Assembly: GCA_015064185.1 (NCBI GenBank)
Contig: SVSS01000011.1
Span: 1 to 43,527 of the forward strand
Direction: 5' to 3'
From: Oscillospiraceae bacterium
Lineage (GTDB): Bacteria; Bacillota; Clostridia; Oscillospirales; CAG-272
Length of the DNA stretch: 43,527 bases
Part shown: positions 1 through 43,527 of the stretch, in pieces
How positions within the stretch are numbered: the stretch's first letter is position 1
How the letters are laid out: each line of letters opens with the position of its first letter
The notes under the pieces: model-generated
The model's input: the letters and a program-made list of their open reading frames with translations, nothing else
Told to the model about the DNA's origin: nothing
Database searches by the model: none
Made by a program: the position numbers and the translations under genes

Positions 1-126
1 CTCCTCAAGGAGAAGGCATTTTTGCAGACAGCTTTTGAAAGCAAAAGCCAGCGGCTTGAGCCGCTGGCTGGTACTATTGGGCTTTTAGCCCTAGTGCAAA
101 CCACCCGTTTGACGGGTGGTTGTGAT
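1..126. repeat. Dispersed repeat, copy A (inverted relative to 37301-37430)
   Basis: A chain of short hairpins: AGCGGCTTGAGCCGCT near 50, GGGCTTTTAGCCC near 80, and ACCACCCGTTTGACGGGTGGT at about 100-120. The reverse complement of 37301-37430 matches this stretch almost base for base, with a few substitutions around the middle hairpin. The last hairpin also occurs alone at 10290-10320. It begins at the window edge, so its left end is unseen. No coding sequence fits it. Confidence 0.85.
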
Positions 127-152
127 TGTTCTATTCATCAAATTGGAATTGG

Positions 153-497
153 TCAATCAGCAATCACAACCGTAGAAAGCCCTGTTTCTTTGTCCCAATA
201 CTCCATATAGATTATTTCTGTAAATTGCATAGGGTCGGTTTCGGGTACTATACCATTATACTTTATTGTGATTTTGTAACCTTCCTTTATCTCGGTGTTT
301 GGATTAAACCAGTTAGGTACACTATATCGTAATGTTTCTATGGCCTTTCCATCTTCTGCAATTTTTGATACAAGCAAATTGTTCTCTGTAACTTCCATTA
401 CAACAAAACTTTCCACAGAACTCTTGCTGTCAGCCTTGCACCCAACCAAACCCAACAGACAAACCAACATCAAAACCAATGCTATGTTTTTTTTCAT
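153..497 (-). CDS. Small predicted lipoprotein, function unknown
   Basis: A 114-residue protein. The start at 497 is chosen because it gives a clean lipoprotein signal: MKK, a hydrophobic stretch, then the lipobox LGLVGC, so the mature protein would begin at Cys20 and be anchored to the outer face of the membrane. An AAAGGGG ribosome binding site lies nine bases upstream. An in-frame start 12 codons earlier would put charged residues ahead of the signal and is less likely. The mature part is short, acidic and probably beta-rich, with no motif I recognise. It stands alone between a repeat and a DUF559 gene. The fold is unknown; only the secretion and lipidation call is well supported. Confidence 0.72.
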   Translation of the reverse strand: MKKNIALVLMLVCLLGLVGCKADSKSSVESFVVMEVTENNLLVSKIAEDGKAIETLRYSVPNWFNPNTEIKEGYKITIKYNGIVPETDPMQFTEIIYMEYWDKETGLSTVVIAD

Positions 498-613
498 ACA
501 ATCACACCCCTTTGTCAAATTCTTATTTATCATTCTGCTTTATCGCCAGTTTCGCCTTTGTATTACAAAGGCATCGGGCAAAGCCCATACCCTTAAGGTT
601 GCGCGCATCCTAA

Positions 614-658
614 GGCTCCCTCCGGGAGGGAGCTGTCACCGAAGGTGACTGAGGGAGA
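614..658 (+). repeat. REP-like palindromic unit, forward copy
   Basis: GGCTCCCTCCGGGAGGGAG forms a tight hairpin and is followed by a second small hairpin, GTCACCGAAGGTGAC, then GAGGGAG. The unit at 698-743 is the same design on the other strand: CTCCCTCC, two variable bases, GAGGGAG, a variable stem-loop, and a closing GGAG motif. The variable stem differs between copies while the outer blocks are kept. Confidence 0.75.
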
Positions 659-697
659 GTGCGATACAATAAGTTTTATCCAAAACTAAAGTTACGC

Positions 698-743
698 AGG
701 CTCCTTCCACCGCTAACGCGGTCCCCCTCCCTCTCGGAGGGAG
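698..743 (-). repeat. REP-like palindromic unit, reverse copy that runs into the DUF559 gene
   Basis: On the minus strand it reads CTCCCTCCGAGAGGGAG, then a GACCGCGTTAGCGGTG stem-loop, then GAAGGAGCC. It pairs in design with the unit at 614-658. The last ten codons and the stop codon of the DUF559 gene lie inside this unit. Confidence 0.75.
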
Positions 744-1090
744 ACTTTTACGGTGGCATCGATATACTCGCAGACACCCCGAAAGTTTGTGTTGATTTGT
801 CGGTTTGTAAACCTTATGACTTTGAGATCATACCCTTCAAGTATTTCCGTGCGGAATTCATCCTTTTGTCTGCCTTCTTCGGTATAATGCTGTGACCCAT
901 CAATTTCTATGATCAGTTTGGCTTTGTGGCAGTAAAAATCCGCAATAAAATTGTCTATGGCTTTTTGTCTTTGAAATCTGATTTCATGTTTTGATAAAAA
1001 ATCGTACCACAAATGATTTTCCTGAGGTGTTGCATTTTTACGAAGATTTTTTGCAAGAGTAATATTCTTTTCGTTGTAATCAAGCGACAT
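713..1090 (-). CDS. DUF559 family protein (Vsr/restriction-endonuclease-like fold)
   Basis: A 125-residue protein. The start at 1090 has GGAGGAGTAAGT directly upstream; a longer reading frame begins 14 codons earlier without a good site. The domain covers nearly the whole protein: an N-terminal helix (LRKNATPQENHLWYDFL), FRFQ/RQK-like basic residues, then the conserved core NFIADFY...KLIIEIDGSQH and KVIRFTN. DUF559 proteins belong to the PD-(D/E)xK/very-short-patch-repair nuclease group, and the Asp of IADFY and the Glu/Asp of EIDG are the likely metal ligands. The substrate is unknown; such genes are often solitary, as here. The extreme C-terminus (VSLREGGGPR) is encoded by a REP-like repeat, so the native tail may have been replaced. 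Confidence 0.85.
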   Translation of the reverse strand: MSLDYNEKNITLAKNLRKNATPQENHLWYDFLSKHEIRFQRQKAIDNFIADFYCHKAKLIIEIDGSQHYTEEGRQKDEFRTEILEGYDLKVIRFTNRQINTNFRGVCEYIDATVKVSLREGGGPR

Positions 1091-1120
1091 ACTTACTCCT
1101 CCAAAGTTTTTATCGTTTCC

Positions 1121-1149
1121 ATTATAATACAAATCGGCAGAGAAAACAA
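1121..1149 (-). promoter_or_regulatory. Predicted promoter of the DUF559 gene
   Basis: On the minus strand: TTGTTT (1149-1144), a 17-base spacer, TATAAT (1126-1121), about 30 bases before the start codon. The -35 box overlaps the terminator hairpin at 1133-1163. Confidence 0.55.
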
Positions 1150-1163
1150 CATCTCTGCCGATA
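1133..1163 (-). terminator. Intrinsic terminator after the NfeD/SPFH operon
   Basis: Minus strand: TCGGCAGAGA, a 9-base loop, TCTCTGCCGA, then TTTGTATT. It lies 57 bases past the SPFH stop codon. The U-tract is short and interrupted, so efficiency is uncertain. Confidence 0.6.
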
Positions 1164-1219
1164 TTTTGTACCTGCTAATTCTCCGCTAAGAATGCAGAGA
1201 GAACGGGGTGATTTTTCTT

Positions 1220-2155
1220 TTATTGTTCAGGGTTTTTGGTAACCTCAGTAAAGGTTGTAGCAAGCCCTGCAAGGGATTGCAGCTCAGAGGGGATGATGAT
1301 CTTGGTCGCCTTGCCGTCTGCAACCTTGGCAAGTGCCTCAAGGCTTTTAAGTGTGAGGACCTCTTGACCGGGCTTTACGGCATTCAGCATCTTAAGGCCG
1401 GCGGCAGTTGCCTCCTGCACCTTGAGAATTGCCTCTGCCTCACCCTCTGCCTCACGGATCTTTACCTCTCGCTCAGCCTCGGCACGCAGAATAGCCGCCT
1501 GCTTCTCTGCCTCGGCGTCAAGAATGGCCGATTGCTTACGACCCTCGGCAAGCAAAATGGCAGAATTCTTTTCACCCTCCGCACGCAGGATCAGCTCGCG
1601 GCGCTCGCGCTCCGCCTTCATCTGCTTTTCCATTGCGTCTTGAATTTCACGCGGCGGAATGATATTTTTCAGCTCCACACGGTTTACCTTGATGCCCCAA
1701 GCATCGGTCGCTTCATCAAGAATGGTGCGCATACGCGTATTGATGGTATCGCGCGAGGTCAGCGTGCCGTCAAGATCAAGCTCGCCGATCATATTACGAA
1801 GCGTGGTGGCAGTCAGGTTTTCGATTGCAAAAATGGGGTTGGTGACACCGTAGGCATAAAGCTTGCAGTCCGTGATCTGATAATACACGATCGTGTCGAT
1901 CTGCATGCGAACGTTATCCTTGGTGATAACCGATTGGGGCGGAAAGTCAACGACCTGCTCCATAAGATTTACCCTTTTGCTGATGCGGTCAATGAACGGA
2001 ATTTTTACGTGAAGACCGTTCTTCCACGTTTCGTGATAGGAGCCAAGGCGCTCCACCACGTATGCGTGCGCCTGCGGCACCACGTGAATGTTGGTAATGA
2101 TCGCGATCAGGATCAACACCAAAATAATGCAAATTGCTATAATAAGACCTGTCAT
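1220..2155 (-). CDS. SPFH/Band 7 (stomatin/paraslipin-like, QmcA-type) membrane protein
   Basis: 311 residues. One N-terminal membrane segment (about residues 3-21, MTGLIIAICIILVLILIAII), then an SPFH domain (about 25-190) with typical blocks VVERLGSYHETWKNGLH, IPFIDRI, DFPPQSVITKDNV, IPPREIQDAMEKQMKAERERRE. A long coiled coil rich in Ala/Glu repeats (AEGRKQSAILDAEAEKQAAILRAEAE style) follows at about 190-250. Family members form large oligomers that organise membrane microdomains or modulate membrane proteases. Its stop-proximal tail (TTFTEVTKNPEQ) is ordinary. It lies 21 bases downstream of the nfeD-like gene on the same strand, the classic partnership, which supports the call. Confidence 0.93.
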   Translation of the reverse strand: MTGLIIAICIILVLILIAIITNIHVVPQAHAYVVERLGSYHETWKNGLHVKIPFIDRISKRVNLMEQVVDFPPQSVITKDNVRMQIDTIVYYQITDCKLYAYGVTNPIFAIENLTATTLRNMIGELDLDGTLTSRDTINTRMRTILDEATDAWGIKVNRVELKNIIPPREIQDAMEKQMKAERERRELILRAEGEKNSAILLAEGRKQSAILDAEAEKQAAILRAEAEREVKIREAEGEAEAILKVQEATAAGLKMLNAVKPGQEVLTLKSLEALAKVADGKATKIIIPSELQSLAGLATTFTEVTKNPEQ

Positions 2156-2176
2156 ATTTATTCTCCTTTTAATTTT

Positions 2177-2596
2177 TTATTTCACGATCAATTTTACGCC
2201 CTTGACCTCCAGCACCTCTACCTGTGTACCCACAGGAATGATGCGATCGGGGTCCTTTGCGCGTGCCGACCAGCGAAGTCCGTGAAGCTTGACCTCGCCG
2301 CGCTCGCAAATGTTAGAGATCTCCTCAGTCACAAGTGCGCTCTCGCCGATCAATGCGTCAACATTCGTTTTTGTGTTTTTGTTTTTCAGCAGCTTTTTGC
2401 AAAGCGGTCTTGTGGAAAAAACCAACACAAGTCCTACGGCAACAAACACAAGGATCTGAACGGGTACGGGCACGTTGAAAAAGGCAAGCAGCGTTGAGAT
2501 CAGTGCAGCAGGAAAAAACCATATCGCAACAAGATCTGAGGTGAATGCCTCCGTAAGCAATGCCAGTGCCAAAATAGCGATCCAAAAATACGGCAT
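2177..2596 (-). CDS. NfeD-like membrane protein with C-terminal OB-fold domain
   Basis: 139 residues. Two or three N-terminal membrane segments (about 3-20, 28-45 and 47-62) are followed by a cytoplasmic domain containing GESALVTEEISN, GEVKLHGLRWSARAKDPDRIIPVGTQVEVLEVKGVKLIVK, which is the standard NfeD C-terminal beta-barrel signature (G...V...G..W.A......I..G..V.V....G..L.V). The start is fixed by AAGGGAGGAAAACTG just upstream. This is the short NfeD type lacking the protease domain, which normally works with an SPFH partner, here the next gene. A strong promoter precedes it. Confidence 0.92.
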   Translation of the reverse strand: MPYFWIAILALALLTEAFTSDLVAIWFFPAALISTLLAFFNVPVPVQILVFVAVGLVLVFSTRPLCKKLLKNKNTKTNVDALIGESALVTEEISNICERGEVKLHGLRWSARAKDPDRIIPVGTQVEVLEVKGVKLIVK

Positions 2597-2640
2597 CAGT
2601 TTTCCTCCCTTCAGACAAACATAACGTTTTGTCCTCTTTC

Positions 2641-2669
2641 AGTATACCATTTTACAAGGACACTGTCAA
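2641..2669 (-). promoter_or_regulatory. Predicted promoter of the nfeD/SPFH operon
   Basis: Minus strand: TTGACA (2669-2664), 17-base spacer, TATACT (2646-2641), with TGG before the -10 box. It lies about 45 bases before the NfeD start codon. Confidence 0.75.
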
Positions 2670-2774
2670 GGCGACTAAGGGATAACGGCGGGCAATGGGG
2701 CGCGATTTTGAGGTATTTTTGACAATTATACCGCCTCTATATTCTTTTTTTAGTGAAAAAGCGATTTGTAGCCC

Positions 2775-5414
2775 TCAATACAGGCCCTTTTTTCCGCACA
2801 GTCTGCGGTGCAGAAGCTGCAACCAACCAAGCGGCAGAACCAAAAGCGAGAGCAATAAGGTAAATAGCAGTTCATTGGCAGTAAGGGGAACTGTACGCAG
2901 CACAGCACCTCCAAGATACACAAACGCGATCTGCACCACGGCAACGGCACACATAATGAAGATAAAGGCGCGGTTTTTCCAGAGTCCCTTCAGCATGCGC
3001 ACGCGGTCTGTGCGCGCATTGAAGCAATTAAACACGCCCGCAAAAATGAAGAGTGCGAAAAAGGCTGTCAGCAAGCACAGATCCCCCTCCATCTCACGGT
3101 AGCTCTCGCGTATGGCAGGGACCTTCAAAAACAAAACGGAGAGCAGCACCGTTGCCACGCTAAGGAACGCAATGCGTCCCGCTATGGCGCGCGTGAGGAT
3201 CGGCTCGTCGCGTTTTTTTGGTGGCTCCTGCATGTATTGCGGCATCGGTGCTTCCCCCGCAAAGGCAAGCCCCCCTAACGTATCCATAATGATGTTGATC
3301 CAAAGCATCTGCACAACGGTGACGGGTGCATCAAACCCGATAAAGGGGCCTATGATAGAGATCCCCACCGCGCAAAAATTCATAATAAGCTGCAACGTGA
3401 TGAATTTTCTAATGCTTTTAAAGATCGTGCGACCGTAGAGCACCGCGCGGCAGACCGATGCTAAATTATCATCCAATATCACCACGTCCCCCGCTTCCTT
3501 TGCCACCTGCGTACCGCTCCCCATTGCAAAGCCAACGTCAGCACTGCGCAAGGCAGGCGCGTCGTTGATGCCGTCACCCGTCATACCCACCACAAGCCCC
3601 TGCTCGGCGGAAAGCCGCACCAAGCGGCTTTTATCGGCAGGCAACGCCCTTGCGATCACGGCAAGGCGCGGCAAGATCTCCTTTACAGCCTCATCATCAA
3701 GGCACGCAAGCTCCTTGCCCTCAAGGCAGACCCCGTTCCCCGACAAAATACCGCAATCACGGGCAATGCGGGTAGCGGTATCCTTGCCATCGCCCGTCAT
3801 CATCACCACCTGCACACCTGCACGTCGCAAGGTCAGCACGGCATCGCGTGCCTCGGGGCGAGGCGGATCGATAAAGGTAACGGCTGCAAGAAGCGTGAGG
3901 TCTGCCCTCAGCCCATCACGCGGAAAGACAGATGCCTCGCACAGGAGTATCACGCGCTCGCCACGCTTCATGCGCTCGCCGATGCGCGCAAAAAAGGCGG
4001 CCTTTTCAAAGGATGCCACGTGAAAGCGCCCCATGCGCGCCCCCTTCACAAAGGGCATCAGTTTTTCGGGCGCACCCGAAACAAACACGCGCCCGTCGGA
4101 AAGCGCGGTGGCGGTGTATTTGCGCGCGCTGTCAAATAGAAGGCGCTCCTTTTGAGAAAAGTCGGGCACGTGTGCCGAAAGAAAGGCGGTAAGAAGTGCC
4201 CTGTCGGTGCTGTTTCCACCCAGCGCCACGGCGCGCCCCTCACGCTCTCCGCGCGTGGCACTGTTGTTGGCTACAGCGGCAAGTGCAAGGCATTCCGCCA
4301 GCTCCTGTGCCTCTTTTTTGAGGGTGCGATAGTCGGGGAAATCTCCCCGCGCAGTCAAAATACGCCCAAGTGAAAGCTGACCTGTTGTCAGTGTACCCGT
4401 TTTATCGGTAAATAAAATATTCATGCTTCCCGCCGCCTCAATACCCGCAGGCTTGCGCACCAAAACGTGATCCCTTGTCATGCGGCGGATGTTTGAGGAT
4501 AGCACCACCGCTATCATCATGGGCAGCCCCTCGGGAACAGCCACAACAACCACAGTCAGCCCCAGCATGAGCGCATGCAAAAGCAGCTCAAAAAGATACG
4601 GAATGTTGCCAAGACGCGCCATGATCTCACCCCTTGCAAACCCCGCATCGATCACAAGACGGTGAAACAGAAACGTGAACACGCACACGATCGCCGCCGC
4701 ATACCCGATACGGCTGATCTGATGCGCAAGCCTCGTGAGGCGCGCCTTCAGGGGGCTCTCTCGCACCTCGCCCTGCAGCTCACCCGAAATACCGCCAAGA
4801 AAGGTCTTATCTCCAACCCCAAGGACCTCCATTTCGCCCTCGCCCGACACCACCACCGATCCCGCAAACAGCGCACTTGGCGCTGCGGGATCTGCCACAA
4901 AGCGCCCGCCTGTCACGTGCTTTTCCGCCTCTCGGCTCTCGCCCGTGAGGGCCGATTGATCCACGGACAGCGTGCCCGACACCAGCATTCCGTCAGCAGG
5001 TATCTTCTCCCCCGCCGAGAGCTGTACGATATCGCCAACGACCACGTCTGCCACGTTTATTTCGCGCACGCTCTCGCGCCGCACGCGGCAAAGGGTGGTG
5101 CCGCACATCTCGCAAAGCCGCGCAAATGCCGCCTCACTGCCATATTCGGAGATCGTTGAAATGAGTGTGGCAAGAAAGACCGATATCGCAATGCCTGCCG
5201 TTTCAAACCATTCGTGCGTGCGCAAGATAAACAGCAGATTTACAGCAAGCGCGGCAAGCAACACCTTGATAACGGGGTCGCCAAGATTGGCAAAAAAATG
5301 CCGCCAAAAGCCGGAACGCTTTTTGGTGCTGATCACATTGGAGCCGTATTTTGCGCGTGACTCTGCCACTTCCCTCTCGGTAAGGCCCCTTCTTTTTACT
5401 CTTGTTTCATTCAC
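2775..5414 (-). CDS. Calcium-transporting-type P2A P-type ATPase
   Basis: 879 residues, the usual length for bacterial P2A pumps. In order: cation-ATPase N-terminal domain (LTEREVAESRAKYGSNVI), membrane pair M1/M2, actuator loop with TGES (157-160), M3/M4 with VPEGLP (about 293-298), phosphorylation motif DKTGTLT (Asp337), nucleotide domain, hinge TGDGINDAP, and M5-M10. M6 carries LWINIIMDTLGGLAF, matching the Asn/Asp calcium site seen in plasma-membrane-type Ca2+ ATPases. Expected role: ATP-driven export of Ca2+ (possibly Mn2+). The start at 5414 follows AGGAGGGCG. The nearby ClC gene is on the same strand but separated by a terminator, so this gene is probably transcribed alone. The ion specificity is inferred from motifs. 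Confidence 0.93.
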   Translation of the reverse strand: MNETRVKRRGLTEREVAESRAKYGSNVISTKKRSGFWRHFFANLGDPVIKVLLAALAVNLLFILRTHEWFETAGIAISVFLATLISTISEYGSEAAFARLCEMCGTTLCRVRRESVREINVADVVVGDIVQLSAGEKIPADGMLVSGTLSVDQSALTGESREAEKHVTGGRFVADPAAPSALFAGSVVVSGEGEMEVLGVGDKTFLGGISGELQGEVRESPLKARLTRLAHQISRIGYAAAIVCVFTFLFHRLVIDAGFARGEIMARLGNIPYLFELLLHALMLGLTVVVVAVPEGLPMMIAVVLSSNIRRMTRDHVLVRKPAGIEAAGSMNILFTDKTGTLTTGQLSLGRILTARGDFPDYRTLKKEAQELAECLALAAVANNSATRGEREGRAVALGGNSTDRALLTAFLSAHVPDFSQKERLLFDSARKYTATALSDGRVFVSGAPEKLMPFVKGARMGRFHVASFEKAAFFARIGERMKRGERVILLCEASVFPRDGLRADLTLLAAVTFIDPPRPEARDAVLTLRRAGVQVVMMTGDGKDTATRIARDCGILSGNGVCLEGKELACLDDEAVKEILPRLAVIARALPADKSRLVRLSAEQGLVVGMTGDGINDAPALRSADVGFAMGSGTQVAKEAGDVVILDDNLASVCRAVLYGRTIFKSIRKFITLQLIMNFCAVGISIIGPFIGFDAPVTVVQMLWINIIMDTLGGLAFAGEAPMPQYMQEPPKKRDEPILTRAIAGRIAFLSVATVLLSVLFLKVPAIRESYREMEGDLCLLTAFFALFIFAGVFNCFNARTDRVRMLKGLWKNRAFIFIMCAVAVVQIAFVYLGGAVLRTVPLTANELLFTLLLSLLVLPLGWLQLLHRRLCGKKGLY

Positions 5415-5464
5415 CCTTTCGCCCTCCTGCGCCTGTTATCTCTTCCATCCTATGCGGCACAAAT

Positions 5465-5527
5465 GAAAAAAAGACGAAAAAAGCGCAGGCGGGCACGCAC
5501 GCTCTCGCGTGACACGCCGACCTGCGC
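5465..5527 (-). terminator. Intrinsic terminator after the ClC gene
   Basis: Minus strand: a long GC-rich stem, GCGCAGGTCGGCGTG pairing through some G-U pairs with the complementary arm ending GCCTGCGC, followed by TTTTTTCGTCTTTTTTTC. It lies 15 bases past the stop codon of the ClC gene. Confidence 0.85.
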
Positions 5528-5541
5528 CGACAAAAAATTAC

Positions 5542-7152
5542 TTAATGCTTATAAGTTTCGTGACTGATCACATCGTTGTCAAAGATCTCCTGCTCACCCA
5601 GCAGGTCACACAGCATCTCAGCAGTGTGCCCAAGATCATGCGTGATGAGATTTAAGCGCAGCACGTCATTTTCCTTGATCGCGCCACCCGTATAAAAGTG
5701 CTTATCTGCTGTTTCGGTCTTTACCGAAAGCAGCGTGCAGGAGGGGGGCCAGAGGATATCGCGCGGCTGTTTGCCGATTGCAAAGCTACCGGGGCACGCC
5801 TCTGTGGTAACATCTACCACGTGGCGATCCTTGCCCCTGTTTTCCTTGTGGATCTCACGCTCCATTGCAATTTCGTTGATCGAATTTGCACCGAGCACCT
5901 CTACGATCACATAAGAAACAAGCACAGCGAGCAATATAGGCAGTAAATTCCCAAGCCCCGAAAAGACCTCAATGGCAAGCACCAACGCAGTCAAGGGCGT
6001 GCGCACCGATGCCGCAAGGAAGGAGGTCATGCCAACGACGACCATCAGCAAAAAGTGCTCCTCGCCAAGCACGCCCGCGCTGATCAGCACGTCAGACACC
6101 ACCGAGCCAATCAGAGCCCCAAAGGAAAGCAAAGGGGTAAACAGACCGCCCGTTGCGCCCACGTCGTTTGCAAAAATAACGAGTGTGGCGCGCAGCGCCA
6201 AAAGCAGCAATGCCACATACCATGCCACACGGTGTGCAAGCAGCGCTTCGATCAGGTGGTGCCCCGTACCAATTCCCTCATAGTAAACAGAGCCGATAAT
6301 GGCAACCACAGCAAACACGGGTGCAACCTTAAAGAACAGATGCACTTCCCCGAGCTTTTTGTGCAGCAAACCACGCACAGCATGTGTGACGGCGCCGAAC
6401 AGATAGGCAAAGCCACCGCACAAAAGCCCCACGGGCAATGCGACCCAAACGAGCCACAGGGGCAGATACGCCGAAATGGAAATGTGAAACAGCGCGCTTT
6501 CCTTATCAAATAAATGGCAAAGCAATTCAAGCGTGCCCATGCCTGCAAGCACACTGCTTGCCGAGGACATAATAAGAAGCGGAGAAAAGCGTCTGTGCCC
6601 CTCCTCAAGTCCAAACAGGATGGCGGTTGTCGGTGCGCAGATCGCGGTAGCAAAGCCTGCGGTCGCGCCGCTTGTCATCAAATAGCGCTCCCAAGCGCGG
6701 TGCTTTTTGCCCATAACGCGCGTCACACCGCTGCCGACCGCCGTGCCCATCTGCACGGCAGGCCCCTCGTCATTGCCAAGCGGAATACCGCACAAAAAGG
6801 AGAGCAGCGCCGAGGTGAAAACGAAAATGAGGTTTCTGAGCCAATGGAAGGTAATGAGCCCGCGAATGAGCGCCACAGCAGTTGGAATGCCGCCGCCGCG
6901 CGAATGGGGCGAATAGGTTAAAAAGAAGGAAACGACTGCCGCAACCAAAACGGCTCCGAGCACCACAAGCGGAATATATTGCGGATTTTCCCCCGCAAAG
7001 TGATAGATCGCCTGCGAAATTTCTATCACCTTCTCGGAGATCACACGAAAGGCAAACACAATGATGCCCGTGATCATACCGGTGATGCCCGCAAATACCA
7101 CGCATGGCCATATGACATTTTGAATTTTATGCTTGATCTTTTTTTCTTGCAC
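5542..7152 (-). CDS. ClC-family chloride channel or Cl-/H+ exchanger with C-terminal TrkA-C domain
   Basis: 536 residues. The ClC core spans about 15-420 with the selectivity motifs GGGIPTA, GNDEGPAVQMG (gating Glu present) and GGLFTPLLSFG. GLEEGHRRF aligns with the EE pair that carries the internal proton glutamate of exchangers, favouring H+/Cl- antiport over a channel. The usual G(K/R)EGP loop is here GNDEGP. The last ~85 residues form a regulatory RCK/TrkA-C-like domain (PRDILWPPSCTLLSVKT...). The start codon is GTG at 7152, with GGGGAGGGGACC directly upstream; no ATG fits. It has its own promoter and terminator, so it is a single-gene unit. Transported anion (chloride or fluoride-like) is not proven by sequence. 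Confidence 0.92.
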   Translation of the reverse strand: MQEKKIKHKIQNVIWPCVVFAGITGMITGIIVFAFRVISEKVIEISQAIYHFAGENPQYIPLVVLGAVLVAAVVSFFLTYSPHSRGGGIPTAVALIRGLITFHWLRNLIFVFTSALLSFLCGIPLGNDEGPAVQMGTAVGSGVTRVMGKKHRAWERYLMTSGATAGFATAICAPTTAILFGLEEGHRRFSPLLIMSSASSVLAGMGTLELLCHLFDKESALFHISISAYLPLWLVWVALPVGLLCGGFAYLFGAVTHAVRGLLHKKLGEVHLFFKVAPVFAVVAIIGSVYYEGIGTGHHLIEALLAHRVAWYVALLLLALRATLVIFANDVGATGGLFTPLLSFGALIGSVVSDVLISAGVLGEEHFLLMVVVGMTSFLAASVRTPLTALVLAIEVFSGLGNLLPILLAVLVSYVIVEVLGANSINEIAMEREIHKENRGKDRHVVDVTTEACPGSFAIGKQPRDILWPPSCTLLSVKTETADKHFYTGGAIKENDVLRLNLITHDLGHTAEMLCDLLGEQEIFDNDVISHETYKH

Positions 7153-7202
7153 GGTCCCCTCCCCCGCACACGGCGGTTTCAGACGGTAATATCTATTTTT
7201 GT

Positions 7203-7231
7203 ATTATACTCTTTTTGTCAATTCATGTCAA
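7203..7231 (-). promoter_or_regulatory. Predicted promoter of the ClC gene
   Basis: Minus strand: TTGACA (7231-7226), 17-base spacer, TATAAT (7208-7203), both perfect consensus. A second TTGACA lies inside the spacer. Confidence 0.8.
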
Positions 7232-7271
7232 CTGCAAAGGGCAGGCGATCATAAATATTTTGCCCGAAAGA

Positions 7272-7313
7272 GAAAAAACAAACCCGTGCGAGGGGAAGAT
7301 CCCTTTGCACGGG
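7272..7313 (-). terminator. Intrinsic terminator after endonuclease III
   Basis: Minus strand: CCCGTGC, internal GGG/CCC pairing, GCACGGG, then TTTGTTTTTTCT. It starts 8 bases past the nth stop codon. Confidence 0.85.
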
Positions 7314-7320
7314 GCATTGT

Positions 7321-7983
7321 TTAGTTGCTTTTTCTGCTTTTTCTCGCCATCTCACAAAGGCTTGCCAGCGGGCACGCTTCACAGCGCGGCGCACGCGCGG
7401 TGCACACGTCGCGCCCAAATTGCACAATGCGGTGGCAAAAATCGCTCTGCTCGGCGGGCTCAACGAGTTTTACCAAGGTGCGCTCCACCTTTGTCGGATC
7501 CTTCAGCGTTGTCGGGTACATACCCAGCCGTCCGCAAATGCGAATGCAGTGGGTGTCCGCCACAATGGCGGGCAAGCCAAAAATATCGCCGCGAAGTAAA
7601 TTGGCGATCTTGCGCCCAACACCCGGGAACTTTAAAAGCTCATCCATATCCGAGGGCAATTCGCCGCCGTAGGCTGTCAAAAGCAGCCGCGAGGCATCTA
7701 TAATATTTTGTGCCTTGGTATGATAAAGTCCGCAGGGTCGCACAATGCGCTCAACATCGGCAAGCTCGGCATTTGCAAGCGCCTTTGCATCGGGATAATG
7801 AAAAAACAACTCACGGCAAACAATATTTACGCGTGCATCGGTGCACTGCGCGGATAGGCGCCCCATTACCAACAGCTTAAACGGATCACCGCCCGCTTCA
7901 AGGGCACAGGTTGCCTCGGGATATATGTCCTTGAGCGCCGCCACGATCTCGCGCATGCGCTCTCTTTTTTGCTTTTCCGTCAT
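7321..7983 (-). CDS. nth: Endonuclease III (DNA glycosylase/AP lyase)
   Basis: 220 residues, full length. It removes oxidised pyrimidines in base excision repair. The helix-hairpin-helix motif is FPGVGRKIA with catalytic Lys125, followed by VADTHCIR carrying catalytic Asp143. LSAQCTDARVN (about 43-53) is the conserved substrate-recognition helix. Four cysteines at 194, 201, 204 and 210 in the spacing C-x6-C-x2-C-x5-C hold the [4Fe-4S] cluster. GGGGGAGGTGTAACG precedes the start at 7983. The gene is alone between its own promoter (8035-8064) and terminator (7272-7313). Confidence 0.97.
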   Translation of the reverse strand: MTEKQKRERMREIVAALKDIYPEATCALEAGGDPFKLLVMGRLSAQCTDARVNIVCRELFFHYPDAKALANAELADVERIVRPCGLYHTKAQNIIDASRLLLTAYGGELPSDMDELLKFPGVGRKIANLLRGDIFGLPAIVADTHCIRICGRLGMYPTTLKDPTKVERTLVKLVEPAEQSDFCHRIVQFGRDVCTARAPRCEACPLASLCEMARKSRKSN

Positions 7984-8034
7984 CGTTACACCTCCCCCAA
8001 AAAGCCATACGGCACTGCTTTTTCTGTGTCATTC

Positions 8035-8064
8035 AGTATAACATAAAAGAAAGAAAATTGTCAA
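8035..8064 (-). promoter_or_regulatory. Predicted promoter of nth
   Basis: Minus strand: TTGACA (8064-8059), 18-base spacer, TATACT (8040-8035), with TGT before the -10 box. It diverges from the tRNA promoter at 8095. Confidence 0.7.
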
Positions 8065-8094
8065 ATGTTTTTGCGATAAACTTTGCGGTAATAC

Positions 8095-8123
8095 TTGACA
8101 ACAAAGACCTCGTTTGCTATAAT
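8095..8123 (+). promoter_or_regulatory. Promoter of the tRNA-Pro/tRNA-Val unit
   Basis: TTGACA (8095-8100), 17-base spacer, TATAAT (8118-8123) with TGC immediately before it (extended -10). It lies 32 bases before tRNA-Pro. The tRNA-Arg promoter at 9871 has the same full consensus and TGC; the tRNA-Asp promoter at 20701 has the same boxes with TGA. Confidence 0.88.
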
Positions 8124-8155
8124 AACGAGGTAGACAGGATTCCCCTCTACTCTCT

Positions 8156-8231
8156 CGGGATGTAGCGCAGTTGGTAGCGCGCCTGGTTTGGGACCAGGAT
8201 GTCGCAGGTTCAAATCCTGTCATTCCGACCA
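8156..8231 (+). tRNA. tRNA-Pro (anticodon TGG)
   Basis: The acceptor stem CGGGATG pairs with CATTCCG (one G-U pair). The anticodon stem CCTGG/CCAGG encloses TTTGGGA, reading TGG. The T-arm contains GGTTCAAATCC, and the 3' end ACCA is encoded. It is the first gene of a two-tRNA transcript. Confidence 0.97.
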
Positions 8232-8328
8232 GCAGCAAGTTGCCGCCCCCGATCATCGGGGCACGCGCAGCGGCAATCCTTGCCATATCACACAGGCGAA
8301 GCACTGCTTTTACACCTTCGCCTTAAAA

Positions 8329-8405
8329 GGAGGCGTAGCTCAGTTGGTCAGAGCGCACGGTTCACATCCGTGAGGTCATGGGTTCGAGCCCCCTCGTCTC
8401 CACCA
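8329..8405 (+). tRNA. tRNA-Val (anticodon CAC)
   Basis: The acceptor stem GGAGGCG pairs with CGTCTCC; the anticodon stem CACGG/CCGTG encloses TTCACAT, reading CAC. The T-arm has GGTTCGAGCCC and the encoded end is ACCA. It shares the promoter of tRNA-Pro; the 97-base spacer between them contains small hairpins (CCCCGATCATCGGGG near 8247; AGGCGAAG/CTTCGCCT at 8294-8323) that could guide processing. Its T-arm and acceptor sequence is copied in the repeats downstream. Confidence 0.97.
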
Positions 8406-8468
8406 TAACGAAAAGGCACCCGTTTGGGTGCCTTTTTGCTTTGGTGCGCCTCGGGGGTGTGAGAACCC
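8379..8468 (+). repeat. Long palindrome centred on the tRNA-Val terminator, with an inverted copy of the tRNA 3' end
   Basis: The left arm (8380-8421) runs from the T-loop through the acceptor stem and CCA to the terminator stem. The right arm (8426-8468), read in reverse complement, gives GGTTC, a C-rich block, a CACCA-like end, then AAAAAGGCACCC, parallel to the tRNA. Pairing is strongest at the terminator and weaker through the acceptor region. Confidence 0.75.
8411..8437 (+). terminator. Intrinsic terminator of the tRNA-Pro/tRNA-Val transcript
   Basis: GGCACCC (8415-8421), four-base loop, GGGTGCC (8426-8432), then TTTTT. It begins 6 bases past the CCA end of tRNA-Val. Confidence 0.92.
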
Positions 8469-8472
8469 ATAT

Positions 8473-8532
8473 GGGAAGAATGCCGATTTTGCAAGGCAAA
8501 CGGCGGTGTTTAGCCGCCGAGGCATTCTGTTT
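8473..8532. repeat. AGAATGCC hairpin element, Val-locus copy 1
   Basis: GGGAAGAATGCC at the left and GGCATTCTGTTT at the right form the outer stem; an inner GGCGG/CCGCC hairpin surrounds TGTTTAG. It is nearly identical to 8652-8711 and clearly related to 21102-21162. Confidence 0.8.
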
Positions 8533-8651
8533 ATTTTGGGCACGAGTGCCCGAAATGGACGAGCCCCCTCGCACGCCGCACCCGTTTGGGTGCCTTTTCG
8601 TTATGGCTCGACTCGGGGTGCGAGAACCCACTGTTTTGCGCAGCAAAACAT

Positions 8652-8711
8652 GGGAAGAATGCCGATTTTGCAAGGCAAACGGCGGTGTTCAGCCGCCGAG
8701 GCATTCTGTTT
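8652..8711. repeat. AGAATGCC hairpin element, Val-locus copy 2
   Basis: It is almost the same sequence as 8473-8532; the inner loop reads TGTTCAG instead of TGTTTAG. It is preceded by a TGTTTTGC/GCAAAACA hairpin that replaces the CCCATATGGG of copy 1. Confidence 0.8.
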
Positions 8712-8856
8712 ATTTCGGGCACGAGTGCCCAAAATGGACGAGCCCCCTCGCACGCCGCACCCTTTTAGGTGCCTTTTCGTTATGGCTCGACTCAGCACCC
8801 CCTAAACCATCTTTTTCATTATTTTTTCCTTAAATCAACTTCTTTCTCATTTTCGG

Positions 8857-8885
8857 TTGACAATTCTCTCATTTTAGTATAAAAT
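8857..8885 (+). promoter_or_regulatory. Predicted promoter of the cysteine synthase gene
   Basis: TTGACA (8857-8862), 17-base spacer, TAAAAT (8880-8885); an alternative -10, TATAAA, starts at 8878. It lies about 30 bases before the start codon. Confidence 0.72.
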
Positions 8886-8914
8886 TTTAACAGACTATAT
8901 TTTGAGGTAGCTAC

Positions 8915-9841
8915 ATGATTTGTAATTCTATTTTAGATGCACTTGGCAATACGCCCCTGATTCGGCTCTCGCGCCTTGCCGACCCCGAGGGTGCGGAAAT
9001 TCTTGTAAAATTCGAAGGGCTGAACGTCGGTGGCTCTATCAAAACGCGCACGGCTTACAATATGATCCTGGCGGCAGAACGCGAAGGGCTGATCACACCC
9101 GACACGATCATTGTTGAGCCCACCAGCGGAAATCAAGGCATTGGGCTTGCGCTTGTTGGCGCAGTACGCGGCTACAAAACCAAGATCATTATGCCCGATT
9201 CTGTCAGTGAGGAGCGCCGCAAGCTTGTGGAGCACTACGGTGCCGAGGTCATTCTCATCCATGATGCGGGCAATATCGGCGACTGCATTGAGGAGTGCCT
9301 GCAAACGGCGCTGCGCATGCAACGCGAGGATCCGCGCGTGTTTGTGCCCCAGCAATTTGAAAACCCCAACAACGTAGATATTCAGCGCAAGCAAACGGGT
9401 GTTGAGATCCTCGAGCAGGTAAACGGCCCGATCCACGGCTTTTGCTCGGGCATTGGCACGGGCGGTACGATCACAGGCATTGGTGAAACGCTGAAGGCTG
9501 CAAATCCCGACATGGAAATCTGGGCAGTTGAGCCTGAGCACGCGGCGATCCTTTCGGGGGGATCTATCGGCACCCACCTGCAAATGGGCATTGGTGACGG
9601 GCTCATCCCCGCCATTCTCAACCAAAACATTTATAATGACATCTGCATTGTAAAGGATGAAGAAGCGTTATCCACAGCCAAACGGCTTGCCAGCGAGGAA
9701 GGTATTATGTGCGGCATTTCCAGCGGCACAAACGTGGCAGCGGCAATCAAGCTTGCCAAAAAGCTGGGAAAAGGCAAAACCGTAGTAACCGTGTTGCCCG
9801 ACACTGCCGAGCGCTATTTTTCAACCCCTCTTTTTGAATAA
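8915..9841 (+). CDS. cysK: Cysteine synthase (O-acetylserine sulfhydrylase) family, PLP-dependent
   Basis: 308 residues, the usual length. Expected reaction: O-acetylserine plus sulfide to cysteine, in the cytoplasm. Motifs: NVGGSIKTR with the PLP lysine Lys43, PTSGNQGIG (69-77) for substrate binding, GIGTGGTITG for the cofactor phosphate, GISSGTN, and the ending LPDTAERYFSTPLF, which is typical of CysK. Two differences from the common CysK pattern are visible: the lysine is followed by TR rather than DR, and the loop has NQG rather than NTG, so an alternative amino-acid donor is possible. GAGGTAG precedes the start. It is a single gene with its own promoter between two tRNA loci. Confidence 0.93.
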   Translation: MICNSILDALGNTPLIRLSRLADPEGAEILVKFEGLNVGGSIKTRTAYNMILAAEREGLITPDTIIVEPTSGNQGIGLALVGAVRGYKTKIIMPDSVSEERRKLVEHYGAEVILIHDAGNIGDCIEECLQTALRMQREDPRVFVPQQFENPNNVDIQRKQTGVEILEQVNGPIHGFCSGIGTGGTITGIGETLKAANPDMEIWAVEPEHAAILSGGSIGTHLQMGIGDGLIPAILNQNIYNDICIVKDEEALSTAKRLASEEGIMCGISSGTNVAAAIKLAKKLGKGKTVVTVLPDTAERYFSTPLFE

Positions 9842-9870
9842 AACTTTTTCAATTTTTTTAAAAAATAGTA

Positions 9871-9899
9871 TTGACAACCCCCTTTTTGTGTGCTATAAT
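9871..9899 (+). promoter_or_regulatory. Promoter of tRNA-Arg
   Basis: TTGACA (9871-9876), 17-base spacer, TATAAT (9894-9899), preceded by TGC. Confidence 0.88.
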
Positions 9900-9925
9900 A
9901 CCGAAGTACGCCGAAAGGGGTATAT

Positions 9926-10002
9926 GCGGCATTAGCTCAGCCGGATAGAGTGCCTGGCTACGAACCAGTAGGTCGGGGGTTCGAATCCCTCATGCCGCGC
10001 CA
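9926..10002 (+). tRNA. tRNA-Arg (anticodon ACG)
   Basis: The acceptor stem GCGGCAT pairs with ATGCCGC, followed by G and an encoded CCA. The anticodon loop CTACGAA reads ACG (A34 normally becomes inosine in tRNA-Arg). The first pair of the anticodon stem is a C/U mismatch; the other four pair. The T-arm has GGTTCGAATCC. Confidence 0.96.
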
Positions 10003-10063
10003 TAACAAAAGGGTCGCCCTTGTGGCGACCCTTTTGTTATGGCGCAGCATGGGTTGATTCGAA
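9980..10063 (+). repeat. Long palindrome centred on the tRNA-Arg terminator, with an inverted copy of the tRNA 3' end
   Basis: The left arm includes GTTCGAATC, CATGCCGCGCCA (T-arm, acceptor and CCA) and the terminator arm. The reverse complement of the right arm reads CTTCGAATC, CATGCTGCGCCA, then the same terminator arm. Over the 27 bases nearest the loop the arms differ at a single position. This is the clearest of the three tRNA-mimic palindromes. Confidence 0.88.
10007..10038 (+). terminator. Intrinsic terminator of tRNA-Arg
   Basis: AAAAGGGTCGCC (10007-10018), short loop, GGCGACCCTTTT (10024-10035), then GTT. The A and T flanks make it able to work in either direction. Confidence 0.88.
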
Positions 10064-10280
10064 GCTCCCTCTGCGAGCCTTGGTTCGCAGAATGGGGTTC
10101 GCATACCCCGACCGAAGATCGAAGAGCTTGCTCTTCAGGCGCAGGGCGTGGGTATCTTCGCGCGCCGCGCGAATACCCCTCATGCCGCCCTTGTGGCGAC
10201 CCTTTTGTTATGCCTCAGCATGGGTTGATTCGAAGCTCCCTCTGCGAGCCTTGGTTCGCAGAATGGGGTTCGCATACCCC
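10016..10280 (+). repeat. Direct repeat of the tRNA-Arg terminator half and downstream hairpins
   Basis: 10016-10109 and 10187-10280 are the same 94 bases with only a few changes, 171 bases apart. Each holds the right terminator arm, the inverted tRNA 3' end, a CTGCGA/TTCGCAG hairpin and GGGGTTCGCATACCCC. Just before the second copy, 10171-10189 carries CGAATACCCCTCATGCCGCC-like sequence, a partial direct copy of the tRNA-Arg 3' end, 188 bases after the original. Confidence 0.88.
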
Positions 10281-10289
10281 TCACCCCAA

Positions 10290-10320
10290 TCATAACCACC
10301 CGTCAAACGGGTGGTTATGA
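10290..10320. repeat. Isolated ACCACCCG hairpin unit of the dispersed repeat
   Basis: TCATAACCACCCG, a TCAAA loop, CGGGTGGTTATGA: a perfect 13-base stem. The core ACCACCCGTCAAACGGGTGGT is shared with the repeats at 1-126 and 37301-37430. It is followed by TTTAA, so it could act as a weak terminator. Confidence 0.8.
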
Positions 10321-10380
10321 TTTAAGGAATACCTCTGACCTCTTTGGGCAACACTGTTTTAGAGAGGCGGTGAACAATGC

Positions 10381-11004
10381 ATGAACGAGAGATACGCAGT
10401 AAAAACCCTATCCCTTTTAACCGTTACATTGGCGGTCTACTTAATTTTATGGCAAGCGCTTGTTCGTTATTTTGATTTCCCCGTATACTATTACGGGCGG
10501 CTTATTGAGGTGCTTTCGCTCATTTTATTTGCAGCACTCGCGTTTTCCACGCCCATGAGATTTGAAGAGATGGGCATCATCGTGCCACGTTCCACGCTTT
10601 TTCGTTCCTTGGCGTTGGGTACGGCTGTTGGACTTTTATTCGTTGTGGGCTTGATCGCCTCGCGTGCCGTGCTCGGGCTTGAAATAGCCTTTTCTTGGCA
10701 CATTCGGGGGGATATTTCGCGCGCGACCTATTTTTTGGTTGCTCCTTTTCAAGAGGTGCTCGCCAAAAGTGTGATGCTTTACAGCTTCGAGCTGGTTTTT
10801 GATAGGCAGCATCCGCACGTGTCAAATTTCATGTCAGCGCTTACCTTTGGGGCGTTTCACGTGGTATACGGCATTAAAATGATGCTGCTTGCCATGCTGT
10901 TATCCCTGATAACGGGGTGGATATTTCGGCGCGAGCGCTGCGTGTGGGGATGCGCCGTGGCGCATTTTGCCTGCGGATTTTTTCCCGTATGCTTCGGGTT
11001 TTAA
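10381..11004 (+). CDS. Polytopic membrane protein resembling CPBP/CAAX-type intramembrane proteases, active site altered
   Basis: 207 residues with about six membrane segments. The architecture and the three conserved regions resemble the CPBP (Abi/Rce1) family: PFQEVLAKS where the family has EExxxR, then LTFGAFHVVYG matching FxxxH, then AVAHFACGFF matching the third motif with His. The first glutamate is replaced by Gln and the Arg by Lys, so proteolytic activity is doubtful; it may be a non-catalytic relative. GAGGCGG lies about ten bases before the ATG at 10381. A DUF6472 gene with its own promoter follows. The family link is inferred from motif order, not from overall identity. Confidence 0.65.
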   Translation: MNERYAVKTLSLLTVTLAVYLILWQALVRYFDFPVYYYGRLIEVLSLILFAALAFSTPMRFEEMGIIVPRSTLFRSLALGTAVGLLFVVGLIASRAVLGLEIAFSWHIRGDISRATYFLVAPFQEVLAKSVMLYSFELVFDRQHPHVSNFMSALTFGAFHVVYGIKMMLLAMLLSLITGWIFRRERCVWGCAVAHFACGFFPVCFGF

Positions 11005-11008
11005 CGGC

Positions 11009-11037
11009 TTGCAAAATTCCTTGACATGTGCTATACT
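11009..11037 (+). promoter_or_regulatory. Predicted promoter of the DUF6472 gene
   Basis: TTGCAA (11009-11014), 17-base spacer, TATACT (11032-11037) preceded by TGC. A TTGACA at 11021 is too close to the -10 box to serve it. Confidence 0.6.
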
Positions 11038-11070
11038 TTTAGCAACCGCTTTTAAAAGGGAGGGCACACG

Positions 11071-11271
11071 ATGTCAACGCAACAGAAAAAGCTGCCGCAA
11101 TCAAGCTGCGAGAGCTGCGAGTTTTACGATTATGACGAATACTACGAGGAATATACCTGCTCGATGCGCCTTGACGAGGATGAGATGCGAAGATTTCTCA
11201 CGCGCGAAACCGCCTCCTGCCCCTATTACCGCTTTTACGATGAATATAAAAGCGTACACAAGCAAATCTGA
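11071..11271 (+). CDS. Small DUF6472 family protein, cysteine-containing
   Basis: 66 residues, very acidic and tyrosine-rich. Four cysteines appear as CESC near the N-terminus, one in EYTCSMRLDEDEM, and one in ASCPYYRFYDEY. This layout (CxxC, C, ... CPYY followed by a DEY motif) matches the DUF6472 family of Clostridia as I remember it. Four spaced cysteines suggest a metal site. AAAAGGGAGGGCACACG precedes the ATG. Its own promoter and terminator make it a single-gene unit. Function unknown. Confidence 0.8.
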   Translation: MSTQQKKLPQSSCESCEFYDYDEYYEEYTCSMRLDEDEMRRFLTRETASCPYYRFYDEYKSVHKQI

Positions 11272-11282
11272 AAAAGCTGCAA

Positions 11283-11321
11283 AATGCCCTGCCTGCACCT
11301 TGGTGTTGGCAGGGTATTTTT
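11283..11321 (+). terminator. Intrinsic terminator of the DUF6472 gene
   Basis: AATGCCCTGCC (11283-11293), 14-base loop, GGCAGGGTATT (11308-11318), then TTT. Confidence 0.82.
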
Positions 11322-11387
11322 GGCAATATTTTATAAAATGTAGAAAAATTCATAAAAAAATCACACAACCTGACGAAAAAATAGAGC

Positions 11388-11418
11388 TTGACAGTTGATT
11401 TATGCGCAACAATATGAT
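11388..11418 (+). promoter_or_regulatory. Possible promoter of the ABC exporter operon
   Basis: TTGACA (11388-11393) with TATGAT (11413-11418) at a 19-base spacing. The -35 box is perfect but the spacing is long, so the exact -10 is uncertain. Confidence 0.5.
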
Positions 11419-11476
11419 AAAATATTTCTATCTGTAAAAACCGCGGCACTCACCCTGCCGCTGAAAGGAACTACAT

Positions 11477-12550
11477 ATGATAAAAATCGATCATCTGGTC
11501 AAAAACTACGGTGCCAACCGCGCGGTTGACGACATCAGCTTTGAGGTCGCCCCCGGTGAGATCGTAGGGTTGCTGGGCCCCAACGGCGCCGGAAAAAGCA
11601 CGACCATGAATATTCTCGCAGGCTACCTCTCCTCAACCTCGGGGCGTGTGCTGGTAGATGGGCTTAACGTGCTTGATCAGCCGCTTGAGGTCAAGCGCCG
11701 CATCGGGTATCTGCCCGAGCAGCCCCCTCTTTACCTTGATATGACGGTAGAGGAATACCTCATTTTCGTCTACAATCTCAAGGGCTGTACCCTCAACCGC
11801 ACCAAGCACCTGCAGGAGATCTGCGAGGTGGTAAAGCTTACCGATGTGTACAAGCGCCTGATCAAAAATCTTTCCAAGGGCTTCCGTCAGCGCGTTGGCA
11901 TTGCGCAAGCACTGATCGGCAATCCCCCCGTTATCATTTTTGACGAGCCGACCGTCGGGCTTGACCCCAAGCAGATCATTGAGATCCGCAACCTTATCCG
12001 CACCCTCGGGCGCGACCATACCGTTATTCTCTCCACGCATATTCTGCAGGAGGTACAAGCCGTATGCGACCGCATTATCATCATCAACAAGGGGCGCGTG
12101 GTGGCAGACGAGCTCACAGAAAACATCAACCGCGTGGGCGCAAGCTGCAACCGCTATCAAGCAAAGATCTGCGGACCGCAGCGCGAGGTGCTTTCCATGC
12201 TCCGCGACCGCAGCGATGTGGTGTTTGCTGAGGCGCTCTCCGCGCGTGACGGCGAGGCTTATGTGTACCACATTGAAAGCACAAAAGGCATTGATATTCG
12301 CAAGTCGCTGTTCTATGCACTCTCCGCCAAAGGCTGGCCTCTGATCGGGCTTGAAACGCTTGGCATGAACCTTGAGGACATCTTTATCACCGTTGTCGAT
12401 AAGACCAGCGACACGGCAGGACAAAGAAAGCAAGGGCGGGCAGGCAAAAAGAGCCCCTCTCGCAGCGCCGAAAAAGACATTGCGCAATCCATTCTTGATG
12501 CCACTGCCGCAAAGCAGGAAAGCATTGCACCCTATGAGGGCGACGAATAA
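11477..12550 (+). CDS. ABC transporter ATP-binding protein (GldA/ABC-2 type)
   Basis: 357 residues. Nucleotide-binding domain in the first ~220: Walker A GPNGAGKST (34-42), Q-loop region YLPEQPPLYLDMT, signature LSKGFRQRVGIAQAL, Walker B VIIFDEP, and the switch His in STHILQEV. A C-terminal extension of about 135 residues follows, ending in a Ser/Lys/Arg-rich tail (KKSPSRSAEKD). This subunit powers an ABC-2 exporter. AAAGGAACTACAT precedes the start. It is the first gene of four: ATPase, permease, GldG-like protein, DUF4340 protein. The exported substrate is unknown. Confidence 0.93.
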   Translation: MIKIDHLVKNYGANRAVDDISFEVAPGEIVGLLGPNGAGKSTTMNILAGYLSSTSGRVLVDGLNVLDQPLEVKRRIGYLPEQPPLYLDMTVEEYLIFVYNLKGCTLNRTKHLQEICEVVKLTDVYKRLIKNLSKGFRQRVGIAQALIGNPPVIIFDEPTVGLDPKQIIEIRNLIRTLGRDHTVILSTHILQEVQAVCDRIIIINKGRVVADELTENINRVGASCNRYQAKICGPQREVLSMLRDRSDVVFAEALSARDGEAYVYHIESTKGIDIRKSLFYALSAKGWPLIGLETLGMNLEDIFITVVDKTSDTAGQRKQGRAGKKSPSRSAEKDIAQSILDATAAKQESIAPYEGDE

Positions 12551-12570
12551 AACGCCTAAGTTCCAAAGAT

Positions 12571-12587
12571 CGTGCCGCCACGGCACG
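12571..12587 (+). other. Short hairpin between the ABC ATPase and permease genes
   Basis: CGTGCC, GCCA, CGGCACG pair perfectly; AAAAAGAAAGGAG follows. No U-tract follows on the plus strand, so it is not a terminator; it could stabilise mRNA or affect initiation at the permease start. Confidence 0.5.
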
Positions 12588-12631
12588 AAAAAGAAAGGAG
12601 TGCCCACCACCCGCGGGCTGACCGAAATACT

Positions 12632-13375
12632 ATGTTTGCTATTTTTAAAAAGGAGCTGCGTGCATATTTTACAACACCGATCGGATTTGTATATTCCGGT
12701 GTATTTCTTGCAGCAGCCGCACTGATCTGTGCCTTTACCACCTTGCAGCAGGCAAGCTATAATACATCCTCGTATTTTCAGTACCTGCTCTTCACCTTCA
12801 TCGTGCTGATCCCTCTTCTCACGATGCGTATGTTTTCTGAGGAGCGCAAAACAAGGACCGAGCAGCTGCTGCTCACGGCTCCCATTACCATTACGGGCAT
12901 GGTGCTTGGCAAATATTTTGCGGCTCTTACGCTTTTTGCCTCAACCGTGCTGGCTTCGTGCCTAAACTTTGTTCCCTTGCTTGGCTACACCATTGCTGAG
13001 CAGGCTGCCTCGACCTCAGACACTCACATTGGCCCTGTTGGCGGTCAGCTTGTGGGCTGCTTGCTTGGTGTTCTGCTCATCGGTGCTGCGTTCATTGCCA
13101 TCGGCCTTTTCATATCCTCGCTGACCGAAAACCAGCTTGCCTCCGCCGTGATCACCATTGCCGTGCTGGCGGTGCTGATCTTTGTGGGCATTGTCGCCGC
13201 GCAAGTCAATTCAAGCGTGGTACGCACTATCCTCAGCTCGATCTCCGTTCTGAGCCGCTATGATAACTTTTCGCTTGGCTTGTTTGATTTTTCCGCTCTG
13301 CTGTATTATGTATCGATCAGCGGTGTGTTTATTTTCCTTACGGTGCGCATTTACGAAAAGCGCCGTTGGGGTTGA
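12632..13375 (+). CDS. ABC-2 type permease subunit (GldF-like)
   Basis: 247 residues with six membrane segments. MFAIFKKELRAYFTTPIGFVYSGVF is split across the N-terminal amphipathic stretch and first segment; the phrase TPIGFVY is typical of this permease family. RMFSEERKTRTEQLLLTAPI is the cytoplasmic coupling region. The start at 12632 fits the family; an in-frame GTG at 12572 would add 20 polar residues and is less likely, although the best AAAGGAG lies about 30 bases before 12632 rather than close to it. It assembles with the upstream ATPase. Confidence 0.88.
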   Translation: MFAIFKKELRAYFTTPIGFVYSGVFLAAAALICAFTTLQQASYNTSSYFQYLLFTFIVLIPLLTMRMFSEERKTRTEQLLLTAPITITGMVLGKYFAALTLFASTVLASCLNFVPLLGYTIAEQAASTSDTHIGPVGGQLVGCLLGVLLIGAAFIAIGLFISSLTENQLASAVITIAVLAVLIFVGIVAAQVNSSVVRTILSSISVLSRYDNFSLGLFDFSALLYYVSISGVFIFLTVRIYEKRRWG

Positions 13376-13390
13376 TCGGAGGTGCTACAC

Positions 13391-14920
13391 ATGAATCTGA
13401 CACATACCAAAAAATTCCGTCACGGTAGCGTTTCCATTGCGCTTACCGTTATTGTGATCGCTGCGGTCATTCTTCTGAATGCCATTTTCACGGCACTTTC
13501 GCAAAAATATCTTTGGTACATCGACATGACGCCCGAGCCTCGCTTCACCCTCTCAGAGGAAGCGAAGCAGGTCCTTGAAAACATGGATACCTCAAAGGAG
13601 GTAAACATCATTCTTTGCGATGAAAAATACGCATGGGAGGAGGACACCATCCAGCTTGAGGTCTTGAAGACTGCTCTTGATATCGAATTGCTCTTCCCGA
13701 ATGTACATGTCCGCTATACCGATATTTACACCAATCCCTCGTCGGTGAGCGAATACCGTGAGCTCACGGGCAAAAACATTACCACACAAAGCGTCATCGT
13801 CACCTGCGGGAATGCCGTGCGCGTGTATAATCTTGAGGACTTCTTTGTGCTTGACAGCCAAGACTACGTCAGCGGCTATGACGGAGAGCAGGTGTTTGTT
13901 TCCTCCTTGCTTTCCGTAACCCAGGCAAGTGCCCCCATGGCCTGCATCACCAGCAACCACGGTGAGGCCTACAGTGAAGCGCTCCTTCAGCTCCTTGAGC
14001 AGATCGGCTTCCAGATCAAGGCAGTGGATCTCACAAAGGAGGACCTACCCGCCGAGTGCCGCTTGCTCGTGATCTTTGACCCGCAATCCGACTTTGTGGT
14101 AGGTGGCCTTTCCGACGTTTCCGAGATCAGCAAGATCGAGGAATTTCTTGACAAAAACAATTCGATGATGGTATTTGTCGACAAGGACACGCCTTATCTG
14201 CAAAACCTTGAACAGCTGCTTGCTGAGTGGGGCATTGAGATCGCGCGCACCGATGACAACGACAACACCGTGATCGAGGACCTTGCTTCCTCTTTGACGG
14301 TGAACGGCTACACCAACAAGGCCATCTACGAAGAGGGCGGCATGGGTGCTGATATCACAAAGCACATGCGTGAGAATGCTGTTCCGAAAACGGTTGCCTT
14401 CCCCAACACCACATCCCTGCGCTTCTCCTCACTTTACCAGGAAACGCGCTTTGACGGCTATCGCTCCGCACACTATTCAGGCAATGTAGAGCGCCGTACC
14501 TGCTACAACGTCTTCTTCTCCTCAGCTACCGCCGTTGCTAAGGCAAAGGGCGAAACTGTATCCGAGGCATCGGCAGATCTGCCCTACACCTATATGATGC
14601 TTTCCTGCCAATCGGATGCGGATGATGCAAATAACGCGGTCACGCACTCCTTTGTGTTGGCATGTGCCTCTACCGACTTTGCCGCACCGGCAGCTCTGAA
14701 TCGAAGCTATGGCAACGCATCTGTGCTCTCCTACGCATGCAACACCATGGGCAGCTTGGTCGTACCCGTATCGCTTGACTGCAAATATTACGCCAGCATG
14801 GAGATCACCAGCATTACCGCCAAGGCGGCAACGCAGTTTACCGTGATCTTCACCGTAGTTCCCGCTTCTATCGTATTCATCGCCGGCATTTATGTGATGA
14901 TAAGGAGAAAGCACGCATGA
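13391..14920 (+). CDS. GldG-like ABC exporter auxiliary protein
   Basis: 509 residues. One N-terminal membrane segment (about 17-38), a large extracytoplasmic domain, and a C-terminal membrane segment (about 483-504) before RRKHA. Features of the GldG/ABC_transp_aux family: early MTPEPRFTLSEEAKQVLENM, VNIILCDE, then an NHGEAYSEALLQLLEQIGF stretch and IEEFLDKNNSMMVFVDKDTP. The start at 13391 is set by CGGAGGTGCTACAC; the GTG three codons upstream overlaps that site. These proteins are thought to work with ABC-2 exporters; the role is not defined. The stop overlaps the next start by 4 bases. Confidence 0.82.
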   Translation: MNLTHTKKFRHGSVSIALTVIVIAAVILLNAIFTALSQKYLWYIDMTPEPRFTLSEEAKQVLENMDTSKEVNIILCDEKYAWEEDTIQLEVLKTALDIELLFPNVHVRYTDIYTNPSSVSEYRELTGKNITTQSVIVTCGNAVRVYNLEDFFVLDSQDYVSGYDGEQVFVSSLLSVTQASAPMACITSNHGEAYSEALLQLLEQIGFQIKAVDLTKEDLPAECRLLVIFDPQSDFVVGGLSDVSEISKIEEFLDKNNSMMVFVDKDTPYLQNLEQLLAEWGIEIARTDDNDNTVIEDLASSLTVNGYTNKAIYEEGGMGADITKHMRENAVPKTVAFPNTTSLRFSSLYQETRFDGYRSAHYSGNVERRTCYNVFFSSATAVAKAKGETVSEASADLPYTYMMLSCQSDADDANNAVTHSFVLACASTDFAAPAALNRSYGNASVLSYACNTMGSLVVPVSLDCKYYASMEITSITAKAATQFTVIFTVVPASIVFIAGIYVMIRRKHA

Positions 14921-16968
14921 CACAACAGAACACTAACCGCTCCGTGGTTAGGATCAAAACTGCCCTGCAACGCCAACGCCGCATGGTGATCTACCTGCTG
15001 ATCGCGGTAGCGATCCTTGGTGTGGCACTAGGGCTTACGCTCTTTTTCACCTCGCGTACCGCCTTTATTGATCCGACCGACGGCGTCAAATACTACGTTG
15101 CCAAAAAAGACGGCGTTTATGTGCTGCAAACTACCGACGGTGAGGTGTTGCCTACCACCTCAGAGGGCAACTATGTGACCTCTGCGGGAACGATCGTATA
15201 TGTAGACGACACCGGTGAGTTCAGCACCGTAGCTGCAGTTCTTATCGAGGACGGAGAAACCGTTAAATTTAATTCCTTTAATGGCAAATATGACGTGCTG
15301 CTCTATCCCCTGCTTGAGCGTAATGACATTTCCGCTATTGAGGTGCATAATAAAAACGGCAGCTTCAGATTTTTAAGACAGGATATCATGAATAACGATG
15401 AGTTGGTTGATACCGAGTTTGTCATTGAAGGCCGCGAAGACCTTACGGTCGATGAAAGCGTTTTGTTTGCAACGCTGGTATATTTTACGGGCAGAACGCA
15501 AACAATGCTGCGCCTTGATACCAATCGCGTGAAGGAGCTGGGGTATGCCGAATACGGTCTGCCCGAAACCCCCGAGAGTGCCACGCAATATTTTGTGATC
15601 TTTGCAATGGACGGCACCTCACACAAGGTCATCATTGGTGACGAGATCCCCTCCGGCAACGGCTATTATGTGCGCTATGCGGGCCGTGATGCCGTGTATG
15701 TTCTCAGCGAGCTGACAAAGAGTGAATATAACGGCACCTTTAAGGAGGCGCTGCTTGGGCGTGTGGAGGATTATGTCACGCTCCCCACGATCTCTTACAC
15801 CATGGAGTCAACCAATTATTTTGACGTTTCTGACTTCAAGCTCTACAAGAAGGGCGTAAGCACCCCCATCATCGGTTTTTCCTACAGCGGCTCGATCGAC
15901 AAACGAAACAACACCTTTTACTCCAGCATTCCCTACAAAACAGATTCCGATCTTTCCGGATATTCCATCAACTCCTACACCGTAGATGACTGCCTGTACG
16001 CGCTTTACACATGGGAGCCCGATTTTGTGGTAGCGCTTGGAAAGGCAGATAACATGGGCGATATTGATACCAACGAGTGGCTCAAGCCTTACGGCTTGGA
16101 TACCAACTCCTACGCCTATCAGTTTTCCTTCTTCTTCAACCGTGTACGCACCTATAATAAGGAAACGGGCAAGGATTCGGTTAAGCGTGCCGACCAAGAA
16201 AAGCACATCGTTTTAGTAAGCGAAAAGCAGGAGGACGGCTATTATTACGTCTATAACCTCTGCTACACATACGACAGCGAAACCAAGGATTTCACGGAGC
16301 TGGCCCCCGGCTATAACATGATCGTGGCAATCGACGAATCGCAGCTCAATTTTCTGTTCTTTTCGCAAAAGGATTGGATCTCCGATGACCTATTTTCGGG
16401 CTCTATCTCTTACCTAGAGGAGATTGCGATCAAGGTTGCTCCCGGCATGATCAGCCAATATCCTGCGGGATATCAGCAGACCTTCTCGCTCGACAACTCC
16501 GAAACCCTGAAGTATCTTGCAGAAAATCCAAGCACCTCCTCTAAGATCTCCACCGATCGGTTGATCGTTCGAGATGGCGCAGGTAAGGTGCTCAACGCCA
16601 TGCAATTTAAGCATTTTTATCAGTCACTGCTTTATACCACCTGCCCCGGCTATTCCGATCTTACACAAGCGCAGAAGCAAGCACACATCGATTCGGGCAC
16701 AGACGGTGCCGCGCTTGTCATCAAGCTCAAATACGTGCTGCGCGAGCTCAATGAGGACACAGGCTACTATGAGGAAACAGGAGAAGTCATTGTGCGTGAA
16801 TACTGCTTCTACGAAAACCTCTCCGCTCCCCTGCAATTTTTCACCACAGTAAACGGCGCGGGCGATTTCTATCTCCCCACCTCCCGTATTAAAAAGGTGC
16901 TCAACGATATCACCAAGCTGTACGGCACACCCGAAACCGACCGTATTTATTATGATAGCTTGACTTGA
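14917..16968 (+). CDS. DUF4340 domain protein, predicted exporter-associated membrane-anchored protein
   Basis: 683 residues. A cytoplasmic N-terminus with basic residues is followed by a membrane anchor (about 24-46, YLLIAVAILGVALGLTLFF) and a very long extracytoplasmic region. The DUF4340-type segment includes ISAIEVHNKNGSFRFLRQ, TRVKELGYAEYGLPETPESAT and HKVIIGDEIPSGNGYYVRYAG. ATGA overlap with the GldG-like gene shows translational coupling, and a terminator follows at 16991-17024, so the operon ends here. DUF4340 partners of GldA/F/G-type ABC systems are common in Bacillota, but the function is not known. Confidence 0.85.
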   Translation: MTQQNTNRSVVRIKTALQRQRRMVIYLLIAVAILGVALGLTLFFTSRTAFIDPTDGVKYYVAKKDGVYVLQTTDGEVLPTTSEGNYVTSAGTIVYVDDTGEFSTVAAVLIEDGETVKFNSFNGKYDVLLYPLLERNDISAIEVHNKNGSFRFLRQDIMNNDELVDTEFVIEGREDLTVDESVLFATLVYFTGRTQTMLRLDTNRVKELGYAEYGLPETPESATQYFVIFAMDGTSHKVIIGDEIPSGNGYYVRYAGRDAVYVLSELTKSEYNGTFKEALLGRVEDYVTLPTISYTMESTNYFDVSDFKLYKKGVSTPIIGFSYSGSIDKRNNTFYSSIPYKTDSDLSGYSINSYTVDDCLYALYTWEPDFVVALGKADNMGDIDTNEWLKPYGLDTNSYAYQFSFFFNRVRTYNKETGKDSVKRADQEKHIVLVSEKQEDGYYYVYNLCYTYDSETKDFTELAPGYNMIVAIDESQLNFLFFSQKDWISDDLFSGSISYLEEIAIKVAPGMISQYPAGYQQTFSLDNSETLKYLAENPSTSSKISTDRLIVRDGAGKVLNAMQFKHFYQSLLYTTCPGYSDLTQAQKQAHIDSGTDGAALVIKLKYVLRELNEDTGYYEETGEVIVREYCFYENLSAPLQFFTTVNGAGDFYLPTSRIKKVLNDITKLYGTPETDRIYYDSLT

Positions 16969-16985
16969 TCTGTTGCGCATCAAAC

Positions 16986-17029
16986 AAAAACCGCATTTTC
17001 TATCGCAAAGGATAGAAAATGCGGTTTTT
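16986..17029. terminator. Bidirectional terminator between the exporter operon and spoVG
   Basis: AAAAACCGCATTTTCTATC, loop GCAAAG, GATAGAAAATGCGGTTTTTC: a 14-base perfect stem (16991-17004 with 17011-17024) with A and T flanks that would serve transcription from both sides. Confidence 0.92.
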
Positions 17030-17058
17030 CTCATACAGCGCATCGTGGCGTGTACTCC

Positions 17059-17086
17059 GGTCGCAAAGCGACCTTTATTTCTTTTT
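17059..17086 (+). terminator. Possible second terminator after the exporter operon
   Basis: GGTCGC, AAA, GCGACC followed by TTTATTTCTTTTT. The stem is only six pairs, and it lies 35 bases beyond the stronger bidirectional terminator. Confidence 0.45.
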
Positions 17087-17396
17087 AAAATACAGGTGCA
17101 ACATCCTCAACAGCGGCCTGCTCGGGGGCTGCCTCTGCTGCAGCAAGCGCCTGCTCGTAAGCGGCAATCACCGCATCCTCAAGTGTGGCACGGAACTGCG
17201 CGTTAATGGGATGCACGATATCACGGTAGGTATCGTCGGGATTTTTGCGGCTGGGCATGACAATGAAAAAGCGATCTCTTGCATGAATGACCTTGATATC
17301 ATGCACAGCAAGCTGACTGTCAAACGTAACCGAAACAACGGCCTTCATGGGTCCCTCATCAAACAATTTGCGAATTTTAATATCTGTGATCTGCAT
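17085..17396 (-). CDS. spoVG: SpoVG, septation/sporulation regulator and RNA-binding protein
   Basis: 103 residues. The protein opens with MQITDIKIRKLF and contains MKAVVSVTFDSQLAVHDIKVI, FFIVMPSRK and YRDIVHPINAQFRATLEDAV, all of them SpoVG hallmarks. It ends in an Ala/Glu/Pro-rich tail. The start at 17396 has CAAGGAGGCAAAAA just upstream; the reading frame extends 16 codons further but those are not SpoVG-like. SpoVG binds nucleic acid and influences septum formation; it is found in both sporulating and non-sporulating Bacillota. It stands alone and diverges from murC. Confidence 0.97.
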   Translation of the reverse strand: MQITDIKIRKLFDEGPMKAVVSVTFDSQLAVHDIKVIHARDRFFIVMPSRKNPDDTYRDIVHPINAQFRATLEDAVIAAYEQALAAAEAAPEQAAVEDVAPVF

Positions 17397-17564
17397 TTTT
17401 TGCCTCCTTGAAGTTTTTGTCATAATACATGGCATTTCTGGCATGCTTTTAGTATAAAGTGTTTTTGTGGAAGTTATTCAATCGCCATGTGTGCGTTTTG
17501 TGAAAGCGTCCGCAAAAATACTATATTTTTCTACATTTTTTGTGCAATATTGGGAGGAACCGAC

Positions 17565-18965
17565 ATGTCTGTTGAAAATACGCATCACACCCCCGCCGAA
17601 ATTGCGGTATCGCTCATGGGAAAAACAAAGCTGTGGTTTATCGGCATCGGCGGCATACATATGTGTGCCCTTGCGCTCATCTCCCGCGCGCACGGCTTTT
17701 TGGTTGCAGGCTCCGATCATGCCGAAAATGAAAATACGGCACGCTTGCGCCGTGCCGGCGTTGCGGTATATCCCCAACACAATGCCTCTCAAATGGCAGA
17801 ATTTGATGCCGTCATTTACACCCTAGCGATCACCCCCGACAACCCCGAATATCTTGCCGCCAAGCGTCTGGGGCTCCCTGTTTTCTCCCGTGCCGATTAT
17901 CTTGGATACCTCATGCACAGCTACCCCTCTCGCATCGGCATAGCGGGCAGCCACGGCAAAAGCACTACAACGGCAATGCTGGGTGAAATATTTGATGTCG
18001 CAGGGCGCCACCCAAACGTGGTGTGCGGCGCGGTAATGCAGCGATTTGGCGCACCGTTTGTGGCAGGCGGCGGCAATGACTTCATTTTTGAGGCTTGCGA
18101 ATACGGCAATTCCTTTCTCCGGTTGCCGCCAACGCTTGCCGTTATACTGAATGCCGAGCTTGACCACGTGGATTTTTTCACCGACAAGGCTATGCTGCTT
18201 CGTGCCTTTGGCACCTTTGCTTCAGGCGCGCAAAAAGCCATTCTCCCGTCAGACGATGCCGCGCTGCACGCCGCCCTGCCCGATACCACAGGGCGTGTCA
18301 CCTTTGGGATAGAAAGCGGTGCCGATTACCGTGCGGAAGCGCTTGCGGAAAACGCGGGATTTTTCCGCTTTGATCTGATCCTTCCGCGCGGTGCCGCGGG
18401 GCGCGTTACGCTTGGCGTGGCGGGTGTACACAATGTAAAAAATGCCTTGGCAGCGGCAGCGGCAGCAGACCTTTCGGGTGTGAATGCCGCCGATATCCTC
18501 GTGGGGCTCGCCGGCTTTCGAGGAGCTCGGCGACGTATGGAATACCGCGGTATTTTTTGCGGGGCGCGCGTGTTTGACGATTACGCACATCACCCCACCG
18601 AAATTGCCGCCACGCTAAAAACAGCACGAGACATGGCGGCGGGTGGGCGCGTGTTTGCGGTTTTTCAATCCCACACCTACTCGCGCACAGCGGCATTCTT
18701 TGAGGATATCTGCACCGCGCTCAAAGGCGCTGACCGCGTGATCGTGGCAGACATTTATCCCGCGCGCGAAACCGACACACTTGGCATGAGCGCGGCAGGG
18801 CTTGCCGCAGGTGTGGGGGCGCACGGGGCGTACGTGGGCGGGCTCTCGGATATCACGGCGACTTTGGTGCGTGAGCTTGCCCCGGGCGACCTTGTGGTAG
18901 TAATGGGCGCGGGTGATATCGACCGTATTTTTGGGGAATTTTCCAAAAAGCACTTTACTTTATAG
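17565..18965 (+). CDS. murC: UDP-N-acetylmuramate-L-alanine ligase
   Basis: 466 residues. Cytoplasmic enzyme that adds L-alanine to UDP-MurNAc, the first peptide step of peptidoglycan synthesis. N-terminal Rossmann motif GIGGIHMCALA (family: GIGGxGM), ATP loop GSHGKST, central ECGNSFLRLPP-like substrate segment (here EYGNSFLRLPP), NAELDHVDFF, NVKNALAAAAAA, and C-terminal DYAHHPTEI and FQSHTYSRT. The start at 17565 follows GGGAGGAACCGAC; the upstream 26 in-frame codons are AT-rich and hydrophobic and are not coding. A methyltransferase and hslO follow. Confidence 0.96.
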   Translation: MSVENTHHTPAEIAVSLMGKTKLWFIGIGGIHMCALALISRAHGFLVAGSDHAENENTARLRRAGVAVYPQHNASQMAEFDAVIYTLAITPDNPEYLAAKRLGLPVFSRADYLGYLMHSYPSRIGIAGSHGKSTTTAMLGEIFDVAGRHPNVVCGAVMQRFGAPFVAGGGNDFIFEACEYGNSFLRLPPTLAVILNAELDHVDFFTDKAMLLRAFGTFASGAQKAILPSDDAALHAALPDTTGRVTFGIESGADYRAEALAENAGFFRFDLILPRGAAGRVTLGVAGVHNVKNALAAAAAADLSGVNAADILVGLAGFRGARRRMEYRGIFCGARVFDDYAHHPTEIAATLKTARDMAAGGRVFAVFQSHTYSRTAAFFEDICTALKGADRVIVADIYPARETDTLGMSAAGLAAGVGAHGAYVGGLSDITATLVRELAPGDLVVVMGAGDIDRIFGEFSKKHFTL

Positions 18966-19023
18966 CATAAATCGGCTAAAATAAAAAAGTAACGATTTTT
19001 AAATGCCAAGGGGGGAATATGAT

Positions 19024-19776
19024 ATGAAGGCCTATGAAGCGCTTGCCGCCGTTTACGATGCACTGAACGGTGATGTTGACTATGCCGCCTTTGCCTCCTT
19101 TTATGAGGCTGCGTTTCGGCGCGCGCATCTTGCGCCCGACCTTGTTCTTGATCTTGGCTGCGGCACGGGAAAAATGACAACCGAGATGGCGAAGCGCGGC
19201 TATGATATGATCGGCATTGACGGCAGTGCCGAAATGCTCTCCCACGCGTTTGAGCGAAAAAATGCCGAGGGGCAACCGGGTATTCTTTTTTTACAGCAAA
19301 GCATGCAAAGCTTTGAGCTTTACGGCACAGTTGGCGCCGTGATCAGCTCGCTTGACTGCATCAATTATCTCACCGACAAGAACGATCTTGACCGTTGCTT
19401 TTCTCTGGTGCACAACTATCTTGACCCAGACGGCATCTTTTTGTTTGACGTAAACACACCCTATAAATTTGAAACCGTGTTTGGCGACAACGCGTATATA
19501 TTAGAAAATGAAGATTGCTACTGCGGCTGGCAAAACGAATACCAAAAAGATAGCGGCATTTGCCGTTTTTACCTCTCCGTATTCACAAAAGAAGCGGATG
19601 GCACCTATTGGCGCACGGACGAGGAGCAGCAGGAGCGATGCTATACAAAAGAGGAGCTCACGGCAGCGCTGACAAGGGCGGGATTTGGCGAGATCGAATT
19701 TTTTGGCGACGTTGATATGAGCGCCCCCACCGATACCACCGAGCGTTGGTTTATTAAGGCTATTTGTAAAAAGTGA
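19024..19776 (+). CDS. Class I SAM-dependent methyltransferase
   Basis: 250 residues. The SAM motif I is LVLDLGCGTGKMT, with the acidic residue after strand 2 in MIGIDGSAEML, and the post-motif region VISSLDCINYL. The small-molecule methyltransferase fold is full length, with a C-terminal cap (TKEELTAALTRAGFGEIEFFGDV). Start 19024 lies just after GGGGGGAATATGAT. The stop is 9 bases before hslO, so the two are co-transcribed, probably with murC upstream (58-base gap). Substrate unknown. Confidence 0.9.
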   Translation: MKAYEALAAVYDALNGDVDYAAFASFYEAAFRRAHLAPDLVLDLGCGTGKMTTEMAKRGYDMIGIDGSAEMLSHAFERKNAEGQPGILFLQQSMQSFELYGTVGAVISSLDCINYLTDKNDLDRCFSLVHNYLDPDGIFLFDVNTPYKFETVFGDNAYILENEDCYCGWQNEYQKDSGICRFYLSVFTKEADGTYWRTDEEQQERCYTKEELTAALTRAGFGEIEFFGDVDMSAPTDTTERWFIKAICKK

Positions 19777-19785
19777 GGATATAAA

Positions 19786-20682
19786 ATGGAACAGGCAACC
19801 ATCCTGCGCGGCATGACGCGCGACGGCAGCGCACGCATTCACGTGATCAATTCAAGGGCGATCGTAAACGAAGCCATTCGCATTCACCAAACGACCCCCA
19901 CCGCCACGGCGGCTCTTGGCAGATTGCTGACCGCCGCATCGGTCATGGGCTCAATGCTCGGCGAAAAAACCGACGTGCTTACCCTCACAGTGGCAGGCAA
20001 CGGCCCTCTTGGCAAGCTGATCGCCACCTCGGATTATATCGGGAACGTACGCGGCTACGTGCAAAATCCCACAGCGGATCTCCCTCTTAAGAAAAACGGA
20101 AAGCTTGACGTGGGTGGCGCCGTTGGAAAAGGGACCCTCACCGTTATCAAGGATATTGGCGGCAAAGAGCCCTATCACGGCACAGTGCCGCTTGTCAGCG
20201 GCGAGATCGCCGAGGATATTACGGCTTATTATGCGGAAAGCGAGCAGCTTCCCACACTGTGCGCGCTTGGCGTGCTGGTAGACGTAGACTGTACATGCCG
20301 CGCGGCAGGCGGTGTTGTTGTGCAGCTCTTGCCCTTTGCAGATACCGCCATTATCGACCAGCTTGAAAAAAATGCCAATTCCCTCTCGAACGTTTCTGCC
20401 CTTTTTGACCGCGGCCTTTCGCTGAAAGATATTGCCGATATTGCGCTTGACGGCATAGAGTACGACTTGTTTGATGAGCTTGACGTCAGTTACCGCTGCA
20501 CCTGCTCGCGCGAGCGTATCAAGGAGGCACTGCAATCCATTGGAGAAAAGGAATTGAACGCAATGCTCGCCGAGCAGGTGGCAGAGGGTAAGCCCGAGGC
20601 ACTTGAGGTGCACTGCCATTTTTGCGGCGCAAATTATACGTTTGACAAGCAGGAGATCAACGGCTTTTTCAAAAAATCTTAA
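19786..20682 (+). CDS. hslO: Hsp33 redox-regulated chaperone
   Basis: 298 residues, full length. The N-terminal domain opens with [18 protein letters not shown] and contains [20 protein letters not shown]. The zinc-binding redox switch is complete: Cys238-x-Cys240 ([10 protein letters not shown]) and Cys277-x2-Cys280 (CHFCG). Oxidation of these cysteines unfolds the linker and activates the holdase against protein aggregation. GTGAGGATATAAA gives a ribosome binding site. It ends 19 bases before the promoter of the next tRNA operon; no clear terminator separates them. Confidence 0.97.
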
Positions 20683-20700
20683 AAAACTTAAAAAAAAGTG

Positions 20701-20729
20701 TTGACAAGCATCAAACGCTATGATATAAT
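20701..20729 (+). promoter_or_regulatory. Promoter of the tRNA-Asp/Phe/Gly operon
   Basis: TTGACA (20701-20706), 17-base spacer, TATAAT (20724-20729), preceded by TGA. Confidence 0.88.
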
Positions 20730-20770
20730 ATCAAAGTCGCCGGTTCGGAATACCGATCCTGCGCATAACT

Positions 20771-20847
20771 GGCCCGGTAGTTCAGTCGGTTAGAACGCTA
20801 GCCTGTCACGCTAGAGGTCGTGGGTTCGAGTCCCATCCGGGTCGCCA
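20771..20847 (+). tRNA. tRNA-Asp (anticodon GTC)
   Basis: The acceptor stem GGCCCGG pairs with CCGGGTC, then GCCA. The anticodon stem CTAGC/GCTAG encloses CTGTCAC, reading GTC. The T-arm has GGTTCGAGTCC. It is first of three tRNAs in this transcript. Confidence 0.97.
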
Positions 20848-20852
20848 GTTTT

Positions 20853-20928
20853 GCCTCTGTAGCTCAGTTGGTAGAGCAGGGGACTGAAAATCCCCGTGTC
20901 GTTGGTTCGATTCCGACCGGAGGCACCA
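20853..20928 (+). tRNA. tRNA-Phe (anticodon GAA)
   Basis: The acceptor stem GCCTCTG pairs with CGGAGGC, then ACCA. The anticodon stem GGGGA/TCCCC encloses CTGAAAA, reading GAA. It begins five bases after tRNA-Asp. Confidence 0.97.
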
Positions 20929-20930
20929 TT

Positions 20931-21006
20931 GCGGATTTAGCTCATTTGGTAGAGCGCGACCTTGCCAAGGTCGAGGTGGCGGGTTCGAGCCCCGTAATCC
21001 GCTCCA
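20931..21006 (+). tRNA. tRNA-Gly (anticodon GCC)
   Basis: The acceptor stem GCGGATT pairs with AATCCGC, then TCCA. The anticodon loop TTGCCAA between GACC and GGTC reads GCC. It begins two bases after tRNA-Phe. Its 3' end is copied in the downstream repeats. Confidence 0.97.
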
Positions 21007-21073
21007 ACAAAAAAAGACACCCCCAATCGGGGGTGTCTTTTTTTGCTGTTGCGTCTTACGGGGGCGAGAACCC
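20981..21073 (+). repeat. Long palindrome centred on the tRNA-Gly terminator, with an inverted copy of the tRNA 3' end
   Basis: The left arm begins GGGTTCGAGCCCCGTAA and continues through the tRNA end to AAAAAAAGACACCCCC. The reverse complement of the right arm begins GGGTTCTCGCCCCCGTAA and ends with the same terminator arm. The acceptor-proximal part is the least conserved. Confidence 0.82.
21009..21044 (+). terminator. Intrinsic terminator of the tRNA-Asp/Phe/Gly operon
   Basis: AAAAAAAGACACCCCC (21009-21024), loop AATC, GGGGGTGTCTTTTTTT (21029-21044): a 16-base perfect stem that includes its own U-tract. Confidence 0.93.
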
Positions 21074-21101
21074 GTTTGGATTTTCAAAGAAAATCCAAGG
21101 C

Positions 21102-21312
21102 GGGAAGAATGCCGATCTTGCCTTGCAAGTGGTGGCGTTTAGCCACCAAGGCATTCTGTTTTCCTCAAGCGCCAAGGGTGCTTGAGGTCGACGAGCCCCG
21201 TAACTTTGTTTTCCCACCCCATTCGGGGTGGTTTTTCTCGTTCTCGTGCGGCCTACGGGGGCGCTTTCCTCAAGCGCCTCGCGCTTGAGGTTGACGAGCC
21301 CCCGTAATCCGC
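21102..21312 (+). repeat. tRNA-Gly-linked repeat units with AGAATGCC hairpin and 3'-end copies
   Basis: 21102-21162 is the AGAATGCC/GGCATTCT hairpin also found at the tRNA-Val locus. It is followed by a CCTCAAGC/GCTTGAGG hairpin and CGACGAGCCCCGTAAC at 21190-21205, a partial direct copy of the tRNA-Gly 3' end 206 bases after the original. A CCACCCC/GGGGTGG hairpin with TTTTT follows (about 21211-21238), then an inverted CCTACGGGGGCG piece, another CCTCAAGCGC/GCGCTTGAGG hairpin, and GACGAGCCCCCGTAATCCGC at 21293-21312, a second, longer direct copy 103 bases later. This fills most of the 320-base gap to the next gene. Confidence 0.82.
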
Positions 21313-21326
21313 AAAACGGTGCCTTC

Positions 21327-22397
21327 TTATATCTCAATAAGCTCCTTTGTGCTCTTTGTAAAATTCCTAATGCTTCCATCAGCATTTACCGCGATCATAT
21401 CCTCAATGCGGCAGCCGTACTTTCCTGCAAGATAAATGCCCGGCTCTACCGTTACCACGTGCCCCGGCAAAAGCACCGCGCTCTCGCTTGCGCCGCGCGA
21501 CAGCCTGGGATCCTCATGAACATCAAGCCCAACACCGTGCCCAAGAGAATGCCCAAAGCAACCCTCGTAGCCTGCGCCATCGATGATATCACGCGCCACC
21601 AGATCAAGCGCACGGCAAGATACACCGCCCGCAGCCCTATCAAGTGCCGCCCGCTGTGCCTTTAACACCGTATCATAAAGGCGCTTCATTTCCGCATCCG
21701 CGCGGCCAATCACCACGGTGCGCGTCATATCTGCGCAATACCCACCGACACGCGCGCCAAAATCCATCGTAAGAAAGCCCCTCTCAAGTGGGCAGCTGCG
21801 CGGCACACCGTGTGGCAACGAGGATGCCGCACCCGAAACGGCAATGGTGTGAAAGGCTATACCGTCAGCTCCCGCACGGCGCATGAAAAATTCAAGCTCA
21901 AGCGCCACGTCGATCTCGCGCACCCCGGGCTTTAAGTACCCAAGGATATGAGAAAACGCCGCATCGGTGATCTCTTGCGCCGCGGCAATGGCGGCGATCT
22001 CCCCTTCATCCTTTATCACACGCAGTGCCTTAAGGCGGGCGCTTGCCCCCTTGTGCACGGTAACATCGGTAAGCTTTTGGTTCAGGCGCTCACCGAGCGC
22101 AACCGTCACACTCTCCTCCTCAATAAGAAGATCCCTCACGTTCTCCTCTAAAAGCAGCTCGCGCACGGCATCCAGCATCCCGCGCTTGGGGCAAAGGACC
22201 TCAAAGGCGGAGTCAGCGTGGCTTTGTGCCGCCTCCTCATAACGAAAGTCGGTAAGCAAAACAGCACGCGAGGGAAAAATGAGCAAATATCCGTCGTCAT
22301 ACCGAAACCCCGAAAGATAAAACGTGTTTTGCGCCGAGGATATCAGCGCCGCACGGTCAGACTCCAGCTTTTGCTGAAATTTTTGCAAATGTGTCAA
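21327..22397 (-). CDS. M24 family metallopeptidase (Xaa-Pro peptidase type)
   Basis: 356 residues, two domains: an N-terminal creatinase-like domain (LESDRAALISSAQNTFYLSGF) and a C-terminal pita-bread domain. The five metal ligands are visible in order: Asp in LTMDFGARV, Asp in CADMTRTV, His in SLGHGVGLDVHE, Glu in VTVEPGIYL and Glu in CRIEDM. It should cleave an N-terminal residue from X-Pro peptides in the cytoplasm using two metal ions. It sits 14 bases downstream of hemW on the same strand, the third gene of a lepA-hemW-peptidase operon. Prolidase versus aminopeptidase P specificity cannot be read from the sequence. Confidence 0.93.
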   Translation of the reverse strand: MTHLQKFQQKLESDRAALISSAQNTFYLSGFRYDDGYLLIFPSRAVLLTDFRYEEAAQSHADSAFEVLCPKRGMLDAVRELLLEENVRDLLIEEESVTVALGERLNQKLTDVTVHKGASARLKALRVIKDEGEIAAIAAAQEITDAAFSHILGYLKPGVREIDVALELEFFMRRAGADGIAFHTIAVSGAASSLPHGVPRSCPLERGFLTMDFGARVGGYCADMTRTVVIGRADAEMKRLYDTVLKAQRAALDRAAGGVSCRALDLVARDIIDGAGYEGCFGHSLGHGVGLDVHEDPRLSRGASESAVLLPGHVVTVEPGIYLAGKYGCRIEDMIAVNADGSIRNFTKSTKELIEI

Positions 22398-22411
22398 GAT
22401 GATCTCTCCTT

Positions 22412-23575
22412 TTACGGTTTAAAATCAAGCCACTCCGACAGGATCGCATTTGATACGTACATGCCCTGCTCGGTAAAGGCAATTCTACCTGCTTTTTTTG
22501 TCAAAAGTCCGCCACGGATCAGGTTTTCCGCGTTTCCATAGACCTCTTCAAAGCTTATGCCAAAGCGCGCTGAAAAATCCTTCTCCTCTATCCCCTCAAA
22601 AAGTCGCATGCGCAGCATCACGTACTCCTCCATTGCCTCATGCGGCGTAATACGGTGCGCATTTAACTGCAAGGCAGAAAAATTGCCTTCCTCAACTGCC
22701 CTAATATAGCCCCCTGTATCACAGGGTGCCTCGTAGCGCACACCGTCAAAAAAGGAATGTGCAGCAGGTCCAAAGCCAAGATAGGGCTTACCCAGCCAAT
22801 ACCGCATATTATGCCGCGAGCGATAGCCCGCCCTTGCGTAATTGCTGACCTCGTAATGCTCAAAACCTGCACCACCAAGCACCTCGGCAACCGTCAGCTG
22901 CATATCAGCCACGGTATCCTCATCGGCAATGGGCAGGGTGTGGCGCTCCTGCCAAAAGGGTGTTCCCTCCTCCACGCGCAGCCCGTATGCCGAAATATGC
23001 TCGGGGGCATATGCCAAAACCGTATTTAGCGTGTGCCCAAGGCTCTCCCTTGTTTGGTGCGGAATACCAAACATGATATCCACGTTGATATTTTGAAAGC
23101 CCGCCTCACGTGCGGCGCGATAGGTAGATACAAATGCCGCCATATCGTGTGGGCGCCCAAGCGCCAAAAGCTCGCGGTCGTTCGAGCTTTGCAAGCCGAT
23201 GCTGAGGCGGTTTACGCCTGCCCCAAGCAGTGCTTCAAAAATTCCCGCCTTGAAGGATTGGGGATTGCACTCCACCGTTACCTCAGGGGCGGGATCAAGG
23301 GTATAATGCTGCCGCACGGTATCAAGCAGATGCGCAATATCTGCGGGCGCTAAAAGCGTGGGGGTACCGCCGCCGATATACACGGTATCCACCGTCAAGC
23401 CGCGCGCCAAGGGCGCGCGGCTTTTAAGTTCCTTGGCAAGCACCTTGGCATAACGCGACATGACCTCCCTTGGCGCCGCTGCGGAGTAAAAATCGCAATA
23501 GCGACATTTTGCCACGCAAAACGGCACGTGGAGATACAGCCCCACGGTGTTCTCTTTTTGCACCATATCAGTCAT
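22412..23575 (-). CDS. hemW: Radical SAM protein HemW (heme chaperone; coproporphyrinogen III oxidase-like)
   Basis: 387 residues. The radical SAM cluster motif is [13 protein letters not shown] (CxxxCxxC, with the extra aromatic/Cys arrangement of HemW), followed by [23 protein letters not shown] and [12 protein letters not shown]; the C-terminal HemN_C-like domain contains [14 protein letters not shown]. HemW proteins are heme-handling relatives of HemN and lack oxidase function. The start ATG at 23575 overlaps the lepA stop (ATGACTGA), indicating coupled translation; Met at 23566 is an alternative. The reading frame runs 109 codons further upstream inside lepA but that part is a shadow. 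Confidence 0.94.
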
Positions 23576-25388
23576 TGTCATCCAGCTTAAGAACCGCCAT
23601 AAACGCCTCGGGCGAGATCTGCACCGAGCCAAGCTGACGCATCTTCTTCTTGCCCTCCTTCTGCTTTTCAAGCAGCTTCTTCTTACGGGTAATGTCACCG
23701 CCGTAGCACTTGGCAAGCACGTCCTTACGCATTGCCTTAACCGTTTCACGGGCAATGATCTTAGAGCCGATCGCTGCTTGGATCGGCACCTCAAAAAGCT
23801 GGCGCGGAATATTGTCCTTGAGCTTTTCGGCGATCCTGCGGGCACGTGCGTATGCCTTGTCCTCATGCACGATAAAGGAGAGCGCATCCACCTGCTCGCC
23901 ATTCAGGAGAAAATCAAGCTTAACAAGCTTGCTTTCGACATATCCCTCCATCTCATAGTCAAGCGAGGCATAGCCGCGCGAACGGCTTTTGAGCGCATCA
24001 AAAAAGTCATAAATGATCTCGTTGAGCGGCAAGCGGTAATGGAGCTCCACGCGCGTGCTGTCAAGATACTTCATATCCACAAACTCGCCGCGGCGATCCT
24101 GACAAAGATCCATAAGACCGCCAACGTAATCGGTGGGGGTAATGATCGATGCCTTTACGATCGGCTCAAAAGCCTTCTCAACATCGGCAGGATCGGGGTA
24201 GTTGGTGGGGTTATCAATACGCAAACACTCTCCGTCGCGCTTGGTGATCTCATAAATAACGCTCGGGGCGGTGGTGATCAGATCAAGGTTGAATTCGCGC
24301 TCGAGGCGCTCCTCGATAATTTCCATGTGCAAAAGCCCCAAAAAGCCACAGCGATAGCCAAAGCCAAGTGCCACCGAGGTTTCGGGCTCAAAACAGAGCG
24401 CGGCATCGTTGAGGCGCAGCTTTTCAAGCGCGTCACGCAGATCGCCATAGCGCGACCCGTCAGCGGGGTAAATACCCGCGTATACCATGGGCTGCACCGC
24501 TTTAAAGCCGGGCAACGCCTCAGCGGCGGGATTATCCGCGAGCGTTACGGTGTCGCCCACGCGCGTTTCTCCCACGCTCTTAATAGAGGCGGTCAGATAC
24601 CCTACCTCGCCTGCACTCAGCACATCACGCTTAGAAAGCCCAAAGGCATCCATCACGCCCACATCTACTACCCCAAAGGTCTGTCCCGTTGACATCATGC
24701 GAATGGTGTCACCGCTCTTGAGCTTGCCGTCAACCACGCGAACGTATACCACAACACCGAGATAACTGTCGTAATAGCTGTCAAAGATCAGCGCCTTAAG
24801 GGGCGCGTTTTCATCGCCCGAGGGCGCAGGGATATCGGTCACAATATGCTCTAACACATCCTCGATATTGATACCCATTTTTGCCGAAACAGCAGGGCAA
24901 TCCATGGCGGGGATGCCAATGACATCCTCGATCTCACGGCGCGCGCCGTCAATATCTGCCGAGGGCAGGTCGATCTTATTGATCACGGGTAGGATCTCAA
25001 GATCGGCATCTACCGCAAGATACGCATTGGCAAGCGTTTGCGCTTCAATGCCCTGCGTTGCGTCAACCACCAAAATAGCGCCCTCACAGGCATTGAGCGA
25101 GCGTGACACCTCATAGTTAAAGTCAACGTGCCCTGGCGTGTCGATCAGGTTAAGATCATACGTTTCGCCGTTTTTAGCGGTATAGGAAAGGCGCACGGCA
25201 CGCGCCTTAATGGTGATGCCGCGCTCACGCTCAAGATCCATATTGTCAAGCAACTGCTCCTCCATCTCGCGCGATGCCACCGTTTGCGTAGCCTCAAGCA
25301 AGCGGTCGGCAAGCGTAGACTTGCCGTGATCGATATGCGCAATGATCGAGAAATTGCGTATATGTGACTGTTTGACCGAATTTGCCAT
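23568..25388 (-). CDS. lepA: Elongation factor 4 (LepA), ribosome-associated GTPase
   Basis: 606 residues. G1 motif AHIDHGKST, effector region [11 protein letters not shown]3 DTPGHVDF and NKIDLP are all intact; the C-terminal LepA domain contains [23 protein letters not shown] and [15 protein letters not shown]. LepA acts on the ribosome during translation or initiation of stalled complexes. Start 25388 follows GAGGTAAGT; the upstream 17 in-frame codons are not LepA-like. It is first of a lepA-hemW-peptidase operon driven by the promoter at 25441-25469. Confidence 0.98.
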
Positions 25389-25440
25389 ACTTACCTCTTT
25401 TACTGCGCCGCGGCGCGATATTACACTCATAATTATCATA

Positions 25441-25469
25441 ATTATACCATATATTTACGCCTGCCTCAA
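25441..25469 (-). promoter_or_regulatory. Predicted promoter of the lepA operon
   Basis: Minus strand: TTGAGG (25469-25464), 17-base spacer, TATAAT (25446-25441), preceded by TGG. Confidence 0.72.
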
Positions 25470-25499
25470 CGGTTTTTTTCGATTTTTTCAAAAAAAGCC

Positions 25500-25528
25500 T
25501 TGCACACACGCGCGTTTTATCTTATAAT
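25500..25528 (+). promoter_or_regulatory. Predicted promoter of the 25572 lipoprotein gene
   Basis: TTGCAC (25500-25505), 17-base spacer, TATAAT (25523-25528). It lies 31 bases from the divergent lepA promoter. Confidence 0.7.
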
Positions 25529-25571
25529 GAGGAAAAACAAAAAGATTAAAATAGCATGGAGAGCCGCAATC

Positions 25572-26621
25572 ATGAAGAAATATATCAAATTATTCTTAAT
25601 ATTTTTGATCGTCTTGTCTTTTTTTGTGTTGACAAGCTGTGAAGCTATGCGTGGCATTATGGGTAATGACAACGATAAAATACATACCGACTCCTACGAG
25701 CCGGTTACCGGCAGATTTTATCTTTATGAAGCCGCAGATGAAAGGATAACATGTACTGACACCTATTTTGACATTGACGGTAGCAAGGGCAATTTTTTCT
25801 TAAAATATTATGAAAACGGAGTTTTAAAAAAACAGGGCGAATTTCAAAAGATAATCACGTACACCGACCGCGTTGGATATTGGAGTGATAACCTGCATTT
25901 CAACATCAAATGCGGTGACACGTACGAGCATATCGGCACATATACCGAGTCGTTTGACCAAATCAACCAATTTCGTATCATTGATGAATATAGTGGGGGA
26001 AAAACGGAGGCTAAGTATTATTACTCCGAGTTGCCCTTTGTTTTAGGCACTTACGTAAGAGAAGGTGCTGCTTATGTTGAAGAATCACCCAATATAAACA
26101 ACCCAGATTACACTGTGCCAACCTTAGAAAATTACACCTCGGAATTAAACGGCAAATATGAATTAGACGAGGATCATTATTTCTATTTTATCAGTCCTCG
26201 GGGGTATGCACTTCAAAACGGGCCGTATTTGAATTCATATTTTCAATATTTTGCCCCTGAATTAGATAAGCCTTTAGAGGGCTTTGCGCATGGAATTACC
26301 TATAAGGATTCCCTCGCTCCGCCCCGTTTGTACCTTACCTATTCATGCGAATCATCATATTACAAGTCGTTAGAGGACACCGAAAAGGCGTTGATGTTTG
26401 GATACACGACTTTTCAAGATGATGACACGATGATTGATCATTACGGTTCTATTGATTTTAGCAACGGAAAGCTCAATTCGTTTACGTTTGAGCATTTGTC
26501 AAGATCTTGGACAGAGGAAGAATGGGATACATACACAAAAAGCTCCAACTATCAATTGCCGGATGCCGTCATCTACGATTATGTTGGCGGCACATATAAA
26601 AAAAGCGAAACAAGCATTTGA
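25572..26621 (+). CDS. Predicted lipoprotein, function unknown, AT-rich
   Basis: 349 residues. The start at 25572 gives a textbook lipoprotein signal: MKKYIK, a hydrophobic core, then FVLTSC with the lipidated Cys at about 23. GGAGAGCCGCAATC is the ribosome binding site. The mature protein is rich in Tyr, Asp and Glu (for example YLYEAADERITC, SCESSYYKSL). No domain I recognise; the repeating aromatic/charged pattern suggests beta structure. The reading frame 24 codons upstream is not coding. The gene is visibly more AT-rich than its neighbours, consistent with recent acquisition or with a fast-evolving surface protein. Its own promoter and a bidirectional terminator bracket it. Confidence 0.75.
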   Translation: MKKYIKLFLIFLIVLSFFVLTSCEAMRGIMGNDNDKIHTDSYEPVTGRFYLYEAADERITCTDTYFDIDGSKGNFFLKYYENGVLKKQGEFQKIITYTDRVGYWSDNLHFNIKCGDTYEHIGTYTESFDQINQFRIIDEYSGGKTEAKYYYSELPFVLGTYVREGAAYVEESPNINNPDYTVPTLENYTSELNGKYELDEDHYFYFISPRGYALQNGPYLNSYFQYFAPELDKPLEGFAHGITYKDSLAPPRLYLTYSCESSYYKSLEDTEKALMFGYTTFQDDDTMIDHYGSIDFSNGKLNSFTFEHLSRSWTEEEWDTYTKSSNYQLPDAVIYDYVGGTYKKSETSI

Positions 26622-26661
26622 AAATTTTGTAGCAATCATTTCGTTTTTAACCTCAAAAAGC

Positions 26662-26693
26662 AAAATACCGTAGGCAGAGCCTACGGTATTTTT
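26662..26693. terminator. Bidirectional terminator between the lipoprotein and the 32-residue gene
   Basis: AAAATACCGTAGGC, AGA, GCCTACGGTATTTT (26662-26675 with 26679-26692): a 14-base perfect stem with A and T flanks, usable from either side. Confidence 0.88.
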
Positions 26694-26740
26694 GATTACG
26701 GACCGTCAAACGCGCTTTGCGCTATCTGACATGCTTGAGG

Positions 26741-26839
26741 TCAATGGCAGCAGCAGCAAAGCACAATGAGCGCAATAATAATGATCCAGCAGCAGTTGTT
26801 GCCATCACCAAGCAGATTGCCGAAACAGTTGTTATTCAT
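26741..26839 (-). CDS. 32-residue cysteine-rich single-pass membrane peptide
   Basis: Start ATG at 26839 with a strong GAAGGAGGATTCGGT site, stop at 26741. The peptide begins MNNNCFGNLLGDGNNCCW, then a run of six to nine Ile/Leu/Val/Ala residues, and ends in four consecutive cysteines and His. The hydrophobic run is long enough to sit in or on the membrane. It has its own promoter (26908-26935) and shares a bidirectional terminator with the lipoprotein opposite. Too short for most gene finders. Such small Asn/Gly/Cys-rich membrane peptides occur in Clostridia, some in spore coats, but the role here is unknown. Confidence 0.72.
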   Translation of the reverse strand: MNNNCFGNLLGDGNNCCWIIIIALIVLCCCCH

Positions 26840-26907
26840 ACCGAATCCTCCTTCAAGCCTTTCGGGGGGAAGTATTCCCTCTCCCTCGATATCATATTAT
26901 GAAAAGG

Positions 26908-26935
26908 ATTGTAAAAGGTTCTCGAATTATGTCAA
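26908..26935 (-). promoter_or_regulatory. Predicted promoter of the 32-residue Cys-rich gene
   Basis: Minus strand: TTGACA (26935-26930), 16-base spacer, TACAAT (26913-26908). The leader to the start codon is about 60 bases. Confidence 0.6.
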
Positions 26936-26966
26936 AACAAACGGAGTTTTTGCCAAGGCAAGACAA

Positions 26967-27004
26967 ATCGCCCTTGACCTGTGAAAAAGCAGGTCAAGGG
27001 CGAT
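26967..27004 (-). terminator. Intrinsic terminator after the CorC/CNNM gene
   Basis: Minus strand: ATCGCCCTTGACCTG, loop CTTTTTCA, CAGGTCAAGGGCGAT, then TTTGTCTT. The stem is 15 perfect pairs, the U-tract is short. Confidence 0.75.
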
Positions 27005-27008
27005 CGTA

Positions 27009-28334
27009 TTATTCTTCTACCGCCTCATTGCTTTCAGCCGGCTTTGCCTCAACCAAAACCTCGTGCGTCATCACGCCGTCTGCCTTGGTAACGGTAACCG
27101 TGAGATTTTCGTAATCAAAGGTGTAGCCAACCTCGGGAATGTTTCCGCAAGCCTCGGTCAACCAGCCATTGACGGTGGTAGAAACGATATCCTCATTTGC
27201 ATCAAGCTCAAAAAATTCAAAAAACTCGTCAATGGAAATGGCAGAGCGCACACGCCAGGTGTGCTCGTCAACCGAAACGATATCCTCGGTTGCCACATCC
27301 TGCTCATCCCAAATTTCTCCCACAAGCTGCTCGAGGATATCCTCCATCGTAACAAGACCCGATACGTGACCGTATTCGTTCACCACGATCACCATATGTC
27401 TTTGATCGCGCTGCATATCACGGAACAAGGCATCAAGGTGAATGGTTTCGGGCACAAATACAGGGGGCAGCAACGCATCGGCGAGCTTGAAATCAGGCTC
27501 CCCGCGGTGCAAAAGATACTCGCGTGCGTGCAAAATACCGATCACCTTTTCGTTATCCTCGGCATACACAGGAACACGCGAATAGCCCTCAGCTGCAAGC
27601 CTTGAAAGGATCTCCTGCTCGGTCGCATGCTCGCTAACGGTGACCATGTTGCTTCTTTGCGTCATCACATCGGCGGCAGTCAGGCGGTCAAGCTTAAACA
27701 CGTTCTTGATATATGTAATATCATCCTCGTTGAGCGTGCCCTCATCGGCACCCGCATCAAGCATAATGACGATATCCTCCTCGGAAACCGCCTCCTCCTT
27801 GGCATTGGGATCAATACCAAACAAGCGGAGCATGCCGTTGGTTGAGGCCGTCAGCAGCCAGATCACGGGCTTTAGCACAACGGTAAGCCCCGAAATAAAG
27901 CCGCAAACTGCGTTGGCAAGCTTCTCCTTGTGGCGCATGGCAACACGCTTGGGGACCAGCTCACCCAACACCAGCGTAAAGTAGGAAAGAATGAGTGTGA
28001 TCAAAATAACCGATACGGTATTGATAACGCCATAATACGCGGGAGAAATCGAAAAGGTTCTCACCACAAATCCCGAAAGGCGCTCGGCAAAGTTATCGGC
28101 GGCAAACGCCGAGCCAAGAAAGCCCGCCAAGGTGATGCCCACCTGAATGGCGGAGAGGAAGCGTGTGGGCTCCTCTATAATCTTTAAAATTTTTGCTGCC
28201 TTTTTATCTCCGTCCTCAGCCTGTGCTCTCACCTTTTTTTCATTCAGAGAGATCACAGCGATCTCGGTGGCGGCAAAAAATGCGTTTAATAAAATCAGTA
28301 CAAGCTGCAGTAATAACTGCTTAACGATATCCAT
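27009..28334 (-). CDS. CorC/HlyC-type (CNNM) membrane protein with CBS pair
   Basis: 441 residues. CNNM transmembrane domain at the N-terminus (about 1-200; ILLNAFFAATEIAVISLNEKK, then GFLGSAFAADNFAERL and TLVLGELVPKRVAM), two CBS domains (about 215-335; TAADVMTQRSNMVTV and DALFRDMQRDQRHMVIVVNEYG, GLVTMEDILEQLVGEI), and a C-terminal CorC_HlyC domain (EVGYTFDYENLTVTVTKADG). Family members influence magnesium or cobalt homeostasis; the old hemolysin name is misleading. GGAGGAATT precedes the start at 28334. A 38-codon ORF with its own promoter lies 51 bases upstream on the same strand, so expression may be controlled from there. Confidence 0.93.
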   Translation of the reverse strand: MDIVKQLLLQLVLILLNAFFAATEIAVISLNEKKVRAQAEDGDKKAAKILKIIEEPTRFLSAIQVGITLAGFLGSAFAADNFAERLSGFVVRTFSISPAYYGVINTVSVILITLILSYFTLVLGELVPKRVAMRHKEKLANAVCGFISGLTVVLKPVIWLLTASTNGMLRLFGIDPNAKEEAVSEEDIVIMLDAGADEGTLNEDDITYIKNVFKLDRLTAADVMTQRSNMVTVSEHATEQEILSRLAAEGYSRVPVYAEDNEKVIGILHAREYLLHRGEPDFKLADALLPPVFVPETIHLDALFRDMQRDQRHMVIVVNEYGHVSGLVTMEDILEQLVGEIWDEQDVATEDIVSVDEHTWRVRSAISIDEFFEFFELDANEDIVSTTVNGWLTEACGNIPEVGYTFDYENLTVTVTKADGVMTHEVLVEAKPAESNEAVEE

Positions 28335-28385
28335 AATTCCTCCAAAATATAATTTAAAATGTTATGCTTTTCTTTGGGCACCGCA

Positions 28386-28502
28386 TCAGCACAGCAATAC
28401 AAAGGGCACTGCCTCGATGCGCTTTCCACATTTTAAATTGCTTTTGTCAGTACACTCGTCAAACACAAAAATTACAGGGCAACTTCGCGGTAACGGATCC
28501 AT
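28386..28502 (-). CDS. 38-codon small ORF upstream of the CorC gene, possible leader peptide
   Basis: ATG at 28502 follows AAGGAAAGGAGTTGGTGAA, an excellent ribosome binding site, and the stop is at 28386. The peptide begins MDPLPRSCPVIFVFDEC and ends with a Val/Leu-rich segment and Cys; it has four cysteines. A full promoter (28557-28585) lies 55 bases upstream. It could be a leader peptide whose translation sets access to the CorC start (51 bases later), or an independent small protein. No homology recognised. It is kept because both the promoter and the ribosome binding site point to it rather than to corC. Confidence 0.45.
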   Translation of the reverse strand: MDPLPRSCPVIFVFDECTDKSNLKCGKRIEAVPFVLLC

Positions 28503-28556
28503 TTCACCAACTCCTTTCCTTCAAAAAAATTATTATCTGTTTGATAACGATTTTAT

Positions 28557-28585
28557 ATTATAGCACATTTTTTCAAAAAATGCAA
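28557..28585 (-). promoter_or_regulatory. Predicted promoter of the small ORF/CorC unit
   Basis: Minus strand: TTGCAT (28585-28580), 17-base spacer, TATAAT (28562-28557) preceded by TGC. The leader to the CorC start codon is about 220 bases and carries the small ORF; no known riboswitch consensus was recognised in it. The remaining upstream stretch to 28720 shows only AT-rich sequence. Confidence 0.7.
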
Positions 28586-28720
28586 GTCCCCCCTCTTATT
28601 GACGGGCGTTTTGATAAAAAAGGCAAAATTTCATTTTTAACATTTCAAAAACATTTTGCAAAAAGATCGATAACAAACAAGTCTTATACTTGATGGCACA
28701 TCACACGAAAGGAACAAGCT

Positions 28721-29071
28721 ATGAACAACGAAAAAGAATTTCTCGTACAAAAGATCCGCACGCAATACACCGAAAAAACCCACACCGCGCTTGACGATCT
28801 TAAAGCGCTTGATAAAAGAGTTAAGCGCCCTGCCACAGTTTTTTCCTATCTCTTTGGCACCGTGGGTGCACTTGTGCTGGGCGCGGGCATGAGCCTTGCT
28901 ATGGGCGTGATCGGCAGCTCGATGCCGCTTGGCATCGGCGTGGGGCTACTCGGCATACTGATGGTTGCTGTCAACTACCCCCTTTATCAGCGTATTCTCG
29001 GCGCTCGCCGCAAAAAATACGCACCCGAGATCATCGCCATCAGCGATAGGATCATGAACGAAAACCAATAA
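28721..29071 (+). CDS. Small two-TM membrane protein, function unknown, paralogue of 33702-34106
   Basis: 116 residues. A helical N-terminal part (KIRTQYTEKTHTALDDLKALDKRV) is followed by two membrane segments (about 45-65 and 68-90) and a short tail APEIIAISDRIMNEN. AAAGGAACAAGCT precedes the start. The same layout, in particular a K-IR-xY-x-A-LDDL-like helix, a LVLGxGM segment and an APEI tail, appears in the protein at 33702-34106, so the two are homologues. It is the first gene of the envelope cluster ending at 34106. Function not known. Confidence 0.75.
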   Translation: MNNEKEFLVQKIRTQYTEKTHTALDDLKALDKRVKRPATVFSYLFGTVGALVLGAGMSLAMGVIGSSMPLGIGVGLLGILMVAVNYPLYQRILGARRKKYAPEIIAISDRIMNENQ

Positions 29072-29092
29072 AAATAAGAAAGGTTAGGATTA

Positions 29093-29350
29093 ATGACAAT
29101 GGGTATCAAAAATTTTTTCAAAAAAGCATTTCGCGACATGAAGGAAAGCACCAAGGCACAGCACGAGGTTGACAAGGCAAACTTTGAAGCAGCAAAGGCC
29201 GAGAGCCGTGCCACCTGGGAGGAGGCCAAGATGTCCCCCTCTGCCCGCCAGCAGCTGATGCAAAAGGAGCGCGATGCACAGATCGCCGCCGCCAAGGAGC
29301 GCACCGCCGCCGCCAACGCGCGTATTGATTACGCAAAAAAGGACAAATAA
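29093..29350 (+). CDS. Small helical charged protein, function unknown
   Basis: 85 residues, no membrane segment, predicted almost wholly alpha-helical with alternating Lys/Glu/Ala (KAQHEVDKANFEAAKAESRA, then QQLMQKERDAQIAAAKERTA). It likely forms a coiled coil and could bind membrane or partner via the basic amphipathic start (GIKNFFKKAFRDMK). An AGGTTAGGA-type site precedes; Met at 29099 is an alternative start. It lies 21 bases after the two-TM gene and before cls, suggesting one transcript. No family recognised. Confidence 0.7.
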   Translation: MTMGIKNFFKKAFRDMKESTKAQHEVDKANFEAAKAESRATWEEAKMSPSARQQLMQKERDAQIAAAKERTAAANARIDYAKKDK

Positions 29351-29356
29351 AATACC

Positions 29357-29386
29357 GCCCGAGGTGTGTTGACGCGCACCTCGGGC
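29357..29386 (+). other. Intergenic hairpin before the cardiolipin synthase gene
   Basis: GCCCGAGGTG and CACCTCGGGC pair perfectly around a 10-base loop. AAGAATACTTTAAAG follows, so the U-tract is weak; it may attenuate or stabilise the mRNA between the small gene and cls. Confidence 0.5.
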
Positions 29387-29421
29387 AAGAATACTTTAAA
29401 GATGTTTTAAGGGGGCTCCAC

Positions 29422-30984
29422 ATGAAGCGAACTTACACCTACACCGCAGGCAAAAAAACGATATCAAGAGAGGTCAACTATATTCCCGTACGCTATATCA
29501 TCGCCATGCTCCTAACAGTCCTTGAAGTCCTTCTGATCATCGGTATTGTTGCGGCTCTGTGCTATTTCGTACCCTATTTTTATCTTGCGGCATGGGTAAC
29601 CGAGATCGGATGCGTGATCAGGATCATCTCCTCCGATGACAATCCCGATTACAAGGTTCCCTGGCTTCTTTTTGTACTGATCTTACCGATCGCAGGCTTT
29701 ATGCTTTATCTCATATTTGCCTCGCGCACACTAAAAAAGAAATACGTAAAGCGCCTCTCGGACCTTGCCGCACTTTCCTATGAAAAAAATGACAGCGCCG
29801 CCTTTGCGCGGCTGTTACAGGAGGATCGCGCGATACACAACCACGCAAAAATGCTTGCTGAAATTGCCGATTGCAGCTTGTTTGAGCAAACCGACATCGC
29901 CTACTTCCCCCTTGGTGAGGATATGATGGCGCGGCTGCTGCAGGATCTTGCAGGGGCAAAAAAATTCATCTACATGGAGTATTTTATCATTGAGGAGGGC
30001 AAGCTTTGGAACGCGATCCTTGAGATCCTTAAGCAAAAGGCAACAGCAGGTGTTGAGGTCAAGGTCGTGTACGACGACATCGGATGCATGTCCACGCTCC
30101 CCGGGAATTACGCAAAAATTCTCTCGCGATACGGCATTGAGGCAACACCGTTCTCGCGCCTGCGGGGCAATGCCGACAGTGAGTTTAACAATCGCTCGCA
30201 CCGCAAGATCACCGTCATCGACGGCTACATTGGCTACACAGGCGGCGTAAATATTGCAGATGAGTATATCAACGAGATCGAGCGCTTCGGGCACTGGAAG
30301 GATACGGGCATTCGCCTTGAGGGTGAGGCAGTATGGGAAATGACGCGCCTGTTTCTCACCGATTTTGGCATTAACGTACGACACCTGCCAAAGCCACAAA
30401 ACGAGCTTTACCCTAAAAAAGCTACGGGGGGCAAAGGGTTTGTGATCCCCTTTGGTGACGGACCCGCTCCCCTGTATCGCCGCCGTGTGGGAAAAAGCGT
30501 CATTCAAAATATGCTCGCCTATGCCACGCGCTATATGTATATGACCACGCCATACCTGATCATTGATAACGATCTTTGCACCGCCATTGAAAACGCGGCA
30601 CTGCGCGGCGTTGACGTCAAGATCATCGTGCCTCATATTCCCGACAAAAGGCTGGTATTCGGTATGACACGCAGCTACTACGCGCGCTTGATGCGTGTAG
30701 GCGTTGAGATCTATGAGTATAGCCCCGGCTTCATTCACGCCAAAAGCTATCTTGCCGATGATACCTCTGCCATGATCGGTACGATCAATCTCGATTACAG
30801 GAGTCTTGTGCACCATTTTGAGAACGGCGTATGGCTGTACCAAAGCCCTGCCATCAACGACCTCAAAGAGGATATCGAAAAAACACTTGAAAAATGCCGC
30901 CGCGTGAGCGAAGCGGAGCTCACCCCCAACATTTTTGTACGCTTTTTCCGCGCAGTAGTGCGCATTTTTGCGCCACTGCTGTAA
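29422..30984 (+). CDS. cls: Cardiolipin synthase (phospholipase D family)
   Basis: 520 residues. Two N-terminal membrane segments (about 24-48 and 81-99) and the WLLFVLILPIAGFMLYLIFA stretch are typical of Cls. Both HKD active-site motifs are intact: His260-x-Lys262...Asp267 (HRKITVIDG) and His439-x-Lys441...Asp446 (IHAKSYLADD). It joins two phosphatidylglycerol molecules into cardiolipin at the inner face of the membrane. GGGGGCTCCAC precedes the start. It lies in a cluster with a two-component system and three unknown membrane or helical proteins, which together point to envelope adaptation. Confidence 0.95.
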   Translation: MKRTYTYTAGKKTISREVNYIPVRYIIAMLLTVLEVLLIIGIVAALCYFVPYFYLAAWVTEIGCVIRIISSDDNPDYKVPWLLFVLILPIAGFMLYLIFASRTLKKKYVKRLSDLAALSYEKNDSAAFARLLQEDRAIHNHAKMLAEIADCSLFEQTDIAYFPLGEDMMARLLQDLAGAKKFIYMEYFIIEEGKLWNAILEILKQKATAGVEVKVVYDDIGCMSTLPGNYAKILSRYGIEATPFSRLRGNADSEFNNRSHRKITVIDGYIGYTGGVNIADEYINEIERFGHWKDTGIRLEGEAVWEMTRLFLTDFGINVRHLPKPQNELYPKKATGGKGFVIPFGDGPAPLYRRRVGKSVIQNMLAYATRYMYMTTPYLIIDNDLCTAIENAALRGVDVKIIVPHIPDKRLVFGMTRSYYARLMRVGVEIYEYSPGFIHAKSYLADDTSAMIGTINLDYRSLVHHFENGVWLYQSPAINDLKEDIEKTLEKCRRVSEAELTPNIFVRFFRAVVRIFAPLL

Positions 30985-31075
30985 AAAAAGATGCAGTCCT
31001 GCCCAAACAAAAACAAAATCTTAACATTTTTATGTTATACTAAAAACATTCTACTAACCGCACGGGAGGTAAATC

Positions 31076-31747
31076 ATGTTTCAAATTTTAGTTGTGGAGG
31101 ATGATAAGGATCTTTGTCAAGGCGTGTGTCGATTTTTAAATACAAACGGCTACCAAGCCACCGGCTGCCTTGATGCCGATGCGGCATACGACGCCTTATA
31201 CGAAAAGACCTTTGACCTGATCATCTCAGACATCATGCTGCCGCGCATCGACGGCTTTGAGCTTGTCAGGACCGTTAGAGCGCTCAATGAAAATATCCCC
31301 ATTCTGTTTATGACCGCACGTGACGATCTTACCGCCAAGCAGCGTGGCTACCGTGTGGGAGTTGATGATTATATGGTAAAGCCCATTGATCTTGATGAGC
31401 TGCTGCTGCGCATCGGCGCATTACTGCGCCGCGCCAAAATGGCAGCCCAACGCAAGCTCACGGTGGGAAAGTTCGTCATGGACATGGACGAGCGCACGGC
31501 GTATCTTGGCGATGAGGAGATCCCGCTGACTGCGCGCGAATTCAGCTTGCTTTACAAGCTCCTCTCCTACCCCAAAAAGGCATTTACCCGCACACAGCTG
31601 ATGGACGAATTTTGGGATGCGGACACCTCTTCAGGGCCCCGCACGGTCGACGTTTACATGACAAAGCTGCGCGGCAAGCTGGCGGCATGCCGGGATTTTG
31701 AGATCGTAACCGTGCACGGGCTTGGCTATAAGGCGGTGCTCAAATGA
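31076..31747 (+). CDS. OmpR/PhoB-family response regulator
   Basis: 223 residues. Receiver domain (1-120) with the acidic pair Glu8/Asp9-Asp10 (VVEDDKD), the phosphoacceptor Asp52 in IISDIMLPRIDG, the conserved Thr in FMTARDD, and the Lys of VKPIDLDE. A winged-helix DNA-binding domain follows (about 130-223; ISPTAREFSLLYKLLSYPK-like region here EIPLTAREFSLLYKL, and RTVDVYMTKLRGKL). It should bind DNA when phosphorylated by the adjacent kinase. GGGAGGTAAATC precedes the start. The stop overlaps the kinase start by four bases. Its own cluster is the natural target to test first. Confidence 0.96.
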   Translation: MFQILVVEDDKDLCQGVCRFLNTNGYQATGCLDADAAYDALYEKTFDLIISDIMLPRIDGFELVRTVRALNENIPILFMTARDDLTAKQRGYRVGVDDYMVKPIDLDELLLRIGALLRRAKMAAQRKLTVGKFVMDMDERTAYLGDEEIPLTAREFSLLYKLLSYPKKAFTRTQLMDEFWDADTSSGPRTVDVYMTKLRGKLAACRDFEIVTVHGLGYKAVLK

Positions 31748-32832
31748 ACCGCACACCAAAATTTCACAAGCTCCTGCTTGCCCTTCACCGCTATGTGATC
31801 TTCTTTTTGCTCATTGCCTTCGTCATCACCTGCTGCATGGCGTTGTTCATCACCACCATGACCGCGGCCATGGGGATCACCCTCACCTCAAGGGATATCA
31901 CAACGGCGGCAAAGCTGACCTTTGCAAACGTAGTGCTTTTAAGTCTGATCGTCACCGCCATCGATGCGGTACGCCACAGGCTCATGGTCGAGCTCCCCGT
32001 CAAAAGGATCACTGCGGCGGCGGCAGAGATGATGCGCGGAAACTTTGACGTGCGTATTCGGGTGCCAAAGGCGTTCGACGGCAACGATGCCTTTGGCGAG
32101 ATCATCGAATGCTTCAACAAAATGGCAGGAGAGCTCGCAAGCACCGAAACGCTGCGCACCGATTTTATTGCCAACGTGTCGCACGAGCTGAAAACACCGC
32201 TTGCCGTGATACAAAATTACGCAACCATGCTCTCCTCACCCGCATCAGAGGAGGAAAAGCGGTTAGAATACGCCAAGGCGATCACCGATGCCACGCGCCG
32301 CCTTTCAAGCCTTATTTCTAACATTTTAAAGCTGAACAAGCTGGAAAATCAGCAGATCATACTCTCCCCCGAAACCTTTGATCTCGGCGAGCAGCTCTCG
32401 GAATGTCTTTTAGGCTTTGAGCACATCTGGGAGAAAAAGCACATCGAGATAGAAACCGACATTGCAGACGGCATTCTTGTCACCGCTGACCGCGAAATGA
32501 TGACGCTTTTGTGGAACAATCTTCTTTCAAACGCCTTTAAATTTACGCCCGAGGGCGGTTGCGTTGGCGTTTCTCTGCAAGGTGAAAACGGCTTTGCTGT
32601 GACAAGCGTGCGCGACACGGGCTGCGGCATCTCAGCACAGGTGGGAGAGCACATGTTTGAAAAATTCTATCAGGGCGATACCTCACATCAAACCGAGGGC
32701 AACGGCTTAGGTCTTACGCTCGTGCGCCGCATCATCGACATTACCGAAAGTGAGATTTCGGTTGCAAGTGAGCTGGGGCGCGGTACCACCTTTACCGTGA
32801 AGCTGGAAATGGAGAAGCATGCAACGGTTTAA
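31744..32832 (+). CDS. Sensor histidine kinase partner of the upstream regulator
   Basis: 362 residues. Two membrane segments (about 17-39 and 60-76) with only a short loop between them, so sensing probably occurs within the membrane or through another protein rather than by a large extracellular domain. HAMP-like region about 80-130, HisKA with His147 in FIANVSHELKTPLAVI, then the ATP-binding N box NNLLSNAFKFTPEGG, G1 DTGCGIS, F box MFEKFYQ and G2 GNGLGLTLV. The very short loop and the downstream overlapping membrane gene resemble kinases that depend on a transporter-like or accessory membrane partner. Confidence 0.95.
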   Translation: MNRTPKFHKLLLALHRYVIFFLLIAFVITCCMALFITTMTAAMGITLTSRDITTAAKLTFANVVLLSLIVTAIDAVRHRLMVELPVKRITAAAAEMMRGNFDVRIRVPKAFDGNDAFGEIIECFNKMAGELASTETLRTDFIANVSHELKTPLAVIQNYATMLSSPASEEEKRLEYAKAITDATRRLSSLISNILKLNKLENQQIILSPETFDLGEQLSECLLGFEHIWEKKHIEIETDIADGILVTADREMMTLLWNNLLSNAFKFTPEGGCVGVSLQGENGFAVTSVRDTGCGISAQVGEHMFEKFYQGDTSHQTEGNGLGLTLVRRIIDITESEISVASELGRGTTFTVKLEMEKHATV

Positions 32833-33715
32833 AAAGATCCTTCACCGTCTTCTTTACCCGCACGGAGCGATCCTGTGCCTGCTTACCGTGCTTTGTACCC
32901 CTTTGCTGATCTTGGCGCTCAGCTCCGTGAAAGACGCCGGCATTATCAGCTATTTGATATACGTTTTATCCTTTTATACGCTTGTGGCGTGCGTGATGCG
33001 CGTGCCCGACATCCTACGCTTTGCCAAGAAATTAAAGACGCACAATCGCCTTATACACCGCATTTTTACCGATGCACGCTTTCGCTTAAAGCTTACGCTT
33101 TACAGCTCGCTGACCCTTAACACAAGCTATGCACTGTTTCAGCTTGGTATGGGACTTTACTATCGCTCGCGGTGGTTTTTGGCGCTGGCGGTCTACTATA
33201 TCCTACTGACCGTGATGCGATTTTTCCTGCTGCGCGACCTAAAGCAGCTTACCCCCGGCAGGGATTATGCCGAGGAGCTGCGCCGCTACCGCTTTTGCGG
33301 CATTGCCTTGGCTGCAATGACACCGGCGCTTTTCGTGATCGTTGCCTTTATCATTTGGCAAAACCGTGGATTTTCCTACCATAGCATTACCACTATCGCC
33401 ATGGCAACCTACACCTTCAGTGCCTTTACGGTTGCTATCGTGAATATCATCAAATACCGCAAGCACAACAGCCCCCTGCTTTCTGCTTCAAAGGCGGTGA
33501 GCATGACAACAGCCTCAGTGTCAATGCTCTCACTCGAAACCGCCATGCTTTCCGCCTTTGGCAGCGAGAGCGATACCACGTTCAGACAGCTCATCACAGG
33601 GCTGTCGGGGGCGGCTGTTTGCCTGTTTGTGCTCGGCATGGCGATCTATATAATCACGCACGCCGCCAAAGAACTGAAAATCAGAAAACAAGGAGATCAA
33701 CATGGAACCTTATAA
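32819..33715 (+). CDS. Polytopic membrane protein of unknown function, coupled to the kinase
   Basis: 298 residues with about eight membrane segments (for example 18-38, 42-63, 100-118, 122-142, 158-180, 192-213, 225-245, 260-282). A basic cytoplasmic N-terminus (MQRFKKILHRLLYPH) and a linker of basic residues between segments. No conserved motif recognised. The start lies inside the kinase gene, 14 bases before its stop, and its own stop overlaps the next start by 14 bases, so the three proteins are made from one coupled mRNA. This spacing argues for a functional link to the kinase, possibly as its signal-sensing partner. Confidence 0.8.
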   Translation: MQRFKKILHRLLYPHGAILCLLTVLCTPLLILALSSVKDAGIISYLIYVLSFYTLVACVMRVPDILRFAKKLKTHNRLIHRIFTDARFRLKLTLYSSLTLNTSYALFQLGMGLYYRSRWFLALAVYYILLTVMRFFLLRDLKQLTPGRDYAEELRRYRFCGIALAAMTPALFVIVAFIIWQNRGFSYHSITTIAMATYTFSAFTVAIVNIIKYRKHNSPLLSASKAVSMTTASVSMLSLETAMLSAFGSESDTTFRQLITGLSGAAVCLFVLGMAIYIITHAAKELKIRKQGDQHGTL

Positions 33716-34106
33716 GCACACGCCCTCGGCACAAAACGAGCGCTTTTCCTACACCTATTCCGCCGCCGATCAAGAGGAGCTGCGGCGCATTCGCAAGAAA
33801 TACGCCCCCGAGGAGGAGGATAAATGGGAGCGCCTGCGCGCACTTGATGCAAGCGTAACCGAAACGGCACAGCTGATCTCCCTGATCATCGGCATTTTGA
33901 GCGCGCTTGTGCTTGGTGTCGGTCTGTGCTGTGTGCTGGTATGGGGCAGCAGCGCGGGTATGATCGTGCTTGGCGTTCTCGTTGGCATTGTCGGGCTTGC
34001 GGGCGTTGCCGCGGCATACCCCGTATATGCGCGGATCAGCAAAAAACAGCGTGACCGCGTCGCACCCGAGATCCTGCGTCTGACAGAGGAATTGATGAAA
34101 AAATAA
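33702..34106 (+). CDS. Two-TM membrane protein of unknown function, paralogue of 28721-29071
   Basis: 134 residues. An extra N-terminal ~25 residues (HTPSAQNERFSYTYSAADQ) precedes a helix (ELRRIRKKYAPEEEDKWERLRALDASV) that aligns with the N-terminal helix of the 28721 protein. Two membrane segments follow (about 55-77 and 83-105), then RVAPEILRLTEELMKK, matching the APEI tail. AAGGAGATCAAC precedes the start and the overlap with the previous gene is 14 bases. A terminator follows at 34112. Function unknown. Confidence 0.78.
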   Translation: MEPYKHTPSAQNERFSYTYSAADQEELRRIRKKYAPEEEDKWERLRALDASVTETAQLISLIIGILSALVLGVGLCCVLVWGSSAGMIVLGVLVGIVGLAGVAAAYPVYARISKKQRDRVAPEILRLTEELMKK

Positions 34107-34111
34107 ATTCA

Positions 34112-34155
34112 GGGGGCATTCAAATGCAAAATGCATTTGAATGCCCCCACCTTTT
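34112..34155. terminator. Terminator of the two-component cluster, possibly bidirectional
   Basis: GGGGGCATTCAAATGCA (34112-34128), loop AAA, TGCATTTGAATGCCCCC (34132-34148), ACC then TTTTT. The stem is 17 perfect pairs. The opposing nucleotidyltransferase operon ends 18 bases beyond, so it may serve both sides. Confidence 0.88.
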
Positions 34156-34165
34156 TAAATCTGTT

Positions 34166-35071
34166 TTATTTGTAAAGAGGCTCGGTATAAACGCCTGCCT
34201 CGTGCAGGGCACGAAAGCTCTCGATCACAGCGTATTTGTCCTCTTGGTACGTTACACCAAACCAACGGTCGTTGGTGGGCAGCACAGAAACAGTCGCCTT
34301 GCCCGACCTGATCATACCGTCGATCACCATAGGCAAAAGATACTCTGCCTTGAGATCCTCGGGCGCAAGGGCTGAAAGGAACGCCGTAAAGCCCGCCTCA
34401 AGCTCATCAAAGAAATCGGGGGTGAGTGCCCACATATTCATGGAAACGATCGAGGAGGGGTCAATGGGGGTCCTTGTGCCGTCCTTCTCCACAGCCGCAC
34501 CTGCCCCATCGTGCACCAAGCCACCTGTTTCGGTAACACCCGACAAATATCCGTTCTCTACGCGGCAAACACCGCGCGTGACGGCACCGTTTTCGCTAAG
34601 GGTGTTTTTGAGGATAAAGCCCGGCATGCAGAACTTGCCCCTCTTGCCCGCATTTTTCACAAGAAACTCGTGCGCGAGGCGAAAGCCCTCTTTGCCATAG
34701 TAATCATCTGCATTGATCACAAGAAAGGGTTCGTTTACAATACCCTTGCAGGCAAGCACCGCCTGACCCGTGCCCCAGGGCTTTTGGCGCCCCTCGGGGC
34801 AGGTAAAGCCTGCGGGAAGATTTTCCTTTTCCTGAAAAGCGTATGCCACAGGGCAGATCTTTTCAATACGGTTACCGATGATCTCACGGAAATCCGCCTC
34901 AAGATCGCGACGAATGATAAAAACTACGCGGTCAAAGCCCGCCTCAAGAGCATCATGAATGGAATAATCCATAATGATCTCACCACCGGGCCCTACGGGC
35001 TCAAGCTGCTTGATGCCCTTGCCAAAGCGTGAGCCGATGCCTGCCGCCATAATTACAAGACTTGTTTTCAT
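34166..35071 (-). CDS. Nucleotidyltransferase (sugar/phosphocholine-type NTP transferase fold)
   Basis: 301 residues. It opens with MAAGIGSRFGKGIKQLEPVGPGGE, whose AAGIGSRFG is the nucleotide-binding G-x-G-x-R signature with the Lys/Gln of GIKQLE, then INADDYYGKEGF with the metal-binding Asp pair, and a C-terminal part rich in conserved aromatic and Glu residues (SIVSMNMWALTPDFFDEL). The fold is that of GlmU/RfbA-like enzymes; the product could be a nucleotide-sugar or CDP-choline type. AAAGGAATTTACA precedes the start. It is co-transcribed behind the Wzz/BY-kinase gene (39-base gap), which hints at a role in capsule or polysaccharide. Confidence 0.85.
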   Translation of the reverse strand: MKTSLVIMAAGIGSRFGKGIKQLEPVGPGGEIIMDYSIHDALEAGFDRVVFIIRRDLEADFREIIGNRIEKICPVAYAFQEKENLPAGFTCPEGRQKPWGTGQAVLACKGIVNEPFLVINADDYYGKEGFRLAHEFLVKNAGKRGKFCMPGFILKNTLSENGAVTRGVCRVENGYLSGVTETGGLVHDGAGAAVEKDGTRTPIDPSSIVSMNMWALTPDFFDELEAGFTAFLSALAPEDLKAEYLLPMVIDGMIRSGKATVSVLPTNDRWFGVTYQEDKYAVIESFRALHEAGVYTEPLYK

Positions 35072-35110
35072 TGTAAATTCCTTTCGCCAAACAAAATTTT
35101 TTGCTGAAAA

Positions 35111-36421
35111 TTATTTCGTGTGTGTTTTCTCCCTCGGAGGCGTGTTTACCACCAGCCCCAACAGGCTGCCGCCGGCGGCTGTGAGCGATGCTGCCGCCGC
35201 GCGCAGCTCACGCGCGCCGCTTCTGCCCGGTGCTGCCACCAAGATCGTGTTTGCAAAATCACGCGCGCAAGCCACGGCATCCGTCGCCTCGGTCACAGCA
35301 GGAAAATCCGCCAAAACATAATCATATTGTTTACAATATACCGCCAATAATGCAGCCATACGGTTGGCAAGCGGATGATCGCAGGGGGAAATTGGTGCAA
35401 TACCTGCAGGCAGGAGAGATAGCCCGCTTTTTTCGGTCTGATGCACCAGTGCCTCAGGCTTTTGAATTTTGCCCGCAAGATACTCAGCAAAGCCGGGCTC
35501 TGCCTCGGGTCTAAAAAAGAGCTCCTTTGCGCCGCGCCTAAGATCGGCATCAATCAAAAGCACACGGTGCCCCGCAGTTGCAAGCGAGCGCGCAAGCTCC
35601 GCCACAACGTAGCTTTTCCCCTCCCCCGCACGTGCCGAGGTCACTGCCAAGGTCACAGCACCGTTCTTATCGCGGCGCGGCAAGCGCTCACGCAGGGAGA
35701 AAAACGCCTCCGCCGCGTCGGCAGGCGGCTCTATTTCGGGAATGACACCAAAAAGCGGCACGTCAGGTAGCACGCGATCGATCTCGGCGGCATCGGTCAA
35801 GCGATTGGAAAACAAAAAATAGAAGATAAAAAACACATACGAAAGCACAAGACCGCCCACAAAAAACAGTGCCGCCCATAAAACGGGGTGTGCGGTGGAG
35901 CGCACGGCGGGCGCCGCCTCGCGCAGCAATACCACCACGGAAAAGCTGCCCGAAAGCCCCGGCCATGCCGTTTCCTGAATGAAGGCGGGCAGTTCTGCCT
36001 CCACGGCAGCGATCACCGCGTCGGCAGCTGCCGCATCGCGCGCGGTTACCGTTACGGTAAATACCGTGCTGTCGGTGGCGGCAGTAAGCATCTCGCGCAG
36101 CTCCTCACGGGAGATCGAGAGCGCATGATTCGCGATCATACGGTCAAGCAGCGCGTCACTTTCCTCGGCCAGCACAGCATATTCCTTTGCAAGCGTTTGC
36201 ACCGATGCCAGCTGAGAGGAGGTCATACCATTCGCCTCTAAAAACTGCTCTGATTGCAGATTGCGTACGTAAAACGTAGCGGTTGCGCTATATGCCTCGG
36301 GCAGCAGCGCACGCAGAGCAAAGCCGCCTGTGGCAAGAATGAGGGCGGTGAGAAAAATAGGAACAATGCGCTTTTTGAAAATTGCAAAAAGATCGGAAAG
36401 CGTGAGATATTCGGTTTTCAT
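35111..36421 (-). CDS. Wzz-type chain-length regulator fused to a BY-kinase-like ATPase domain
   Basis: 436 residues. An N-terminal Wzz domain with two membrane segments (about 16-37 and 180-205; the segment after ALFFVGGLVLSYVFFIF) around an extracytoplasmic helical region rich in Ala, and a C-terminal P-loop ATPase domain like CpsD/CapB. Walker A SARAGEGKS, Walker A' VLLIDADLRR and Walker B VLADFPAV are intact. The usual C-terminal tyrosine cluster is missing (ends PPREKTHTK), so autophosphorylation on a Tyr tail is unlikely. It governs polysaccharide length in its relatives. Only one further gene of such a pathway is near, a nucleotidyltransferase, so the polymer genes lie elsewhere or are absent. 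Confidence 0.87.
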   Translation of the reverse strand: MKTEYLTLSDLFAIFKKRIVPIFLTALILATGGFALRALLPEAYSATATFYVRNLQSEQFLEANGMTSSQLASVQTLAKEYAVLAEESDALLDRMIANHALSISREELREMLTAATDSTVFTVTVTARDAAAADAVIAAVEAELPAFIQETAWPGLSGSFSVVVLLREAAPAVRSTAHPVLWAALFFVGGLVLSYVFFIFYFLFSNRLTDAAEIDRVLPDVPLFGVIPEIEPPADAAEAFFSLRERLPRRDKNGAVTLAVTSARAGEGKSYVVAELARSLATAGHRVLLIDADLRRGAKELFFRPEAEPGFAEYLAGKIQKPEALVHQTEKSGLSLLPAGIAPISPCDHPLANRMAALLAVYCKQYDYVLADFPAVTEATDAVACARDFANTILVAAPGRSGARELRAAAASLTAAGGSLLGLVVNTPPREKTHTK

Positions 36422-36460
36422 AAGACGCTCCCTTCTGTTGTAAAATATGAATGTGTAAAA

Positions 36461-36489
36461 ATTATATCATATGATCGATGTGATTTCAA
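36461..36489 (-). promoter_or_regulatory. Predicted promoter of the BY-kinase/nucleotidyltransferase operon
   Basis: Minus strand: TTGAAA (36489-36484), 17-base spacer, TATAAT (36466-36461), preceded by TGA. Confidence 0.72.
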
Positions 36490-36522
36490 GCAAAAAGCCA
36501 AAAAATCTGTCGCATGCCATGC

Positions 36523-36551
36523 TTGCAAAAAAGAAAACGGTATGCTATAAT
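36523..36551 (+). promoter_or_regulatory. Predicted promoter of the PAP2 gene
   Basis: TTGCAA (36523-36528), 17-base spacer, TATAAT (36546-36551) preceded by TGC. It diverges from the promoter at 36461-36489 with 33 bases between the -35 boxes. Confidence 0.8.
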
Positions 36552-36584
36552 ATACGCATATCACACAAAAAAGGATGTATCAAA

Positions 36585-37301
36585 ATGGCTGAATGGATCG
36601 ACGCGGTGTTTAAAAATATTGACCTTTCCATGTTTTCCTTTATGCACGGGCTTGCCGTGGCAACGGGCGAGAGCGTGGGGGCTGAGATCACCTCATGGCT
36701 GACGTATTTAATGAAATTTATCAGCTTTTTTGCGCACGACGGGCTTTGTATGTTTGCCCTTGGCGCCATACTTATGCTCTTTCGGCGCACGCGCAAGCTT
36801 GGCGCATGCGTGTTTATCGCCGTTTGCTGTGGCGGCATCATCACCAATCTTACGCTAAAGCCGCTTATCGCTCGCATGCGTCCTTACGCTAATTTTGATC
36901 ATCTTGCCGAAACCGTGCACGGCTGGTGGGTCATGGTTGGCGAGGCAAGAAAGGGAGAGGGCGTTTTCAGCTCCTTCCCCTCAGGGCACACCACCTCGGC
37001 TACCGCCGCTATGTTAGGGCTTTTTCTTGCAAGCAAGAAAAAGAAATACCTCTTTCCCGTGCTGCTTTTCCCCCTTTTGATGGGTGCATCTCGCATCTAT
37101 CTCATGGTACACTACACCTCGGACGTGCTGGCAGGGCTTGTGGCAGGCGCACTCGGCGGCATTGCCGCGTATTTTATCACCAAGCTGATCTTCAAGAAGC
37201 TTGAGGCACACGGAGAAAATCGCTTCTGCCGTTTTGTGCTTGACTTTGATCTTGTGGAATGGATCAAGCAAAAATTAGGAAAATCCGAAAAAGCAGTATA
37301 A
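36585..37301 (+). CDS. PAP2-family membrane phosphatase
   Basis: 238 residues, about six membrane segments. All three PAP2 motifs are present: KPLIARMRP (K-x6-RP), FPSGHTTS (PSGH) and SRIYLMVHYTSD (SR-x5-H-x3-D), giving the catalytic His pair and Asp. Such enzymes dephosphorylate lipid phosphates (undecaprenyl-pyrophosphate, phosphatidic acid or phosphatidylglycerol-phosphate) outside the membrane. GGATGTATCAAA precedes the start at 36585; the 38 in-frame codons before it overlap the promoter and are not coding. It ends 0 bases before the dispersed repeat at 37301. Substrate not determined. Confidence 0.92.
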   Translation: MAEWIDAVFKNIDLSMFSFMHGLAVATGESVGAEITSWLTYLMKFISFFAHDGLCMFALGAILMLFRRTRKLGACVFIAVCCGGIITNLTLKPLIARMRPYANFDHLAETVHGWWVMVGEARKGEGVFSSFPSGHTTSATAAMLGLFLASKKKKYLFPVLLFPLLMGASRIYLMVHYTSDVLAGLVAGALGGIAAYFITKLIFKKLEAHGENRFCRFVLDFDLVEWIKQKLGKSEKAV

Positions 37302-37430
37302 ATCACAACCACCCGTCAAACGGGTGGTTTGCACTAGGGCTAAAAGCCCAATACTCCCGGCCGGCGGCTCAAGCCGCTGGCTTTTGCTTTCAAAAGCGGT
37401 CTGCAAAAATGCCTTCTCCTTGAGGAGAAG
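37301..37430. repeat. Dispersed repeat, copy B (inverted relative to 1-126)
   Basis: Begins with AATCACAACCACCCGTCAAA, then CGGGTGGT, GGGCTAAAAGCCC, CGGCGGCTCAAGCCGC and CTTTTGAAAGC-type pieces, ending in CTTCTCCTTGAGGAGAAG. Its first base abuts the PAP2 stop codon. Reverse-complemented it matches 1-126 closely. Confidence 0.85.
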
Positions 37431-37640
37431 GTGGCAGCCGAAGGCTGACGGATGAGGTGTAGCGCGAAGCGCGTTTGTGCGGCTCGTTGCAAAACTCGAA
37501 CACGCCGCTATGGCGGCTACACCTCACCACCCGCTACGCGGGAGCCTCTCCTCAAGGAGAAGCCTTATGTAACGATACACTCTATACAAAAGGGGTATAA
37601 CCCATTGTTCCCCACCCGCATAGCGGGTGGTTGTCTGTTT
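37413..37640. repeat. CTTCTCC inverted-repeat element with further hairpins
   Basis: 37413-37565 has CCTTCTCCTTGAGGAGA near its left end and TCTCCTCAAGGAGAAG at its right, in inverted orientation, with inner blocks GGTGGCAGCCGAAGGCTGACGG, ATGAGGTGTAGC and GCTACACCTCA that also pair across the element. From 37606 a CCACCCGCATAGCGGGTGG hairpin and a GCACTTCGTGC hairpin follow. No plausible gene lies in this roughly 220-base stretch. The design (short palindrome, variable stem, GACGGATGAGG) is the same as the units at 614 and 698 in outline but a different sequence class. Confidence 0.75.
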
Positions 37641-37740
37641 CGCACTTCGTGCGGGGGTGCCTGAAGGCACTAACTCAAAGGGATCACACAGCGCGGTGAC
37701 CCCTTATTTCTTTTGCACCCATAAAATTTTTCAACGGGAC

Positions 37741-37769
37741 TTGCGATTTTCCCCCCGTTATGCTATACT
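37741..37769 (+). promoter_or_regulatory. Predicted promoter of the plsY operon
   Basis: TTGCGA (37741-37746), 17-base spacer, TATACT (37764-37769) preceded by TGC. Confidence 0.75.
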
Positions 37770-37821
37770 GATTATGTATATTTTTCAACCAATCCGAAAT
37801 TTTCCCAAAGGAGGGCATGCT

Positions 37822-38634
37822 ATGTTTTGGGTCTGGGGCATTTTTAATTTATTTGAAAACGGCTTGCTGAACGCCATAAGAACCGCACTAACCCCCGACG
37901 AGGTTGGTGAGGCGATACTCACAGGCTGCGGCTTTCTTGCCGTGGTCGTCATATCCTATCTCCTCGGCAGCGTCAACTGGGCGCTGGTCATTTCAAAGGT
38001 TTTCTACCGCGACGACGTACGCAAATACGGCAGTGGCAATGCGGGCACCACAAACGTGCTTCGCACCTACGGCAAAAAGGCGGCAGCCTTTACCTTTCTT
38101 GGCGACGGCCTCAAGGGTGTTTTGTCTATCGTGATCGCCTGTGCTATCTTCGGCTTTCCCATGCAGGGCGCAGAAGTCGCGGGCGGCGTTATATATGATA
38201 TACACTACATCCACCTTATCACCGCCGCTTATCTCGCGGCTCTGTTTGCCGTGATCGGTCACATTTTCCCCATTTTTGCAAAATTCCACGGCGGCAAGGG
38301 CTTTGCCACGTTCCTGTTTTCCGCGCTTGCCCTAAACCCCGTCATTGGTCTGATTCTCGTTTCCATTTTCCTTGTATTGGTGCTTGGCGCGCACTATGTT
38401 TCGCTCGGCTCCGTCGTAACGGCGGCATTCTATCCCATACTCCTCAGCTCCTTTGATCAAGCCTTTACGAAATACGGCGTTGGCGTGATCTTTGCCTTCT
38501 TCCTTGCCGCGCTTGTGGCATGGAGCCATCGCAGTAACATCAAGCGCTTGCTTGATCATACAGAGCGCAAGACCTACTTCTTTGGTAAGAAGCAAGACAC
38601 CGAAAACACAAAAAAAGATAAGGAAAGCGTATGA
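37822..38634 (+). CDS. plsY: Acyl-phosphate:glycerol-3-phosphate acyltransferase
   Basis: 270 residues, integral membrane protein. It transfers an acyl group from acyl-phosphate to glycerol-3-phosphate, the first step of phospholipid synthesis. Motif 1 is KYGSGNAGTTNVLRTYGK, motif 2 KFHGGKGFAT (within GHIFPIFAKFHGGKG), and the third region LGSVVTAAF. The N-terminal 45 residues are longer than in many PlsY proteins, and the C-terminus carries a Lys-rich tail (KKQDTENTKKDKE). Start 37822 is chosen because of AAGGAGGGCATGCT; the reading frame goes further upstream but lacks PlsY-like sequence. It overlaps the next gene by four bases. Confidence 0.94.
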   Translation: MFWVWGIFNLFENGLLNAIRTALTPDEVGEAILTGCGFLAVVVISYLLGSVNWALVISKVFYRDDVRKYGSGNAGTTNVLRTYGKKAAAFTFLGDGLKGVLSIVIACAIFGFPMQGAEVAGGVIYDIHYIHLITAAYLAALFAVIGHIFPIFAKFHGGKGFATFLFSALALNPVIGLILVSIFLVLVLGAHYVSLGSVVTAAFYPILLSSFDQAFTKYGVGVIFAFFLAALVAWSHRSNIKRLLDHTERKTYFFGKKQDTENTKKDKESV

Positions 38635-39791
38635 CATTTACACTTGATTTTGCCTCCCTGTGCCTGCTTGCAGCAGAGCGCGAGGCACTGAAAAAATCGG
38701 TATTTACCGGCGCGCGGGACAGCACAGTCCTGCGCGCCGTTGGCGTGCTTCGCCGCATTGGCGGCAAAACGCACCTGCAAATTGAAACCTTTTATAAGGA
38801 TGGCAAGGCACGGCACGAAAACCTGTTGCTTGATGAAGCGGGGCGCGCGCGTCTTGCGGCAATTGCCGAGGGCTTTTCACGCATCCATCTCCTCACCACG
38901 GCAGGCGATGCCGAGCTAAGAGAAAACAAAAAGGGCGAGCAGGTGTTTCTTGGCGCCGACAAGCTGCGCCGCAAGCTGCTTGCAGGCAACGCCACGTCTC
39001 TCGCAATTTTGGGAAACAACAAGCAAAAGCAGCATATTTTAAAGGGAGATGAGCCCTTTTTAAGGCTGCTTGGCGTTTCCGATGAAAACGGGCGCGTCTA
39101 TGACAAAAAGGGCGCAAAATTCCGTCAGATCAACCGTTTTCTCGAGCTGATTCGCGACACACTCCCCCATTTACCGAAGGATGAGATCCGCATTTGCGAT
39201 CTTTGCTGCGGCAAAAGCTACCTTTCCTTTGCCGTTTACCACTATTTTGCAAACGTATTGGGGCTTCGCGTTTCCATGACGGGTGTGGATCTCAAGCCCG
39301 ACGTGGTTTCCCACTGTAGCAAGGTTGCAGCAGAGCTTGGCTTTACGGGCTTGGAGTTTATTTGCGGTGACGTTGCCGCATACGAAAGTCCCGAAAAGCC
39401 CCAGCTTGTAGTATCACTTCACGCCTGCGACACCGCAACCGATCTTGTGCTTAACAAGGCTGTCGCGTGGGGGGCTAAGGTGATCCTTTCTACTCCGTGC
39501 TGCCATCACGAATTAAATCACACCCTGAATTGCAAGGCGCTGTCCTTTGTTGCGGAGCATGCCATGCTGCGCCAAAAGCTTTGCGATGCGGCAACCGATG
39601 CCCTGCGCCTCAAGCTCCTTGAGGCAAACGGATACCGCGTGGCGGCACTTGAGCTGATCGACCCCGATGACACACCCAAGAACATTATGCTGCGTGCCAT
39701 TCTTCGCACGGGCAGTGACCCTGCCGCGCGCGAGCGTGCCCTGCGCGAGTATCGCGAGGCGCGTGCATTTTTGCTGGGGGGTGAGGGCTGA
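38631..39791 (+). CDS. SAM-dependent methyltransferase with N-terminal extension (Methyltransf_32-like)
   Basis: 386 residues. The ~165-residue N-terminal part resembles RNA- or protein-binding regions (RKLLAGNATSLAILGNNKQKQHILKGDEPFLRLLGVSD); the SAM domain follows with ICDLCCGKSYLSFAVYHY as motif I, TGVDLKPDVV, then FICGDVAAYE and the diagnostic SLHACDTATDLVL, and a CCHHELNHTL segment. This HACD/TD pattern is typical of a broadly conserved methyltransferase family whose substrate is thought to be RNA or glutathione-related; the exact target is not known. ATGA overlap with plsY and a one-base overlap with ttcA put it in the middle of a coupled operon. Confidence 0.85.
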   Translation: MTFTLDFASLCLLAAEREALKKSVFTGARDSTVLRAVGVLRRIGGKTHLQIETFYKDGKARHENLLLDEAGRARLAAIAEGFSRIHLLTTAGDAELRENKKGEQVFLGADKLRRKLLAGNATSLAILGNNKQKQHILKGDEPFLRLLGVSDENGRVYDKKGAKFRQINRFLELIRDTLPHLPKDEIRICDLCCGKSYLSFAVYHYFANVLGLRVSMTGVDLKPDVVSHCSKVAAELGFTGLEFICGDVAAYESPEKPQLVVSLHACDTATDLVLNKAVAWGAKVILSTPCCHHELNHTLNCKALSFVAEHAMLRQKLCDAATDALRLKLLEANGYRVAALELIDPDDTPKNIMLRAILRTGSDPAARERALREYREARAFLLGGEG

Positions 39792-40558
39792 TGGATGTAC
39801 GCCGCGTGCTCAGCTACGTGCGCCGCGCCTGCGAGGATTATGACATGATCAAGGCAGGCGACCGCATTGCCGTTGGCATTTCGGGCGGCAAGGATAGCCT
39901 GACGCTTCTTTGCGCGCTTGCCGAAATGCGCCGCTTTTACCCAAACCCCTTTGAAGTGGTTGCCATCACCGTGGATATGGGCTTTCCGAATGCAGATTTC
40001 GCACCCGTTCGGGCACTTTGCGACGAGCTCAATGTCCCCTATCACATTGTAAAAACCGACATTTACGATATTATCTTTAACGTGCGTAAGGAAAAAAGCC
40101 CCTGCGCGCTCTGCTCAAAAATGCGCCGTGGCGCGCTTCACAACGCCGCGCGTGAGCAGGGCTGCCGCGTGGTGGCGCTGGGCCACCATTATGATGATGT
40201 AGTGGATACCTTTATGCTCAACCTCTTTTACGAGGGACGCATTGGGTGCTTTCAGCCCGTAACCGATCTCTCGCGCGTGGGTGTGCGCGTCATACGCCCC
40301 CTCATTTACCTGCCCGAAAAGCAGGTGCGCACCTTTACGGCAAAGGAAAATCTGCCTGTTGTAAAATCGACCTGCCCTGCCGACGGCAACACCCAGCGCA
40401 CGGAAATGAACGACCTTATCAATTCCCTTGACCGCAAAAGCCCGGGGCTGCGCCACCGCATTTTCGGCGCCATACAGCGTGCCGACGTTGACGGCTTTGC
40501 ACCCCTGCCCCCAAGGCCCAAGAAAAGCCGCAGGCAAGAGCCTGCGGAAAGCGAATAA
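39791..40558 (+). CDS. TtcA-like tRNA 2-thiolation ATPase (PP-loop)
   Basis: 255 residues. PP-loop SGGKDS (31-36), then CALC (Cys105/Cys108) within KSPCALCSKMRRG and a third Cys195 in KSTCPADG: the iron-sulfur-binding layout of TtcA. LGHHYDDVVDT is the conserved adenylation segment. Family members thiolate position C32 of tRNA. The gene starts at the last base of the methyltransferase stop codon. A C-terminal Arg/Lys-rich tail (PRPKKSRRQEP) may bind RNA. Assignment to TtcA rather than another TtcA/TtuA-type thiolase is likely but not proven. Confidence 0.88.
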   Translation: MDVRRVLSYVRRACEDYDMIKAGDRIAVGISGGKDSLTLLCALAEMRRFYPNPFEVVAITVDMGFPNADFAPVRALCDELNVPYHIVKTDIYDIIFNVRKEKSPCALCSKMRRGALHNAAREQGCRVVALGHHYDDVVDTFMLNLFYEGRIGCFQPVTDLSRVGVRVIRPLIYLPEKQVRTFTAKENLPVVKSTCPADGNTQRTEMNDLINSLDRKSPGLRHRIFGAIQRADVDGFAPLPPRPKKSRRQEPAESE

Positions 40559-40566
40559 AATGAAAG

Positions 40567-40596
40567 AAAAAGGAGCTATATAGCTCCTTTTTCTTT
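40567..40596 (+). terminator. Intrinsic terminator of the plsY operon
   Basis: AAAAAGGAGCTA (40567-40578), loop TA, TAGCTCCTTTTT (40581-40592), then CTTTT. Confidence 0.9.
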
Positions 40597-40643
40597 TGCC
40601 GCAGCCACAACACACAAAAGCAGAACGCGATGTGACCCACGCC

Positions 40644-40790
40644 GTAGGGGGCGGCGCCTCGACGCCCCGCGATCTGGGTTCCGCCAAAATAAAGCACAGC
40701 GTACCCCAAATTGTAGGGGGCGGCGCCTCGACGCCCCGCGATGCACAGCACAAAAACGGGTTGTCGGGTCGCCAACCCCTACAAAAGAAA
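40644..40790. repeat. GGCGGCGCC repeat pair with a third inverted piece
   Basis: GTAGGGGGCGGCGCCTCGAC followed by GCCCCGCGAT occurs at 40644-40673 and 40713-40742, 69 bases apart and identical. A related TTGTAGGGGTTGGCGACCC in inverted orientation ends the region near 40767-40790. The inner GGGGCG..CGCCCC pairs as a hairpin. No gene is seen here. Confidence 0.8.
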
Positions 40791-40799
40791 CCAAACGTT

Positions 40800-41066
40800 T
40801 TACTTTATCAGCGCTTGCGCGACGAGCTTTACACCCAGCGAAAAGCCCTTGCTGAAGGCTTCCTCACACCCAAGGCTTTCGAGCTCCGTATAACAATCCT
40901 CGTATTTGCTCAGGATTTCCTTGCCTGTTTCATCAAGCGCTTTTTGAAGCGCCTCCTTATGTCGCTCGCGCAACCCCACCAGCTCTCGCGCCTCGCGCTC
41001 TCTTTCCCATTCTTCACTCCAAGGCTCAAGGTTTCCGTTCCATAGATCTTTTAATATGCTACGCAT
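40800..41066 (-). CDS. DUF6809 family small protein
   Basis: 88 residues, predicted wholly helical and charged (EPWSEEWEREREARELVGLR, HKEALQKALDETGKEILSKYE, EAFSKGFSLGVKLVAQAL). The pattern of a short MRSILKDLWNGNLEPWS start, a central EILSKYED and a C-terminal GFSLGVKL matches DUF6809 proteins of Clostridia as I remember them; function unknown. GAGGTGATGTC precedes the start at 41066. A perfect promoter on this strand contains a palindromic operator, and an XRE regulator diverges from it. Confidence 0.8.
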   Translation of the reverse strand: MRSILKDLWNGNLEPWSEEWEREREARELVGLRERHKEALQKALDETGKEILSKYEDCYTELESLGCEEAFSKGFSLGVKLVAQALIK

Positions 41067-41097
41067 GACATCACCTCACAATTTATTCCTCACCAAC

Positions 41098-41126
41098 ATT
41101 ATAATATCCAAATGGATATTTGTCAA
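41098..41126 (-). promoter_or_regulatory. Promoter of the DUF6809 gene with operator in the spacer
   Basis: Minus strand: TTGACA (41126-41121), 17-base spacer, TATAAT (41103-41098). The spacer is almost entirely the palindrome at 41103-41120, so a bound repressor would block RNA polymerase. Confidence 0.85.
41103..41120. promoter_or_regulatory. Palindromic operator, probable binding site of the XRE regulator
   Basis: AATATCC, AAAT, GGATATT: a perfect 7-base palindrome with a 4-base centre. A related half-site, AACAGATATT, lies at 41133-41142. Its position in the DUF6809 promoter and next to the XRE start suggests that the regulator controls DUF6809 and perhaps itself. Confidence 0.65.
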
Positions 41127-41184
41127 TACCCAAACAGATATTAAATGATAAAATAAGAAAAATAACTTTGTGGGGAGATATGAA

Positions 41185-41433
41185 ATGAAATATTACCAAC
41201 GCTTACGTGATCTAAGGGAAGATCACGAAATCACACAAAAAGAAATTGCTCAACTATTAAAAACCACTCAGCCCCAATACGCAAGATATGAAACGGGCGA
41301 GCGTGAGCTCCCCATGCATCACTTTAAAACATTGGCAAAATATTATAATGTATCTCTTGATTATTTGGCAGGCTTGACTAATATCCCAAAAACATTAGAC
41401 GGTAGCCTCTACACGGTGAAAAAATCAAAATAA
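41185..41433 (+). CDS. XRE-family HTH transcriptional regulator
   Basis: 82 residues. HTH domain spans about 7-62: RLRDLREDHEITQKEIAQLL (helix 2 and 3, with the Gln-rich recognition helix TQPQYARYETGERELP) followed by KTLAKYYNVSLDYLAGLT, the classic cro/C1 end of the fold. The start at 41185 follows GGGGAGATATGAA; the ORF opens at a GTG five codons upstream but that GTG lies in the ribosome binding site. It probably represses the divergent DUF6809 gene. Ligand or activating signal is not apparent. Confidence 0.93.
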   Translation: MKYYQRLRDLREDHEITQKEIAQLLKTTQPQYARYETGERELPMHHFKTLAKYYNVSLDYLAGLTNIPKTLDGSLYTVKKSK

Positions 41434-41497
41434 TTCTATCACAAAATCACGCGCACGCATAAAAATACAAAAAAACACAAAAATTTCAAAAAACCCC

Positions 41498-41526
41498 TTG
41501 ACAAGCACACTTTTGTGTGCTAAAGT
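41498..41526 (+). promoter_or_regulatory. Predicted promoter of the riboswitch-symporter unit
   Basis: TTGACA (41498-41503), 17-base spacer, TAAAGT (41521-41526) preceded by TGC. The leader to the symporter start is about 235 bases. Confidence 0.75.
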
Positions 41527-41535
41527 GTTCTTATT

Positions 41536-41666
41536 CCCGATGAAGGTATCGGAAGCGGCAAGGTCGCAACCGATATTGGAGGTGGTTCCGGAGAATCTCG
41601 TAAGAGTGCCGAAGGTGCAAGGCGATTACCCTCGCCGAATCTCTCAGGCAAAAGGACGGAGCAGAC
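41536..41666 (+). promoter_or_regulatory. Glycine riboswitch (single canonical aptamer with a 5' accessory stem)
   Basis: The core signatures are present: GGAGAATCTCG at 41590-41600, GTGCCGAAGGTGCAAGGCG at about 41607-41623 and CTCTCAGGCAAAAGGACGGAG at 41641-41661, which is the glycine aptamer consensus. Upstream, CCGATGAAGGTATCGG and CGGAAGCGGCAAGGTCGCAA form additional stems, but they lack the CCGAAGG and CTCTCAGG signatures, so only one full aptamer is visible. It regulates the following symporter. Whether glycine turns the gene on or off cannot be decided by inspection. Confidence 0.9.
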
Positions 41667-41699
41667 TTATAGGTATGCTATTTTTGTCTGCCGTTTTTT
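41656..41699 (+). terminator. Riboswitch expression-platform terminator
   Basis: ACG, a two-base bulge, then GCAGAC (41656-41666) pairs with GTCTGC and CGT (41686-41694), followed by TTTTTTA. Its left arm overlaps the 3' end of the aptamer (GGACGGAGCAGAC), so glycine binding and terminator formation exclude each other. Confidence 0.8.
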
Positions 41700-41767
41700 A
41701 TTTTGTGGGCTGCTTTCACCTCTTTTGGGGAAGGCAGTTTTATTTTTTTACTTGGAGGTACATAAAC

Positions 41768-43228
41768 ATGCAAGAAGCATTACTCAAGGTCGTAGCAACG
41801 GTCAACTCCTACCTGACTGACTACGTGCTCATTTTCCTGCTTATCGGTGTTGGTCTTTTCTTCACCATTCGCACCAAGTTTGTACAGGTGCGCTGCTTTG
41901 GCGAGGGCATGAAAAACGTATTTGGCAACCTGTCCCTGAAGGGCGGCAAGCAAAAGGGCGGTCTTTCCTCCTTCCAGGCGCTTGCTACCGCAATTGCCGC
42001 ACAGGTCGGTACCGGTAACATCGTCGGTGCTTGCGGCGCGATCCTTGTAGGTGGCCCCGGTGCGATCTTCTGGATGTGGATCATCGCCTTCCTTGGCATG
42101 GCAACCATTTACGCCGAGGCAACCCTGGCGCAAAAGACCCGCAAGGTAAACGAGGACGGCACCGTTGAGGGTGGTCCCGTTTACTACATCAAGACCGCCT
42201 TCACGGGCAAATTTGGCAAGGGTCTTGCCGTATTCTTTGCAGTAGCTACAACCCTTGCACTTGGCTTTATGGGCTCTATGGTACAGTCGAACTCGATTGC
42301 AGGCACCATGGGCAAGGCATTTAACATTGGCGAGGGCTTTTATTGGATCATCGGCATCGCAGTAGCGGTGCTTGCCGGCGTGGTATTCCTTGGCGGCGTC
42401 AACCGTCTTGCCTCGGTTACCGAAAAGCTGGTTCCCGTTATGGCTTGCCTGTATCTTATCGGCTCGCTCATCGTTATTTTCGCCCGTATCCAGTACGTAC
42501 CCGAAACCTTCGGCATGATCTTCAAATATGCCTTTAACGCAAATGCACTCATCGGCGGCGGCATTGGCTACGCACTCAAAACTGCGATCAGCCAGGGCGC
42601 AAAGCGCGGCTTGTTCTCCAACGAAGCAGGTATGGGTTCCACACCTCACGCACACGCACAGGCTAACGTAAAGACCGCACACGAGCAGGGCACTACCGCC
42701 ATGATCGGTGTGTTTATCGATACCTTTGTTGTACTTACCATGACCGCTCTTGTTGTCATCTCCACCCTGTATGCAGGCGGCGGTGTGCTGGGCAATCCCG
42801 CAACCTACACCATGGAGGGTGCGCTTGCCGCCTTCCCCAAGGCTAACCTTGCGCAAATGGCATTCGGTGAAGTATTCGGCACCACCTTTGGCAATATTTT
42901 TGTAGCCGTTTGCCTGTTCTTCTTCGCCTTCTCCACCATCCTTTCCTGGAACTTCTTCGGCAAGATCAACTTCCAATATCTCTTTGGCAAAAAGTACACC
43001 GTGGTTTACACTGCCATTGCAATTGTATTCGTATTCCTTGGCGCGATCTTCTCAAACGACCTTGTTTGGGAGCTGACCGACTTCTTCAACTACCTCATGG
43101 TTCTGCCGAACGTCATTGCCCTTGTGGCACTTGGCTCTATGGTTGTGAGTGCCCTTAAAGAGGGTAAGGCAGCCAAAGAAGCCGCTGCCCTTTCCGCTAA
43201 GGTAGCCGAGGAAAGCGCAGAGGAGTAA
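41768..43228 (+). CDS. Sodium:alanine/glycine symporter (AGCS family)
   Basis: 486 residues with about eleven membrane segments. The AGCS signature is complete: FQALATAIAAQVGTGNIVGA, GGPGAIFWMWIIAFLGMAT, TLAQKTRK, EGGPVYYIK, QGAKRGLFSNEAGMGSTPHAHA and an FFAFSTILSWNFFG segment. The C-terminal tail is short, charged and Ala/Glu-rich. The protein brings alanine or glycine in with Na+. The start at 41768 follows TTGGAGGTACATAAAC; upstream in-frame codons lie in the riboswitch. Control by a glycine riboswitch argues for glycine as an important substrate or product. Confidence 0.96.
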   Translation: MQEALLKVVATVNSYLTDYVLIFLLIGVGLFFTIRTKFVQVRCFGEGMKNVFGNLSLKGGKQKGGLSSFQALATAIAAQVGTGNIVGACGAILVGGPGAIFWMWIIAFLGMATIYAEATLAQKTRKVNEDGTVEGGPVYYIKTAFTGKFGKGLAVFFAVATTLALGFMGSMVQSNSIAGTMGKAFNIGEGFYWIIGIAVAVLAGVVFLGGVNRLASVTEKLVPVMACLYLIGSLIVIFARIQYVPETFGMIFKYAFNANALIGGGIGYALKTAISQGAKRGLFSNEAGMGSTPHAHAQANVKTAHEQGTTAMIGVFIDTFVVLTMTALVVISTLYAGGGVLGNPATYTMEGALAAFPKANLAQMAFGEVFGTTFGNIFVAVCLFFFAFSTILSWNFFGKINFQYLFGKKYTVVYTAIAIVFVFLGAIFSNDLVWELTDFFNYLMVLPNVIALVALGSMVVSALKEGKAAKEAAALSAKVAEESAEE

Positions 43229-43377
43229 TTCTCTAACGACCAAAACGCATAAATAACAAAAAAGGCTGCGTCAATGGGGTGATGTCCTTAGCGGAGAATT
43301 CTCGCTTTGATAAAAATGCAAGCATCGCATTTGACCGGTCAAACGCAAATGGGCTAAGCCCAAACCCATATAACAAG
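43229..43377. other. Noncoding stretch after the symporter
   Basis: No convincing ORF. It holds a TTTGACCGGTCAAA palindrome (43330-43343) and a GGGCTAAGCCC hairpin (43351-43361), both without a clear function. Confidence 0.5.
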
Positions 43378-43428
43378 CAGAAAGAGAGAACAAATCGGTC
43401 AGTAGCCGAAATGTCCTCTCTTTTTCTG
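43378..43428 (+). terminator. Probable terminator with nested hairpin
   Basis: CAGAAAGAGAG pairs imperfectly with CTCTCTTTTTCTG around an inner CGGTCAGTAGCCG hairpin. The T-run lies within the right arm. Confidence 0.55.
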
Positions 43429-43433
43429 TTGGT

Positions 43434-43527
43434 TGAATGAAATCGTGGCTACGCCACGATGAAATCTTCGCTTTACTCAGATGAAATCCAAGGCGTTGCC
43501 TTGGATGAAATCAAATCCGTCTGTTAT
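43434..43527. repeat. ATGAAATC direct repeats with intervening hairpins, cut by the window end
   Basis: ATGAAATC occurs at 43437, 43459, 43481 and 43505. Between them are CGTGGCTACGCCACG and CCAAGGCGTTGCCTTGG hairpins and a TTCGCTTTACTCAG stretch. The element continues past the window. Confidence 0.75.

Follow-up and report, generated by a model that had tools for sequence, protein, structure and literature searches.

The window, by which we mean the whole 43,527-nucleotide stretch of contig SVSS01000011.1 from an Oscillospiraceae gut bacterium that was analysed, carries tRNA-Val(CAC), tRNA-Arg(ACG) and tRNA-Gly(GCC) genes, each followed by a terminator-centred palindrome and by units containing inverted and direct copies of that tRNA's own 3′ end. 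The features are as follows.

8156-8231 (+): tRNA-Pro(TGG), which opens the Pro-Val operon
8329-8405 (+): tRNA-Val(CAC), source of the Val copies
8401-8446 (+): Val terminator-centred palindrome, extending into CCA; arms 8401-8421 and 8426-8446, 86% complementary
8441-8468 (+): Val unit 1 inverted copy of the tRNA-Val acceptor/T-arm, with the T-loop complement TCGAA changed to GAGAA
8478-8530 (+): Val unit 1 class A core (model R1)
8533-8556 (+): Val unit 1 GC-rich hairpin, GGGCACGAGTGCCC at 8538-8551
8560-8571 (+): Val unit 1 direct copy of the 3′ part of the tRNA-Val T-loop and the T-stem 3′ strand
8578-8606 (+): Val unit 2 (second) terminator, 86% complementary to 8403-8431
8603-8629 (+): Val unit 2 inverted copy
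8657-8709 (+): Val unit 2 class A core
8712-8735 (+): Val unit 2 GC-rich hairpin, GGGCACGAGTGCCC at 8717-8730
8739-8750 (+): Val unit 2 direct copy
8757-8797 (+): remnant of a third Val terminator and inverted arm, 73% to the first
9926-10002 (+): tRNA-Arg(ACG), source of the Arg copies
9991-10051 (+): Arg terminator palindrome; 28-nt arms 9991-10018 and 10024-10051, 96% complementary
10040-10063 (+): Arg unit 1 inverted copy
10064-10168 (+): Arg unit 1 class C core; profile match 10055-10178
10150-10178: Arg CGCGCG stem, overlapping the start of the Arg direct copy
10170-10188 (+): Arg unit 1 direct copy
10186-10280 (+): Arg unit 2, a truncated 95-nt repeat that lacks the right part, 98% to 10015-10109
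20771-20928 (+): tRNA-Asp(GTC) and tRNA-Phe(GAA), the 5′ genes of the Gly operon
20931-21006 (+): tRNA-Gly(GCC), source of the Gly copies
20990-21063 (+): Gly terminator palindrome; 35-nt arms 20990-21024 and 21029-21063, 86% complementary
21047-21074 (+): Gly unit 1 inverted copy, with a GAGAA loop
21107-21159 (+): Gly unit 1 class A core
21163-21187 (+): Gly unit 1 GC-rich hairpin, CCTCAAGC...GCTTGAGG
21192-21203 (+): Gly unit 1 direct copy
21247-21263 (+): Gly unit 2 inverted arm, in a unit where the class A core was not seen
21268-21290 (+): Gly unit 2 GC-rich hairpin, CCTCAAGC stem
21295-21312 (+): Gly unit 2 direct copy

The tRNAs and terminator palindromes that the initial annotation had described at the three loci were all confirmed by their coordinates, as were the inverted copies of the own tRNA end at 8441-8468, 10040-10063 and 21047-21074. 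Direct copies also lie downstream as it had claimed, but its distance of 175-206 bases was somewhat long, the first copies starting 155, 168 and 186 bases past the tRNA ends; likewise, the GC-rich hairpin said to precede each direct copy is present at Val and Gly, but the corresponding stem at Arg overlaps the start of the copy. The direct copies in the window end before the CCA. Unit spacing is 179 at Val and 171 at Arg, i.e. tandem units of approx. 180 bp behind tRNA operons and, by eye, units occur only after the last tRNA in the Pro/Val and Asp/Phe/Gly clusters. When each of the three tRNAs was folded as RNA together with its units, the prediction was better than all 200 shuffles, with z values of −7.4, −8.7 and −10.8.

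The shared architecture and the dependence of the copies on the local tRNA, both claimed previously for these three loci, hold genome-wide. The genome to which the window belongs (G000) has 30 operon ends, two of which were excluded because the contig ended within 120 bases, and of the remaining 28 we flagged 22 for a downstream copy of the own tRNA 3′ end, direct or inverted, at p<0.02, a rule that by itself would be expected to flag approx. one end in 28. When tRNAs and downstream regions were re-paired 10,000 times, none of the re-pairings reached the summed own-tRNA scores of these 28 ends (z 14.6 for direct and 12.5 for inverted copies; a further permutation run gave 15.3 and 12.7), which shows that the copies fit their own tRNA better than they fit others, and chance is excluded as their origin. 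Five sampled sister genomes ranged from 5/16 to 21/23 flagged ends: the highest proportion was found in G015, G020 had 15/22 and the lowest was that of G019, in which the inverted copies as a set were not significant (z 1.2). Other families of the order gave four flagged ends out of 33 (15 genomes), two of which, at Tyr in G025 and Lys in G029, look genuine by eye; those in G021 and G033 resemble a neighbouring gene or chance. In genome G023, one of six ends was flagged.

Where orthologous tRNAs differ between species, the copies mostly track the local tRNA. This was assessed by an allele test that is conservative, in that a locus counted only if its copy could also be found using the tRNA variant of the other species. 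At a threshold of 12, the own variant fitted direct copies better at 26 loci and the other variant at eight, with one tie, and the values for inverted copies were 16 and five, with two ties. At a threshold of 10 the own and other variants scored 36 versus 19 (direct) and 24 versus 12 (inverted); these counts retain the losing loci, which at threshold 11 include unit-less loci such as Thr-cgt and Met (L108). Another, own-aligned tracking test (in direct copies, 302 positions carried the own allele, 12 the other allele and 24 neither) was rejected as biased, since copy-less loci also scored as 'own'.

The identity profile of the direct copies falls off in the T-loop, which only two of the 52 direct copies matching the T-stem 3′ strand exactly (seven genomes) keep intact, and 21/54 direct copies are exact across the T-stem 3′ strand, acceptor and NCCA. 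The inverted copies continue the 3′ arm of the terminator. GAGAA, a possible half of a tandem G-A motif beside the closing helix, was found at positions +28 to +100 of 28/119 operon ends versus 9/119 for the control stretch, and GACGAG on the opposite strand was noted by eye only. Between the copies lie cores of three classes, plus a fourth recognized by eye, in units at tRNAs that by eye are mostly 130-250 bp long. The class A core, found in 17/21 genus genomes, is judged from its covariation to be a conserved structured RNA: for seven of its 14 predicted pairs, one or more of the 22 sequences have both sides changed with pairing kept. Several different tRNAs share class A cores, whose sequence is not a tRNA copy. 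The window's genome has 22 class A matches, 15 of them within approx. 400 bases behind a tRNA, where 13 of the 15 are in the sense orientation; the core is thus not equally frequent at non-tRNA genes, as would be required for the tRNA association to be spurious, but seven matches do lie elsewhere. At Gln-ttg and Met, where the tRNAs of the sister species G000 and G015 are identical, shared flanks enclose cores that differ between the two, and mixed-core arrays are present at His and Leu-caa (all by eye). Fifteen bases taken from the class A core also match 24 viral contigs, which we judged to be chance given so short a pattern.

The closest known counterpart is the E. coli tyrT/tyrV repeat with its RtT RNA (RF00391, RttR), which likewise adjoins a tRNA in tandem units of approx. 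180 bp and has an inverted T-arm/acceptor copy, a core and a direct copy running from T-loop to CCA. The 178-bp units downstream of E. coli tyrV contain an inverted copy scoring 14.5 and an exact 19-nt direct copy, and RttR is annotated up to record base 1287066, which is the CCA of the direct copy; GAGAA replaces the T-loop complement TCGAA there as it does at part of the clostridial loci. Passages of two reports (PMC7657543 and PMC8250186) describe a tandem-GA motif in RtT. The systems differ in that only the tyrTV locus was read in K-12, whereas most operon ends and several cores are involved here, and in that the clostridial inverted copy is fused to the terminator palindrome. Rfam returned four RtT matches for E. 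coli tyrTV, used as a positive control, but no RF00391 match at gathering score in the window, nor at 12 other loci of the genome with E values up to 1; in low-stringency searches, tRNAs aside, the only Rfam matches were below gathering scores and many were microRNA hairpins. On this basis the units are a new, RtT-like variant and not a member of RF00391, with no implication of common descent with E. coli RtT. The units may have the regulatory RNA role that the initial annotation had also considered, which gains support from the class A covariation and the matching anatomy of E. coli tyrT/RtT.

We propose that tRNA operons carry RtT-like RNA cassettes, the units, in their 3′ trailers, with arms re-copied from the tRNA gene, an explanation that we regard as about evenly poised between right and wrong. 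Each unit consists, in order, of terminator, inverted copy of the local acceptor/T-arm, core, GC-rich hairpin and direct copy. The last begins where T-loop and T-stem meet and in many cases continues through CCA into a new terminator. The units, one or more in tandem, would be reached by terminator read-through. In the RNA, the direct and inverted copies may pair with each other, closing the core as a separate domain with a tRNA-like 3′ end. The tRNA gene, being fixed by selection, would serve as the template for the arms and so keep the copies matched to the local tRNA, with palindrome-driven template switching and recombination between repeats rewriting the arms time and again, as the footprints described below suggest. 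Cores would be exchanged as mixed tandem arrays gain and lose units through recombination between tRNA-end repeats.

The copying step is shared with a second explanation, so that the probabilities of the two overlap: the units could be a pure by-product of replication template switching at terminator palindromes, followed by tandem duplication, and without function for host or element. We consider this possible, if doubtful. It is consistent with inverted copies that extend the terminator 3′ arm and complement the tRNA best, the tRNA being a stronger pairing partner than the direct copy at 41/43 loci (mean −36.9 versus −23.1 kcal/mol, in a comparison that used direct segments of less length than the tRNA tail). 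It is also consistent with the variation in unit copy number, truncation and loss. The footprints themselves were seen by eye: the Arg terminator loop is inverted between G000 and G015 (CTTGT against ACAAG), in which the tRNAs are identical, and the local hairpin at Lys is perfect in G000 compared with G015. Inverted loops are named as a template-switch footprint in a passage of PMC8794818. However, template switching by itself cannot put one core at many loci, and non-tRNA class A cores with compensatory changes at several tRNAs, together with a GAGAA change and a T-loop boundary held in common with E. coli, speak against a mere by-product.

A selfish minimal integrating element, which would enter site-specifically at tRNA 3′ ends and rebuild the tRNA end as its attachment site, was suggested in the initial annotation and is in our view unlikely. 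As in tRNA-targeting integrative elements with tyrosine integrases, the direct repeats of the tRNA 3′ end start near the T-loop, and they span the region from T-loop to tRNA end that is used in known attachment sites according to a portion of PMC2647930. One core at different tRNAs and differing cores at one tRNA between sister species would fit such mobility, as would the dispersed units adjoining ORFs, one of which has tRNA-Leu-like ends. Moreover, both phage-integrase domain matches in the genome are near unit-bearing tRNAs, at C11:32285-32812, 1.6 kb past tRNA-Ala, and at C16:24195-24677, 0.5 kb before tRNA-Val-gac. Close relatives show candidates for empty and occupied sites, in that the Ala unit of G000 is absent from G015 and a Thr-ggt remnant faces an intact unit, but no precise junction was identified. 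These two are set against 22 flagged ends, however, and no integrase or recombinase was found in the ten window proteins scanned. The reading is disfavoured because it would need recombinases acting on many tRNAs and an intact crossover region, whereas the T-loop, the would-be crossover region, is altered in 50/52 copies and the copies fit the local tRNA and not a single donor. REP/BIME elements with RAYT (Y1) transposases are similarly short, palindromic, tandem and partly dispersed, and an excerpt of PMC2965389 places rtT-like members in a BIME cluster; the present units differ in being mostly tied to tRNAs, in a genome with a single weak Y1_Tnp match (matches were found in 10/21 genus genomes).

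Also considered was a cis-acting safeguard, in which read-through would let the inverted copy form a long helix with the tRNA end and terminator stem, to be cut by RNase or to withhold the tRNA, thus acting as a switch on tRNA yield. It is compatible with parts of the other readings, and we hold it to be rather improbable. The strong pairing of the inverted copy with the tRNA tail supports it, the predicted minimum-energy folds of Arg and Gly, in which the tRNA is unfolded, favour it and the Arg palindrome does run on through the spacer and CCA. It leaves the direct copy and the conserved cores unexplained, however; the predicted Val fold keeps unit and acceptor stem separate, and by eye E. 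coli tyrV has no terminator palindrome between the tRNA and the inverted copy. In addition, co-transcriptional folding should let the tRNA form first. The last possibility, reverse transcription of read-through tRNA precursors, which had also been raised initially, is very improbable indeed, since the inverted copy resembles a primer-binding site for a tRNA 3′ end but the reverse-transcriptase domain searched (RVT_1) was absent from the window's genome (95% complete) and from all six genus genomes at least 90% complete, with 3/21 positive overall.

Returning to the proposed RtT-like cassettes, the inverted copy prefers its own direct copy over those of other loci at only 34/43 loci. Since it pairs better with the tRNA, and the predicted Arg and Gly folds unfold the tRNA, the inner helix between direct and inverted copies is at most a candidate for a selected structure, and the tRNA might even suffer from read-through RNA. 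Class A units distant from tRNAs (C15:5237, 6566 and 7589), the antisense class A core at Gly-ccc and the weak signal in G019 also count against the cassettes. As an extension, which we think has little chance of being correct, most operons may make a putative mimic of the cognate tRNA end, giving a genome-wide, tRNA-matched set that would act on processing, charging or quality control. The closing helix of each mimic would be a copy of the 12-bp acceptor/T-stem of the tRNA (plus NCCA where complete), with the core in place of the T-loop, and continual copying from the tRNA gene would keep the mimics matched. RNAs from the 3′ external transcribed spacers of tRNAs are sponges for small RNAs, and are likewise derived from a tRNA operon trailer; to our knowledge they do not carry copies of tRNA ends.

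In the literature that our searches covered, no title or opening of an abstract described units of this kind downstream of the majority of a genome's tRNAs, which is weak evidence of novelty. The E. coli tyrT repeats and RtT give the impression of an oddity confined to one locus, with no agreed role, whereas here the pattern spans a genome and most operons have own-tRNA-matched units with one of several cores. These form dozens of natural replicates, so that comparison can be used to test how tRNA-end repeats arise, how they are maintained and what they do. If the arms are indeed rewritten from the tRNA gene, the units would represent an unusually clear case of concerted evolution driven by template switching beside a conserved gene.

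At the Val, Arg and Gly loci of the initial annotation, the tRNAs, terminator palindromes, repeats and positions of the inverted and direct copies were confirmed, and at each locus the fold of the tRNA together with its unit has much greater stability than those of shuffled sequences (z −7.4, −8.7 and −10.8). The window is one contig (43,527 bases) of a genome (G000) of 1.53 Mb in 16 contigs, and the best 80 named relatives of one window protein were mainly uncultured gut Clostridia assemblies, frequently of ruminant origin. A glycine riboswitch aptamer (Rfam RF00504) was also found at window 41578-41669, inside the early portion of an ORF called automatically from 41498 onwards, so the true gene start is probably further on.

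The copied sequence had been proposed to follow the local tRNA, and this was supported genome-wide. Infernal gave 42 tRNA matches in G000 and ARAGORN 41 in the stretches read, making 30 operon ends, two of which were dropped with a contig end less than 120 bases away. For the remaining 28, the final 48 bases of each tRNA were scored against the 450 bases downstream of every tRNA, with 10,000 re-pairings. These data clearly show that the own-pairing sums, 348.0 for direct and 317.5 for inverted copies, exceed all re-pairings (maximum 264.0 and 257.5 respectively). The own tRNA was top-ranked at 18 (direct) and 13 (inverted) of the 28 ends, and 22 were flagged, i.e. had a direct or inverted own-tRNA copy at p<0.02; the six unflagged ends were Thr-ggt, where a remnant unit was seen by eye, Thr-cgt, Met-cat of stretch L053, the fMet-like Met-cat of L060, Arg-cct and Ser-cga.

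The test was extended to relatives, each sampled for part of its operon ends; for most genomes, the ends sampled belonged to tRNAs that ranked highest in score in the list of matches.

Own-tRNA copies in relatives (z direct/inverted; ends flagged)
G013, same genus: 9.9/7.6; 13 of 17
G003, same genus: 5.2/5.6; 8 of 13
G019, same genus: 5.1/1.2; 5 of 16
G015, same genus: 11.9/12.6; 21 of 23
G020, same genus: 9.6/7.6; 15 of 22
G022, other genus, same family: 5.5/0.6; 4 of 12
G023, other genus, same family: −0.6/1.3; 1 of 6
G039, kinship not given: 2.8/6.4; 6 of 18

A further 15 genomes (G021 of the same family, and a single genome per family for 14 others in the order) gave 4/33 flagged ends, two of which seem genuine. 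From these counts, the architecture is common in this genus, most in G000 and G015, and sporadic across the order. Several contigs of G000 and relatives start or stop at tRNA operons or units (C12 of G000; L332, L334, L335), and unit numbers may thus be underestimated through short-read assembly breaks at these repeats.

The direct copy has a sharp boundary. Across 54 direct copies from seven genomes, each with an exact T-stem 3′ strand and three acceptor bases, ungapped identity dropped to 0.13-0.33 over T-loop positions 1 to 3 and was 0.56-0.81 across the remaining acceptor and NCCA, with 21 copies exact across all 16 bases. The T-loop was intact in 2/52; recurrent changes, namely loss of two T's (9/52) and addition of one base, e.g. 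TTCAGA (7/52), occur at several tRNAs and also in G022, from another genus. The inverted copy extends from CCA through the acceptor to both strands of the T-stem, and its match weakens at the T-loop, where TCGAA is often replaced by GAGAA. On the simplest view its purpose would be pairing with the direct copy, but the duplex energies speak against this: at 43 loci passing score limits they were −36.9 kcal/mol with the own tRNA tail vs −23.1 with the own direct copy, −17.2 with direct copies of other loci and −15.4 with shuffled sequence, and the inverted copy therefore primarily complements its own tRNA.

For isoacceptors whose tails are not the same in two genomes, the comparison was limited to copies that the tail of the other genome could detect, with losers kept in the counts, several of them without any unit. 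At threshold 12, own beat other by 26 loci to 8 (1 tie) for direct and 16 to 5 (2 ties) for inverted copies; at 11 the counts were 31 to 12 (3 ties) and 19 to 7 (5 ties), and at 10 they were 36 to 19 (6 ties) and 24 to 12 (7 ties). Individual loci show this clearly as well: the copies of a variant tRNA-Arg in L070 and of a variant tRNA-Val in L153 bear the variant letters.

Cores of the units (A, B and C by iterated profile search of the sequence fetched; others by eye)
Class A: Val, Gly, Gln, Leu, His, Arg-ccg
Class B: Lys, Ala, Ser-gga
Class C: mainly Arg-acg, Glu, Gln
Class B-like: His unit 1, Leu-caa unit 1, Arg of stretches L070, L071 and L074
Class D: a fourth core

Class A, the sole class tested for structure, had compensatory changes at 7/14 predicted pairs in 22 sequences. 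Its model matched in 17/21 genomes of the genus and, among 147 genomes drawn from the order, in G000 and two others (weak, near contig starts). In G000, class A matches are concentrated at tRNA loci: 15 of 22 lie within ~400 bases 3′ of a tRNA (13 sense, 2 antisense), and seven elsewhere, comprising three units on C15, a displaced fMet-type unit, one contig start and two short partials. Both antisense matches are at Gly-ccc (L049), where the core is antisense to the tRNA, as though flipped, and likewise in G015 by eye.

The displaced unit matches the fMet-like tRNA of L060 and lies ~1.7 kb downstream of that gene (L060/L367, G000 C14:138.2-141.8 kb), the intervening stretch encoding a 23S_rRNA_IVP protein (PF05635, 23S-rRNA intervening-sequence type); the fMet-like gene of G015 has a unit-like inverted copy immediately 3′. 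The three dispersed units (L359, G000 C15:5066-8119) are interleaved with ORFs, with no ARAGORN tRNA adjoining, and the best has tRNA-Leu-aag-like ends. The ORFs beside them (263 and 152 aa) had no Pfam match, the repeat TGCATCTAAATTGACCACACTA lies upstream of two of the three, and in G012 (L348) a unit is likewise followed by the start of the 263-aa ORF.

G000 and its sister species G015 were compared by eye at identical tRNAs. Gln-ttg and Met have unlike cores between shared flanks, the Glu-ttc core differs, Ala has a unit in one species and none in the other, only G000 has a perfect local hairpin at Lys, and at Arg the terminator carries an inverted loop (CTTGT vs ACAAG; G015 side from L068, presumed to be its contig C22). 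Inverted loops and multi-base compensations have been described as template-switch footprints (PMC8794818). His and Leu-caa have mixed arrays, class B-like then A, which makes core replacement through unit loss plausible. At the His position of G015 (L371 1098-1174), ARAGORN called Tyr-gta, with the tail and position (after Gly-tcc and Arg-tct) of the G000 tRNA-His, possibly an anticodon change or assembly error.

Downstream of tyrV in E. coli K-12, units repeat at 178 bp, each comprising an inverted T-arm/acceptor copy, in which GAGAA occupies the loop, and a direct copy, exact over 19 bases, that runs from T-loop to CCA. Rfam gave four RtT matches at tyrTV, the annotated RttR RNA has its 3′ end at the CCA of a direct copy, and 4,695 of the 5,426 complete genomes of this species have unit-like DNA, at a median of three places. 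A tandem-GA motif in RtT RNA has been described from covariation (PMC7657543, PMC8250186), and PMC2965389 cites a possible involvement of it in the stringent response. The RtT model found no match among the clostridial units searched (window and other G000 loci), which thus share the architecture of RtT but do not score as members of that family.

As to origin, some rivals have steps in common and their odds therefore overlap. A functionless by-product is a serious rival. Insertion by an integrase, as proposed initially, could draw on two phage-integrase-domain genes in G000 (C11:32285-32812 near Ala-ggc; C16:24195-24677 near Val-gac), both <2 kb from a unit-bearing tRNA; against it stand the number of such matches in the genome, two for 22 flagged ends, the broken T-loop and ends fitting the local tRNA. 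A RAYT-type enzyme has one weak match in G000, and reverse transcription, also suggested initially, is opposed by the lack of any RVT_1 match in this genome; none of these three is a good fit. We favour RtT-like trailer RNA cassettes, with putative transcription, processing and function, whose arms would be rewritten repeatedly from the adjacent tRNA as template, that tRNA being presumably the sole copy under strong selection.
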